Assembly (NCBI GenBank): GCA_034401795.1
Contig: CM067369.1
Location: forward strand, 92,401,241 to 92,465,240
Direction of reading: 5' to 3'
Source of the DNA: Chaetoderma sp. LZ-2023a
Taxonomy: Eukaryota > Mollusca > Caudofoveata > Chaetodermatida > Chaetodermatidae
DNA: 64,000 nucleotides
The position numbers were made by a program, and so were the translations under genes. Positions 1-64,000 of this stretch are shown piece by piece (position 1 is the first letter of the stretch; every line of letters starts with the position of its first letter). The notes under the pieces are model-generated. The model was not told where the DNA came from, did no database searches, and worked only from the letters and a program-made list of their open reading frames with translations.

Positions 1-628
1 TCATGGGCGCCGCCATCTTGGCTAAGAGTGCATCCATCTTGGAAGGAACAGTCGCAAGAGAAATTAACCGAGTACCCACATAATGCTTAAACAGTTAAGG
101 GTACCGGACCGACTCCAACAATGGCTACCATTTTAAAACAATGTGCCAATTTAAGAAAATTTCAATCATTCATTATGGCATGAATGTATAAATTCTAGAT
201 TGATACAACCTGCCCCTGAGATGATTTTCCTTTCTCTTCCATCCTTCCAACAATGAATAGACCAGAAACCCGCTAACTCCGTTGAAATTGCGAATTTTAT
301 GAGCTTAGAAAAAACACGACTAGCATGGAGAGCAAAATAGACGAATCTGACTGTGATTGGGAATTGACTCAGTACCTGGGGCTATGGTAATTCCCGGACA
401 CAGTATGGGCAGGACCAGGAGAGTGCGGAGTTTTAATTGTTTATTTTGAGCTAGACTAGATAATAGACATTATCATAATAGTACATCTGGTAAGTATTAT
501 TCGAAGTAGAATATGACATCACCATCTTCCACAAAATTTAGTTGACAAATGACAACCATCCAGTTGATCTTTTAATTTAATCTGAAAATTAAAAATTTTG
601 ATATCACAGTGGCCAAGGTTATACTTAC
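1..628. other. Intergenic or last-intron sequence, no firm gene
   Basis: A possible further minus-strand exon at about 232-317 (acceptor ctaag, donor gttgta) is open in two frames. I could not fix its phase to the TM7 microexon, so it is not called. Positions about 495-620 hold a remnant of repeat family C (compare 17229-17380 and 60265-60445). Confidence 0.4.
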
Positions 629-670
629 ATGAGTATCACAGCAACACCAGCAAATAAACTGAGCAATAGT
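629..670 (-). CDS. aGPCR exon 16b/17: 42-nt TM7 microexon
   Basis: The acceptor is tatttttcag and the donor gtaagt. The exon has 14 codons, phase 0 at both ends: TIAQFICWCCCDTH. It extends the TM7 helix of exon 16, and the Q-F-I placement resembles the QG-F-F of family TM7. The Cys cluster at the membrane exit is unusual. It could be alternatively spliced, since removing it keeps the frame. The next exon was not identified with confidence. Confidence 0.7.
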
Positions 671-837
671 CTGAAAAATAAACAAATTGAAAAAGCTATA
701 AACGCTTAAAAAAGCCCCCAGAATAATGGTATATATGTATGTAAAGATTGACAAGTGACATCTACATGGGTAAGAATAAGAGATTACCACTTTCATGCCG
801 AAGCTGGCTAAACACGGCCTCTGCAGTGCTCTTGTGG

Positions 838-911
838 AATGTTCATTTGCAGGCCAAGAGAAGACTATTTTTGAAAATTTATCACTGTAATGACTGGCTC
901 GATAAATTTTC
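838..911. repeat. Family A foldback, half copy
   Basis: Only the left arm is present (tttgcaggccaagagaagac.. to ..atgactggctcg), followed by unrelated sequence. Confidence 0.7.
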
Positions 912-934
912 TTGATCAAATCTGCCCACTAAAG

Positions 935-987
935 TGTTACGTAATTATTGATTTAATTAATATTATAATCAATAATTACGTAACAAT
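935..987. repeat. Short perfect palindrome
   Basis: The arms are gttacgtaattattga and its reverse complement, around a short AT-only loop. The element is isolated and could be a minimal MITE remnant. Confidence 0.6.
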
Positions 988-1133
988 TAAATTGACATAT
1001 TTTTAACATGGAATATCCTGACTGAGCTCATTGCTGTAACTTAACATTTAGAGATGAATGCCATCAGGGTATGCTAAAATTAAAACAGAGAGCCGTCATT
1101 GAACTTAGGCTGCCAGCATTCTATGTCCTAGAA

Positions 1134-1372
1134 TAAATATGTACACATACTTGCATTATTATTAAATATTATATGAAAATGCAATTTATCAAGATTCAAA
1201 GTGACCGTCATTCTGAAATTGCATTTGTATTACACAATGATATGACATAAAAATCTACACATACTTGCATTATTATAAAATATTGTATGACGATGCAATT
1301 TATCAAGATTCAAAGTGACCATCATTCTGAAACTGCATTTGGATTACACAATGACGAGATAAAAATCAACAA
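1134..1372. repeat. Two-copy direct tandem repeat, about 118 bp per unit
   Basis: The block with acacatacttgcattatta.. and ..atcaagattcaaagtgacc is present twice, head to tail, with a few substitutions. Confidence 0.85.
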
Positions 1373-1617
1373 ACTGGATTTTCAAAAATTCAAGGCATTG
1401 ATATTTTTCCTATGCACCAAAAAATTGGCATGCTCATGAGGGCATCTGACTGTTCAAGATCCCCATGCCCTCCGTGATATTCAATTGCATTTGCATCAGG
1501 GCACACGCTAATTAGTTACAGCACTGCTGATCCTATCCATGATATGTTGCTCCCAACCACAATTGTCAGCAATTTTCAAGTGAGAATTATGGATAGGCTC
1601 AGTCAGGATATCCCTTG

Positions 1618-1830
1618 CTCAAGAAAATCGAAATATTTGTTTATTAAATGTCCATTTGCAGGCCAAAAGAAGACTATTTTTGGAAATTTACCACTGGAAT
1701 GACTGGCTCGGGTATTGAGCCAGTCATTCCAGTGATAAATTTCCAAAAATAGTCTTCTCTTGAACTGCAAATGGACACTCCTCAAGACCACTGCAGAGGT
1801 CGGTTTTGGTCGGCATGACCATTAAAATGA
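1618..1830. repeat. Family A foldback MITE
   Basis: Two arms of about 60 bp are near-perfect reverse complements meeting at ctggctcg..cgagccag. The arm reads from aatgtccatttgcag through ..actggaatgactggctcg. Confidence 0.85.
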
Positions 1831-1855
1831 AACATCAAATGTAATCAATACTCAC

Positions 1856-1982
1856 GAATAATAAAGTAAATAGTAAAAAGACAATGGATGGCGCTCCACT
1901 TTCTGGCATCTGTACAAGGCCAGCTAAGCACCCCCATATGAGCATTATCACTGTGAATGCTGGCGATTCTAAGATATGTACA
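1856..1982 (-). CDS. aGPCR exon 16: TM6, loop 3, start of TM7
   Basis: The acceptor is attacttttcag and the donor gtgagt. The exon has 1 nt plus 42 codons and ends in phase 0. It encodes VHILESPAFTVIMLIWGCLA (TM6), a short MPESGAP loop, and SIVFLLFTLLF (TM7). A second AG 14 nt inside was tried and rejected because it does not match the phase of exon 15. Confidence 0.88.
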
Positions 1983-2044
1983 CTGAAAAGTAATACAGGA
2001 AAAATGCTCTTAGAATAATATAATGCTGAAAATGAAAAAAAATC

Positions 2045-2261
2045 TTTAACCTTTTAACAGCCATATCAGCCAAAAACATCTTCTGCAGTGTTCTTGAGAA
2101 GTGTCCATTTGCCGACCATGAGACTATTTTTGAAAATTTACCACTGGAATGACTGGCTCGATAAACGAGCCAGATATTCCAGTGATAAATTTTCAAAAAT
2201 AGTCTTCTTGGTCTGCAAATGGACATTTTCTCAGAGGAAATTGAAATTCGAGGGGTGTTAA
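2045..2261. repeat. Family A foldback MITE
   Basis: Both arms are present (center near 2160). The flanks show the family's ctttaaccttttaa start and gtgttaa end. Confidence 0.85.
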
Positions 2262-3109
2262 AGAATGTACACTCAGGACAGCTCTAATACGTCCACCTCT
2301 ATCCGAGATGGTTTTACTGAATCCTAAAATCAGTGAAGCAATAAATTAAGACCCTCTGTAGAATAGCCACCTGTCTATAATGGCTAGCTTCGTAGGGTAC
2401 TCAGAATGGCCATTATAGACAGGTTTGGCTTTATGTGAAATCAGTGCCATAGCTAAAACTGAAGTCCCCCATTAAGTCCCTTTTCCCACTTTCTCAACAT
2501 CCTGTGTCGGAGACCAATGGGTGCACACCTGGACCTATGAGACCGGAGTCAATGGGATACTGTTCATCAATCAATCTTATTGTCAATACTCGCTTATGGG
2601 TGTCACTGTATTCATCTCCTAGAGTGACCTGCATTTGGGCATTGATAGGCTGTTTCCAGCACGGTAGGATTGTACGTAGAAAAAACCAAATTTGCACGGA
2701 CGGACTGACACACAGTCAGAAAGACATATGGATGGATTGACTGACCCACAAACCAGCCTGCATTTCCCTATACCGTAGTCAACCTTCCCATGGAGTTTCA
2801 TCATGATACTCCAGCCAAAAGTAATGTTATCGAATAAAAATACAAAATTTGCACAGACACGCTCAGAAAGACAGACGGATGGAATGACGGATGGATGGAT
2901 GCACTAGCTGACCCACTAAAGAACCTGCAGTACCCTACAAGAATAGACAATGTTTCCATAAAGTTTCATCATGATACTCCAAGCAAAAGTAGTTATCAAA
3001 AGCAAATCTGTGTATGCACGCACATAGACTGATGCATGGATAGAAGCGTAAACATAATCCCACGCTTTTCGTGAAGGTGGGGGGAGGGGCAAACCTTTAA
3101 TTTTCTTAC
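2262..3109. other. Intron: hairpin and low-complexity tract
   Basis: A hairpin at about 2368-2427 has arms ccacctgtctataatggc and gccattatagacagg. Positions 2690-2930 are rich in gacagacggatgg-type simple sequence and a twice-repeated catcatgatactccag motif. No gene was seen. Confidence 0.55.
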
Positions 3110-3234
3110 CCACTCTTGAGTATAAAAGTAAAACACTGTGATACATACAGGTAATGTCGTCTGTGCTGCTGTATTTCTTTATTAGTCGTTGTAAGGAATG
3201 ATTTCAATGACAATACAAGCACCACAATGTGTAT
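3110..3234 (-). CDS. aGPCR exon 15: end of TM5, intracellular loop 3
   Basis: The acceptor is ctttttcag and the donor gtaaga. The exon has 41 codons plus GG. It encodes IHIVVLVLSLKSF then the basic loop TTTNKEIQQHRRHYLYVSQ and CFTFILKS. A nearer GT at about 3129 would break the frame with exon 16, whereas the chosen donor keeps it (GG plus T gives Gly). Confidence 0.87.
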
Positions 3235-3521
3235 CTGAAAAAGAAATATCTCTGTCATAAAATCATGAATTACTTTATCGCTTAGCCATCCAAAAACCAC
3301 TTCTGCAGTGGCCTTGAGAAATGTCCATATTCAGATCAACAGAAAACACTGGAACGACTAGCTTAATAATTGAACCAGTAATCAGTGGTAAAGTTTAAAA
3401 AATAACCTTGTTCTTGGTCAGTAAATGGAAACTTTCTGAGAAAATTGAAATTCTCTTGAGCAAATTTAACCATCAAATCATTATAAATATAAAAATATGG
3501 TACATTGTAGTTACAATTGAT

Positions 3522-3880
3522 GATTCCAGTTTCTCAGTCAATCATATGATGTGATAATCAACTACGTGACGTGTATGCTGACATCATAATCATAGCTAAG
3601 CTTGTAACAAACGCTTTATTTGATGACGTACAATGTACCAAGCGTTGTTGTGTGTGAATTGTACATCTTTACTATTTAATAAACATGCCGTTGAATATTT
3701 TGAAAACAAATTTGACTGGGTGCTGTCAAATCAGTCTCAAAATATTCAACAGCTTACCTGTAGTTTCAGGAAATTGATTGTCAGTGAGTTCGGGGATAGA
3801 TCCCAACACGGGCGATGTGTTGGTGGAGCATAGCTTAGCTAAAGATGGGCAAGGCATAGCTAAAACGGGATCTTCCATTA
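3522..3880. repeat. Family D MITE with palindromic core
   Basis: The copy has the family's dyad-rich atgatgt/gatgacgtc end, the ttaataaacatg block, the palindromic core (gttgaatattttgaaa.. to ..caaaatattcaac), a cttacctg motif and a tagctaagatgggc-like end. Confidence 0.8.
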
Positions 3881-4254
3881 TTTTATCATGTATCAGACAA
3901 CAGTGATGATGATGATGTGTTGACTGATGACTATGCTAGGGATAATTCCTCTCCTTCTTTCTCATCATTTTCTTCAATGTCCGATCAGGACGAGTACAAT
4001 TTCTGGAGTGACCCTTCGCGAGACTGTTGTACCATCGACCAAAAGCATTAAAATCCAATTATGTAGGCTAGTACTTAGTTACTAAATGATAGGAAATTAA
4101 ACTGACTCAATTTTTAATAAGTGAATGTTGCTGCAAGATGTTACGGTAAAATTATTAAAAAAATTATATCATTTTAATTTTCATGTACAAGGGAATTAAA
4201 TAATAAAATATAATTTTATAGTGTAAGGGCTAAAAGTAATTGATTAGGAAGTAA

Positions 4255-5160
4255 CAATAATTCCCAAGTCCCATACACACTCTCAGCCAAGTTTTGTTGA
4301 AATCAGGCTAATGTTTAATAATATATGTAGTAAGTAGTCTTTTAAAAAATTTTCCAGAAACTTCCTAAATCCAAGATGACTAATCAAATTTCTGTATGCA
4401 AATTAAATTTGGAAGTCTACGGCCATGGCTAGCTAAGCTTTGTTGAAATCAGGCCAGTGGTTAATGTCAGAGTCGTCTTTTAAAGCAAGTTGATTTTTTT
4501 TAAATCCCAGACTGCCGACGGAAATTTTGACCAATCAGATTTCTTTATACATATACATGTAGTCCTTTATACATATGGAGTCCTTTCAAACAGGTTTGCT
4601 TGAAATCAGGTCAACAGTTAATTCAATGACTAATTTTAACTGAGTTTTCTGAAGGTTTTGGAACTCCAAGATGGCCAAGAAAACATTGTTCAGTCAAATT
4701 TCTGTGTACAAGTTTGGAGTGTCTCACAATAGTGTCGTTCCAACCAAGTTTGGTTGAAATCGGCTCACCTGTTAAGGAGTACTCATTTTGCAAATGTCCC
4801 AGACAAATATGGCCACCATAAAGACTGACCAATTCAATTTCTCATTAGAAGTCTTGAATACTACAACTACTGGATCCTTCCATCCAAGTTTCACTGAAAA
4901 TCAGTTCATTTGTTAAGTAACATTTTAAAAGATTTAAGGAAATCTATTTAGAAAATTCAAGATGCCTGTGGGAAAAATTTACCAATTAAATTTCTGTCTA
5001 CAAGTTCGGAAGCCTATCGCTATTTGGTTCTTCTAGCAATGTTTGATTAAAATCAGCGAAGAGGTTAATGAGGAGTAATATTTTAACACAAAAGTTGATG
5101 GATAACGGATGGTTGCCAGGGCATAAGCTTACTTGGCCTTTCAGGCCAGGTGAGCTAATG
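4255..5160. repeat. Degenerate tandem array, period about 150 bp, 6 units
   Basis: Units are marked by a gtttggttgaaatcggc-like block near 4293, 4437, 4590, 4745, 4887 and 5038. The array ends in ggccaggtgagctaa. Identity between units is low. Confidence 0.75.
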
Positions 5161-5450
5161 ATTCAGACTATTAACAGAAGGGATACGACATGTCACTCAA
5201 GTATCTGACGTCATAATGTCACTTGTTAGTTGATAAGTTATTCGTGAAGTTAGAAGCTAATAAACTGTCTAATTATTTTGAAAATAAAACAAGGGTGGCA
5301 AGAGCCCCCCATCAACTTAGTTTCAAAATACTTAACAGCTGACCTGCATAGTTACCAGACCTTGAAATTGAGATTCTGGGAACAAAATGGTAAAATTGAT
5401 TCAAATGTGCACAAAGTAGGCGGAGCTTGGCTAGAAATGGGCGATGCATA
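5160..5450. repeat. Family D MITE, diverged
   Basis: The copy has a palindromic core (about 5273-5340), a ctgacctgcatagtt block and an aggcggagcttggctag end. Confidence 0.7.
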
Positions 5451-5650
5451 AACCTTTTAACATTCATATCAGCCAAAAACGGCTTCTGCAGTGGTCTTGA
5501 GAAAAGTCCATTTATAGACCAAAAGAAGACTATTTCTGAAAATATACCAGTTATTCCAGTGATAAATTTTCAAAAATAGTCTTCCCATCATTTGCAAATG
5601 GACATTTTCTAGGAAAAAATTGAAATTTTCGTGAACAAATTCAAGGGTTA
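5450..5650. repeat. Family A foldback MITE
   Basis: Arms at about 5506-5605 flank a shortened center. The left flank is aaccttttaacattcatatc. Confidence 0.75.
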
Positions 5651-5766
5651 CATGGGTTAGTAGATCTCTCTATTTCAAGCCATGGCACGATGATATATGT
5701 AACAATACCTACATGTATTCATAGTAGAATACATCTATACAACATTATCATAGTGGCCTGACTTAC

Positions 5767-5845
5767 CGCAATAATAACTAAAAGCGGAATGAGAATGGAC
5801 AGGAATTGAGCATTATACTGATGTACATCCTGTACAATGGAACAT
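5767..5845 (-). CDS. aGPCR exon 14: loop 2 Cys and TM5
   Basis: The acceptor is tttgcag and the donor gtaagt. The exon has 1 nt plus 26 codons and ends in phase 0. It encodes CSIVQDVHQYNAQF then LSILIPLLVIIA. The Cys is at the position of the conserved loop 2 Cys that pairs with TM3. The hydrophobic run with a central Pro fits TM5. Confidence 0.89.
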
Positions 5846-6720
5846 CTGCAAATAATCAGGATAAACGTTTAACTTTTTCAACAAAACATACATGTACTAT
5901 GTAACACATAAGAAATTCTTTTACGAAATTAATACAAAACTAGAATGCACAGTTGATGCGCAAACTTTGACATTCTGCCACCGTCCCCACACACCCTACC
6001 ATACCACCAAACTGAGGGGGGGGGGGGGGCAGACTCTAATGTAAACATAATCTCACAATTCGCTCGCAATCACATGGGTAACTAACATACCAAATTTGGT
6101 TGAATTTCACCAACTTAAGACTTTCTAAACCCCTCCAAACCACCAACACCAACCCCACCAAACCCCTCAACCCTGGCACTTCCACCCTGTCCCACCTGGA
6201 CAATGGGCTGAGCATAATGTACATGTTGTCTTGCAGTCCGCAATCATATGGGTAACTAAAATAACAAATTTGACTGAATTCCACCAAACAATTTCGGAGA
6301 TATCTGGATAGAGATGGACAGTGGTGATTGCAACATCCCCTCCATTTTTTCAAAATGTATGGGGATAATAATGTGTGGAATAATTTGCAATTAAGCTGAC
6401 CTAGATGATGTTGCTGCCTAAGACTGTAAAATGTTCTAGCCAGTCCTGTTATTTTCAAAAACTTTCCAGCTTTCCTGTATGAAATAACCCCTGGAAGCGA
6501 GATGCTTGGAGAGACTAACAGACAGATGGATGGATGGCCAAAAAGACAGCAGATAGACATATAAACAGACAGCGAATGGGTGAGTGAGGGATGGGGTTGG
6601 AGAGAGGGGAAAGGAGGGAGGAGTGTACATAGCAGGAAAGTGAAGGGCTGAGGGATGAGGGAACTGATAGAGAAAAACAGCTTCATGTAACAAAGGGATC
6701 CATTCTAGCTTTGCGTCGTT
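5846..6720. other. Intron: no gene seen
   Basis: There is a run of 14 G at about 6018 and purine-rich low-complexity sequence at 6480-6680 (gatggatgg, gggagggag). Two diverged copies of a catatgggtaactaa.. segment lie near 6072 and 6247. The 216- and 95-codon frames here have no family features and follow the compositional skew. Confidence 0.5.
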
Positions 6721-7290
6721 CATTTCTAGCTTAACTCCTCAAAAACTTATGTGTGTTGGAATCGATTTGAAACTTTGAAAGCTGAATTCCCAGGACCTAA
6801 TTTTCAAGGTAACAATACCTGGAAGCTGTTGAATTACCTAGAAATTAATTTGACTGGGAGTTGTTGATGATGCCTATGGAAGCAACAGCTCCGAGTCATA
6901 TTAGTTTCAAAATATTCAATATAATGTTTATTAAATAGTAAATTCACCAAAGACAATGGATCTTTTTTCCATTTTAGCTATGCCCCGCCCATCTCTAGCA
7001 AAGCTCCACTACACTTCGCTCGTGTTGGGATCGATCAATCTCTGAACTCTCTGACTATCAATTTTAAAAACAGCGTCCAGTCAAATTAGTTTCAAAATAT
7101 TCAACAGCATGTTTATTAAATAGTAGACATACAATTTGTATGTGTCAGACTATTAAGAGTTAAAGACGGGCCAAAAAGAATCATTTATGACGTAATGATT
7201 ATGACATTATCCTACACACCACTTAGCTGATTATGATGTCATAATTGAATAGGTGAATTGGACAGGTTCGTGACACACCTTTCCAGCTAC
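6721..7290. repeat. Two adjacent family D copies
   Basis: The first copy (6721-6955) carries its palindromic core at about 6830-6920. The second (6958-7290) has gccccgcccatctctagc.., a core remnant, ttattaaatagtagaca and the gatgtcataattga end. Confidence 0.75.
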
Positions 7291-7481
7291 ATGAGGGGGG
7301 GAATTGTCTGTCAATTATGATTGTGACGTCAGCCTACATGTGACATAATTGATCATGCTGTCATATACATGATCGACAGATCAGGTATGATTCATCCGTT
7401 GTGTGTAAGACTGCAGAAATCAATAAAGTTGGTGTTAAACGGTATCCCCCACCCCTCACCCCCAGCACACCTTTCTATATT

Positions 7482-7719
7482 TAACCCTTTAATAGCAAAA
7501 TCGGCCTATGTACTTGTTCTGAGAAATGATCATTTGGAAGACAAGAGAAGGATAGTAGTTTATGTTTATAATTTTAACACTGAAATGGCTTGCTAATTAA
7601 ACGAGCCAGTCATTTAATTGGTAAAATTTCAAAAATAGGTGAAAAAATTGGCTTGCAGATGGATATTCAGTAAGCAATAATTTAGATTTTCTTGACCAAT
7701 CGTGAGGAATAAAGGGTCA
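7482..7719. repeat. Family A foldback, degenerate
   Basis: It starts ttaaccctttaatagc and ends gaataaagggtcaa. The arms are strongly diverged around an aaacgagccagtcat center. Confidence 0.65.
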
Positions 7720-7730
7720 ACCCTAACGAT

Positions 7731-7963
7731 TTAACCCTTGAATTTGTTCAAGAAAATTTAAATTTTCTCATAGAAAATGTTCATTTGCAGACCAAGAGAG
7801 GACTATTTTTGAAAATTTACCACTGGAATGACTGGCTCGGTTATCGAGCCAGTCATTCCAGTGGTAAATTTTCAAAAATAGTCTTCTCTTGGTCTGCAAA
7901 TGGACATTTCTCAATACAACTGCAGAAGCTGTTTTCGGCCGGTTTGAGTGCTAAAGGGTTAAG
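7731..7963. repeat. Family A foldback MITE, well preserved
   Basis: This is the best full-length copy: ttaacccttgaatttg start, arms of about 65 bp around ctcggttatcgag, then ctcaatacaactgcagaagc and an aaagggttaa end. Confidence 0.9.
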
Positions 7964-7975
7964 ATATTAGCTTAC

Positions 7976-8060
7976 ATATGCGATGTATCATCAATCTTTT
8001 GTTGCTTGGACTTGGAGGTGAACACGGCTACATAACAGATTATTAGCACTGCACTACTGC
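7976..8060 (-). CDS. aGPCR exon 13: TM4 and loop 2
   Basis: The acceptor is tttctag and the donor gtaagc. The exon has 2 nt, 27 codons and 2 nt. G from exon 12 plus GC gives Gly. Then SSAVLIICYVAVFTS completes TM4 and KSKQQKIDDTSH begins extracellular loop 2. The trailing AT takes A from exon 14 to give Ile just before a Cys. Confidence 0.88.
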
Positions 8061-8390
8061 CTAGAAAACATACATATTAATACATGTTAATATAATCAAG
8101 CCACTGATCCTAGGTTCAATGAAACAATTTTCAAGCAAATGAAATATGAAATTTGATAATTATTTTCAACACTACTTGAATGAAAGTAGTTGCTTCCATA
8201 TAAGTAATAGGTTTAGACAATAAGAAGCAAGAACGAACTAATTGTAAATGAAATATTAAAATTTAATTTATCAAGAGTAATATATAAACAAGAACGGAAA
8301 TCCAAGAAGTCTAAGTCAGACAACTACCATCAACGCTGTACCATGAAAATTGTCTAGCAGTGCAATGTCAAAGGAGATGGAGGGAAATTT
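8061..8390. other. Intron: nothing recognised
   Basis: This is AT-rich unique sequence without a coding signature or clear repeat. Confidence 0.5.
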
Positions 8391-8775
8391 TTTTAGCTAT
8401 GCCCCGCCCATTTTTAGCTAAGCTCCACCCACACTTTGCTGTGTTGTGATCAATCTATCCCTGAAATGCCTGACTATGAATTTCCAGAAAACAATACAGG
8501 TACATGTAAGCTGTCAAATATTTTGAAAGTAATTTGCCTATGGCAGCAACATCAGCCAGTCAAATTACTTTCAAAATATTCAACTGAATGTTTATTAAAT
8601 AGCAAAGACATACAATTCATACAACGCTCAGTCCGTCATCAATTAAGCGTTCGTGACGAACTTATCTACATCATTCATGACATCATTGATTATGATGTCA
8701 TGTACATGTCACATTGTTGATTATGACGTCATATATGACTGATGGATAAACTGGAAAGGTCCATTGACACCCCAT
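8390..8775. repeat. Family D MITE
   Basis: The copy has an agctatgccccgcccat start, a caggtacatgtaagctg block, a palindromic core (8510-8585), a ttattaaatagcaaagaca block and a gattatgacgtcat end. Confidence 0.85.
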
Positions 8776-8954
8776 ACTTTATTCATGTTCCAGCATATGC
8801 TGTACCGATGATATTCACTCAGTCATAAAAGACATATTTATTAGAATAAAAAGTAATCACAATTTCCTTAATTGGGTCAACATGACCATCACCTTTGACC
8901 TATTGACCCAACATTAATAGAATTCTTCAGACCCCAAATGCCAACACACAGACC

Positions 8955-9085
8955 AAGGGTGGTTACCGAGCCCATTATTCAAGTGGTAAATTTTCAAAGA
9001 ATTGTTTTCTCTTGGTCTGCAGATGGACATTCATCGACACCAAGGCAAAAGCCCATTTTGGACGGATTGACCATCAAAGCCATTT
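8955..9085. repeat. Family A foldback, right half
   Basis: Only the right arm (aagtggtaaattttcaaag.., cttggtctgcagatggaca) and the right flank are present. Confidence 0.65.
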
Positions 9086-9351
9086 GCTAATGGAATTTGA
9101 ATAACATCTAATTTTTAGATCTGACATCAAAAGCAATTCGGATTACTAAATCGAGTCATCATCCCCCTTTTTAGGACTCAAAACATAGACATTTTCTACG
9201 GGAAGACAATATCCATTTTATTGCCGGAAAAATAATTTGTGAAAACATCATTCCATCTTAGTAGGGTTTCATGGTCTGCACATTGACATTTTTCAAACAA
9301 GTCCAGAAGCTCTTGACCATGATAACTAATGGGCTGTTAGGAACAACTTAC

Positions 9352-9502
9352 CCCAACCAAGGATAAAATATCTAAAGCCAAAGCCTTTATCTGTGCTATC
9401 ACAAAATAACGTCATGAATGTATACAGCGATTTGATCATCATAAATGACATCATTGCCAAATAGAAGAAATACACTAGCAGCCGTCCAATTGCACAAATC
9501 AC
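9352..9502 (-). CDS. aGPCR exon 12: TM3 to start of TM4
   Basis: The acceptor is ctattgtag and the donor gtaagt. The exon has 50 codons plus G. It encodes VICAIGRLLVYFFYLAMMSF (TM3; compare the HYFFLA pattern of the family), then a short loop and GFGFRYFILGW plus G, giving the conserved Gly-Trp-Gly of TM4. Several usual TM3 residues (His before Tyr-Phe-Phe, Trp, Glu-Gly) are replaced, so the receptor is divergent. Confidence 0.92.
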
Positions 9503-9714
9503 CTACAATAGAAATAACATGAGCATGTGTCAATTAAAATAGAAATAAGACAAGTGAGAAATTGCACAAAGCACACCATAATGATTATGCAAATTCATGC
9601 AGTAATCACACTCGGTCATCTGCTGGCCACCTCTATGTACAGAGATGTATTAGGCCGATTTGGGGCCCAGAGCTAATTACTTGTGAGGGACGCTTGGGTG
9701 GGTCAAGGCGGGAT

Positions 9715-9790
9715 TGACTACTACTACTATCGCAATCACCACTACCACCGCTACTACTACTATTACACCACTACTACTACTACAACTACC
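9715..9790. repeat. (ACT)n microsatellite
   Basis: Imperfect ctactactactat repeats produce an artefactual Thr-rich reading frame. Confidence 0.9.
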
Positions 9791-9883
9791 ACTATACTAT
9801 ATCCTTTGGAACAACAGTAAAATTTTAGTAATACAAGCAGTCGTGGCATTACAGTATATTGGCATTGATAGGAAATCAAACCC

Positions 9884-9962
9884 ACTTGCGGCGTTGGTGT
9901 GGTGGAAGCATTTGTGGGCTATGATGCTGGGCACCTTCGCCAGTTATGGGTTCGATTCCCTG
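9884..9962 (+). repeat. tRNA-like sequence (SINE head or tRNA pseudogene)
   Basis: A perfect B-box-like ggttcgattcc lies about 50 nt after an A-box-like tggtgtggtgg. The order and spacing are tRNA-like, but no full cloverleaf with paired acceptor arms was found, and an AT-rich tail follows. A tRNA-derived SINE fragment is likelier than a working tRNA. Confidence 0.6.
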
Positions 9963-10547
9963 TAAAATTAAAATTTTAATTTCTTAATCTAGAAAATACA
10001 AACTGGTTGAAGATATGGATGAATGCAGGTATAACTATGCAGGATACAAGTATCAACCTACATGTAAGTTACCGTGTGATAATCTTACTGGTAAAATTTA
10101 AGTAGACCAACACCACTCCCAATGCAACATGGTTCATACATCAATTACTCAGAAGCACAAAGTTCCTTCGGATGTCAGTGATTGCACAAAATCTATTCAG
10201 TAAAGCTTGTCTTAGAACCACTATCTTTCTCCCCACAACACAGATGCCCTCATTTGTAGGTTTGATTATTTCTAAGCAAAAATGTAACTCAAACTAATTA
10301 AACAGGTCACGAAAACATGAGAGCAGACCGCTGGATGACAAATGGATTAATGGTTTCTCAAATAAATAGACAAACAGATGGCTAGATTAAGCATTATCAC
10401 TACAAATTAACTAAATGAGTAATGAGTTGAGCTAAGAGTTACTTTAGAAATTTATTTTGTGACTACCTATTAGACTTTTTACAGCTAGTTGGTGGGAGAT
10501 TGTAGGAACATTGTGTCCATGTTTAAAATTGCATCACCAATTTCAGA
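9963..10547. other. Intron: nothing recognised
   Basis: No coding signature, inverted repeat or known repeat family was seen. Confidence 0.45.
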
Positions 10548-12294
10548 GAATCCAGCCCTCAAAATTTGGCGCGAACGATCGTTTCGTTCGCGTGTCGGTT
10601 ACGTGAAGCAAAATTACTGTGAACGAAAAAATGGTCGCGTAAGTGACAAAGCCCAGAACGGTAGTTATCTCTGATCATGGAAAACAGAAGTTTCAACAAC
10701 TTTTTGATATGAAGCATGCTATTTACAACGAAATTTAGTATTTTCAAACATCTAAAAGATTGATAACATCTGTCTGTCAAATTCTATAAATAAGCGACAG
10801 CGCACATGTGTCAGAGACAAACTTCCGTCGTTTTCCGCTAGTATTACTACATAGGCCGGGAACTAGTCTCGCTACACGTTATGCATCAACAACGGACTGT
10901 TCAATTATAAACCGTTGCATGCAAGTACGTGCAACTGTCGGCTGGCATGTTCCCGATGTATTATTTTATATACGAGATTGGATCCCGATATAACATAGAA
11001 AGACATGCATTGTTGAGTAAGTCTCACAGTATATTCTCCTTGAGTTTCAGTTGGTTTGTAGAGACAGCTGTTTAAGAATTTATCTGTTAAATTAAACTGT
11101 TACATTCATAGATCCTAGCTACTGTGTCAGTGTGTATTTGTCCATGACACAATAATTTAGGCCTCGAAATTCGAAGGGATTCTCGTAATATTCCCGAAAT
11201 TGAAAAATAATACACTGGTAATGAGAAATGCCTCGCGTGACTGCGCAGTTGTAGTTAATAACAATCGATAATGCGCACTCGTAGTTTCTGATTGGCTCGC
11301 GGGATATCCGATTTCAATAGGCATGAATGAAAATTACTATCGTAGTAAAATTTTGATTACGTGCCTCGTCATTCATAACGAATTAATCACATGATTTATT
11401 TCAACCAATCTCTGTGCGACTCTCGCGATTAATATTGATGGACAAGGGCGAACGAAAAATCTAGTCACTGTGCCGCTTTTAAACGCAGTAAAGCAATATG
11501 TTAGCGCCCACTTTGACGGGTTATGACCCAATATATTATTATTGGAAGGTTCTGACAGTAATACCACCCGATATTTAAGTGGTGCATTGCTTTGGAGCGA
11601 CCGAAAAAACAGGAATATATGTCAGGAAAACCGGTGCGTAGTAACTCTTATTTTCAAGTAAATCGCATTTGCACTAAATTGTCAGTTTGAAGCGTACAAG
11701 GTAAGAAGGGTCAAGCTATCTACTAAATGCCTTAGAGCCGGTTACGCTTTTTATTATGGCGCACTTGCGGGTTATTGTTTTATATTAGAAATGTACGCTG
11801 CTTGTACGAGTACAAATATTTGGTAACAGTTACAAAAAAATCTACCCGTCACAGGTACAATTTTATAAACATTTCAACCCCTGTTGTTTGTGGGGAAATT
11901 AAGACGGTAGTGCTTTGATACAGGTGGAATTCTTTACAAATTAAAGCACATTCTTTTAAATATTTTGAAAATAATATTACTGGAAGCCATTGCTTTCAAG
12001 GTGGTGGTGGGTGGGCTGGAGAGGGTTGCTCAACTAGGTAAGCCACAACAATGTAAGATATTCAATTCTTTGTTTTTGTAGTGGGGTTTGTTGGTGGGGT
12101 GGGATATGTGTTAAGATATTTATAAATATTGGGTCCTTAGTCACTAATTATTATAATAGTGGGTCTGGAATTTTGAAATATATGTTTGCAAAAAGTATGG
12201 AATTTTATTGTGCCCAAGATGTATGAACCCTGAAATTGTTGCAAGCTGGAAAGATGTTAGCAATGAGTGTTGTCATACAAATACTGATATTTTG

Positions 12295-12430
12295 GCAGAG
12301 AAAATGTACATTTGCAGACCAAAGGAGTATTGTTTTTGGAGACTTAACACTGAATGACTGGCTCGGTTATCGAGCTTGTAATTTCAGGGGTAAATTTTCC
12401 AAAATATTCTTCTTGGTCTGGAAATGGAAC
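12295..12430. repeat. Family A foldback, nested in the 10.5-13.1-kb element
   Basis: Both arms are present around actggctcggttatcgagc, diverged, with no clear outer flanks. Confidence 0.75.
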
Positions 12431-12514
12431 AAATGAATGGACATAAAACAAAAACTCAATCTGCTTTTTGTCAAATTTACTTGAGAAATATTACAGTACT
12501 TATATCACAATGGA

Positions 12515-12850
12515 TGAATCCACTTTTAGTTATTCCCCACCCATCTCTAGCTAAGCTATGCTCAAAGCTTTGTCCCAGAATCTCAATTTCATGGTAACTA
12601 TACAGCTAACTTGGTGAATACTTTGAAACAAACTTCCCCTCAAAACCATCAACAGAATGTTTATTAAATTGCAAAGACATACAATTAATACTTACTGACA
12701 GACTACTATGAGAGTTAGTATTGTCTGTCACTTATAATAGTGACTGGTGACATCAACCTATATGTGATGTAATTGATTATGAGGTCAATAGTTGAGTAAC
12801 TAAACATATTTTATCTGTAAATTAGGTAATTGGTGGATAAGTCCATGCTG
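12515..12850. repeat. Family D MITE, nested
   Basis: The copy has a tatccccacccatctctagc-like start, a ctatacagctaac block, a partly deleted palindromic core, ttattaaattgcaaagaca, and a gatgtaattgattatgagg end. Confidence 0.75.
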
Positions 12851-12954
12851 TAATCAATATGCTAATGATAATTCAGCAACATGCACTTTAAATTCATTAT
12901 TAACTTAATATGCAGATGAAATATGTTCAGATAAAGCAGGTTTGGATAAAAAAA

Positions 12955-13030
12955 ATGGCGTAACCAATTTGCGCAGCCAATTGGTTACGCAAACTGATTT
13001 TGCGCAACCGAACAATTGGTTACGCAAACC
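12955..13030. repeat. Cluster of short inverted/direct repeats (gcgtaaccaatt)
   Basis: The motif ttggttacgcaaac and its reverse complement occur at least three times within 75 bp, together with tgcgcaacc variants. The position is subterminal in the candidate transposon, so these may be transposase-binding repeats (inference). Confidence 0.65.
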
Positions 13031-13094
13031 TGAAAACACGGGACCCAAAATAATCTCACAAATATTTGAAATTTTGAGGGCTGGAATCACATCA

Positions 13095-13240
13095 AGACAG
13101 ACAGGCAGGCAGGCAGGCAGGCAGAGACTGACAGATAGAGGGACAGACACACAAAGAGACAGACAGACAGATAGATGACAGACAGACAGCATGCCTGCCT
13201 GCCTGTCTGAGACACAGACACCAAGACAGACATACAGGCA
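13095..13240. repeat. CAGG/CAGA simple repeat
   Basis: Imperfect (caggcaggcagg) and (agacagacag) tracts are followed by a short inverted gcctgcctgcctg. Confidence 0.9.
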
Positions 13241-13414
13241 CTTTGCCCTTATATTAATAGATAAACCATAAAATATGGTGAATCTATGCCTCTATGGTAT
13301 AATTGAAACATCCAGGTTAAAATGAATGTCCTTTCAAGCCTTGACCAGATCATTACCATTTTCACTGTCAAATCCCCGAAAAGGTATATTCTTTATAATA
13401 TCAAATTTATTCTG

Positions 13415-13492
13415 TTGAATATTTTGAATTTATTTGACTGGAAGCCTTAATTTTCCAGTCAAATTAATTTCAAAATTTTCAACAGTTTTTCT
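13415..13492. repeat. Family B palindrome
   Basis: The arms are gttgaatattttgaatt.. and ..caaaattttcaac, meeting in ggaagccttaattttcc. This is the core of family D without its flanks. Confidence 0.75.
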
Positions 13493-13581
13493 GTATGGTT
13501 GTCTTGAAAATGAGACATGGGTAATTCATCAGTGAAAGGGTTAATTGAAATATTGTTCATGACTAAGGTAGCAACAGTTCC

Positions 13582-13665
13582 CAGCCCAATTCTTTTCAAA
13601 ATATTCAACCGATAATATCAATCCCAGCCCAATTCTTTTCAAAATATTCAACCGATAATATCAAT
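13582..13665. repeat. Direct duplication, 41 bp x2
   Basis: The block beginning cccagcccaattcttttc and ending accgataatatcaat is repeated exactly, head to tail. Confidence 0.9.
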
Positions 13666-13730
13666 GTAAACTGATGTAAGAGCAGATAATGAGTTTTCGG
13701 GTCAATCACTTATATTATGAATACTTTGAC

Positions 13731-13772
13731 AATATCTACATGAGTATCTACATGAGTATCTACATGAGTATC
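13731..13772. repeat. 13-bp minisatellite, 3 copies
   Basis: The unit tctacatgagtat is repeated just downstream of the donor of the TM2 exon. Confidence 0.9.
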
Positions 13773-13791
13773 GATGTGTGACTGCATGTAC

Positions 13792-13894
13792 CTCAGTCTG
13801 TGATGCACTAAGGCAAAAGATTAGCATCACATTGACGATCAGCAAAGATGCACAGAAGTTCACCTGTACTATATACCGGTCACTGCTTAAATGC
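13792..13894 (-). CDS. aGPCR exon 11: loop 1 and TM2
   Basis: The acceptor is ttttatttcag and the donor gtacat. The exon has 1 nt plus 34 codons. It encodes HLSSDRYIVQVNFCASLLIV followed by NVMLIFCLSASQTE. The I-x-x-N-(F/L)-C-x-S-L-L pattern is characteristic of TM2 in class B/adhesion receptors. It ends in phase 0 and joins exon 12. Confidence 0.92.
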
Positions 13895-13973
13895 CTGAAA
13901 TAAAAAACCCAATGCAATAAAATCATGATATATACCGGTATATGAAATGTTAATAAAATCCTAGATAACATCT

Positions 13974-14172
13974 TTAACCCTTTAATGGTCAGGCCGGCTA
14001 AAACTGGCCTCTGGAGTGGTCTTGGGAAATGTCCATTTGCGGGCAAAGAGAAGACCATTTTTGATAATCGAGCCAGTCATTCCAGTGGTAAACTTTCAGT
14101 CTTCTCTTGGCCTACAAATGGACATTTTCTAAGAGAAAATATAGATTTTCTTGACCAAATTCGACCTTTCAT
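13974..14172. repeat. Family A foldback MITE
   Basis: It starts ctttaaccctttaatgg. The center is shortened (gataatcgagccag). Confidence 0.8.
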
Positions 14173-14479
14173 TACAAAGCACCATTAACCTGTTCACTGA
14201 TAAATTCCCAGTATCTCAATAATGAGGCCAACATTACAGGAAAGATGTTGAATATTTGGAGATTAAGCAGCAATGGATTCCAGTCATTTTAATCCCAAAA
14301 CAGAAGATTCTTTGCTCAGTAAAGAATTTATTTTATCATGGATTTGTTGCTGAAAGTTTTAAAACTGATTTTTATCCAATATATTGAAGCAATTCTGATC
14401 AAAATTCTGACAGAAATCTCATTATCCATTAATTAGCCATTATGATACATCAATGACAAATTAATTACGATATAAGGCA
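14173..14479. other. Intron: nothing recognised
   Basis: This is AT-rich unique sequence. Confidence 0.45.
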
Positions 14480-14577
14480 TATGCTGTTGAATATTTTGAA
14501 ACTAATTTGGCTGGCAGCTGTTGTTGCCTATGACAGCAACAGGTTCCAGTCAAATAGGTTTCAGTATATTTGACAGC
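14480..14577. repeat. Family B palindrome
   Basis: The arms gttgaatattttgaaac.. and ..gtttcagtatatttgac flank agctgttgttgcctatg/acagcaacaggt. Confidence 0.8.
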
Positions 14578-14688
14578 AACCTGTCTTATAGCTGAGACTT
14601 CAGGATTTCAAGGGGTAAAATTTGGTCTAAAAATAGTACATAGAAAATCTGATAAGGGAATACAACTTTCAAGGTGTGGGACTTAACT

Positions 14689-14923
14689 CTTTAACCCTCG
14701 AATTTGTTCCAAAAAATCTAAGTTTTCTCATAGAAAATGTCCATTTGCAGTCCAAGAGAACACTATTTTTGAAAATTTACTACTGGAATGCCTGGCTCGG
14801 TTATCGAACCAATCATTCCAGTTGTAAAATTTCAAAAATTGTCTTCTCTTGGACTGCAAATGGGCATTTCTCAAGACCACTGCAGAGGCCATTTTTGGCT
14901 GGTATGGGTGTCAAAGGGTTAAA
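14689..14923. repeat. Family A foldback MITE
   Basis: Full length: ctttaaccctcgaattt start, paired arms around ctcggttatcgaa, and a gtcaaagggttaa end. Confidence 0.88.
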
Positions 14924-15727
14924 GCATATATATTCTAGCATTAATATTATTAGAGAAAGAAAGATAACTCTGCCTCTGAAAAGCACTGAATAAAAAAACC
15001 CAAACTTACTTCCCTTGTTATGAACACGCCATGTTAAAGGAAATTTCTTAATAGTGCAAAAATTGAGCATTACAATAACAGATTGTGACATGACCATTGA
15101 CTATAAACAGACGATATGTGATGTCATTCTACCTCAAATGAGCTAAATTTAGAACGAATGTATTGCTTTAGTGACATCTTGTTGATTGCCCACACACTGA
15201 TCATTATAGATTGGTTTGACTGTAGTTTATAGCTTATCTGTAACCCATATTCACAGTAATGTAAAAATTAATTTGAGTTAAATATTTTGAAAATAATGTG
15301 CAAAAAGTTGTTGCTTCTCAACATAGGATATATGTGAAATTGACATACAATTATATTACAATCAATATTTGTCTGCTCACTTTCCTTTCCTTTAAAATCA
15401 ACTAATTGCTCGTTGTAAGCTAAGGGGAGGGAACCTCCCGACAAGGAATTCAACTTCATGCGAACTTATCTCCTTTTTAAATGGATGCGATCTTGTTGCA
15501 ACAACTTGTAAACTAAGGTTGGAAGGAGAAGGTGTAGGAATGATTCCTTCCCATGACTGAGACAGTGTGAACACAATGAAGGATGTCTCATCAGAGCTAG
15601 ATTAAAGTAAGGGCTAATGGGGCTGCAGCCTCGGAACCCTGAAAAATAAAGGCCCCCAAGTCAAAAACAATTATCACATTTTAATCATTTGAACCTTTAA
15701 ATCCCAGTATTTGACTTTTACAGTCAT
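14924..15727. other. Intron: one cryptic exon-like block, otherwise nothing
   Basis: A minus-strand block at about 15008-15100 has a good acceptor (tttatag) and donor (gtaagt). It brings an in-frame stop if spliced between TM1 and TM2, so it is not part of the receptor. The remainder shows no feature. Confidence 0.45.
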
Positions 15728-15832
15728 AGGCAAGCTGTTCCATATTTTGAAATCAGTTTGACTGGAAAGTGGTGCTGCCTTAGGCAACGCCAGCTTTCAG
15801 TAAAATTAGTTTCAAAATATTCAACAGCATTT
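15728..15832. repeat. Family B palindrome
   Basis: The arms are caagctgttccatattttg.. and ..caaaatattcaacag, with a tgcctt/aggca center. Confidence 0.75.
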
Positions 15833-16024
15833 TGACACATGTAATGAATTTATTATATTTGGGAGTAGCAGCAGCAGCAGCAGCAGCCATTTCCCCTTTG
15901 ACCCAGCTGCATGGGCCACAAATAGCTTTAATCTGGCACTGCTCCTAAAATGACAATGAGAACATTCTGGGACTGTGCAAACAGATCTGTATCGGGCCTT
16001 CAGAAAACCTTGAAAATCATCTGC

Positions 16025-16290
16025 ACTACGTAGAGACGCAAGCTGGCCAAGTGCTTGGGGAGTCGAGCTCATCACTAAAATGTCGCGAGATCGATTTCCG
16101 GCCGGGTTGCGGTGTTGTGTCCCTGAGCAAGACACTTCACTCTGCGTCGTTCCAGTTCACCTGTCTGTAAAATAGGTACCTGTGAGGGCAGTGTCGGCTA
16201 TAGCGAATGTAAAAGACTTTGAGCATCTATAGACCGCGAGGTGGTATACTCCCTAAGGGAGTTGAGATTGAGCAGGAATGAAAAATGAAT
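16025..16290 (+). mobile_element. tRNA-derived SINE with conserved central block
   Basis: The head is tRNA-like, with ggccaagtgcttgg and the B-box-like gagatcgatttcc. It is followed by tgtccctgagcaagacactt.. and ..ttccagttcacctgtctgta, a central block seen in broadly distributed metazoan SINEs (MetaSINE/DeuSINE type, from memory). The tail contains a palindromic tccctaagggagt. Confidence 0.75.
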
Positions 16291-16634
16291 AAGGCCCAAT
16301 GACCAGGGGGTAAAATTGGAAAGTTGGCTGAGCATACAAGCGGAAGCAGACTATAAACCCCACCTATACCTATATATGGCTGGAGAGATCTTCTGTGGGT
16401 GAACTATTATCTTCCTGAAAAAAAAATGGCCATTAACAGATGAAGAGAAGAATCCTTTAAGAAACCTATATATAAGTGAAATGACTATCATGCCAGTAAT
16501 ACTAATGGTAGATTAAAAAAAATAATCTCATTATCTGCAAATGGAAAATTTTTACATAAACTTTACTATAGGATGCATATTATGATATTAACTTGTTTCA
16601 CCTTTACGTGTCTAGGTAACATAACAATATTTAC

Positions 16635-16741
16635 CTCCAAAATATCAAGTGTATTATCCCTGTCGCGATGGTACCACACATGCATAAAATACATGCTACC
16701 ATAGCAACTGTACTGGCATCAAATGATGACACAGATTTCAC
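16635..16741 (-). CDS. aGPCR exon 10: TM1
   Basis: The acceptor is catttcacag and the donor gtaaat. The exon has 35 codons plus AG and starts in phase 0, exactly as exon 9 requires. After VKSVSSFDAST it encodes one hydrophobic segment (VAMVACILCMCGTIATGIIH), taken as TM1. The AG pairs with the first G of exon 11 to give Arg. The 10.9-kb intron upstream holds DIRS element 1. Confidence 0.9.
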
Positions 16742-16784
16742 CTGTGAAATGAAATCTGTTATTAGAAATAGTATTAAAAGTGTT

Positions 16785-17100
16785 AAGCTCCACCCACACT
16801 TTGCCCATGTTGGGACTGATCGATCCCTCCCTGAATCTCAATTACTAGAAACCTATACAAGTAAGCTGTTGAATATGTTGAAACTAATTTGACTGAGTGC
16901 TGTTGCTGCCTATTCAACAGCATGTTTATTAAATATTAGACATACAATTCGTACAACTTGATGTACTATTAAGCATTTATGACGAACTCAATTGCGTCAT
17001 TCATGATATAATTGTTTATGACGTCAGCCTACATGTGACGTTGTTGATTATGATGTCATATGATTGATCGATAAACTGGATTCTTCCATTGGAAAGTAGG
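16785..17100. repeat. Family D MITE
   Basis: The copy has an agctccacccacactttgcc start, a ctatacaagtaagctg block, a reduced core, ttattaaatattagaca, and a gattatgatgtcat end. Confidence 0.85.
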
Positions 17101-17228
17101 GATTGAATATAGGGCTCCACTTCTAGCTATTACATGTAGCTCGACCATCCACATAGTACATGTGATTGAACCAAATTTAACCCTTACGACTCTGATGTCA
17201 ACATTCTATCTTTTTACTGGGTCAGTAG

Positions 17229-17380
17229 CAAAGAAACTGGTGTACATTTTAAACAATTTTGGTGGATGATGTTGCTGTCTATGACAGCACCATCTTCCAT
17301 CAAATTTGTTTTAAAATGAACACCAGTTAATCTTTTAATTTAATTTGAAATAAAATTTTGATGTCAGAGTTGTAAGAGTT
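17229..17380. repeat. Family C palindrome
   Basis: The arms gaaactggtgtacatttt.. and ..aaaatgaacaccagtt flank gatgttgctgtctatgacag. A tail ttttaatttaatttgaaa follows. The same element occurs at 60265-60445. Confidence 0.8.
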
Positions 17381-17389
17381 AATGCTTTG

Positions 17390-17665
17390 AACACTGAATT
17401 CCCAAAATCTCAATTTCAACTATATACACATAAGCGGTAGAATATTTTGGCAACACCTTCCAGTCAAATTAGTTTCAAAATATTCAAGAATGTTTAATAA
17501 ATTATAAATTCACCACAGATATATAATTTAGATGGTTACGGTCGGACGTTTGCCCATTTCGTGATGGATCTACACCATTTATTTGTGATGCTAGCCAATG
17601 AATGATGTATTTTGATTGTGACATCAGATACATGAGTGGCAGATCAGATCCCGCCATTCAAGTAA
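17390..17665. repeat. Family D MITE, partial
   Basis: It carries the gaattcccaaaatctcaat block, a truncated core and the ttgtgacatcagatacatg end. Confidence 0.7.
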
Positions 17666-17769
17666 ACTGCACTATTATTGAAATAGCATCAAGAACTTTG
17701 GTACATCTGTACGCATGAAGATGCTCAAAGTGACACAAGGTGGCAAGAATCTCGTCAAATTTAAAACAG

Positions 17770-17936
17770 TTTAACCCTTTAAAGGTCAACCCAGCCAAAA
17801 CTATCCTCTGCCGCATTCTTGAGGAATGCCCATTTGCAGGTAAAGAGAAGAGTATTTTTGAAAATCTACCACTGGAATGGCTGGCTCAATAATTGAGCCA
17901 GTCATTCCAGTGGTAAATTTTTAAAAATATTCATAA
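17770..17936. repeat. Family A foldback, right flank lost
   Basis: It starts tttaaccctttaaaggtc. The arms meet at ggctcaataattgagcc, and the right arm stops early. Confidence 0.8.
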
Positions 17937-18293
17937 AATTATGTATTTCATATCTTTACTGTTATTAGTTATATGGGGACTGGGAGAAAGAATGGGTTAG
18001 CTCTTTAATTAAACGAAATCACGGATTTATTTTTTCACGAGAGAGTTGATACTTACCACCCTGATACTTTATGATATTTCCTAAATATCGATCTAGCTTC
18101 AATAATACTCAGAATTAAAAAGAAACCGCCCCCACTGGGCAGGTTACACAATTGACAGTCCAGCGGATGAGCAGCCCAAACTCGCCCATGCACGGGGCTG
18201 ACTCATTCTATTTCAAAATATTGGCCGACCTAATTGCAACATAAAACGCTGATAGACCGAGCCTCTGTGGGGTGGAGAGGCCGGGATCATATT

Positions 18294-18392
18294 AGGGTGG
18301 TAAGTATCAACTCTCTCGTGAAAAAAGAAATCTGTGATTTCGTTTATTTCACATCAAGAGTATACTTACCACCCTGATACTTTATGATATAG
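18294..18392. repeat. Element 1 internal complementary region (ICR)
   Basis: The left half is the reverse complement of the element's left terminus and the right half that of its right terminus, joined as gatttcgtttatttcacatc. This is the arrangement expected for DIRS1-type elements, where the ICR templates circle closure. Confidence 0.88.
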
Positions 18393-18778
18393 CCAGAATT
18401 CGTAAGAGAATTCGGCGGGAGGGAGGCGAAGGTCAGAAGACCAGCTCATCCCTGGAAGAGCAAACTTTTGCTTTTGGAGCACAACAAACATCTGAAATTG
18501 CGTATGTAAACACAATCAGGAAATGATTTGAACATCGGATAACACGACATCGGATAACACGACCGATGTTGAGAGTAATGACTGTTTCACATCCGCTCCC
18601 TCCCCCCTCTTTTAGAGGGAGCGATGACCTCAATGTCCTATACGCTCTCTATGTGCTCGTGCTAAAGTACTATAAGACGGGTAACAACAATGTACTGGGT
18701 CTGTTTGCTTATGGTGTGCATTTCGGCCCAGGGAAGGCGGTGAACCCTACCCTGCTTGGTTGATGCCTGTCGGCTCCA

Positions 18779-19453
18779 TTGTGTGGAGCTGGTGGATCCA
18801 GTGGCATTCTAACAGATGCTCTTTCCAAATTATGTACATATATGCCGGAAACCTGCCAATCTATAAATACAGATTCAGTATTCCAACATTGGAAACTATA
18901 CAAAGCACACGTGGACTCAGTACCCACTGGCTGCCCAGACACCAACAACAGTCAGGTACCATCACGGTCCTCACCACCTACGGCCTCCAATCCGGACAAG
19001 ATCACCAACATTAACAGCAACTCACCAGTCACCACACTGGATATTTTCTCGGCCTGTGATTCTAAATTAACAGAGACCCGCTCCACGACCAACATGAAAA
19101 CGAGCCCTTCAAGATCACCAGAATTCAGTGTAAGTGGGGCGTACAACAATCTGTACAACTCAAACTCTTTAAAACCAGTTTTAACCCCACATGACATCAT
19201 CTCTCCATTGCCGTCACCCGATCACCAAGAATATGACACGGTCACCAGACGGAATACAGACATTCTTGCGGCCAGCACCTTAATCACAGAACTAGCTTCG
19301 AGCCACCGCTTTAATATCAACTGTCTCCATTGCTACATTACAATTCAGAGCCAGAACTCAATAGCGCCGGACCCAAAATGGGATAGAATGATCGCCTTGA
19401 TGGGCAACATGTGTGCCCATATTGACTGGAGCCTGTCACATCTCCAGCTTTAG
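18779..19453 (+). CDS. Hypothetical protein in the nested insertion
   Basis: This is a 224-codon frame, Ser/Thr/Asn-rich in the middle (SPSRSPEFSV, ISPLPSPDHQEYD) and more ordered at the end (LITELASSHRFNINCLHCYI.., WDRMIALMGNMCAHIDWS). ATG is at the start. I do not recognise a family. A C-terminal Cys pair (CLHC) and helical tail could suggest a gag-like or DNA-binding role, but nothing proves it. It is preceded by in-frame sequence reaching back across ggcccagggaaggcggtga, so it may be a 3' exon. Confidence 0.4.
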   Translation: MCGAGGSSGILTDALSKLCTYMPETCQSINTDSVFQHWKLYKAHVDSVPTGCPDTNNSQVPSRSSPPTASNPDKITNINSNSPVTTLDIFSACDSKLTETRSTTNMKTSPSRSPEFSVSGAYNNLYNSNSLKPVLTPHDIISPLPSPDHQEYDTVTRRNTDILAASTLITELASSHRFNINCLHCYITIQSQNSIAPDPKWDRMIALMGNMCAHIDWSLSHLQL

Positions 19454-20329
19454 ATTTTCTACATTCCACCCGATACATTATACTGAGAACAACATCGTCA
19501 GAATAAAATAACTCGATACTATAAACGGACCTCCACCGGCTCGTGTTTGTGCTTATATTAAATACATTTTTTAATCTAAGGGGGCACTAAGCTCACCTGG
19601 CAGCAAGATTTTACGCTACATTCATTCTGTGATTATTGTGTATTCTTACCGGACTTTTCGGTGATGAGATTTCCTCAGGGACACCATGCTCACCTGGAAC
19701 CTTTCTATACAGTGTTTAAATACAGAAGCCCGTATAAAAAACTAACAGAAGGGGGCACCACGCTCCTAATTCTACAAGCCTTTGTGTTTTCTTTCCGTGC
19801 GCGCCCAGTGTTTACCACAAATTTTCATAGCCTTGAACTTCCACCCATGGGAGGGCAGGCTCACCTGGAACTTTTTCGTAAGGATGTGTGACTCGTGCCA
19901 CATCTTTATGACAATAACAAGCACGTATTGTTTAGTTGGACAAAACTATCTATCCATCTCCATCTATTTATTTTTTTTCTTATCTGTTTACTTATTTAAT
20001 TACTGATTCTCCCACTGTTCTTCCCATATCTAGCTGTCTGGCTACACTAAACAAAAAATATCCCTATTCATCACTTTCAATAAATCTTTTCCACAAAATT
20101 CTTCTACTTCTCTTCTTCTATTCAACCACCCACCCGACACCAACCAGCTCACCTGGAAGAGCGACCCTACCGCCCGGTCCCAGCAAGACCACCCCACCCA
20201 CCACTCCCCACCTGATGATTCCACATGTGATACAACATTTCACCTATAATATTTCCACATATGCCTCTGATGAGTTCCACTTTTGGAACGAAACGCCATA
20301 AGTCTGAATCAATAAATATGGTAATGACT

Positions 20330-20695
20330 ACACCGGTCAAAACCTCACAACAAATGGGCTACATACACCACCAGAACCCATCTATTCGCACGAACGCTAT
20401 AAAACTTAAGTGAAAACAAACATTCAGAATAGAACCGGTAAGAATTTTATAACAACCGGTAAACTAAAAAAATGGCAAAAGATTCCACAACCGCCAAAAA
20501 AAGTTTTAACCAAACCGCCAAAATAAAACCACAACCGGTAAAAGTTTCACAACCGGCGAAATAGATACAACCGGCAAAAATCACCACAACCGGTGAAAAT
20601 TACCTCAACCGGTAAAAACTGCCGGAGCCGCCATTTTGGACTTAACCGTCAAACTCACCAGAACCGGTGATCTTAGACCACAACCGCCAAAACCA
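20330..20695. promoter_or_regulatory. Cluster of AACCGG/AACCGCC motifs
   Basis: About 14 copies of (c/a)aaccgg(t/c) or aaccgcc occur in 365 bp, spaced roughly 15-30 bp, all in the same orientation. AACCGG resembles the half-site of Grainyhead/CP2 factors (AACCGGTT). That link is inference. The cluster ends about 75 bp before a TATA box. Confidence 0.5.
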
Positions 20696-20768
20696 TGCCG
20701 GCAATCCCAATTTTCCATACCCTTTTAAGGGTGTGTGAAAGCCAATCCCCAGGCTCAGCCCATGAGAG

Positions 20769-20777
20769 TATAAAAGG
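20769..20777 (+). promoter_or_regulatory. TATA box
   Basis: TATAAAAGG is followed 28 bp later by an initiator-like accattcag. It would drive plus-strand transcription out of the insertion, antisense to the DIRS genes and to the receptor gene. Confidence 0.5.
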
Positions 20778-21170
20778 AGCTGAAAAAGCAGCTTCTGACC
20801 ATTCAGACTTCTGGATACACAATCGCATTCAAGCGTCAGGCTTAAAAACCAAATTGGTCTATTTGTCACTGACTACGTCGTTATCACTCTCCAAAGTACT
20901 ATACAACATCGGACGAAAGCTTCATTTCGTATACTCTCAGATGGAACCACAAAGAACACAAAACCATCACCATTTTAGTAAGAAATATAAAAAACGTGAC
21001 AAAAAATAACCATCACCAAATATATGACTAACCTATTTTGACGCGATTCCCCTTTGACCACCGCTGGCGATGATAGGTAAAGTACGGAAAAGCAGGGATT
21101 CCCCCCACTAAACTGCACTGTGTGTGAGTCAACGGCCTTATGTAAAATATTTACAAATTTATATACAGAT

Positions 21171-22165
21171 TTAACGTTTATCTAGAATCGATAAGGCAAG
21201 TGGATTTGACGTGTCACGTAGGTAATGATCTGTAAAACTAGACTCACAGTGCCATTGTGCTACCGACACAATGTCATCCACCAGCATTCCGTTAAACAGA
21301 GCCGTGGATGTCACTACGCCATGGACACTATGAGCCTTGACCATGTCAACTTGTTTACCCGTGGCGGCTTTGTGGAAATGCTGGATGCATTCCACAATCC
21401 ACCTAGAAATGGTATCTTTAGCTCCTCTCCCATGTGGTTCAATGTAAGATAGCCATAAAGCACTAGGGTCCGTCCGCCATTCCTGTGTACGTTGTTTATA
21501 ACACATTAATGCATGGACTGGACACCAAGCCTTTGAATTAGGATCAAACCTAGACAAAGCGGGTAAAACTATAGTCTGACCAGGATATTTTAAAGACTGG
21601 TTCTCCGCCATAAAGTTAACTCTAGGTATAAGCCTAAGGCCTTCCCCTGTCACCACAAAACGGTCTGGCTCTGCTGACAAAGCATGTATTTCACTTCTTC
21701 GTCTGGCTGAAGCTGCAGCAATCAGAAAAACTGTTTTAAGCGTCAACATTTTCATGGAAATTGAGCTTAGTGGTTCAAAGGGTTTATCTGCTAATACTTG
21801 AAGTACTAACGATAAACTCCAAGACGGAACCACTGGTGGATTCCTTGGTCTAAGATTACCCATGCCTTTGATTAAAGTATTTAGATTACATACTTCATCA
21901 CTTCCCCTATTAGCCAAGCAAGGAATAACTGACATTAAAGCTGACTTGTAGCCGACAATAGAGTTAGGCTTGAGGGTATAGGCATCAAAAAGGTGACAGA
22001 GGAAATCAACTACTACCTGAATAGATGCATCCAATGGATTAACACATCTTTTTTAGCACCATTCAGCAAATCTGTTGATTTTATACTTATATGCTCTGGA
22101 GGTTGACCCCCTTGTGGCTTTAGCCATAAACATGGCTGCTTGCTCAGAAAACCCCTCCTTAACTG
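21171..22165 (-). pseudogene. DIRS element 1 tyrosine recombinase, broken
   Basis: This is a phage-integrase-like YR. The N-terminal DNA-binding part (FSEQAAMFMAKA.., SRAYKYKINRFAEWC) is followed by a stop at about 22053 caused by a one-base loss. The catalytic part then runs open to 21171. Box I ARRRSEIHAL and the final DHYLRD tyrosine are present. The HxxR motif reads HSVH, so the second catalytic Arg is lost. It would have been inactive even without the frameshift. Confidence 0.88.
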
Positions 22166-24110
22166 CTGACAACATCCACACAGTCAATTGGAACATTGAC
22201 AGGTTATTGTGCAAGGCCTTGCCCTGGAAGATTATGTTGTCCATCAGAGGCAGAGGAACAGGATTGGAGACCAGAAGGGCCAGCAAATCCGTATACCATG
22301 ATCGGCTTGGCCAATTTGGGGCGATCAGAAGCACTTGGCATTCCTGCTGCCTGATTTTCTCGAGAACTTTTGGAATCAGGATTGCTGGCGGGAATGTGTA
22401 TGCATACATTCCCTCCCAACTGATAGCTAATGCATCTATTGCGATAGTGCTCGGATCTGGAATCGGAGAGACGTACGTCGTCATCTTCGCATTCTTGTTC
22501 GTTGCGAATAAATCTATGTTGGGCTTGCCCCAGTGCTTGAACAGGCGATCCGCCACAAATTGATTTAGTTGCCATTCCATAGGAAGAATGCTCATTCTTC
22601 GGCTCAATGAGTCTGCTAATAGATTTAGTCTTCCCGGAATGTGAACTGCTTTCAGGGAAATCCCATGATCTAGGCACTAGCAAAGCAGTTTCCACGTCAT
22701 CATACAGACTGGGCGACTTCGTTCCACCCTGGCGATTTATGTAAGTCACTACTGTTGTATTGTCTGATCGAACCAGCACACTCTTGCCCTTAACCTTCTC
22801 TAGGAAGTGTTCCATGGCTAAGACTACTGCTCGCATTTCCAGCAGATTGATATGTTCTCTTGACCGATCCAGATTCCAAAGCCCTGATACTTTGTTTTCT
22901 TCCAGGCAAGCTCCCCATCCCTCCATTGATGCATCTGTGTACATCGTTAACTGAGGGTGGGGAGGTGACAACGTCAACCCCGCCAGGAGATTTTCTCTCT
23001 TTATCCACCATTGAAGGTGGTGAATAAGAGGTTCCAACACTGACACCTTTGAGTCCAGGAAACCCGTATTCTGGGTCCACTGTGTCATGAGAAATAACTG
23101 GATCGGCCGCCAGCATAAGGCTGCCTGAGGAATGACTGGTTCCAAAGAAACCATCCACCTCAACATTCTCAAATAGACCCGTGCCAGCACATGACGACTG
23201 TTGCACACTGACTGTATGACTGAGATGAGTATTTCTACTCTCTCTTGAGATGGATAAACATATCCTATCTCTAGATCGAAGAACATGCCGCGGTAAACAA
23301 ACTTCTGGGATGGAGTCAGCTCTGACTTTTGAAAGTTGATTATCCAGCCTAGATCTGTAAGAGTTTTCAAAACTATCTCCAGATTTGCTGATAGACTTAT
23401 TTGAGTGTGTGCCTTTAACAGCCAGTCGTCTATGTACGTGTGGATTACTATGTGTCTCCTGCGGAGGTATGACATCATAGCTTGGACCACTCGAGTGAAG
23501 ACCAGAGGAGCCGTCGATATACCAAATGGGAGAACCCAGAATTCCCATTGGCGGCCCTGAAATGCAAATCTCAGGAACTGACGAAAACTCTTCACAATGG
23601 GAATGTGAAAATAGGCATCTTTTAGATCTATTGATGCTGTCCACATTCCCTTCCTCAATCCTGCTAACACCGTTCTCACAGTTTCCATTTTGAAACTTGG
23701 TGTGAGGATAAACCTGTTGAGCGGTTTGAGGTTGAGAATTGGTCTCCACCCTCCAGTGCTTTTTGTCACTAGGAACACGGTTGAATAATAACCCGGACAT
23801 TTTTGTGCCGGTTGAATAGCGTGTTTTAGTATGAGGGATTGAATTTCTTCCTCTATACACAAATGTTGATCTGGATCTCTTGGATTTTGAGTCCAGATCG
23901 GAACCAGAGACAGGCACAATGGCTGATTTGAAATCCAGATGGGATGGTAACCGACTGAAAGCCATCGCAAGACTGAGTGGTCCTGAGTAACCAGCTCCCA
24001 CTCTTGCATGTGGAAGGCCAGACGGCCTCCCACGGGTGCACCTAAGGATTGAGATGGACCCGAGAAATGTAAGAGAAGCCCTGTCTCTGGTGGCTGTCCT
24101 AGCAGCACTG
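22130..24110 (-). pseudogene. DIRS element 1 reverse transcriptase-RNase H
   Basis: RT motifs in order: GGWRPILNLKPLN, SIDLKDAYFHIPI, LPFGISTAP, YIDDWLLKAHT (catalytic YxDD near 23425). RNase H follows with YTDASMEGWG, LLEMRAV, VRSDN and RLIE/ADSLSR-region sequence. The frame is open from gag into RT and RH without a stop until a frameshift near 22690, so gag and RT appear fused here, unlike in the other copies. Confidence 0.88.
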
Positions 24111-26094
24111 GTGTGGTCTTTTTGAGAGGCGACCCATCAGGTTCGGCTCCCACGACCAGAACCCCGCGCTCCTCTACCAGCGCCACGCGCACCTCAGTAC
24201 GCAGGCTGTGTGGCGGGTTGCGCTGGAGGAGCCTGCGCTCCCCCCTAGCTGGCTTACGCTGTCGCTGCCGTGGCCGACGCTGCGTAGGTGGTTGGCCTCT
24301 GACAAGGCCACCACGACCTCTAGCCTGCTGAGGGTGGAAGGCAGGGGGTGCTGCTTGAACATGCTCCCTGCGGAGTACTTTAAACTGCTCTCGCAGCGCC
24401 CTCTGGTTGTTTACCAGGTTTATGGTTTGTTGGAGGTGCAGGCATCCTTCACCTCCAAACAACCCTCAACCTGCCATCGGCGTCCGAAGAAGCCGATTGT
24501 ACAGGTCCTGCGAGGGGCACAAATTGTCAAGGGAAGTTTAGCGGGCTACGGATGCTGCTACCACCCCCTGTAGCAGCTGGGAAACGTGCGAGAGAGCCGA
24601 GATGGCTCCTCTCGTACTTTCCTCCATGTCCCGCAGTGCAGAATTAGCGTTGCGCAGAGCGCTAGCGCACAAGGGTCCCGTTTCAGACTGGGACCCAGGC
24701 CGCGTGTCTTCGCCCTAAGCCGCACGGTCATCTGTGCAAGGCTTTGGAATGACGCCATACTTCTGATATAGATCAGAACTTATACGGCAGCACCGTGCCA
24801 CCTCGTGAGGGGCCTTCACAAGGCGTCCTTTCGGCAGAATGGATGTCTCTGCCACAGCGAACATATCAATGATATGCTCCACATATGGCAGAGATGGCAT
24901 GATGCTCGTCACCGGTTTCCCTCCCAACCACGGGCGCTGGTCCCGCTGGGAAGCCGGTGGATCCACCTGGAGTTCTGGCTTGATGTTCACCAGCCATTGG
25001 CAAGCATCCAACCAGTCTTCCTCGGTGGCCACCTGTGAATGTTCGACGAGCCTAGGGCCTTCGTCGTCCTCAACCACATTCACTGGTGGGGTAATGGCCG
25101 GAGCTGAAGATACTCCTGGATAGCCAGGGAAGCCATACGGACCCGCAAGGGATGGCATGGCTTGCACCGTGGCTATTCCAGGAGCCGGATCTACGGCGTC
25201 ATGGGAGGCTAAAAGCATGATGTCACAGTCCGGGCCTTCCTCACGGTAACTCTCGGCAAGCCGAGGGATATGGTATGGATGGCCATCGGCTCCTAGCCGG
25301 CCTAGCCGTTGAGCCGTGAAACCCACTCCAGAAGAAGTAGTTCCCTGGAAAAGGCCACCCATGGGCCCCTGTGGGGGCCCATGGGAATCCATTTCCATGG
25401 CCACAGGGGCCCATGGGAATCCATTTCCATGGCCATCGACTCATCGGTAGGCCATAACAGTGTCCTCTTCTTCCTGCCCAGAAAGATTAGACGCCAAGCT
25501 TGAAAAGGGATCAAGCTCAGTCTGGGCAGGAGGGATATCGCGCGAGGCGCTGATACCTTTAGCCTTAGGCTGCTCTAGAGCACTCGATAAGCGAGCGCCC
25601 GAGGCCATGGCTTTCGCTCCCAGGTCCACGGGCGAGGCAAGCCTCAGCGCCGGACCAATGGGAGCCGTCTCTGGGTCTATAACGAAAACTGGTTTGGTAA
25701 GAGAACCAGACCCAGAGACGGGAATACTCTGTCTTGGAGCAAATGAAGAAGACAATGACGAAACTGACCCGGGAAGCAAGCTGCGAAGCAACTCCGGGAC
25801 AAGATCCGTGATCGTCTTCTTCATTTCTCTCATCATTTCAAGACGGAAGGTCTCCATGTCTGGCATGGATGCCTTCCTCTTCTTACCACACTCATTTTCC
25901 AGACGCCTCTTCTCGTCTGCCACCCGGTCTTTCACCCGCTGATTTAAAAAATCAGTTAACACCTCCACTGGCCACGACTCACATACATGGCAATTTAGAA
26001 GAGGCCCGCACATACTGCACCTAGTGCAATCATGAGGGAAATAGCGGGCCTTCAGAAAATGGTGGCAGGAAGGGCATTTGTTCTCAATACCCCT
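24110..26094 (-). pseudogene. DIRS element 1 gag, main exon, broken
   Basis: The acceptor ttttcag lies at 26095. The first residues form a Cys cluster (CPSCHHF, CTRCSMCGPLLNCHVC), a likely zinc-binding module. A coiled basic stretch and the conserved LVPELLRSLLPG follow. A stop lies at 25441 and another near 24715, plus later shifts. An Arg/Gln-rich tail (RGQPPTQRRPRQRQR) ends it. A local 36-bp duplication (gggcccatgggaatccattt) at about 25365-25437 coincides with the first break. Confidence 0.8.
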
Positions 26095-26871
26095 CTGAAA
26101 AGACACAAACGGAAACAATTAGTTTTTAGTTATGACGAACCAAAAAACCAATTGCAGAAGGCTAATAACATCCATAAGGAAAACTTTTGACCATCAAATG
26201 TAAGATAAGCCAGGCCCATAGAAAAAACTATAGGCCTGACAAAAAGTAAACAAATCCTAAAACCTTGTTATACTTCTTTAAGAAGACAAGGGAGACATAA
26301 GAATTTGAACTTGAATACTTGAGGCGAACTTTTTTAGACTTCACAGCTCAAAACAAAGATTCATTAGTAATAGAACTTTATAAACACAATGAACCTATGC
26401 AAACCATCAAGAGAGATAAATAACTCAACACTCAGTCAAAAAACTTCTAAAATATTTAGAAATAAAATGACTGAAATTTTTTCTCTCTCCTAAATAACCT
26501 CATAAGATGACTTCTGAGGACGAGTGAAGTCTGATAAACAACACAGGAATACCTGATCCTGAGTCCAAAACCATGTGGTGGGGAGAGAATGTGGAAAAAT
26601 TACTTCTTATGGTAATAATTCCCTCAGCAAACTCATAATAAAATAGAAGGACCCAGAAACCAAGTATAAATATTGTTTAAATAAAAGGATACCCTTCAGA
26701 TATCAGCTCATGTGTCTGAAAAATAAAGCACAACATGTGTTAGCTAATATATAGGCCTCCCCCATAAAAGAGCTAGCCTAGTAAAGATGTATCCACGAGA
26801 TAGCGCGAATCCCGGAAATACCATCCGAGTCAACACGCACATTTTTTATCAATAAATTTACTAAAGTACAC

Positions 26872-26922
26872 CTGATGGCTTGGACCGGGAGCATCCTCTG
26901 GCGACTTGGCAGCATCAGACAT
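26872..26922 (-). CDS. DIRS element 1 gag exon 1
   Basis: A 17-codon ATG exon (MSDAAKSPEDAPGPSHQ) ends CAG at a gtgtac donor. The same exon is conserved in all four elements (M-x5-SP-E/Q-E/D-x-x-G-P/S..Q) at the same distance from the Cys-cluster exon, and it joins that exon in phase 0. Confidence 0.7.
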
Positions 26923-27239
26923 ACTAATAATGTCAAAACAAGTTGCAAAACAACTCAAAGCTTAAAAAAGAATGAAAGCAAAAGCAAGGCTAGAAAGCGT
27001 GTTGCAATGGCAGGTCAATATTTTAAGAAGAGAATGAATCAGCCCCGCGCATGTGCGGGTTTGGGCTGCTCATCCGCTGGACTGTCAGTTGTGTAACCTG
27101 CCCAGTGGGGGCGGTTTCTTTTTAATTCTGAGTATTATTGAAGCTAGGTCGATATTTAGGAAATATCATAAAGTATCAGGGTGGTAAGTATACTCTTGAT
27201 GTGAAATGTCTGCCTGCTGAATTTCTGCAGACTTCATTT

Positions 27240-27410
27240 CCCATGGGGTTTAACTCTGGATATACTGAATATTTTGAAATCAATTTGACTGAAAGTTGTT
27301 GGTGGCTTAGCCACCAATAACTTTCAGTCAAATTGTTTACAAAATATTCAGGTCTAGTTATCGCCCATTGAAATTATTGTCTGGTGGTATGCAGCGAATA
27401 TGTACCAGTA
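27240..27410. repeat. Family E palindrome
   Basis: The arms gaatattttgaaatcaattt.. and ..caaaatattcagg flank agttgttggtggcttagcc/ggct..accaataactt. The right flank is cccattgaaatta. The same element occurs at 58395-58600. Confidence 0.8.
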
Positions 27411-27658
27411 TTGTGCCAGTTACTCCAACGATGAATTTTGAAAAATATTCTCCTGATCTGCAAATCAACATTTCTAGTGGCAATTTGAGACATGTGACAG
27501 AAAGACCTAAAATACAGTGTGTGTGTGTGCATGCATGCGCATGTGCTTGCACATGTACTTGAAAGCCTGTTACCATATAACATATATTGTAGGTAATAGT
27601 GCTAATAGATAATGTTAATAATGCTAGTTTTCAGGAAAGAATTATTAGAGAAACTTAC

Positions 27659-27788
27659 TGGCAGTGGTTCCTTCATCACGTGCATGACAGCATAAGTACC
27701 CAGACCACTACACAAACATTTGGTAGATGTTTGATCACGTGACAGCGCCTGACAACCATCATCCATCCAGTAGCCCTCGGCAAGATGT
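27659..27788 (-). CDS. aGPCR exon 9: second half of GPS, degenerate cleavage site
   Basis: The acceptor is ttctttcag and the donor gtaagt. The exon has 1 nt plus 43 codons and ends in phase 0. It encodes HLAEGYWMDDGCQALSR.. and ..TKCLCSGLGTYAVMHVMKEP. The Trp, GC and CxC framework of the GPS is present. The consensus His-Leu-Thr/Ser at the autoproteolysis site is replaced by Gly-Leu-Gly, so self-cleavage is not expected. The GTYAVM stretch occupies the tethered-agonist position. DIRS elements 2 and 1 lie in the introns on either side. Confidence 0.92.
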
Positions 27789-28018
27789 CTGAAAGAATTA
27801 ATAGCCTGTATTATATTTACTACCCTACTTGGTCTTATCTTATGGGATGATAAGTTAGTGTTTTCTGAGACTTGAAGGAGTGTTCAGTTCCTTGAGCTGT
27901 ATTCATACATGTAGTTCCCTGCATAGATTCTGTATATCTTAACACCTTTATTGACAAAACTCCAATACACATACTTCAATGGAGGAATTCGTTCAGTCAG
28001 TAAAGTATCTGATGTGAT

Positions 28019-28226
28019 ATTAACCCTCTAATGGTAACGATCGGTCAAGAAAATTCACATTTTTGTTTAGTGAATGTTCATTTTGAGGCCAAGAGAAGAT
28101 TGTTATCGAGCCAGCCATTTCCAGCAGTAAATTTTCAAAAATCATCTTCTCTTCTCCTGGAAACAGACATTCCTCAACATGACTGCAGTGGCTGGTTTTG
28201 ACCAGCTTGACCATCACAGGGTTAAT
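28019..28226. repeat. Family A foldback, diverged
   Basis: It starts attaaccctctaatgg and ends cacagggttaa. The left arm is shortened. Confidence 0.75.
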
Positions 28227-28304
28227 TTTTAACAAGAGCTCTGCAAACAGAACATAATACCCCGCCATGATGACAAACAAATGAATGAGCGCTATCAGAA
28301 AACA

Positions 28305-29345
28305 GCAATTTCTTCCTCAGACCCAGAGCAGTAATCTTATGAAGTTTCAAAGCGATCCACTAAATAATCACGGAGTTATCATCTGGAAATCAATTTGATG
28401 ACCATATTGGATTTCAGATCAGCTACAATGTCAATAAGTTTCTTCCTCAGACCTAGTCCTGTCATTCTATGAAGTTTTGAAGTGATCCGCTAAACAGAAA
28501 TAGAGTTACATGTATCGTTCGGAAATAAATTTTCCAGATGGCCACCAGTGGCTGGTGGCCATCTTGGATTTAAGATCATCATTGATTTCGACAGCTTTCT
28601 TCTCGACACCTAGTCCAACCACCCTATGAAGCTTCAAAGCAATCCAATAAGCGGTAATGGAGTTATTATTCAGAAACCAATTTTCAAGATGGCCACCCTT
28701 GGCTGGCGACCATCTTGGATTTTGGGTTATCGTCGATTTCGATGTGTTTCTCCTCCACACCTAGTCCAACCACCATATGAAAAAGCAAAGCAATCCAATA
28801 AATGGTAACGCAGCTATCATCCGGAAACAAATCATCAATATGGCCGACAGTGGCTGTAAGCCATTTTGTATTTCAGATCATCATCAATTTCGATAGGTTT
28901 CTTCCACAGACCCAGTCCAACCACCCTATGAAGTTTCAAAGTGATCCGCTAAACGGTAACAGAGTTATCATTCGGAAAAGAATTTTCAAGATTGCCATCT
29001 GTGGTTAGCAGCCATCTTGGACTTTGGGTCATCGTCAATTTTGATAGGTTTCATACACAGACTTAGTCAAACAAACCTGTGAAGTTTCAAAGCAATCCGA
29101 TAAACGGTAATGGAGTTATCGTCCGGGAAACCAATTTTCAAGATGGCCGCCTGTAGCTGGTGGCCATCTTGGATTTCGGATCATCGTCAATTTTGATAGG
29201 TTTCTTCCTCAGACCTAGTCCAACCAACCACCTTTTGAAGTATCAAAGCGATCTGATAAACAGTAACAGAGTTATCATCCAGAAACCAATATTCATGGTG
29301 GCAACCTGTGGCTGGCAGCCATCGTGGATTTAACCAGCCATCGTG
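28305..29345. repeat. Tandem array, period about 150 bp, 7 units
   Basis: Units are marked by tatgaagtttcaaagcgatcc near 28337, 28470, 28626, 28775, 28928, 29080 and 29236. Each carries an inner palindrome (ggccaccagtggctggtggcc), catcttggattt and cttcctcagacctagtcc. Confidence 0.88.
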
Positions 29346-29675
29346 GATTTAAGATCATAGTCTGACTTTCACTACAAAAATTGTAGACACATCAAGCTTC
29401 AAGTTTTACACTAAGCCAGACCATCGCCTGCGTTGTTATTAAAATATAAACTCTTGCTGACATCATTAGACAATAAAAGCAATAGCATCAATTCAAAAGA
29501 ATTTAAAGATAGTCAACCAAAACTGGGCACAAAAGGACCCCCATCTAGCATTCAAAAGCTAAAAGAACAACCGTTTTCACAAGATTAGAATTCTGAATAA
29601 TTAGGCCTAAAATTACTTGTAGAATTGGTCAAGTAATGGCTAGTACCGGTACCTAAGCACATGCGCTAGTAGAAT
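29346..29675. other. Intron: nothing recognised
   Basis: AT-rich, without repeat or coding signature, apart from a taccggtacc palindrome near 29643. Confidence 0.4.
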
Positions 29676-29764
29676 GGAGGATTCCTATTTCTCAGTCAAT
29701 CATATGACATCATAATCAACTACATGACGTGTAAGATGACATCATAATCAATTACATCATGAAT
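29676..29764. repeat. Family D MITE, left part (split by DIRS element 2)
   Basis: It reads gattcctatttctcagtcaa to attacatcatgaat and continues on the far side of the DIRS element at 36748. Confidence 0.85.
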
Positions 29765-30048
29765 TAAACGAAATCAAGGATTTCTTTTTTCACGAGAGAG
29801 TTGATACTTACCTCCCTAATACTTTTGATATTGCTAAATATTGGCTTTCACTCAATAAACACTCAGATTAAAACAGTTAGGTGCCCCTACTGGGCAGGGA
29901 GTCAGAGCGTAGTCTGGCGGATGCCAGCCCCACCACTGCGCATGTGCAGACTAGCACTTCCTCTGACTAATTTATTGGCTGATACACATGCAACTATAAA
30001 GAGCCTGAAGACCGAGCCTCTGTGGGGTGGAGAGGCCGGGTCCGTATC

Positions 30049-30149
30049 TAGGGAGGTAAGTATCAACTCTCTCGTGAAAAAAGAAATCCTTGATTTCGTT
30101 TATTTCACATCAAGAGTATACTTACCTCCCTAATACTTTTGATATTGCC
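30049..30149. repeat. Element 2 ICR
   Basis: It contains the complements of the left (ccttgatttcgttta) and right (tttcacatcaagagta) termini joined head to head, matching this element's own ends exactly, including caagg and cacatc. Confidence 0.92.
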
Positions 30150-30689
30150 AGAATTCGACAGTGAATTCGGCGGGAGGGAGGCGAGGTCAAAAGACCAGCT
30201 CATCCCTATACGCTTTTCTGCGTTTAAGGCACTTAAACTTCTGAAACTGTATGAAAAAACAGTCAGGATTTGACTAACCATCGGATAACACCCCCGATGT
30301 ATGAGAGATGACCGAATGTCATATGCGCTCCCCCCCCCCTCCTTCCTGGGAGGAAGAGTCGAATGACCTCAATGTCCTATACGCTCTCTACGTACAAGTG
30401 CCATGTACTACAGGACAGAGACGAAAAGCTCCATTTTCGTATACTCTCAACAATGAACCACATAAATACACAAAACCATCATCATATAAATAACGGGTAG
30501 CGTGACAAGACAATCAACAATGGACAACACATACACAAGGCTGACCTTGTTGAAATGGCTGCTGACATCCTCTTCCCATTGGTGAAGATCGATGCAGTCC
30601 CAAATTAGTGGTTGTTTCCATAAATTAATTGTGAAATATATAAGCAATGAGGAAACCCCATCAAAAATATATATGCCTAGTTATTTTTT

Positions 30690-31715
30690 TAAAAATCGAC
30701 AAGGCGAGAGGATTAGAGGTGTCACGGAGATAATGGTCTGTAAAACTTGACTCACAGTGCCACTGAGCCACCGACATAATATCATCCACAGGGACCCCAT
30801 TAAATAGGGCAGTGGATGTCACTACGCCGCGGACACTGTGAGCCTTGGCCACGTCAACCTGCTTCCCGGTGGCGGATTTATGGCAAAACTGAATGCATTC
30901 TACAATCCACCTGGAAATGGTGTCCTTAGAAGCCCTGCCATGGGGTTCAATATATGACAACCATAACGCTGACTGGTCGGTGCGCCACTCCGCCGTACGT
31001 TGTTTGTACCGGCGAAGCGCCCGGACAGGACACCATGCTTTAGAATTAGGATCATATCTAGTTAAAGCAGGCAAAATAATAGGTTGACCTGGATATTTCA
31101 ACGACTGATTTTTAGCCAAGAAATTAATCCTAGGTAGCAGCTTAAGGCCTTCCCCTGAAACCACAAAACGGTCATCCTCGGCTGATAAGGCATGAATCTC
31201 ACTCCTACGCCTAGCCGAGGCCGCAGCAATTAAAAACAGTCTTCAGTGTTAATAGTTTCATCGAAATGGAACTAAGTGGTTCAAACGGCTCATCACCTAG
31301 TACTTGAAGCACTAGCGATAAACTCCAAGACGGAATCACCGGTGGATTCCTTGGTCTTAGATTGCCCATGCCTTTAATTAATACATTTAATGTATTCACT
31401 TCATCACTTCCCCTCTTAGCCAAGCAAGGAATAACAGACATTAAAGCTGACTTATAACCAGCAATAGAGTTAGGCTTGAGGCTATAGGCATCATAGAGGT
31501 GACAGAGGAAATCAGCTACTACCTGAATAGATGCATCCATTGGATCAATACATCTTTTTGAGCACCATTCTGCAAATCTGTTGATTTTATAATTATATGC
31601 TCTGGAGGTTGACCCCCTCCTGGCTTTGGCCATAAACATGGCTGCTTGCTCAGAAAAGCCCTCCTTAATTCTAGATTCCTTGACAACATCCACGCAGTCA
31701 ATCTGAACATTGACG
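30690..31715 (-). pseudogene. DIRS element 2 tyrosine recombinase, frameshifted
   Basis: The N-terminal part (RAYNYKINRFAEWCSKR.., YKSALMSVIPCLAKRG) stops near 31214 after a 2-nt loss at about 31235. The catalytic part continues in another frame. The active-site set is otherwise present: box I Arg in the damaged stretch, HSVR near 30830, and Tyr in DHYLRD near 30735. Confidence 0.88.
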
Positions 31716-33660
31716 GATTGTTGTGAAGGGCCTTGCCATGGAAGATAATATCGTCCATCAGAGGCAGAGGAACCGGATTGCAGACCAGAAGGTCCAGCAG
31801 ATCCGTATACCATGATCGGCTTGGCCAATCCGGGGCGATCAGAAGCACTTGGCATTCCTCTTGTCTGATTTTCTGAAGAATTTTTGGAATCAGGATTGCT
31901 GGAGGGAATGCGTATGCATACATTCTCCCCCAGCTGATAGCTAACGCATCTGTTGCGAAAGCGCTTGGATCCGGAATCGGAGAGACGTACGTCGTCATCT
32001 TCGCATTCTTCTTCGTTGCGAACAAATCGATGTTGGGTTTCCCCCAATGGTCGAACAGACGATCCGCCACACATTGATTTAGTTGCCATTCCGTGGGTAA
32101 AACACTCATCCTTCGGCTCAATGAGTCTGCTAGCAGGTTTAACCTTCCCGGAATATGAACTGCTTTCAAGGTAATCTGGTGATCCAGACACCAACAAAGC
32201 AGTCTCCATGTCATCATACAGAGACTGGGCGACTTCGTTCCACCCTGGCGGTTTATGTAAGTCACAACTGTTGAGTTGTCTGAACGAATAAGAACAATCT
32301 TGCCCTGAACTTTCTGTAAGAAATGTTCCAGGCCCAGGACTACTGCTCTTAGCTCCAGTAGATTTATATGTTCCTTTGACTGTTCCAGATTCCAAAGCCC
32401 TGATATCGTGGACTCTTCCAGGCGAAGCTCCCCAGCCCTCCATCGATGCATCTGTATACACAGTCACCTGAGGGTGGGGAGGGGTTAGCATAACCCCCAC
32501 CAAGAGATTCTCTGTGTCCAACCACCATTGCAGGTGATGAATCAGAGGCGCCAACACTGACACATTCGAGTCCAGCGAACCTGTACTCTGGGTCCATTGT
32601 GTCATGAGAAATAACTGGATCGGCCGCCTGCGTAAGGCGGCCTGAGGAATGACTGGTTCCAATGAAACCATCAACCCCAGCATTCTCAAGTAAACCCGTG
32701 CCAGGACATGACGACTGTCGCACACTGACTGAATTAATGAGATGAGTTTCTGAACTCTCTCCTGAGTAGGATAAACATATCCTGTCTCTAGATCGAAGAA
32801 CATCCCCAGGTAAACAAACTTCTGGGATGGAGTCAGCTCTGATTTTGGGAAATTGATCATCCAGCCTAAGTCTGTGAGAGTTTTCAAAACAATCACCAGA
32901 CTGGCCGACAAACTTTCCCGGGTGTGCGCTTTCAACAGCCAGTCGTCTATGTACGTGTGGACTGCTATGCTTCTCCTGCGGAGGTATGCGGTGATCGCAA
33001 GAACCACACGGGTGAAAACCCGAGGAGCCGTGGAAATTCCGAAGGGTAGCACCCTGAATTCCCACTGTCTGCCCTGGAATGCAAATCTCAGGAAGCGACG
33101 GAAACTCCTGTGTATGGGGATGTGGAAATAAGCGTCCTTCAAATCTATCGACGCTGTCCACATTCCCCTCTCTAACCCCGCCAACACCGAGCGCACAGTC
33201 TCCATCTTGAAACTGGGCGTCTCTATGAACTTGTTCAATGGCTTGAGGTTGAGAATTGGTCTCCACCCTCCGGTGTTCTTTGTTACTAAGAACAGGGTTG
33301 AATAGAAGCCCGGACACCTCTGTGCCGGCTGAATAGCTCCTTTTTGTATGAGGGAATTTATTTCCTCCTCGATACACAACCTTTGATCTGGATCTCTCGG
33401 ATTTGGAGTCCAGATCGGCACTAGAGACAGTCGCGATGGCGGGCCTGTCATCCAATCGGGATGATACCCGACTGAAAGCCATCGCAAGACTAAACGGTCC
33501 TGAGTTAACCGTTCCCACTCTTGCATGTGGTCGGCTAATCGGCCTCCCATCGGTCCACCTAGGGATAGAGGTGGACATAAGGCGTGCAAGAGCGGCACTG
33601 TCTCCTTTGCCAGAAACACCGGCGCGGTTCTCACCGCGGTAACCGTCCCATCAGGAACGA
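31519..33660 (-). pseudogene. DIRS element 2 RT-RNase H, frameshifted
   Basis: The RT core is in one frame (SIDLKDAYFHIPI, LPFGISTAP, YIDDWLLKAHT near 32945). A one-base insertion near 32421, just after YTDASMEGWGA, moves RNase H (NLLELRAVVLG, IRSDNSTVVTYIN, IPGRLNLLADSLSR) to a second frame that ends at 31519. The C-terminus overlaps the YR start in a different frame. The N-terminus overlaps the gag end. Confidence 0.9.
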
Positions 33661-35669
33661 TTACCCCGCCCAGATCCTCGCGCGCCACGACCAGCACCGC
33701 GCGCACCACGGTGCGCGGGCGGCTGCCTGGCTGACTGCGCCTGAGGAGCCTGCGCCCCCCTCGCTGCTGGCCGAATCGCATGCGGCCGAGGCCGGCGCTG
33801 CGATGGTGGTTGGCCTCTGACCTGGCCACTACCACCTCGAGCCTGCAGGGGACGATACGCAGGGGGTGCGGCGCGAACGTTGGCACGACGAAGCACCTCA
33901 AACTGTTCGCGCAGCGCCCTCTGGTTATTGACCAGAGTAACCGTCTCCTGGAGGTGTCTACATCCCTCACCTCCAAAGAGACCAGGACCTGTCATAGGCG
34001 TACGTAGTAGCCTATTGTAGAGGTCCTGGGACGGGCACAGATTATCCAAGGCAAAAGTGCGCCTTGCCCGGACACTCCTGGTCACCGCCCGCGTCATACA
34101 GTCCAGAGCCAGGTTGATACCATCCTGGATGGCTCGCTGGACTGTGACCGGACTTGGCTGGCGCGATGCGGATGCTGTTACTACCCCTTGTAACAGCTGG
34201 GAGACGTGGGACAGAGCGGCAATCGAAGCCCTCCCACTCTCTTCCGCATCACGCAACGCGGCATTTGCCGAACGCAACGCGTTCGAGCACAAGACTCCCG
34301 TGTCAGAACGGGAGCCTGGCCGCGCATCCTCACCCAAAGCCGCGCGGTCATCCACGCTCGGCTTTGGTACCACACCGTACCGCTGGTAGTCCAGGGGCAC
34401 GATGCGGCAACGCCTGGCCACCTCGCGCGGGGCCTTAGCGAGACGTCCACTCGACTTAATGGACGTCTCCGCCGCCTCGAGCATGTCAACGACATGCTCT
34501 GCCAGCGGCAGAGAAGGCATAGCGTTAGCAGTAGGCTTACCAGCTAACCACGGCCTGTGTTCACGCTGGCTAGCCGACTGCTCCACGGGCAGATCTGGTC
34601 TAACACTCACCAGCCACTGGCAAGCGTCAGACCAATCCTCCTCCGTGGCTAGTTGCGAGCGCTCTACAAGACGGGGGCCTTCGTCTTCCTCCTGAGCACA
34701 AGCAACAGAGCTTGACGGCGGATACGCTGATATCCCTGGCAAGCCAGGGAGAGCATGCGGGCCTGATAATACCGGCATGCTAATCTCACTGGTTTGACCA
34801 GGAGCAGGCGCCGTGGTAGAGCGCGGGGCATATACCGCCCCACCACGGCCGCGGCCAGCACCAGCTACACTCTCGGCAAGCCGAGGTATGCGGTACCGCT
34901 GGCCTTCAGCGCCCAGGGCCACAGTCTGAACCGTGGATTCTACCCCTGGGAGAGTAGACTCCGCCGCCTCGTCATATTCCGTGGCCACGTCTTCATACGG
35001 CGACCCTAACAGGTAATCATCATCCTCCTGGCCAGAAAGATTAGACTCCGGGTCAGCAAAGAGAGCTAACCCGGACTGGCCAGGGAAGGCGCCATACGAG
35101 GTACTGGCAGCCGCGGTGTGCGGATACCCCTGGACTGATGAGCAGCCCGCGGGTTCCAGCGACGACCGTCCACGGTCCCTATTGGGCGCGGCAATAAGCC
35201 TGCTGCCAGGGCCGTGGAACACCCCCTCTAATGGGGCCACCTCTGAATCTTCAAACAACGGAAGCGTACTAAGGAACGTTGATTCAGAGGTGGGGATTAC
35301 CTGCTCCGAAGCAGATGATGAGGTCAATAAAGGATTTGGTCCAGGAAGCATGCCACGAAGCAACTCTGGAACCAAATCCTTGATTGTCCTCCTCATCTCT
35401 CCCAACATCTCGGTCAGGAAGGCCTCCATGTCCACCGCGGACGAGGCCTTCCTCTTACCCTTCTTACTTACGACCTCTTTTTTCAGCTTCTTTTTCTCCT
35501 CCTCCAACTTGTCCTTCGCCTGCAAGCACAAGAATTCGGACATTAGCTCGCCCCCCCAGTGCTTACATATCTCGCAATTAAGCAAGGGACCACAGGGGCT
35601 ACACTGAAAACATAGATGAGGGCCAAACTTGTCCCTCAAAAATCGTCCACAGGACGCACAACCAGGTCT
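33651..35669 (-). CDS. DIRS element 2 gag, main exon, intact
   Basis: The frame has 672 codons, open from the acceptor ctttttcag to the stop. It has an N-terminal Cys cluster (CASCGRF, CFQCSPCGPLLNCEIC), a Lys/Glu-rich coiled coil (KDKLEEEKKKLKKE), DMEAFLTEMLGEMRRTIKDL, a Ser/Pro-rich middle, a conserved helical region (WLVSVRPDLPVEQSASQRE, LPLAEHVVDMLEAAETSIK, LNNQRALREQFEVLRR region) and an Arg/Gly-rich tail. It probably forms the particle and binds RNA. This is the only copy of the four with gag uninterrupted. Confidence 0.88.
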   Translation of the reverse strand, partial: RPGCASCGRFLRDKFGPHLCFQCSPCGPLLNCEICKHWGGELMSEFLCLQAKDKLEEEKKKLKKEVVSKKGKRKASSAVDMEAFLTEMLGEMRRTIKDLVPELLRGMLPGPNPLLTSSSASEQVIPTSESTFLSTLPLFEDSEVAPLEGVFHGPGSRLIAAPNRDRGRSSLEPAGCSSVQGYPHTAAASTSYGAFPGQSGLALFADPESNLSGQEDDDYLLGSPYEDVATEYDEAAESTLPGVESTVQTVALGAEGQRYRIPRLAESVAGAGRGRGGAVYAPRSTTAPAPGQTSEISMPVLSGPHALPGLPGISAYPPSSSVACAQEEDEGPRLVERSQLATEEDWSDACQWLVSVRPDLPVEQSASQREHRPWLAGKPTANAMPSLPLAEHVVDMLEAAETSIKSSGRLAKAPREVARRCRIVPLDYQRYGVVPKPSVDDRAALGEDARPGSRSDTGVLCSNALRSANAALRDAEESGRASIAALSHVSQLLQGVVTASASRQPSPVTVQRAIQDGINLALDCMTRAVTRSVRARRTFALDNLCPSQDLYNRLLRTPMTGPGLFGGEGCRHLQETVTLVNNQRALREQFEVLRRANVRAAPPAYRPLQARGGSGQVRGQPPSQRRPRPHAIRPAARGAQAPQAQSARQPPAHRGARGAGRGARGSGRGNRS

Positions 35670-36412
35670 CTGAAAAAGGCCAAAGGACGAGGAGTATGAG
35701 CAAACTAGTTACGCTTAGAAACTAACCAACTCAAGAGAAGGAAATGATCATAAAGATCATAATTTTTATGAGAAACCAGCTTCGGACAACTTTAATTGTA
35801 ATTAAAGAGCAAAGCTGATTATGACGTCATTAATCCTATGACAGGACAAAATCGATCCCAACAAACATCCCAGTGCAAGGACGAATTGTATCTTTAACCA
35901 GAACATGTGCAGAATGGACATTTCGACTACACAAGCATCAGATAAATACTGATAACAATGGCAAATAGTGTTAATTATCTCCCTTTCTCATATCAATAAT
36001 TAATACCTGACACCTTGTCTAGACAAACCATCCAACCTGATGAACTGGAGAACTCCACCACTGAACGCCTCTTAACTCTCTCCACCTCAAGGGGAAGGAA
36101 TTGGATCAAGAGGGCAAAGTGAGAAGACCTTTATAATAGGCCTCCAACTCACTGGGCATAGAATTTTTTGGTTAGATAACCTAACAGTATTAGTAGGAAA
36201 TGGAACCATGGTGGAGAGACACAAACCCTCAGCTGATGTCATGTCCTTATTTCTCCTTCACACAGACCTGTGGACATAAACACAAAGAGAGATTAGTCTT
36301 GTATAGCACCTAGTTGAAAAAACCCAACTAATTAAGGCGCTTATCACGTTTAGCGAGAGTCCCGGAAACACATTACAACGGGACAAAACTCGCTAATTTT
36401 ACTAGAAGTCAC

Positions 36413-36463
36413 CTGATTTAAAGGTCCAAGGCCCTCCTGTGGCGAAGTTACTCTCTCTGCCAT
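36413..36463 (-). CDS. DIRS element 2 gag exon 1
   Basis: Seventeen codons, MAERVTSPQEGLGPLNQ, end CAG at a gtgact donor. Splicing to 35669 is in phase 0 and removes a 743-nt intron. Confidence 0.72.
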
Positions 36464-36747
36464 CTTTCTCAGGTATAAACTTCTAACAAACAGTCTCAAA
36501 AAACTTCGAAAAGAGTATAGAAAGTTCTTAACACAAAAGCATGTGTACACTCTCAGCCAATAAATTAGCAAAGAGGAAGTGCTAGTCTGCGCATGCGCGG
36601 TGGTGGGGCTGGCATCCGCCAGACTACGCTCTGACTCCCTGCCCAGTAGGGGCACCTAACTGTTTTAATCTGAGTGTTTATTGAGTGAAAGCCAATATTT
36701 AGCAATATCAAAAGTATTAGGGAGGTAAGTATACTCTTGATGTGAAA

Positions 36748-36965
36748 AACTCAATTTAGTCCATCTTAAATGCTTAATAGTCTGTCAGGTTATATGTCTT
36801 TACGATTTAATAAACATGCTGTTGGACACCCAGACACATCAGTTTCAAAATATTCAACATCTTACCTGTATAGTTTTCTGGAAATTGAGATTCAGAGTGC
36901 ATGGATCAATTGATCCCAACACGGGCAAAGCATGGGCGGAGCCAAGCTAGGCTGAAACTGGATTT
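36748..36965. repeat. Family D MITE, right part (split by element 2)
   Basis: It continues actcaatttagtcc.., ttaataaacatgctgttg.., a reduced core, cttacctgtatagttttctg and gggcggagccaagctagg-like end sequence. Confidence 0.85.
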
Positions 36966-37035
36966 CTCATTACTCATCACACACATTGTTGGATAGTCTG
37001 GTTAGACTGGTTCCTTCCGGCTAAAATCACAGCAA

Positions 37036-37272
37036 TTACCCCTTTAATAGTCCAGATTGGCCAAGAAAACAGGAATTTTTCATCAATTGATGTCCATTTA
37101 CTTGTCAAGAGAAGACTATTTTTACATTTTACCGCTGGAATGACTGGATCGATCATCGCACCAGTCATTTGTGTCATAAATATTACAAAATACTCTTCTT
37201 TTGACAGGGTAAATGAACATTCCTCAAGACCACTGCGGAGGATAGTTTTAGCCGGTCTAGACCAGTAAAAGT
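37036..37272. repeat. Family A foldback MITE, diverged
   Basis: It starts ttacccctttaatagtc. The arms lie around actggatcgatcatcgcacc. Confidence 0.75.
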
Positions 37273-37333
37273 TTCAGAAGAAATGTCGAAATCGTAATTG
37301 TTTATTAGCATCTATGGCTACTGCTATACTTAC

Positions 37334-37392
37334 AATTCAAGAGCCATCCATTTCACACAGATGGTTGTATTCCACTGAGAATCTTCCATTTC
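37334..37392 (-). CDS. aGPCR exon 8: first half of GPS motif
   Basis: This is a 59-nt exon with acceptor tttcactag and donor gtaagt: 19 codons plus TT, completed to Leu by exon 9. It encodes EMEDSQWNTTICVKWMALE. ICVKW is the first conserved Cys-x-x-Trp of the GPS motif, and NTT is a possible glycosylation site. It sits between DIRS elements 2 and 3, with about 0.6 kb to element 2 and 0.4 kb to element 3. Confidence 0.9.
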
Positions 37393-37399
37393 CTAGTGA

Positions 37400-37699
37400 A
37401 AAAAAAGAGCAAAATAAAAATAACAAACATTCAGAGAATTAGGACTAGTCCGCCCATAGCATTTTTAATGACTTTGGACGTTGACCTATTTACCTCAATA
37501 TCAGATGGGTTCTTCTCGACCACAAGGGTAAATTTTCCACCTAAGTTTGTTGATGATCACTCTAGTAGAACCTGAGGTATTGGACAGGGCACGCAGATGG
37601 ATAGAAAATAGTAAATATTGTCTTTTTACTTTCCTAGGACATATATAACATTAAGATACAAAAGACTATGCATATGACAGGGGTCAAAATCTTGTTCAG
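37400..37699. other. Intron: nothing recognised
   Basis: Unique sequence with no coding signature. Confidence 0.4.
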
Positions 37700-37776
37700 T
37701 CTATCATTCAGTATACAGTTAAATTAGTTTTAAAATATTCAACAGCTTACCTGACACTGCATACTTTTCTGAAAAT
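37700..37776. repeat. Family D MITE, core end (split by element 3)
   Basis: It reads cagttaaattagttttaaa to catacttttctgaaa and continues at 44771. Confidence 0.85.
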
Positions 37777-38052
37777 AAACGAAATCACGGATTTCTTTTA
37801 TCACGAGAGTTGATACTTACCTCCTTAATACTCTTTGATATTGCTAAATATCGGCTTTCACTCAATAAACACTCAGATTAAAACAGTTAGGTGCCCCTAC
37901 TGGGCAGGAAGTCAGAGGGCAGTCCAGCGGATGCCAGCCCCACCACCGTGCATGCACAGACTAGCACTTCCTCTGACTAATTTATTGGCTGACACATGCA
38001 ACTAACAAGAGCCTGAAGACCGAGCCTCTGTGGGGCGGAGAGGCCAGGTCCG

Positions 38053-38158
38053 TATTAGGGAGGTAAGTATCAACTCTCTCGTGAAAAAAAGAAATCCGTG
38101 ATTTCGTTTATTTCACTTCAAGAGTATACTTACCTCCCTAATACTCTTTGATATTGCC
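38053..38158. repeat. Element 3 ICR
   Basis: It joins the complements of the left (ccgtgatttcgttta) and right (tttcacttcaagagta) ends. It matches this element's own variants (cacgg left, cttcaag right) and not those of element 2. Confidence 0.92.
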
Positions 38159-38645
38159 AGAATTTGACAGGGAATTCGGCGGGAGGGAGGCGAGGTCAAA
38201 AGACCAGCTCTTCCCTATGCGCTTTTCTGCGTCATGATTTGAAAAACTTCGGCTAACACAAACCGATGGATGAGAGATGACCGAATGTCATATGCGAACC
38301 CCCACCCCACCACCCCTGGGAGGAAGACTCGAATGACCTCAATGTCCCATACGCTCTCTACATACAAGTGCCATGTACTATAGGACAAGAGACGAAAAAG
38401 CTCCATTTTCGTATACTCTCAAAGATGAACCACATAAAAACACATACCATCACCATTTTAATAACAAAGGGTCACGTGACAATACAATTAACAACACATA
38501 AACAAGACTGACCTTGTTGAACTTGGCTGCTGACATCATCTTCCCAGTGGTGAAGGTTGATGCAGTCCCAAAAAGTGGTTGTTCCCATTAATTAATTGTG
38601 ATATATACAAGTAATGAGGAATCCTCATCAAAAAAGTACACCTGA

Positions 38646-39690
38646 TTATTTGTTCAAAATCGATAAGGCGAGAGGATTAGAGGTGTCACGGAGATAATGG
38701 TCTGTAAAACTTGACTCACAGCGCCACTGAGCAACTGACATAATGTCATCCACAGGGACCCCATTAAATAGGGCAGTGGAAGTCACTACGCCCCGGAGAC
38801 TGTGAGCCTTGGCCATGTCAACTTGTTTACCGGTGGCGGATTTATGACAAAATTGAATACATTCTACAATCCACCTGGAAATGGTGTCCTTAGACGCCCT
38901 GCCATGGGGTTCAATATATGACAACCATAATGCTGACTGGTCCGTCCGCCACTCCTGAGTACGTTGTTTGTACCGGATCAGTGCCCGGACGGGACACCAT
39001 GCTTTAGAATTAGGATCATATCCAGTTAAAGCTGGCAAAAAAATAGGTTGACCTGGATATTTCAAAGACTGATTCTTAGCCAAGAAATTAATCCTAGGTA
39101 GAAGCTTAAGGCCTTCCCCTGTAACCACGAAACGGTCTTCCTCGGCTGATAAGGCATGAATTTCACTCCTACGCCTAGCCGAGGCCGCAGCAATTAAAAA
39201 TACAGTTTTAAGAGTCAACATTTTCATAGAAATGGAACTAAGTGGTTCAAAAGGCTTATCACCTAGTACCTGAAGCACTAGAGATAAACTCCAAGATGGA
39301 ATCATTGTGTGATTCCTTGGTCTTAGATTGCCCATGCCTTTAATTAATACATTTAATGTACTTACTTTATCACTTCCCCTATTAGCCAAGCAAGGGATAA
39401 CTGTCATTAAAGCTGATTTATAACCAGCAATAGAGTTAGGCTTGAGGCTATAGGCATCATACAGGTGACAGAGGAAATCAGCTACTACCTGAATAGATGA
39501 ATCCATTGGATCAATACATCTTTTTGAGCACCATTCTGCAAATCTGTTGATTTTATAATTATATGCTCTGGAGGTTGACCCCCTCCTGGCTTTGGCCATA
39601 AACATGGCTGCTTGCTCAGAAAACCCCTCCTTAATTCTAGATTCCTTGACAACATCCACGCAGTCAATCTGAACTTTGACGGATTGTTGT
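38646..39690 (-). CDS. DIRS element 3 tyrosine recombinase
   Basis: The frame is open over the whole YR, from about FSEQAAMFMAKARRG to the stop at 38646. Box I ARRRSEIHALSAE (near 39170), HSLR (near 38800) and Tyr in DHYLRD (near 38695) are present. The W-H of box III reads QWRCESS instead of QWHCESS in copies 1 and 2, a change next to the active site. The start is unclear because the N-terminus overlaps RNase H in another frame. Confidence 0.88.
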
Positions 39691-41612
39691 GAAGGGCCTT
39701 GCCCTGGAAGATAATGTCGTCCATCAGAGGCAGAGGAACCGGATTGCAGACCAGAAGGTCCAGCAGATCCGTATACCATTATCGGCATGGCCAATTTGGG
39801 GGGATCAGAATCACTTGGCACTCCTCTTGTCTGATTTTCCGAAGAATTTTTGGAATCAGGATTGCTGCAGGGAATGCATATGCATACATTCCCACCCAGC
39901 TGATAGCTAACGCATCTGTTGCGAAAGCGCTTGGATCTGGAATCGGAGAGACGTACGTCGTCATCTTCACATTCTTCTTCGTTGCGAACAAATCGATGTT
40001 GGGTTTCCCCCAATGGTCGAACAGACGATCCGCCACACATTGATTTAGTTGCCATTCCATCGGTAAAACACTCATCCTTTGGCTCAATGAGTCTGCTAGC
40101 AGATTTAACCTTCCCGGAATATGAACTGCTTTCAAGGTAATCCTGTGATCCAGGCACCAACAAAGCAGTCTCCATGTCATCATACAGAGACTGGGCGACT
40201 TCGTTCCGCCCTGGCGGTTTAGGTAAGTCACTACTGTTGAGTTGTCTGATCGAATAAGAACCCTCTTGCCATGAACTTTCTGTAAGAAATGTTCCAGGCC
40301 CAGGACTACTGCTCTTAACTCCAGTAGATTGATATGTTCCTTTGACTGTTCCAGATTCCAAAGCCCTGATATCGTGGATTCTTCCAGGCAAGCTCCCCAC
40401 CCCTCCATCGATGCATCTGTATACACAGCTACTTGAGGGTGAGGAGGGGTTAGCATAACCTCCGCCAAGAGATTCTCTGTCTTCAACCACCATTGAAAGT
40501 GGTGAATTAGAGGCTCCAACACTGACACCTTTGAGTCCAGTGAACCTGTACTCTGGGTCCATTGCGTCATGAGAAATAACTGGATCGGCCGCCTGCGTAA
40601 GGCCGCCTGAGGGAATGACTGGTTCCAGAAAAACCATCAACCCCAGCATTCTCAAGTAAACCCGTGCCAGGACATGACGACTGTTGCACACTGACTGTAT
40701 TACTGAGATGAGTATCTGAACCCTCTCCTGAGTAGGATAAACATATCCTCTCTCTAGATCGAAGAACATCCCCAGGTAAACAAACTTCTGGGATGGAGTC
40801 AGCTCTGATTTTTGGAAATTGATTATCCAGCCTAAGTCTGTGAGAGTTTTAAAAACTTTCTCCAGATTCGCCGATAAACTTTCCTGGGTGTGTGCTTTTA
40901 ACAGCCAGTCGTCTATGTACGTGTGGACTGCTATGCTTCTCCTGCGGAGGTATGCGGTAATCGCAAGAACCACTCTGGTGAAAACCTGAGGAGCCATGGA
41001 AATTCCGAAGGGTAACACCCTGAATTCCCACTGTCTGCCCTGGAATGCAAATCTCAGGAAGCGACGGAAACTCCTCGCTATGGGGATGTGGAAATAAACA
41101 TCCTTCAAATCTATTGAAGCTGTCCACATTCCCCTCTCCAACCCCGCCAACACCGACTTCACAGTCTCCATCTTGAAACTGGGTGTCTCTATGAACATGT
41201 TCAAAGGCTTGAGGTTGAGAATTGGCCTCCACCCTCCGGTGTTTTTTGTCACTAAGAACACGGTTGAATAGAAGCCCGGACACTTTTGTGCCGGCTGAAT
41301 TGCTCCTTTTTGTATGAGGGAGTTTATTTCCTCCTCTATACACAACCTTTGATCTGGATCTCTCGGAATTTGAGTCCAGATTGGCACCAGAGACAGTCGC
41401 GATGGTGGGCCTGTCATCCAATCGGGATGATACCCGACTGAAAGCCATCGCAAGACTAAACGGTCCTGAGTCAACCGTTCCCACTCTTGCTTGTGGCGGG
41501 CCAACCGGCCCCCCACTGGACCACCTAGGGAGAGAGGTGGACATAAGGAGTGCAAGAGTGGCACTGTCTCCTTTGCCAGAAACAGTGGTTCTCACCATGG
41601 TAACTGGCCCAT
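39485..41612 (-). pseudogene. DIRS element 3 RT-RNase H, frameshifted
   Basis: RT motifs (SIDLKDVYFHIPI, LPFGISMAP, YIDDWLLKAHT near 40905) are in one frame. A one-base insertion near 40610 shifts the region with RNase H (YTDASMEGWGACLE, LLELRAVVLG, IRSDNSTVVTYLN). The shifted frame stops at 39779 (PPNWPCR), with the rest in yet another frame. Confidence 0.88.
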
Positions 41613-43668
41613 CAGGCACGATTACCATGACCAGATCCTCGCGCGCCACGACCAGCACCGCGCGCACCTCGGTGTGCGGGTGGCTGCCTAGCTGGCTGTG
41701 CTTGAGGAGCCTGCACCCCCTCACTGCTGGCCGAATCGCACGCGGCCGAGGCTGATGCTGCGCTGGTGGCTGGCCTCTGACATGGCCACCTCCACCTCGA
41801 GCCTGCAGGGGATGGTACGAAGGGGGTGCAGCGTGAACGCTCCCTACGGTGCACCTCAAACTGTTCGCGCAGCACTCTCTGGTTGTTGACCAGAGTGACC
41901 GTCTCCTGGAGGTGCTTGCATCCCTCACCTCCAAAGAGACAAGGACCTGCCATAGGCGTACACAGAAGCCTATTGTACAGGTCCTGGGACGGGCACACGT
42001 TATCCAACGCAAATGTGCGCCTCGCCCGGACACTTCTGGTCACAGCCCGAGTCATACAATACAGAGCCAGGTTGATACCATCCTGGATGGCTATCTGGAC
42101 TGTGATCGGGCTCGGCTGGCGTGATGCGGATGCTGTCACTACCCCCTGCAACAGCTGGGAGACGTGAGAAAGCGCCGCAATAGACGCTCTCCCACTCTCC
42201 TCCGCATCATGCAACGCGGTATTGGTCGAACGCAGCGCGTTTCGAACACAGGGCTCCCATGTCAGAACGGGAGCCTGGCCGCGTATCTTCACCTAAAGCC
42301 GCGCGGTCATCAACGCTGGGCTTAGGTACCACACCGTACCTCTGATACTCCACGGGTACGATGCGGCAGCGCCTTGCAACCTCACGAGGGGCCTTTGCGA
42401 GACGTCCATTCGCCTTGATGGACGTCTCCGCTGCCGAGAACATATCAACGATATGCTCTGCTAGCGGCAGAGATGGCATGGCGCTAACAGGCGACTTACC
42501 AGCTAACCACGGCCGGTGGTCTCGCTGGCTAGCCGACTGTTCCACGGGCAGGTCTGGCCTGACGCTTATCAGCCATTGGCAAGCGTCTGACCAATCCTCA
42601 TCCGTGGCTAACTGCGAAAGCTCTACTAGACGAGGGCCTTCGTCTTCCTCCCGAGCAAACGCATTCGAGCTTGAAGTTGGATAGCTCGACACTCCTGGCA
42701 AGCCAGAGAAAGCATGCAGGCCCGAAAGAGCAGGCATGTTAATCTGACTGGCTTGTCCAGGAGCAGGCGCAGTGGTAGAGCGTGGGGCAGTTACCGCCAC
42801 ACCACGGCCCCGGCCAGAACCAGCAATACTCTCGGCAAGCCGAGGTATGCGAAACAACTGGCCGTCAGATCCAACCAGGGCCACCTTCTGAGCCGTGAAT
42901 TCTACTCCTGCGTGAGTAGAACCGTGGACAATGTCGCCCGTATTCCCCGCGAGGGGTGCACAGACGTCAAAATCCATGGCCACGGCATCAGAAGGGGAAC
43001 CCAGCAGATAATCCTCTTCTTCCTGGCCAGAAAGATTAGACTCCGGGTCAGCAAAGAGAGCTAACACGGACTGGCCAGGAAAGGTGCCATAGGAGGTACT
43101 GGCACCTGCGGCGTGCGGATACCCCTGGGCTGATAAGCAGCCAGCAGGTTCCAGTGACAACCGTCCACGGACCACTGGCGCGGCAAGCCTGCTGCCAATG
43201 TCGTGGAATGCCCCCTCTAATGGGGCCACCTCTGAATCGTTGAAAACTGGTAACGGCCTAAGGAAACTCGATTCAGAGGCAGGGATTATCTGCTCCGAAG
43301 CAGACGAAGAGGACAACAAAGGATTTGATCCAGTAAGCATGCTACGGAGCAACTCTGGAACCAAAACCTTGACTGTCCTCTTCATCTCTCCCAACATCTC
43401 ACTATGGAAGGCCTCCATGTCCACTGAGGACGAGGCCTTCCTCTTACCCTTTTTACCTGCTACCTCTCATTTCATCTTCCTCTCCTCCTCCCCGACCTTA
43501 TCCTTCGCCTGCAAAGATAAGAACTCATTCATTAGTTCCCCGCCCCCCCCCCCCCCACTGCTTGCATACATCACACTTAAGTAATGGTCCACAAGGACTA
43601 CATTGGAAGCACAGGTGAGGGATGAACTTCTCCTTTAAGAAGCGACCACAGGATGGACAACCCGGTCT
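41612..43668 (-). pseudogene. DIRS element 3 gag, main exon, broken
   Basis: The Cys-cluster start is followed by a G-run expanded to about 14-15 (near 43545), a stop near 43470, an open stretch from DMEAFHSEMLGEMKRT, and a one-base insertion near 42245. The Arg/Gly-rich tail is open to 41612. Confidence 0.82.
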
Positions 43669-44433
43669 CTGAAACAGGGCAGAAGACGAGCACAATGAGT
43701 ATTTTAGTTAAGGTTAGAAACTCAAAACCAAAATAAAAGAGAGGAAGAAAATGATCATAAAGATCACTTATCAATATGAGAAACCAGCGTTGGACAAAAC
43801 TTTAAATGTTAATAAAGAGCAAGGCTGATTATGATGTCATATTTTCAAGAAAGAAATTAAATCGATCCGAAACAAACATCCAGGTGTAAGGACGAATTGT
43901 ATTCATATCCAGAACATCTAACTAGGAAGGATAGATATTCGGGCTACACAAACATCAGATACACAATGATAATAGTGGCAAAAGTTTACATAATTATTAT
44001 CACCTCATATCATTAACTAGAATACCTGATTCTTTGTATAGACAAACCATCCAATCTGATGAACTGGAACACTCCACCAAGACTATGACCTCTTAACTCT
44101 CTCCACCTTAGGGGAAAGGGAATTGGATCAAGAGGGCAAAGTGAGAAGACCTTCTTACGAGGCCTCCGAGTCACTGGACATAGACTTTTTGGTTAGATAA
44201 CCTAACAGTATTAGTAGGAAATGGAACCTCGGTGGAGAGAAACAAACCCTCTGTTGATGTGATGTCCCATACATATCCAGACAGATACCTGTGGACATAA
44301 ACACAAAGAGAGATTAGCATTATATAGCGCCATGTTGAAATAAAACAACTATACTAGGCACATATCACGATAAATGCGAGTCCCAGAAACACAATACACC
44401 GGGAAAAACTCGCTAAATTATAATAGAAGTCAC

Positions 44434-44484
44434 ATGATGGATAGATCCTGGGCCCTCCTCCGGCGAAGTAATCCTATCTGCCAT
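44434..44484 (-). CDS. DIRS element 3 gag exon 1
   Basis: Seventeen codons, MADRITSPEEGPGSIHH. The last codon is CAT rather than CAG, so the exon side of the splice donor is weakened. Confidence 0.65.
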
Positions 44485-44770
44485 CTTAATCAGGGGTTCT
44501 AGACTTCTATAAACACTTAAAAGGACTTGAAAAACTTGAGAAAAGCTCTAAGCACAAAAAACATGTGTAGCCCCTCTGGCAATAAATTAGCAAAGAGGAA
44601 GTGCTAGTCTGCGCATGCGCGGTGGTGGGGCTGGCATCCGCCGGACTGCCCTCTGACTCCCTGCCCAGTAGGGGCACCTAACTGTTTTAATATGAGTGTT
44701 TATTGAGTGAAAGCCGATATTTAGCAATATCAAAGAGTATTAGGGCGGTAAGTATACTCTTGAAGTGAAA

Positions 44771-44890
44771 TTGATATTCAGGGAGTTCAGGGATCGATCG
44801 ATTCCAACATGAGTGAAGTGTGGGTGGAGTTTAGCTGGAGATGGGCAGAGCAAAGATAAAACTGCAAAGGTCCATTCAGGGCTTAGTGTA
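44771..44890. repeat. Family D MITE, end part (split by element 3)
   Basis: It continues ttgatattcagggagttcag, gatcgatcgattccaac and gtgtgggtggagtttagc. Confidence 0.8.
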
Positions 44891-45117
44891 AAAAATAGAT
44901 TTAACATGGGGGCAGGAGCATGGTTAAAAATGGATACTGTATTTAGACTAGATGAGGCCTTATTCGACATTACTATGCAGGTACTCTTAAAACATTCTCA
45001 GAAATCTCAAATAAATTGACAGAACAATTATTATATACTTATAAAATCTGTATTAAGGCACCATAGGCAGTCAGTTTCTTAAGGCAAGTGACTTATTCTT
45101 GGATGTTTCCTTATGGT

Positions 45118-45190
45118 AATTGAATTATTATTATTATTATTATTATTACTAATATTATTATTATTATTATTATTAATATTATTAATATAA
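45118..45190. repeat. (ATT)n microsatellite
   Basis: About 70 bp of attatt repeats with a few interruptions, ending 8 bp before the GAIN exon 7 donor. Confidence 0.92.
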
Positions 45191-45197
45191 CTATTAC

Positions 45198-45312
45198 TTG
45201 TGTGTGCGGCAGAGTGAATGTAATATTGAGCATTGAGTGTTTCATCTCCCTCTCTTGGCCAGTCAATAACAATAAGTCTGAGATAATTGGCCCGGACGTC
45301 TCACTCAGTACC
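45198..45312 (-). CDS. aGPCR exon 7: end of GAIN beta-sandwich
   Basis: The acceptor is tatctttcag and the donor gtaata. The exon has 1 nt plus 38 codons and ends in phase 0. It encodes VLSETSGPIISDLLLL.. and ..HSMLNITFTLPHTQ. The LNITFTLPH string matches the strand before the GPS in GAIN domains and contains a possible glycosylation site (NIT). Exon 8 continues with the first GPS Cys-x2-Trp. DIRS element 3 lies in the intron that follows. Confidence 0.89.
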
Positions 45313-45479
45313 CTGAAAGATAGATTAGTAATAATGACTTGATAACAATGAAACTTAGATCATATTAGCTTTGGAAATGGCACTGTGCTGGTCATATCGC
45401 CTTCCATACATGTGGAATGGCAAAGAAGACAAGAAAAAAATATTTCTTTCTTACTCGACGGAACTAAGTGTAAAAGGTG

Positions 45480-45742
45480 TGTAATGAACGAAGTCTGTAT
45501 TGAACTATTAGTGTAAGAGGTTTGTATTGAACTATTAGTGTAAGAGGTTTGCATTGAACATTAGTGTAAGAGGTTTGTATTGAACTATTAGTGTATTAAG
45601 TATGTATTGAACTATTAGTGTATGCAGTATGTATTGAACTATTAGTGTATGAAGTATGTATTGAACTATTAGTGTAAGAAGTTTGTATTGAACTATTAGT
45701 GTAAGAAGTTTTTATTGAACTATTAGTGTAAGAAGTTCATAA
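45480..45742. repeat. 27-bp minisatellite, about 10 copies
   Basis: The unit is tattgaactattagtgtaag plus aagtttg, with small variants. One copy has a short deletion. Confidence 0.92.
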
Positions 45743-45832
45743 ATCCAGTTTTTCAGTCAATAATATGACATCATAATAAACTATGTCACATGTAGGACGA
45801 GTTCAGTCAATTACATCATGAATAGGCTTGCG

Positions 45833-46254
45833 CGATTATTACTTTGAGTGATCGCGATCGATTATTTATGAATAATCGTGATTACTCGATTAATCGGTCT
45901 GGTTACACATTACACCAATATAACAACAAAAGGATATCAATGACGAAAGCTGCAATTGTGTTTAGAAATGTCCATTTGCAGGCCAAGATAAGACTATTTT
46001 TGAAAATGTATCACTGGAATGCCTGTCTCGAGCATCAAACCCGGTATTCCAATGATACATTTTCAAAAATAGTCTTCTCTTGGCCTGAAAATGAACATGC
46101 ATTCGCTGAGGAAAATGTAAATGGTAGATTTTGTATTATTTTATTCAGTGGAATTATTTACGATTATTCGATTATTTTGTTTTTAATCATATAAATTCAG
46201 GATTTAAAAAAATAATCACGATTTTCGATTTAATCACACAATCGCGCAAGCCTA
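45833..46254. mobile_element. hAT-like non-autonomous DNA transposon (MITE)
   Basis: The inverted ends are taggcttgcgcgatta and aatcgcgcaagccta, with more matching AT/CG-dyad sequence inside (gatcgcgatcgatta, gattaatcg). An exact 8-bp target duplication atcatgaa lies at 45825-45832 and 46255-46262. The 8-bp duplication and short TIR fit hAT. There is no transposase. A family A foldback is nested inside. Confidence 0.8.
45963..46110. repeat. Family A foldback inside the hAT-like MITE
   Basis: Both arms are present around ctgtctcgagcatcaaaccc, without the outer ttaaccctt flanks. Confidence 0.8.
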
Positions 46255-46649
46255 ATCATGAATGACTCGATTTAGTCTGTTTTAAACTCTTAATAGACTG
46301 TTACATTGTATGTCTTTACTATTTAATAAACCTTCTATTGAATATTTTGAAACTAATTTGAAGGGGCACTGTTGTTGCCTTAATGGCAGCAACAGCACCC
46401 AGTAAAATTAATTTCAAAATATTCAACAGCTTACCTGTATACTTTTCTGCAAACTGAGATTCAGAGCATGCAGGGATAGATTGAGTAGAATTAAGCTAGA
46501 TATGGGCGTGACACTGCTAAACTGGATTCCTCCATTCTTGACTATCTTGACCATCAGTGTTAAATTTGGAAAATACCTTCATGCAGAATAAATGTAAGTA
46601 ATTTAGCTCACGATTTTCAGTATCAAGAGTTAACTGTTTATTAACATAC

Positions 46650-46773
46650 CGCTTTCGCTTGAGAAAGCTTGCCATATCGCCAATGACCACAGCAGTTAGA
46701 CTGACGCTGTTGTTTTGTGACTGATCAGTAATTAGTTTCAATGGATCCGGAGTAATTTGAGTGCCACCAAATA
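46650..46773 (-). CDS. aGPCR exon 6: GAIN subdomain B
   Basis: The acceptor is atttcag and the donor gtatgt. The exon has 2 nt, 40 codons and 2 nt. It encodes FGGTQITPDPLKLITDQ and, after a possible NNS glycosylation site, VSLTAVVIGDMASFLKRK, which reads as beta-strands. The final CG plus G from exon 7 gives Arg. Confidence 0.87.
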
Positions 46774-47089
46774 CTGAAATTGCGCAGAAGACACAGGCAA
46801 AAATTTATATTATATATCATTATTTTTATATCAAATAGAGAAGTAGGGTGATTAAGAATACAAAAGTTATTAACCTAATAATAATGTGGGAGGTTAAATG
46901 CAACATAACACATTAAAGCGATGCTAATCTCACATCACATTCCCTCATCTGTATCGCAATTATCTGTTTTGTAATATAGAGTAAATGTTGAACAGTGATC
47001 AACACCATTTTGTCACATCAAGCTATTGTGTGTGATGTCATGTACGCTCCAATGCATCACATTCTTTATTATGTAATGCTCATCCCATT
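46774..47089. other. Intron: nothing recognised
   Basis: AT-rich. A weak family D end (tgtgatgtcatgtacgctcc) may lie near 47033. Confidence 0.4.
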
Positions 47090-47140
47090 GAATATTTTGA
47101 AACTAATTTGACTGGAAGTTGTTGCTGCCATAGGCAAGTT
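47090..47140. repeat. Family B left arm
   Basis: It reads attgaatattttgaaacta to gttgctgccataggcaa, interrupted by SINE sequence. Confidence 0.65.
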
Positions 47141-47141
47141 A

Positions 47142-47215
47142 GCACATGGAAATTGAAGCCGCACGTTGCCAGTGCGTCAATAAAATAAAAATACATATAC
47201 TGCCAGAGTCGTGCT
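47142..47215 (+). mobile_element. SINE 3' tail fragment
   Basis: It has the same aagttagcacatggaaattg and gccgcacgttgccagtgcg blocks as the fuller copy at 47354-47590, ending in an aaaatacata tail. Confidence 0.7.
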
Positions 47216-47353
47216 GGAGTCAGAGCACAATAGGCGTAAAATGCCTAGGATTTAATCGTGGCAGATGCATCCACAGATAGTCCCATATGAATCGTCAGTG
47301 TGTCAGTATATCAGACATGTGAAAACTGGTCGGCCAAACATAGACTTTCTAGT

Positions 47354-47590
47354 CTTGGCGCGGTGGTCCAGTGGAAAGATGTCTGGTTGCTGATGCTATG
47401 TGGAGTTGCAGAATGGCGGTTCGATCCCCCGACCGGGAGATGGTGATCAACAAATTAAACTAATGGGTGCATGACTGTCGGCTAAGTTAGCACATGGAAA
47501 CTGAAGTAAAATAAAAATACATACATAGGAAATTGAAGCCGCACGTTGCCAGTGCGTCAATAACATAAAGAAATACATACATACATATCA
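47354..47590 (+). mobile_element. tRNA-derived SINE
   Basis: The head is tRNA-like: cttggcgcggtggtccagtg (A box tggtccagtgg) and ggttcgatccc (B box, about 50 nt later). Then follow gatggtgatcaacaaatt, a ggctaagttagcacatgg body and an aaatacatacat tail. The body contains a short internal duplication. Confidence 0.78.
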
Positions 47591-47599
47591 AACACTTAC

Positions 47600-47716
47600 C
47601 TGTATATTTTCTGTCGTCATTTGGAACATGCCAATGTACAGCATTAATCTGCCATGACAATCTGTTTTCATAAATGTCACTGGCTATGCTCGATGTGTTG
47701 ACAAGCATGCAGTAAT
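47600..47716 (-). CDS. aGPCR exon 5: GAIN region
   Basis: The acceptor is gactacag and the donor a strong gtaagt. The exon has 2 nt, 38 codons and 1 nt. It encodes YCMLVNTSSIASDIYENRLS and WQINAVHWHVPNDDRKYT, a mixed alpha/beta stretch with one possible N-glycosylation site (NTS). The trailing G joins TA of exon 6 to give Val. Confidence 0.86.
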
Positions 47717-47819
47717 CTGTAGTCATAAGAAATGCATTATTCGTTTGACATTACTTTTTTCTAACAATTACAACCGCTTCTCAATTCATAGAAAGTTTTG
47801 TGGATTATTCAGTAAGTCA

Positions 47820-48033
47820 TTAACCCTTTAACCCTCAAATTTATTCAAGAAAATTTCAAATTGCAAATCAAGACTATTTTTGAAAATTTACCACTGGAAT
47901 GACTGGCTCGGTTATCGAGCCAGTTATTCCAGTGACCAATTTCCAAAAATAGTCTTCTTTTGGTATGCAAATGGACATTTCTCAAGACCACAGGTGAAGC
48001 CATTTTTAGCTGATATGAGTGTTAAATGGTTAA
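47820..48033. repeat. Family A foldback MITE
   Basis: Full length: ttaaccctttaaccctcaaa start, arms around ctcggttatcgag, and an aaatggttaa end. Confidence 0.88.
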
Positions 48034-48200
48034 TGGTCAACTTGGTCAAGAGTACTACAATTTTCTTATAGAAAGTCTATTTCCTGAGCAAGGGAAAAGA
48101 ATGTTTGAAAATTTACCACCGGAATGACTGGCTCCATTAATGTGGTAAATTGTTAATGGTCGGCAAGACATTCTCTATAAAAACATATTTTCTTGACCAT
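48034..48200. repeat. Family A foldback, degenerate
   Basis: The left arm is recognisable (gaaaatttaccaccggaatg); the right arm is mostly lost. Confidence 0.55.
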
Positions 48201-48601
48201 CCTGATTTCCAAATATTCAACCTACCTAACATGGCTAAAGGTATTTTCACTTGAACAAAATTTTTAGTATACAAGCAAAGTGACAATTGGGTGGTATCAG
48301 TGCATTAAATCAGTGCTGAAATTGACAGAAGTGCATTTATAATTAACATAAACTAGCAGTTTGTTTGTTGCTGCCTACATCAACAACTTTCGGCTTAATT
48401 ATTTTCAAAATCTTTCATAAATTACTAAACAGAATTTTGGAGCAAAATAATGTTTAAGTCACTTAGTGATAAAATAATTATTGTTATCTGAAAACTCTTA
48501 CTAATTCAAAATTAACATGAAATATATATGATTGAGAGAAATTGATAGATTGATTCCATCTAAAATCATTGTCCGTAATTATAATGTTCCACAAAACTCA
48601 C
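48201..48601. other. Intron: nearly nothing recognised
   Basis: Only a decayed family B right arm at about 48361-48420 (caacaactttcggcttaatt). Confidence 0.4.
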
Positions 48602-48704
48602 CGATATGTGAATACTTCTGGCAGACATTATAAGGCTGGTAGAGAGTTGTAGTTGATCCGACCAGTAACGCCATCTTCATAACCTCCTCCGGTACCTTCA
48701 AATC
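48602..48704 (-). CDS. aGPCR exon 4: GAIN region
   Basis: The acceptor is tgacag and the donor gtgagt. The exon has 34 codons plus 1 nt. It starts in phase 0 with DLKVPEEVMKMALLVGS and ends ..CQKYSHI, the last G completing an Asp codon with exon 5. No domain could be named from this exon alone. Its place in GAIN follows from the in-frame neighbours. Confidence 0.86.
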
Positions 48705-48774
48705 CTGTCAACATCAAAACAAAATACAGCATAGAGAACCATGTCTAGCCATGTCAGGCCTATTTCCAGCAAGG

Positions 48775-48986
48775 ATCCGTACACTTTTTAGTTTTTACGT
48801 ACACGTATGTTAGAATCAATTTGAAACCTTGACACCTGAATTACCAGAATGCAAATTTCAACTATACAAACTTTAAGATGTTGAATATTTTAAAATTAGT
48901 TTGCATGACTACGGGGCGGGCTATTACTTCCAATGGCAGCAAGTGATCAGGTTACATTCAAATTAGTTTCAAAATGTTTACCAATT
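48775..48986. repeat. Family D MITE, partial
   Basis: It contains gaatcaatttgaaaccttga, a core with arms near 48877 and 48965, and an unusual acggggcgggct insertion. Confidence 0.65.
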
Positions 48987-49163
48987 AACACTTTAACCCT
49001 CATATCCGCCAAAAATGGTTTCTGCAGTGATCCTAAAAAATGTCCATTTGCAGACCAAAAGAAGATTATTTTAGAAAATTTACCACTGAAATGACTGGCT
49101 CGATAACCGAGCCAGTCATTTCAGTGGTAAATTTTCAAAAACAACCTTCCCTTGGTCTGCAAA
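48987..49163. repeat. Family A foldback, cut by DIRS element 4
   Basis: It starts ttaacactttaaccctcat. Both arms are complete up to ttggtctgcaaa, where the DIRS left end begins. The expected right flank (tggacattt..) is not found intact at 56249. Confidence 0.85.
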
Positions 49164-49448
49164 TAAACGAAATCAAGGATTTCTTTTTTCACGAGAGAGT
49201 TGATACTTACCTCCCTAATACTTTTGATATTGCTAAATATCGGCTTTCACTCAATAAACACTCAGAATAAAAACAGTTAGGTGCCCCTACTGGGCAGGGA
49301 GTCAGAGTGTAGTTCGGCGGATGCCAGACCCACCACCGCGCATGCGCAGACTAGCACTTCCTCTGACTAATTTATTGGCTGACACACATGCAACTATTAA
49401 GAGCCTGAAGACCGAGCCTCTGTGGGGTGGAGAGGCCGGGTCCGTATC

Positions 49449-49549
49449 TAGGGAGGTAAGTATCAACTCTCTCGTGAAAAAAGAAATCCTTGATTTCGTT
49501 TATTTCACTTCAAGAGTATACTTACCTCCCTAATACTTTTGATATTGCC
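49449..49549. repeat. Element 4 ICR
   Basis: It joins the complements of the left (ccttgatttcgttta) and right (tttcacttcaagagta) ends. The left variant is shared with element 2 and the right variant with element 3, as in this element's own termini. Confidence 0.92.
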
Positions 49550-50089
49550 AGAATTCGACAGGGAATTCGGCGGGAGGGAGGCGAGGTCAAAAGACCAGCT
49601 CTTCCCTATACGCTTTTTCGCGTTTACGGCACTTAAACTTCTGAAACTGTGTGAAAACACAGTCAGGATTTGACAAACCATCGGATAACACAAACCGATG
49701 TATGAGAGATGACCGAATGTCATATGCACTACCCCCCACCCCTTCCTGGGAGGAAGACTCGAATGACCTCAATGTCCCATACGCTCTCTACGTACAAGTG
49801 CCATGTACTATAGGACACAGACGAAAAAGCTCCATTTTCGTATACTCTCAATAATGAACCACATAAACACACAAACCATCACCATTTTAATAACAACGGG
49901 TAACGTGACAATACAATCAACAATCGATAACACATGACCAAGACTGACCGTGTTGACTTAGCTGCTGACATCATCTTCCCAGTGGTGAAGACTGATGCAG
50001 TCCCAAAAAGTGGTTGTTTCCATTAATTAATTGTGAAATATATAAGCAATGAGGAAACCTCATCAAAAAATGTACACCTAGTTATTTTT

Positions 50090-51100
50090 TCAAAATCGAC
50101 AAGGCGAGAGGATTAGAGGTGTCACGGAGATAATGGTCTGTAAAACTTGACTCACAGTGCCACTGAGCAACCGACATAATGTCATTCACAGGGACCCCAT
50201 TAAATAGGGCAGTGGATGTCACTACGCCGCGGACACTGTGAGCCTTGGCCATGTCAACCTGCTTCCCCAGTGGCTGATTTATGACAAAACTGAATACATT
50301 CTACAATCCACCTGGAAATGGTGTCCTTAGACGCCCTGCCATGGGGTTCAATATATGACAACCATAACGCTGACTGGTCGGTCCGCCACTCCGATGTACG
50401 TTGTTTGTACCGGAGCAGCGCCCGGACGGGACACCATGCTTTAGAATTAGGATCATATCTAGTTAAAGCTGGCAAAAAAATAGGTTGACCTGGATATTTC
50501 AAAGACTGATTCTTAGCCAAGAATTTAATCCTAGGTAGCAGCTTAAGGCCTTCCCCTGTAACCACAAAACGGTCTTCCTCGGCTGATAAGGCATGAATTT
50601 CAGTCCTACGCCTAGCCGAGGCCGCAGCAATTAAAAATACAGTTTTAAGAGTTAACAGTTTCATAGAAATGGAACTAAGTGGTTCAAAAGGCTTATCTCC
50701 TAGTACCTGAAGCACTAGAGATAAACTCCAAGATGGAATCACTGGGAGATTCCTTGGTCTTAGATTGCCCATGCCTTTAATTAATACATTTAATGTACTT
50801 ACTTCATCACTCCCCCTATTAGCCAAGCAAGGGATAACAGTCATTAAAGCTGATTTATAACCAGCAATAGAGTTAGGCTTGCGGCTATAGGCATCATACA
50901 GGTGACAGAGGAAATCAGCCACTACCTGAATAAATGAATCCATTGGATCAATACATCTTTTTGAGCACCACTCTGCAAATCTGTTGATTTTATAATTATA
51001 TGCTCTGACCCCCTCCTGGCTTTGGCCATAAACATGGCTGCTTGCTCAGAAAAGCCCTCCTTAATTCTAGATTCCTTGACAACATCCGCGCAGTCAATCG
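50090..51100 (-). pseudogene. DIRS element 4 tyrosine recombinase, frameshifted
   Basis: The stretch from DSFIQVVADFLCHLYDAYS to CHKSATGEAG is open (50943-50254), with box I ARRRTEIHALSAE. A small insertion near 50265 shifts the frame before HSVR and the Tyr box. The N-terminal link to RNase H has a further deletion near 51006. Confidence 0.85.
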
Positions 51101-53115
51101 GAACATTGACGGATTGTTGTGAAGGGCCTTGCCCTGGAAGATAATGTCGTCCATCAGAGGCAGAGGAACCGGATTGCAGACCAGAAGGTCCAGCAGATCC
51201 GTATACCATGATCGGCTTGGCCAATCTGGGGCGATCAGAAGCACTTGGCACTCCTGTCTGATTTTCTGAAGAATTTTTGGAATCAGGATTGCTGGAGGGA
51301 ATGCGTATGCATACATTCCCACCCAGCTGATAGCTAATGCATCTGTTGCGAAAGCGCTTGGATCTGGAATCGGAGAGACGTACGTCGTCATCTTCGCCTT
51401 CTTCTTCGTTGCGAACAAATCGATGTTGGGTTTCCCCCAATGGACGATCAATGTCCCATCAGACGATCCGCTACACATTGATTTAGTTGCCATTCCGTCG
51501 GTAAAACACTCATTCTTCGGCTCAATGAGTCTGCTAGCAGATTTAACCTTCCCGGAATATGAACTGCTTTCAAGGTAATCCTGTGATCCAGGCACCAACA
51601 AAGCAGTCTCCATGTCATCATACAGAGACTGGGCGACTTCGTTCCGCCCTGGCGGTTTATGTAAGTCACAGCTGTTGAGTTGTCTGAACGAATAAGTACA
51701 ATCTTGCCCTGAACTTTCTGTAAGAAATGTTCCAGGCCCAGGACTACTGCTCTTAGCTCCAGTAGATTGATATGTTCCTTTGACTGTTCCAGATTCCAAA
51801 GCCCTGATATCGTGGATTCTTCCAGGCAAGCTCCCCACCCCTCCATCGAGGCATCTGTATACACAGTCACCTGAGGGTGGGGAGGGGTTAGCATAACCCC
51901 CCACCCCCAAGAGATTCTCTGTCTTCAACCACCATTGCAGGTGGTGAATTAGAGGCGCAAACACTGACACATTCGAGTCCAGCGAACCTGTACTCTGGGT
52001 CCATTGTGTCATGAGAAATAACTGGATCGGCCGCCTGCATAAGGCGGCCTGAGGAATGACTGGTTCCAAAGAAACCATCAACCCCAGAATCCTCAAGTAA
52101 ACCCGTGCCAGGACATGACGATTGTCGCACAGTGACTGTATTACTGAGATGAGTCTCTGAACCCTCTCCTGAGTAGGATAAACATATCCCGTCTCTAGAT
52201 CGAAGAACATGCCCAGGTAAACAAACTTCTTGGATGGAGTCAGCTCTGATTTCTGGAAATTGATTATCCAGCCCAAGTCTGTGAGAGTCTTCAAAACAAT
52301 CTCCAGATTGGCCGATAAACTTTCCTGGGTGTGTTCTTTTAACAGCCAGTCGTCTATGTACGTGTGGACTGCTATGCTTCTCCTGCGGAGGTATGCGGTG
52401 ATCGCAAGAACCACCCAGGTGAAAACCCGAGGAGCCGTGGAAATTCCGAAGGGTAACACCCTGAATTCCCACTGTCTGCCCTGGAATGCAAATCTCAGGA
52501 AGCGACAGAAACTCCTCGCTATGGGGATGTGGAAATAAGCATCCTTCAAATCTATTGAAGCTGTCCATATTCCCTTCTCCAACCCCGCCAACACCGAGCG
52601 CACAGTCTCCATCTTGAAACTGGGCGTCTCTATGAACTTGTTCAACGGCTTGAGGTTGAGAATAGGTCTCCACCCTCCGTTGTTTTTTGTTACTAAGAAC
52701 ACGGTTGAATAGAAGCTTTGTGCCGGCTGAATCGCTCCTTTTTGTATGAGGGAGTTTATCTCCTCGATACACAACCTTTGCTCTGGATCTCTCGGATTCG
52801 GAGTCCAGATTGGCACCAGAGACAGCCACGATGGCGGGCCTGTCATCCAATCGGGATGATACCCGACTGAAAGCCATCGCAAGACTAAACGGTCTTGAGT
52901 CAACCACTCCCACTCTTGCATGTGGTCGGCCAACCGGCCTCCCACCGGTCCACCTAGGGAGAGAGGTGGACATAAGGAGTGCAAGAGTGGCACTGTCTCC
53001 TTTGCCAGACACACCGGAGTGGTTCTCACCGCGGTAACCGGCCCATCAGGCACGATTACCACGACCAGATCCTCGCGCGCCATGCTGGTCACCGCGGTAA
53101 CCGGCCCATCAGGCA
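51000..53115 (-). pseudogene. DIRS element 4 RT-RNase H, frameshifted
   Basis: RT motifs SIDLKDAYFHIPI, LPFGISTAP and YIDDWLLKEHT (near 52345) are in the first frame, with small in-frame losses upstream. Extra bases near 51900 shift RNase H (YTDASMEGWGACLE, LLELRAVVLG, IRSDNSTAVTYIN). A rearranged 11-bp stretch near 51450 causes another break. Confidence 0.88.
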
Positions 53116-55156
53116 CGATTACCATGACCAGATCCTCGCGTGCCATGCCCAGCACCGCGTGCACCGAGGTGCGCGGGTGGCTGCCTGGCTGACTGCGCCT
53201 GAGGAGCCTGCGGCCCCCTCACTGCTGGCCGAATCGCACGCGGCTGAGGCCGACGCTGCGATGGTGGCTGGCCTCTGACCTGGCCACCACCACCTCGAGC
53301 CTGCAGGGGACGATACGCAGGGGGTGCCGCGCAAACGCGCTCCCTACGGAGCACTTCAAACTGCTCGCCCAGCGCCCTCTGGTTATTGACCAGAGTAACC
53401 GTCTCCTGGAGGTGCCTACATCCCTCACCTCCAAAGAGACCAGGACCTGTTATAGGCGTACACAGTAGCCTATTGTACAGGTCTTGGGACGGGCACAGGT
53501 TATCCAAGGCAAACATGCGCCTCGCCCGGACACTCCTGGTCACCGCCCGAGTCATACAGTCCAGAGCCAGGTTGATACCATCCTGGATGGCTCTCTGGAC
53601 TGTGACCAGGCTCGGTTGGCGCAATGCGGATGCTGTTACTACCCCCTGTAACAGCTGGGAGACGTGGGACAGAGCCGCAATAGAAGCTCTCCCACTCTCC
53701 TCCGCATCACGCAACGCAGCATTTGCCGAACGCAATGTGTTCGAGCACAAAGCTCCCGTGTCAGAACGGGAGCCTGGCCGCGCATCCTCGCCCAAAGCCG
53801 CGCGGTTATCCACGCTAGGCTTGGGCACCACACCGCACCTCTGGTAATCCACGGCCACGATGCGGCAGCGCCTTGCTACCTCGCGAGGGGCCTTCGCGAG
53901 ACGCCCATTCGCCTTAATGGACGTCTCCGCCGCCGAGAACATATCCACGATATGCTCTGCTAATGGCAGAGATGGCATAGCGCTAGCAGTCGCCTTACCA
54001 GCTAACCACGGCCTGTGGTCTCGCTGGCTAGCAGACTGCTCCACGGGCAGGTCTGGCCTAACACTTATCAGCCATTGACAAGCGTCAGACCAATCCTCCT
54101 CCGTGGCTAACTGCGAGTGCTCTACTAGACGAGGGCCTTCGTCTTCCTCCTGAGCACACGCAGCAGAGCTTGATGGCGGATACGCTGACACTCCTGGCAA
54201 GCCAGAGAAACCATGCGCGCCCGAAAGAGCAGGCATGGTAATCTGACTGGCCTGTCCAGGAGCAGGCGCCGTGGTAGAACGCGGGGTAGCAACCGCCCCA
54301 CCACGGCCCCGGCCAGCACCAGCAATACTCTCGGCAAGCCGAGGTATGCGGAACAGCTGACCATCAGCAGCGACCAGGGCCACCTTATGAGCCGTGAATT
54401 CTACTCCTGCATGAGTAGAACCATGGATCATGTCGCCTGTATTCACCGCGAGGGGTGCACAGACCTCAAAATCCATGGCCACGTCTTCAGACGGCGATCC
54501 TAACAGATAATCCTCATCTTCCTGGCCAGAAAGATTAGACTCCGGGTCAGCAAAGAGAGCTAACCCGGACTGGCCAGAAAAGGTGCCATAGGAGGTACTG
54601 GCACCTGCGGCGTGCAGATACCCCTGGGCTGATAAGCAGCCAGCAGGTTCCAGCGACAGCCGTCCACGACCCCTCTGCGCGGCAAGCCTGCTGCCAGAGT
54701 CGTGGAATGCCCCCACTAATGGGGCCACCTCTGAATCCTCGAAAACTGGTAGCGGCCTAAGGAAACCGGATTCAGAGGCGGGGATTATCTGCTCCGAAGC
54801 AGATGATGAGGACAACAAAGGATTTGGTCCAGGAAGCATGCCAGGAAGCAACTCTGGAACCAAATCCTTTATTGTCCTCTTCATCTCTCCCAACATCTCA
54901 CTACGGAAGGCCTCCATGTCCACTGAGGATGAGGACTTCCTCTTACCCTTCTTACTCACAACCTCTCTTTTTTGCTTCCTCTCCTCCTCCAAAACCTTGT
55001 CCTTACGCTGCAAGCATAAAAATTCGGTCATTATCTCGCCCCCCAATGCTTACATACGTCACAATTGAGCAATGGCCCACAGAGGCTACAATGAAAGCAA
55101 AGATGCGGGATGAACTTTTCTTTCAGAAAACGCCCACAGGACGAGCAACCAGGTCT
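53109..55156 (-). pseudogene. DIRS element 4 gag, main exon, one-base deletion
   Basis: The Cys cluster (CSSCGRF, CFHCSLCGPLLNCDVC) is read from the acceptor at 55157. One G is missing in the run at about 55040 that element 2 reads as HWGGE, giving an early stop. The remaining 645 codons are uninterrupted, with all gag regions of element 2. Confidence 0.86.
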
Positions 55157-55911
55157 CTGAAACAGGACAGAGGACGAGGACAATGAGCAATTTAGTTAAA
55201 GTTAGAAACTCAAAACCAAACTAAAAGAGAGGGAAATGATCATAAGGATCACTAATCATCTGAAACCAGCGTTGGACAAAACTTTAATTGTTAATAAAGA
55301 GCAAGGCTGATTATGACGTCATTAATCCCATGACAGAAATTAAATCGACCCGAAACAAACAACTATGTGTAAGGACGAATTGTATTCATAACCAGAACAT
55401 CTTCAGGATAGATATTCAGACTACACAAACATCAGATACACAATGATAACAATGGCAATTACAGTTAAAAATAATTAACATCACATCATATCATTAACTA
55501 GAATACCTGACACTTTGTATAGACAAACCATCCAACATGATGAACTGGAACACTCCACCAAGACTACGCCTCTTAACTCTCTCCACCTTAGGGGAAGGAA
55601 TTGGATCAAGAGGGCAAAGTGAGATGCCCTTCATACGAGGCCTCCGAATCACTGGACATAGACTTTCTGGTTAGATAACCTAACAGTATTAGTAGGAGAT
55701 GGAACCTTGGTGGAGAGAAACAAACCCTCTGATGCTGTGATGTCCAATACATATCCTGACAGATACCTGTGGACATAAACACAAAGAGAGATTAGTATTA
55801 TATAGCACCATGTTGAAATAAAACAACTACACTAGGCACTTATCACGGTAAACGCGAGTCCCGGAAACACATTACACCGGGAAAAACTCGCGAAAATATA
55901 ATAGAAGTCAC

Positions 55912-55962
55912 CTGATGGATAGGTCCTGGGCCCTCCTCCGGCGAAGTCACTCTCTCAGACAT
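55912..55962 (-). CDS. DIRS element 4 gag exon 1
   Basis: Seventeen codons, MSERVTSPEEGPGPIHQ, end CAG at a gtgact donor and join the Cys-cluster exon in phase 0. Confidence 0.7.
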
Positions 55963-56462
55963 TACAACAGGTGTTACAAACTTCTATAAACTGCTTAAAA
56001 TTGACTTAAAAGACTAGTGAAAAGCGTAGAGCACAAAGCATGTGTTCACCCTCTGCCAATAAATTAGCAAAGAGGAAGTGCTAGTCTGCGCATGCGCGGT
56101 GGTGGGGCTGGCATCCGCCGGACTGCACTCTGACTCCCTGCCCAGTAGGGGCACCTAACTGTTTTTATTCTGAGTGTTTATTGAGTGAAAGCCGATATTT
56201 AGCAATATCAAAGAGTATTAGGGAGGTAAGTATACTCTTGAAGTGAAAACAATACATCTTTGTCCTTTTGCAGTGTGAGGATAATGACCTTATTAACTGA
56301 TAGTTATGTCTGAAAGCCTGTCAAAACGAATAGTCAACATTCTATTTTATATTCATTACAAGATAATGATGCTTTGTCTAGACGCATGATGACCTTTTAC
56401 AGCCAGGCATGTATGCCATACCCAAAATGACACGTGGTCATTCCTTCATCTATTGGTGTGTA

Positions 56463-56690
56463 TTTTAACCCTTTAACACTCAAAAATGACTTCTGCAATG
56501 GTGTTGGGAAATGTCCATTTGCAGACCAAGAGAAGACTATTTTATTAAAATTACAACTGGAATAAATGGCTCGATAACCTAGCCAGTCATTTCAGTGGAA
56601 TATTTTCAAAAATTGTCTTCTCTTGGTCTGCAAATGGACATTTTCTATGAGAAAATTGAAATTTTCTTGAACCATTACAGGAAAAAACAG
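56463..56690. repeat. Family A foldback MITE
   Basis: It starts tttaaccctttaacactc. The arms lie around ggctcgataacctagcc. Confidence 0.85.
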
Positions 56691-56795
56691 GTAAGATTTG
56701 GCTAAGAAAGAGTCAGTGTGCTAATCTATTGCCTAATACTTTGCAAAAGCCAACATGTCTGTGCCTTTAATTTAGCCATAGTGGTCCAGATTGGT

Positions 56796-57018
56796 TAATC
56801 CTTTATCCATCATATTTGCTCAACATAATTTTAATTTTCTCATAGAAAATGTCAATTTTTCAAATTTACCCTGAAAGGACTGGCTCGGTTATCGAGCCTG
56901 GCATTCCAGTGGTAAAATTTGAAATATACCGGTAGTCTTCTGTTGGTCTGCAAATGAACATTTCTCAATACCATTAAAGAAGCCATTTTTTTGATGTCTT
57001 GAGTGTTAAAAGGTTAAT
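56796..57018. repeat. Family A foldback MITE
   Basis: It starts ttaatcctttatccatc and ends gttaaaaggttaat. The left arm is shortened. Confidence 0.8.
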
Positions 57019-57029
57019 AAAATTAAAAT

Positions 57030-57200
57030 CTTAATGTTTAACGGTCGAATGTCAGTATGCAGGCCAAAAGATGACTAGTTTTGAAAATTTACTAATGGAA
57101 TGGCTGGCTTGATTCAAGTAATAGACTTTCAAAGAATTATTTTCTCTTGGCCTGCCAAGGGACATGCTTCATTAGACCATTTTAACACTCATCTTTTGCC
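57030..57200. repeat. Family A foldback, diverged
   Basis: The arms are aggccaaaagatgactag.. and ..ttttctcttggcctgcc, with a short center. Confidence 0.7.
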
Positions 57201-57248
57201 AGCATAGCCTTTAACGTATGAATTATTTCGCCAAATAGCCAGCAACAT

Positions 57249-57449
57249 TTAACCCTTTGACCATCAAATTATTTCAAGAAAATTTCTCATAGAAAATGTC
57301 CACTTGCAGACCAAGAGAATACTATTTTTGAAAATTTACCACTAGAATGACTGGCTCGGTTAACAAGCCAGCCATTCCAGTGGTAAATTATCAAAAACAG
57401 TGTACCACTGCAGATGCCATTTTTGGATGATATGAGTGTTAAAGGGTTA
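57249..57449. repeat. Family A foldback, right arm truncated
   Basis: It starts ttaaccctttgaccatc and ends tgttaaagggtta. Confidence 0.82.
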
Positions 57450-57498
57450 GGGTAAGACAGTGTTATAGTGAGTGAGATGATACACTAACAGATATTAC

Positions 57499-57564
57499 CT
57501 TGATTTCCTCTTCAGTAGCCTTGGATGTAGAACTCAGAACATCATTGATTATCTTAAACACAAT
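57499..57564 (-). CDS. aGPCR exon 3: GAIN helix
   Basis: This is a 22-codon exon in phase 0 at both ends, with acceptor ctgatcag and donor gtaata. It encodes IVFKIINDVLSSTSKATEEE plus IK, a helix followed by an acidic turn, typical of GAIN subdomain A. It is separated from exon 4 by an 8.8-kb intron that contains DIRS element 4 and four family A foldbacks. Confidence 0.86.
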
Positions 57565-57834
57565 CTGATCAGAAAGAAAATATTGAGAAAATCTCAATTT
57601 GACATTTACATACACAGTACAGCTCAGAAATAACCCAACATGTTTCCTAAACAAAACTAGAATATGCAGTCAATGGCATGCTATTGAAAATCCTCCATGC
57701 TTTTACCAACTTTGATATGTTCTACACTACACAATGGCCATCACCACTGTGGGGGGGGGGAGTAGAGCCTAATCTAAACATCGTCTCACTATCTACAACC
57801 ATATGGGTCCCTCCCAAGGCACAATGGGCCTTTC

Positions 57835-58215
57835 CAGTTTATCCATCCATCATATGACATCATAATCAACTATGTGATGTGTAGGATGATGTCATAATCA
57901 GACAAAGATAAGTACGTCATGAATGCAAAACATGGAGTTAAAAATGAACTAAGATTTGTTGACAAATTGTATGCCTTCACAATTTAATAAACTTTCTATT
58001 GAATATTTTTAAACTAATTTGACTAGGCGCTGTTGCTGCCATATTAAGGCAGCAACAGCACCCAGTGAAATTAGTTTCAAAATATTCAACAGCTTACCTG
58101 TATAGTTTTCTGGAAATTGATAGTCAGGGTATTCAGGGATCAATCGATCCCAACAAGGGTGGAGCTTAACTAGGGATGGACACGGCATAGCTAAAACGGT
58201 AAAGGTCCATTTCAC
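57835..58215. repeat. Family D MITE, complete
   Basis: It starts ccagtttatccatccatcat. The core at 57998-58097 has a 21-bp perfect center. The right end is gtggagcttaactaggg. It provides an uninterrupted version of the DIRS element 3 insertion site. Confidence 0.88.
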
Positions 58216-58249
58216 CATCTTTGGCATTCTCAGTGAAGAAATTTAATAT

Positions 58250-58390
58250 CTTTGCTTACTGAACTTAGTCTATTTATAGGCAAACAACTTTTGGAAAACC
58301 TTTCATTGGAACTGACTGGCACTTTTATCGAGTCAGGCATTCAAGTGATTTTTCAAAAATAGTTTACTATTGGTCTGCAAATGGACATTC
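58250..58390. repeat. Family A foldback, degenerate
   Basis: The arms are weakly preserved around tggcacttttatcgagtcag. Confidence 0.6.
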
Positions 58391-58394
58391 CATA

Positions 58395-58600
58395 CATATT
58401 CCACAGGCTATATCTCTAGACCTACTAGATATTTTGAAAACAATTTTATTGAAAGTTGTTGGTGGTTAGGCCACCAACAACTTTCAGTCAAATTATTTTC
58501 AAAATATTCAGCAGGTCCAGAGTTATTTCCCATTGAAATTAATGTCAGGTGGCTTGAAGCAGAGAGACAATTAATGTTCAGTAAATCATTGCTGACATAA
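58395..58600. repeat. Family E palindrome
   Basis: The arms meet at gttggtggttaggccaccaac. The right flank cccattgaaattaatgtc matches the copy at 27240-27410. Confidence 0.8.
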
Positions 58601-59387
58601 AGTTCTCATATATTCATAATCGACATGCAATTCAAAACTATGCGATACTGGAGGCCGAAAATTATATATGAGGATTTTTTTCAATAATCATTAGTCTTGT
58701 AAAATTAAAAATAAATGTGTTAGATTAGATTATTTATTTCCATAATAGGCCATATGCCCTAGAGTGTTGACATTATAAAATGTAGATACATGTACTAGTG
58801 TAGCTATATATATAAAATACATAATTCATAATTTAATTTTATCCTGGTATCGTTCCCCACGCCACAGAACCACACACCACCTGACAGCGGATAAAATATC
58901 TCGCAATTATATCATAGAGCCACGGGATATTTCATTGCCACTATGCGGGAGATAATTAGGGTATTGGAGATCATATGGTAGGCCTATTATAAAATATAAA
59001 TTCTCTTGTCACATCTAATCAGTCTTTATCCATACTGCCATACAAATGCATAGGTAATCATATGTACAATTAGACTTATCTTCGACGTCATAAGAGTTGG
59101 TTTCTAAAGGCACGCCGTCGTTTGGAAAAGATACATTCTATATAGGAAATGCACATTGTGTCCTCAAGAGGGCGGCTAATCACGACGCCCGCCCGTCTTA
59201 ACAACCACCGTATTGTGGCCACAAAATAACGTGTCCGCTTTAGGCAGGCTCGACTGCATTGTGTTCTATTCAACCTCTCAATGCTCTATCTCAATGACTA
59301 CCAATTGAATATTATTACATCTATAGGCAAATGTATTTTGCAATGCATAGATTACACTCGTGACATCATTACAATTATCCCAATTTT
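58601..59387. other. Intron: nothing recognised
   Basis: AT-rich to 58840, then a moderately CpG-containing stretch (59080-59230). No coding or repeat signature. Confidence 0.4.
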
Positions 59388-59965
59388 CAATTCACTGCCC
59401 TGCTGGATGTGCGCGGTCCACCTGTAAATTTTAAAATCTCTATTCCTCTGTTATTGATGAATGGATCTCGATAAAAAATTAGAGGGATATTCCACGGGTA
59501 ACTCTCAACATCATTAAGAACGATTTTCAATTCACTGCCCCGATAGGGCTTTCATACGGTAACCCTAACCCTTACATTTTAAAATTGCTTCCACCGTTAG
59601 CGGTGAATGGATCTCTAATAAAAATTGAGCATGGTATTCATAATTCCATGGGCCACTCTTGACATCATAATTATGGGTGCCTGATTTTCAATTCACTACC
59701 ATACATTCTGGGTTTTAGAAGGGTAGTTCACTCCTCAATTTTAGAATCGCTACTCCTACGTTATTGATCAATGGATCTGATAAAACTTGAGAATGGTAAT
59801 TTTATGGGTCACTGTCAACATCATTACAGAGTCCAACTTTCGATTCACCGCCCTGGTGGGTTTTAGCAATGTAGTCCACCATTAGATTCTAAAAGCGCTA
59901 CTCCTCTTTTATGGACGAATAGAACTTGAAGGGGTATTATAGTGGTAAGTATTTACCTCATAATG
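59388..59965. repeat. Tandem array, period about 150 bp, 4 units
   Basis: Units start with ttttcaattcactgccc near 59390, 59524, 59685 and 59840. Each contains a cgctactcctccgttattga-like block, atggatct, and gggtcactctcaacatcat. Confidence 0.8.
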
Positions 59966-60029
59966 GTGGTGAATTTCAATTAATTAAGGGCTAGGTCACA
60001 CACCATTAAATTTTTCAATTTTGCTAACT

Positions 60030-60258
60030 CTTTAACCCTCAAATTTATTCAAGAAAATTTAAATCTTCACAGAAAATGCCCATTTACAGACCAAGAGAGA
60101 ACTATTTTTGAAAATGTACAACTGGAATGACTGGCTTGGTTATCGATCCAGTCATTCCAGTAGTAAATTTTCAAAAATAGTCGTCTCTTGGTCTGCAAAT
60201 GGACATTTCACAAGACAACTAATGAAACCATTTTTGTCCAGCTTGATCAGCGTTAACC
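60030..60258. repeat. Family A foldback MITE
   Basis: It starts ctttaaccctcaaatttatt. The arms lie around cttggttatcgatcc. Confidence 0.88.
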
Positions 60259-60261
60259 CTT

Positions 60262-60445
60262 AGCAAACTGATGTTAATATTCTATCTTTTACTGTGCCAA
60301 TAAGAAAGAAACTGGTGTACATTTTCCAACAATTTTGGTGGACGATGTTGCCGTCTACGACAGCAACATCTTCCACCTAATTTGTTGAAAAATGAACACC
60401 AGTTCATCTTTTAATTTAATTTGAAAAATTGAAATTTTGACATCA
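60262..60445. repeat. Family C palindrome
   Basis: The arms gaaactggtgtacatttt.. and ..aaaatgaacaccagtt flank gatgttgccgtctacgacag. The ttttaatttaatttgaaa tail is shared with 17229-17380. Confidence 0.82.
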
Positions 60446-60589
60446 GAGTGGCAAGGGTTAAAAGGCTAATGATATTTTATGACAAATGGTTGTGATATTC
60501 AGGTACAACAGTCCATCAGTAAGACTAGCCAGCGACCTCATCACCTTATCAGAATAGCATGATGTGAGAAAATGCTGTGACAAGACTAA

Positions 60590-61005
60590 TGGTGGGATCC
60601 ATTTCCACCTATGTACCGCCCATTCATAGCTAAGCTCCGCCAATTTTGTATGCATATTTGAATCGATTTATACACCTCAGACCTTGAATTCCCAGAATCT
60701 CCACATCAATGTAATTATAAAGATAGATTGTTGAACATTTTGTAATTAATTTGACTGGAAGCTGTTGCTGCCTATCGCAGCAACAGCTTCAAGTCAAGTT
60801 AATTTTCAAAATATTCAACAGAATGTTTATTAAATTGTAAATTCCCGAAAGACAGACAATTCATACACTTCCGTGACAAACTGTTCAACTTCATGATGGA
60901 CTTATGTAATCTTGATTCTGACGTCAACTCAAACATGACATGTTTTTATTATGACGTTAGATAATTGAGTGACAGATCAGACACCGCCATTGCTTATTGC
61001 ATATT
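60590..61005. repeat. Family D MITE
   Basis: The copy has gtaccgcccattcatagc, a core at 60729-60825 (tgttgctgcctatcgcagca center), ttattaaattgtaaattcc, and a ttgattctgacgtcaac end. Confidence 0.82.
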
Positions 61006-61044
61006 AACCCTTTGCTGTCTGTAACGGACCACGCCGCCCAGTTC

Positions 61045-61350
61045 ACTCCAGACTATAATGTCCCCCCACCACCCCATACATTACCAATGGCAATGACAAC
61101 ATTTTTCCTGCAAGAGTATTCTCCCTTTAGTCTGTCTTATGCAGGCATATTTGTGCTGTGAAATTTACGTGGTACCAGTATACGCATTGAAGTAATTTTA
61201 AGAAGATTGGCAGCTTGCCCACCCGCCAGATGCAGTAATAAAAAAATCGCCACAGGGTATATGGATATATAATTTATAATCACATAGAATTGTCAGATAT
61301 ACCATTGGTAATGTATGGGGGCAGTCTAGACCATTACAGTCTGGATTGAG
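61045..61350. repeat. MITE-like element with long imperfect TIRs
   Basis: The left end has ccagactataatg and ccccatacattaccaatgg; the right end has their reverse complements ccattggtaatgtatgggg and cattacagtctgg. About 200 bp lies between. No other copy in the window. Confidence 0.7.
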
Positions 61351-61628
61351 CATAGACGTAAGTTCACTTATTTCATCAAAAAATCTTTTATGAATTTGAG
61401 GAAAATGTAAAATTTAGGAAAAGTTTTGAAAATTAATTTAATCCACACAGAACATTTCGCAAATATATTAAGGCATGAAAGTGAAAGGGTTAATGTGTCG
61501 ACGACCGTCACAGAGACACTAGCTGGTGGTTTGTTAAGATCACTTGTCTTAAAGAACCACTATCTTTGCTCTTCAAGAGCCAGGTGGTCACTTCAGTATC
61601 TTTATTTTCCCATTATACCACTACTGAC

Positions 61629-61823
61629 CTCTAATGGGACATCACTAGCCAATGAATGCAGGTTGGAATTCCAGCTTTGTTCCACAATGTCGCGCAAAAT
61701 AGACATTATCAGATTGAGATCACCGATGAAAAGCTTGTTATTGTTTGTATTGACAAAGTAGCAGAGATCAGCGAATATCTGGTCGATACTCTGAATCAAG
61801 TAACCAAGGCGGAGATACTGCAA
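61629..61823 (-). CDS. aGPCR exon 2: GAIN subdomain A (helical)
   Basis: The acceptor is gttacag and the donor gtcagt. The exon has 65 codons, phase 0 at both ends, and is the longest exon seen. It encodes amphipathic helices (LGYLIQSIDQIFADL, GDLNLIMSILRDIVEQSW), as expected for the helical first part of a GAIN domain. It runs straight into exon 3 as ..SDVPLE then IVFKIINDVL.., which keeps the helical pattern. It lies alone between the 61.3-kb MITE and an AC-rich tract. Confidence 0.87.
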
Positions 61824-61849
61824 CTGTAACATAACAAGAAAGAATATTG

Positions 61850-62111
61850 TACATAAAGAAAAGAAGTCGTCGGCTAGTTACACACACACATACACTCACT
61901 CACTCGCTCATGCACCAGGGCACAATCTATCCCGTATCGCATCTCAATTTGCTACACATATTTAGGCCAGTGTTAAACATTCTGCATAGCCTAATCTGCT
62001 ATGCAAAATCTTTATGTGATTGCAATTTAGCATTGATTTTCAAAAGTTCTATCATTAACCCTTTCAGCGACTAATCCCTGAAAAAGTAAATTCTTTACAA
62101 TGTATAGCATA
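61850..62111. other. Intron: nothing recognised
   Basis: A short acacacac/tcactcact tract near 61880; otherwise unique. Confidence 0.4.
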
Positions 62112-62208
62112 TTCTGTTGAATAGTTTGAAATTAATATGACTGGAAGCCATTGCTGCCTAAGGCAGCAATGGCTTCCAGTCAAATTAATTTCAAATTATT
62201 CAACAGCT
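62112..62208. repeat. Family B palindrome
   Basis: The arms gttgaatagtttgaaatt.. and ..aatttcaaattattcaac flank a perfect ccattgctgcctaaggcagc center. Confidence 0.85.
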
Positions 62209-62359
62209 ATTCCTATTTGTTTGCTCTGCGATTGAGATGCAGGGAATTTATCTATGAAAGAGTTAATTGCTATACATTTTTGCTGACAACTATGCAATTT
62301 ATAATTCGCATAGCAATTCATGCTATGCAAATATTAACTTCTAAATTATGCTCTGTCTG

Positions 62360-62480
62360 TGCACAAGCATGCACACACGTACACATCAAAACACACATGC
62401 ACGCACGCACACACACACACACACACACATAACACTTACATATGCGCGCACACATATGCATACATGCATGGAAGCATACA
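62360..62480. repeat. (AC)n-rich tract
   Basis: Imperfect acacacac and catgcatgca repeats downstream (gene sense) of exon 1. Confidence 0.9.
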
Positions 62481-62513
62481 CGTACACATTCCATAGCCTT
62501 ATTCTTCATTTAC

Positions 62514-62647
62514 CTGCAATGAGATCCACAACGGTGCCTGTGAGGTACACTTAACAAAGTTAGCATCAGCCCACTGACACGGAGGCGATCTATCTGGGAT
62601 ACACTCACAGTGACGCTTGGCCAGGTGATAATATAAATTTCCTCCAC
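62514..62647 (-). CDS. aGPCR exon 1 of those visible: Cys-rich ectodomain
   Basis: The exon is preceded by ttggcag and followed by gtaaat. It begins with 2 nt of a split codon and ends in phase 0, giving 44 full codons. Cysteines occur as HCEC, PPCQW and VKC, a spacing that could be the end of a hormone-receptor-motif-like domain ahead of the GAIN domain. That assignment is inference. The exon ends ..WISLQ and joins exon 2 in frame. The preceding exon was not found in the last 1.35 kb of the window. Confidence 0.82.
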
Positions 62648-62874
62648 CTGCCAAGCAGAGATTGTAAGCATGTTATTTGGTCCAATATTAAGGTTCATAA
62701 CTCTCAAATTTTAATTATTCAATAATTTTTCATTAAAAATTATTAACCAATAAAAGTAAAATGCAAAAATATTAATGTAGACAAAGCACGGTCCTGTAGC
62801 AAGGTCACAGCTACGTTGATTTTGAGCATGTGACTGACCTCAATGGCATCACTTTGATTCCTACCTGAATAGGC

Positions 62875-63180
62875 AATGGAGGATTCCAGTTTATCCATCA
62901 ATCATATGATGTCATAATCGACTATGAGACATGTAGGATGATGTCATAATCAAATACATCATGAGTGATGTAGCTAAGTTGGTCACGGATGCTTAATTGA
63001 TGACGGATTAGGCATTGTTGTACGAATTGTATGTCTTTATTATTTAATAAACATGTTGTTGAATATTTTGAAACTAATTTGGGCGCTGTTGCTTATCTTT
63101 ATAGTTTTCTGAAAATTGAATCAGGGAGTGCAGGGATCGATAGATCCCAACACGGGTGAACTGAATTCCTCCATTATGCA
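62875..63180. repeat. Family D MITE, core truncated
   Basis: The copy has a ggattccagtttatccatca start, ttaataaacatgttgttgaa, a partial core, and a gatcgatagatcccaacacg end. Confidence 0.78.
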
Positions 63181-63625
63181 GCTACGTCACGTTTTGATTG
63201 GCTTACCCAATCATGAAATCTAAGCCAAAGCAATTTGTTAAAAGTAAAACTTAAGGTTGGTGCTGCCGCTAATGTCAGAAAAGTGATACCTACATGTATG
63301 TACCTCTTACTTTCGCTTCGTGGACGAGAAACCAAAAACATAAGAATCTAACAAGAAACCTTTTGTTCATATATGACAAATGGAGGGATCCAATCTGTGA
63401 CTGAAGTATCTCATATCACAAGCAAATATGTCACTTGTTAGTTGATGTCATAAATCAGATAGTATACATGTCGGTTGGTCTATAAGTTTGTCTGCCTGTC
63501 AGTAAAATTGTTTACATTTTTAACAAAACTGCCTATGTCGTAAATATTGTGTTGTCACGCGTGACATGTTTTCATAGGAGTTACCTATAGACTAGCGAAG
63601 TTTTAAAAAACAAGATGACAATTAA
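63181..63625. other. Upstream intron: nothing recognised
   Basis: No exon matching the phase of exon 1 was found here. Confidence 0.4.
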
Positions 63626-63851
63626 AACCCTTTAACCATCAAATTTTTCCGAAAAAAATTAAATTTTCTCCTAGAAAATGTGTATTTGCAGACCAAGAAA
63701 GAATATTTTTAGAAAATTTATCACTGGAATGACTGGCTCGGCCAGTCATTCCAGTGTATTTTCTAAAATAGTCTTCTTTTAGTCTGCAAATGGACATTTC
63801 TCAAGGCCACTGCTGAAGTCGTTTTGACCAGTTTGAGCGCTAAAGGGTTAT
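63626..63851. repeat. Family A foldback MITE
   Basis: It starts aaaccctttaaccatc and ends gctaaagggtta. The arms meet directly at ctggctcggccag. Confidence 0.87.
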
Positions 63852-64000
63852 GCAGGGACAGGTCTATACTCACTCACCAATTAGTTTTTAAGAATAATTC
63901 TTATTGGGTGGCTATTAAAATCCCAAAATAGGCTAATTTACTGGCTAAGAGAGCTAAAGTAAAACTACATGGAACCTCATGTAACCATACAAGTAAGCTG

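What the first reader, a model, noticed from the sequence alone, without database searches (positions are those of the whole stretch)
629..62647. A hidden adhesion GPCR gene of 17 very small exons across 62 kb
No single reading frame reveals this gene. It appears only when short minus-strand blocks with AG/GT borders are chained. All 16 junctions agree in codon phase and the order of GAIN, GPS and TM1-7 parts is correct. Several class B positions are substituted (TM3 V-Y-F-F for H-Y-F-F, no E-G), so it may be an unassigned, divergent subfamily.
Basis: partly seen in the sequence, partly recalled or inferred. Interest (0 to 1): 0.85.

Follow-up and report, generated by a model that had tools for sequence, protein, structure and literature searches.

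The report
Divergent adhesion GPCR gene, probably uncleaved
The stretch holds most of an animal gene for an adhesion G-protein-coupled receptor, split into ordinary small exons by introns swollen with retrotransposons; the receptor is strongly diverged and probably cannot cut itself as many of its relatives do, but it is a new member of a known kind.

Summary
Observation confirmed. It beats chance without homology (chain score 69.6; plus strand 12.9; 100 shuffles at most 48.1) and with it (unguided spliced alignment to human ADGRL3 211.2; two sets of 100 shuffles at most 136.9 and 155.0). The chain matches Pfam GPS (8.7e-8) and solved ADGRL3 (7.5e-19) and ADGRD1 (2.1e-12): an adhesion GPCR with GAIN-like region, GPS and TM1-7, open at both ends. 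Its 7TM part has no Pfam 7tm_2 match even at E 10, where ADGRL3 scores 268.8 bits. The H-X-S/T self-cleavage triad reads G-L-G, so it is probably uncleaved (inferred). The four longest introns carry DIRS1-like retrotransposons, which explains much of the 62-kb span. Exon sizes (42-195 nt) are ordinary for animals. Subfamily, species and expression could not be tested: no animal sequence collection answered. New member of a known kind; modest interest.

The parts
62514..62647 (-). exon 1 of the model: end of a HormR-like module (CECIPDRSPPCQWADANFVKCTS); the reading frame enters in mid-codon, so the gene continues upstream
   Evidence: AG/GT, open; weak alignment of residues 25-133 to solved BAI3 HormR-GAIN (6.2 bits); in the homology-free chain
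61629..61823 (-). exon 2: GAIN subdomain A-like (NNKLFIGDLNLIMSILRDIVEQ)
   Evidence: weak BAI3 alignment
57499..57564 (-). exon 3: GAIN-like (IVFKIINDVLSSTSKATEEEIK)
   Evidence: weak BAI3 alignment
48602..48704 (-). exon 4: GAIN region, no sequence match of its own
   Evidence: one of only 3 candidates between exons 3 and 7 at both splice cut-offs, in phase
47600..47716 (-). exon 5: GAIN region, no sequence match of its own
   Evidence: donor score 8.7
46650..46773 (-). exon 6: GAIN region, no sequence match of its own
45198..45312 (-). exon 7: GAIN subdomain B-like (NITFTLPH aligns with ADGRL3 PVVFTVKH); least certain exon
   Evidence: homology at its end; donor score -0.9; rival exon 46576-46435 preferred by splice score alone
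37334..37392 (-). exon 8: CVKW, equivalent of the GAIN C-x-x-W strand before the GPS
   Evidence: recovered exactly by unguided spliced alignment and homology-free chain
27659..27788 (-). exon 9: GPS motif (GYWMDDGC...TKCLC-SGLG-TYAVMH); the H-X-S/T triad reads G-L-G
   Evidence: Pfam GPS; exact; PDB alignments
16635..16741 (-). exon 10: TM1
   Evidence: hydrophobic 350-383; ADGRL3 alignment
13792..13894 (-). exon 11: TM2 (RYIVQVNFCASLLIVNVMLIF)
   Evidence: ADGRL3 alignment; donor recovered
9352..9502 (-). exon 12: TM3, ICL2 and start of TM4 (CAIGRLLVYFFYLAMMSFMMIKS ... FILGWG)
   Evidence: exact; ADGRL3 alignment
7976..8060 (-). exon 13: TM4
   Evidence: ADGRL3 alignment
5767..5845 (-). exon 14: ECL2 cysteine and TM5 start
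   Evidence: ADGRL3 alignment
3110..3234 (-). exon 15: TM5 end, ICL3 and TM6 start
   Evidence: partly ADGRL3 alignment
1856..1982 (-). exon 16: TM6 (keeps W at 6.53), ECL3 and start of TM7
   Evidence: exact in unguided spliced alignment; MAFFT alignment
629..670 (-). exon 17: TM7 end; ends at a GT donor, so the C-terminal tail continues in an exon not identified
   Evidence: in the homology-free chain at penalty 6
49156..56249 (-). DIRS1-like retrotransposon D inside intron 3
   Evidence: self-comparison; inverted terminal repeats 94.7% over 189 columns and internal complementary region
37768..44770 (-). DIRS1-like retrotransposon C inside intron 7
   Evidence: RT PF00078 4.9e-22 in its ORF 38646-41591
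29762..36748 (-). DIRS1-like retrotransposon B inside intron 8
18007..26118 (-). diverged, incomplete DIRS1-like copy A inside intron 9 (pieces 18007-18678 and from 21186 on)
   Evidence: about 81% to the others over 3.0-3.4 kb; no long inverted-terminal-repeat pair found

Best explanation
The window covers most of a working animal adhesion GPCR (class B2) gene on the minus strand: 17 internal exons encode the end of a HormR-like module, a GAIN-like region, a GPS and seven transmembrane helices. Shown: the exon chain, the GPS, and relationship to ADGRL3/ADGRD1 over GPS to TM5. Inferred: the receptor is made as one uncut chain, because the catalytic H-X-S/T triad reads G-L-G, so neither the histidine base nor the hydroxyl nucleophile is present. 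The ectodomain binds a partner on a neighbouring cell or matrix, and the last GAIN strand (GTYAVMH in place of TxFxxLM) acts, if it acts at all, as a tethered agonist in place, exposed reversibly by pull or partner binding and read by the kept tryptophan 6.53. Because the helix positions H2.50, E3.50, G6.50 and G7.50 are substituted, coupling to G proteins is probably weak or unusual. The gene is long because DIRS1-like retrotransposons sit in its four longest introns.
For: 17 of 17 exons with AG/GT, 0 stops in 620 codons, 16 of 16 junctions in phase. Homology-free chain 69.6 against 12.9 (plus) and at most 48.1 in 100 shuffles. Unguided ADGRL3 spliced alignment 211.2 against at most 136.9 and 155.0 in 100 shuffles each. 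GPS 8.7e-8 on the chain, 1.2e-4 unguided. PDB: 20 distinct chains at E 0.1 or better, 18 adhesion GPCRs and 2 class B1 (GIPR) at 0.068-0.07; best ADGRL3 7.5e-19, ADGRD1 2.1e-12, BAI3 5.6e-5. 7TM part alone: 10 of 10 listed hits are adhesion GPCRs, best 1.1e-7. Seven hydrophobic segments in order. Conserved cysteine at TM3 start and in ECL2, and W in TM6. GPS reads C-L-C-S-G-L-G-T-Y-A-V-M-H. Role of H-X-S/T and that 10 of 32 human aGPCRs lack it: PMC13062082, Introduction read. TxFxxLM, W6.53, G6.50/G7.50: PMC13197933, section 9 read.
Against: No Pfam 7tm_2 match even at E 10 and no Pfam GAIN match at E 1. TM6-TM7 are not covered by any PDB alignment. GAIN subdomain A support is weak (6.2 bits); exons 4-6 rest on splice sites and phase alone; exon 7 has a rival. 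First and last exons of the gene not found. No transcript, no orthologue: protein searches of the chain and of alignment A1 gave no hit, and viral contigs gave none, but these collections seem to hold no animal aGPCRs, so this says little. The numbering H2.50/E3.50 is recalled, not from a call.
Confidence: 0.85

Rival explanations
1. The locus is a recently inactivated adhesion GPCR pseudogene: still open and spliceable, but no longer constrained, which would explain the many substituted core residues.
For: No 7tm_2 match; substitutions at the GPS triad and at TM2, TM3, TM6 and TM7 key positions; four retrotransposon copies in its introns.
Against: 0 stops and no frameshift in 620 codons over 17 exons with intact splice sites. 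At about 25% identity to ADGRL3 unconstrained drift throughout would have broken the frame. Conserved cysteines, W and GPS frame remain.
Confidence: 0.08
2. It is a fast-evolving orthologue of a named subfamily (ADGRL, ADGRB or ADGRD) rather than an unassigned one.
For: Best 7TM matches are ADGRL3 and ADGRD1. The GPS neighbourhood TKCLC..L.T.A is closest to BAI3 TKCLCDRLSTFAIL and the best GAIN-GPS hit is BAI3 (3.2e-6). A HormR-GAIN layout is shared with ADGRB and ADGRL (layout recalled).
Against: The pieces point to different subfamilies; identities are 20-26%. No lectin, olfactomedin or thrombospondin module lies in the window, but the N-terminus is missing.
Confidence: 0.3
3. The chain is a chance string of short open blocks.
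For: 17 exons were chosen from many candidates, partly by eye; the unguided alignment and the homology-free chain each also picked blocks outside my model.
Against: Both null tests beat all of 100 shuffles in each of three sets; GPS found unguided; ADGRL3 7.5e-19.
Confidence: 0.01
4. The receptor signals normally through G proteins by a tethered agonist, using different residues at the substituted positions.
For: Hydrophobic Stachel-like strand (Y3, V5, M6) and W6.53 kept. PMC13062082 (passages) argues that Stachel-dependent signalling is possible without cleavage.
Against: G6.50 and G7.50 are absent; E3.50 is K; H2.50 is Q.
Confidence: 0.35

Closest known systems
ADGRL3 (latrophilin 3), class B2
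   Same: Order GAIN end, GPS, TM1-7; aligned over residues 275-532 at 7.5e-19; TM3 and ECL2 cysteines, TM2 R..N.C.SL, W in TM6
   Different: 25-26% identity; GPS triad G-L-G for H-L-T; L-E-G is I-K-S in TM3; H is Q in TM2; no G at 6.50 or 7.50; no Pfam 7tm_2 match
ADGRB3 / BAI3 HormR-GAIN domain (4dlo)
   Same: Best hit of the N-terminal part (3.2e-6); W...F..C.S and GDL...ILR stretches; GPS context TKCLC; also an uncleaved receptor in the crystal (PMC13062082, Introduction)
   Different: Triad is R-L-S there and G-L-G here; subdomain A similarity only 6.2 bits
ADGRD1 (GPR133)
   Same: Second-best receptor over GPS-TM5, 2.1e-12
   Different: 20% identity; canonical H-L-T at its GPS
Lineage-specific invertebrate aGPCRs with HRM/GPS (amphioxus, sponge)
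   Same: aGPCRs outside the vertebrate groups, some with hormone-receptor modules or without a GPS, are reported in PMC2246102 and PMC4302439 (passages)
   Different: No sequences of these were available here to compare
DIRS1-like retrotransposons (for the insertions)
   Same: RT, weak tyrosine-recombinase N-terminal match, inverted terminal repeats and internal complementary region
   Different: Not compared with a named DIRS family; only listings of DIRS papers were seen

Membership tests
Adhesion GPCR (class B2) | GPS motif before TM1 | tested here: met
   Pfam PF01825 8.7e-8, 33 bits against cut-off 22.5, in the chain, spanning exons 8 and 9; 23 bits in the unguided scan
Adhesion GPCR (class B2) | GAIN domain around the GPS | tested here: inconclusive
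   BAI3 HormR-GAIN in one stretch 25-339, 5.6e-5, but most signal is the GPS; subdomain A 6.2 bits; no Pfam GAIN match at E 1
Adhesion GPCR (class B2) | Class B-type seven-helix domain | tested here: met
   Seven hydrophobic segments; ADGRL3 1.1e-7 over TM1-TM5. Against: Pfam 7tm_2 not matched at E 10, ADGRL3 control 268.8 bits; TM6-7 not covered by a PDB alignment
Adhesion GPCR (class B2) | H-X-S/T self-cleavage triad (common, not required: 10 of 32 human aGPCRs lack it) | tested here: not met
   G-L-G at the aligned positions
Adhesion GPCR (class B2) | Stachel consensus TxFxxLM | tested here: inconclusive
   GTYAVMH: Y for F and M for L, no T and no final M (consensus from PMC13197933 section 9)
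Adhesion GPCR (class B2) | W6.53 toggle; G6.50 and G7.50 | tested here: inconclusive
   W aligned; G6.50 is M; G7.50 is T in the MAFFT alignment or F if the glutamines are matched by hand
Class B1 (secretin) receptor | No GPS; hormone-binding ectodomain directly before TM1 | tested here: not met
   A GPS is present; B1 receptors appear only as 2 of 20 weak PDB hits
ADGRL, ADGRB or ADGRD subfamily | Position in a 7TM tree with animal aGPCRs | not testable with these tools
   No animal aGPCR sequences reachable; protein searches returned none
Functional gene | Transcript and purifying selection | not testable with these tools
   No RNA data, no orthologue; genome search did not complete
DIRS1-like retrotransposon (intronic copies) | RT, tyrosine recombinase, inverted terminal repeats, internal complementary region (definition recalled) | tested here: met
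   RT 4.9e-22 in copy C; recombinase only by sub-threshold SAM-like match (17.0 against cut-off 22.3); terminal repeats 93-95% and complementary pieces in 3 of 4 copies

The most novel reading that the evidence does not exclude
An animal lineage has a functional adhesion GPCR that has lost both halves of the classical mechanism, the self-cleavage chemistry (G-L-G triad) and the conserved helix-breaking and polar core residues of class B, while keeping the GPS fold, the extracellular disulphide and the toggle tryptophan: a tension-bearing adhesion receptor that signals, if at all, by an unclassified route, and whose 7TM domain falls below the Pfam 7tm_2 profile so that profile-based counts of aGPCRs miss its kind.
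Probability: 0.25. Interest if true: 0.5.

Novelty: new member of a known kind. Interest (0 to 1): 0.3.

Why it matters
If expressed, it is a natural case of an aGPCR without the cleavage triad and with a strongly altered core, useful for asking what such receptors do without self-cleavage. In practice its 7TM domain is invisible to Pfam 7tm_2 although related to ADGRL3, so counts of aGPCRs by that profile can be low in diverged lineages. It also shows how retrotransposon-filled introns spread a 1.9-kb coding stretch over 62 kb.

Tried and rejected
Regular-expression search for GPS and TM motifs in single frames gave mostly noise, but pointed to the TM3 block. First spliced-alignment setting (intron penalty 8) scored 351.2 (plus strand 250.6) with micro-exons of 1-30 nt and was discarded before any shuffle; penalties 18 and 24 were shuffled, 30 was not.

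An extra exon 46576-46435 in place of exon 7 was considered: better splice scores, but exon 7 ends in NITFTLPH, which begins the ADGRL3 alignment. A last exon in 1-628 and a first exon in 62648-64000 were looked for by eye only; none was accepted.

Homologue searches: chain (530 candidates) and alignment A1 (217 candidates) gave no hit at 1e-3; because A1 contained human ADGRD1 and ADGRL3 pieces, I read this as a lack of animal aGPCRs in that collection (inference). Viral contigs: 420 pattern matches, 0 confirmed. NCBIfam: 0. Rfam: 0 at gathering score; tRNA: 0. A DIRS recombinase ORF in phages: no match. Other Pfam rows (for example DUF1634 0.0081-0.016 on the 7TM part) lie below their curated cut-offs and were taken as chance.

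Not done: structure prediction.


Full report
WHAT WAS CHECKED. The finding names a chained minus-strand gene from 62647 to 629 but lists no exons. I rebuilt it. A Pfam scan of the minus strand outside the retrotransposon cores, in three frames with stops read as X (27 translations), gave one match above a curated cut-off, the GPS motif, at E 1.2e-4 in its stretch, in a block with clean splice sites. Working outwards with splice-site scores and aGPCR resemblance gave 17 exons: 62647-62514, 61823-61629, 57564-57499, 48704-48602, 47716-47600, 46773-46650, 45312-45198, 37392-37334, 27788-27659, 16741-16635, 13894-13792, 9502-9352, 8060-7976, 5845-5767, 3234-3110, 1982-1856, 670-629. They hold 1,862 nt; from the third base on they read 620 codons without a stop, and all 16 junctions agree in phase.

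IS IT MORE THAN CHANCE. Because exons were picked from many candidates, three tests were made that do not depend on my picks. First, the best-scoring open and phase-consistent AG/GT chain, with no protein template and the retrotransposons masked, scores 69.6 on the minus strand, 12.9 on the plus strand and at most 48.1 in 100 dinucleotide shuffles (mean 20.0, SD 7.8); 11 of its 26 exons are in my model, and 13 of 21 at a stricter penalty, which was not shuffled. Second, an unguided spliced alignment of human ADGRL3 (GAIN end to TM7) scores 211.2 on the minus strand and 79.5 on the plus strand; 100 shuffled DNAs reach at most 136.9 and 100 shuffled templates at most 155.0. At penalty 24 the figures are 176.2, 53.3, 96.8 and 110.9. 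At penalty 18, 4 of its 9 blocks are exactly my exons 8, 9, 12 and 16, one shares the donor of exon 11, and 4 are not in my model. Third, between exons 3 and 7 exactly three candidates pass both splice cut-offs of 1.5; they are exons 4, 5 and 6 and they fit in phase one after another. Weak spots: exon 7 (donor -0.9; a rival exon 46576-46435 has better splice scores), the lack of sequence matches for exons 4-6, and both open ends.

WHAT IT IS. On the chain Pfam gives GPS at 8.7e-8 (33 bits, cut-off 22.5) and no other family above its cut-off. Against solved structures, 20 distinct chains match at E 0.1 or better: 18 adhesion GPCRs (best ADGRL3 7.5e-19, ADGRD1 2.1e-12, BAI3 5.6e-5) and 2 GIPR chains near 0.07. 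The 7TM part alone matches ADGRL3 at 1.1e-7 over TM1-TM5, and all 10 listed hits are adhesion GPCRs. The N-terminal part matches BAI3 best (3.2e-6), mostly through the GPS; the HormR/GAIN subdomain A piece itself gives only 6.2 bits. 14 of its 17 listed hits are adhesion GPCRs, the other 3 (0.26-0.86) look like chance. Hydropathy gives stretches that fall into seven segments in the right order, and four N-glycosylation sequons lie in the GAIN region. So this is an adhesion GPCR gene, open at both ends: exon 1 starts in mid-codon and exon 17 ends at a donor.

HOW DIVERGED. The chain is 20-26% identical to ADGRD1 and ADGRL3 over the aligned part. Pfam 7tm_2 does not match its 7TM domain even at E 10, while the ADGRL3 control scores 268.8 bits. 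In the alignment the TM3 and ECL2 cysteines, the TM2 R..N.C.SL stretch, G-W-G of TM4 and the TM6 tryptophan are kept. H in TM2 is Q, W-M-F-L-E-G of TM3 is F-M-M-I-K-S, and the glycines of TM6 and TM7 named in PMC13197933 (section 9) are absent; the last depends on how TM7 is aligned, but G is missing either way. The GPS reads C-L-C-S-G-L-G-T-Y-A-V-M-H against C-S-C-N-H-L-T-N-F-A-V-L-M. The position numbers 2.50 and 3.50 are recalled.

HOW IT PROBABLY WORKS. PMC13062082 (Introduction) states that the histidine of H-X-S/T is the base and the S/T hydroxyl the nucleophile, and that 10 of 32 human aGPCRs lack the motif. With G-L-G both are missing, so I infer an uncut receptor. The same paper (passage) argues that an uncut receptor could still use its Stachel reversibly. 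The strand here keeps aromatic and aliphatic positions and the receptor keeps W6.53, so an in-place tethered agonist under mechanical or partner control is my leading reading. Loss of the class-B core residues makes ordinary G-protein coupling doubtful. None of these steps is shown; only anatomy and relationship are.

WHY 62 KB. The four longest of the 16 introns (3, 7, 8, 9: 8,794, 7,805, 9,545 and 10,917 nt) each hold a DIRS1-like retrotransposon, all in the gene's orientation. Three are near-complete, 7.0-7.1 kb (49156-56249, 37768-44770, 29762-36748), with inverted terminal repeats 93-95% identical and an internal complementary region; the fourth is diverged and incomplete. Copy C has an RT match at 4.9e-22; recombinase and Dam-like matches are below cut-off. 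The three near-complete copies account for about 21 kb.

WHAT COULD NOT BE TESTED. The genome search did not complete. The protein collection returned nothing even for an alignment holding human ADGRD1 and ADGRL3 pieces, so it appears to lack animal aGPCRs. Species, subfamily, paralogues, selection and expression stay open.

VERDICT. Real, and correctly recognised as an adhesion GPCR by a reader without tools; the exon sizes and intron-split structure are ordinary, the divergence is real. Diverged, lineage-specific aGPCRs are already described in invertebrates (passages of PMC2246102 and PMC4302439). New member of a known kind; interest 0.3.

Noticed in passing
window 29762-36748, 37768-44770, 49156-56249, about 18007-26118: Four DIRS1-like retrotransposon copies, all in the sense orientation of the receptor gene, in its four longest introns; three keep inverted terminal repeats and an internal complementary region.
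   Followed up: partly
window 38646-41591 (-): A 981-aa open frame in DIRS copy C with an RT domain (4.9e-22) and a sub-threshold recombinase SAM-like match; it may be intact.
   Followed up: partly
window 22053-22676 (-): A 207-aa frame in DIRS copy A gives a sub-threshold match to Dam adenine methyltransferase (0.0015, 18.7 bits against cut-off 28.1).
   Followed up: no
window 7724-7962 and others (families D1, D2): A dispersed 160-240-nt repeat family, 8 copies (D1) and 10 copies (D2) at 61-87% identity; at least one copy (7498-7935) is self-complementary, so MITE-like.
   Followed up: no
window 28309-29333: Block of overlapping tandem duplications in intron 8 (68-78% identity) that yields repeated short open frames.
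   Followed up: no
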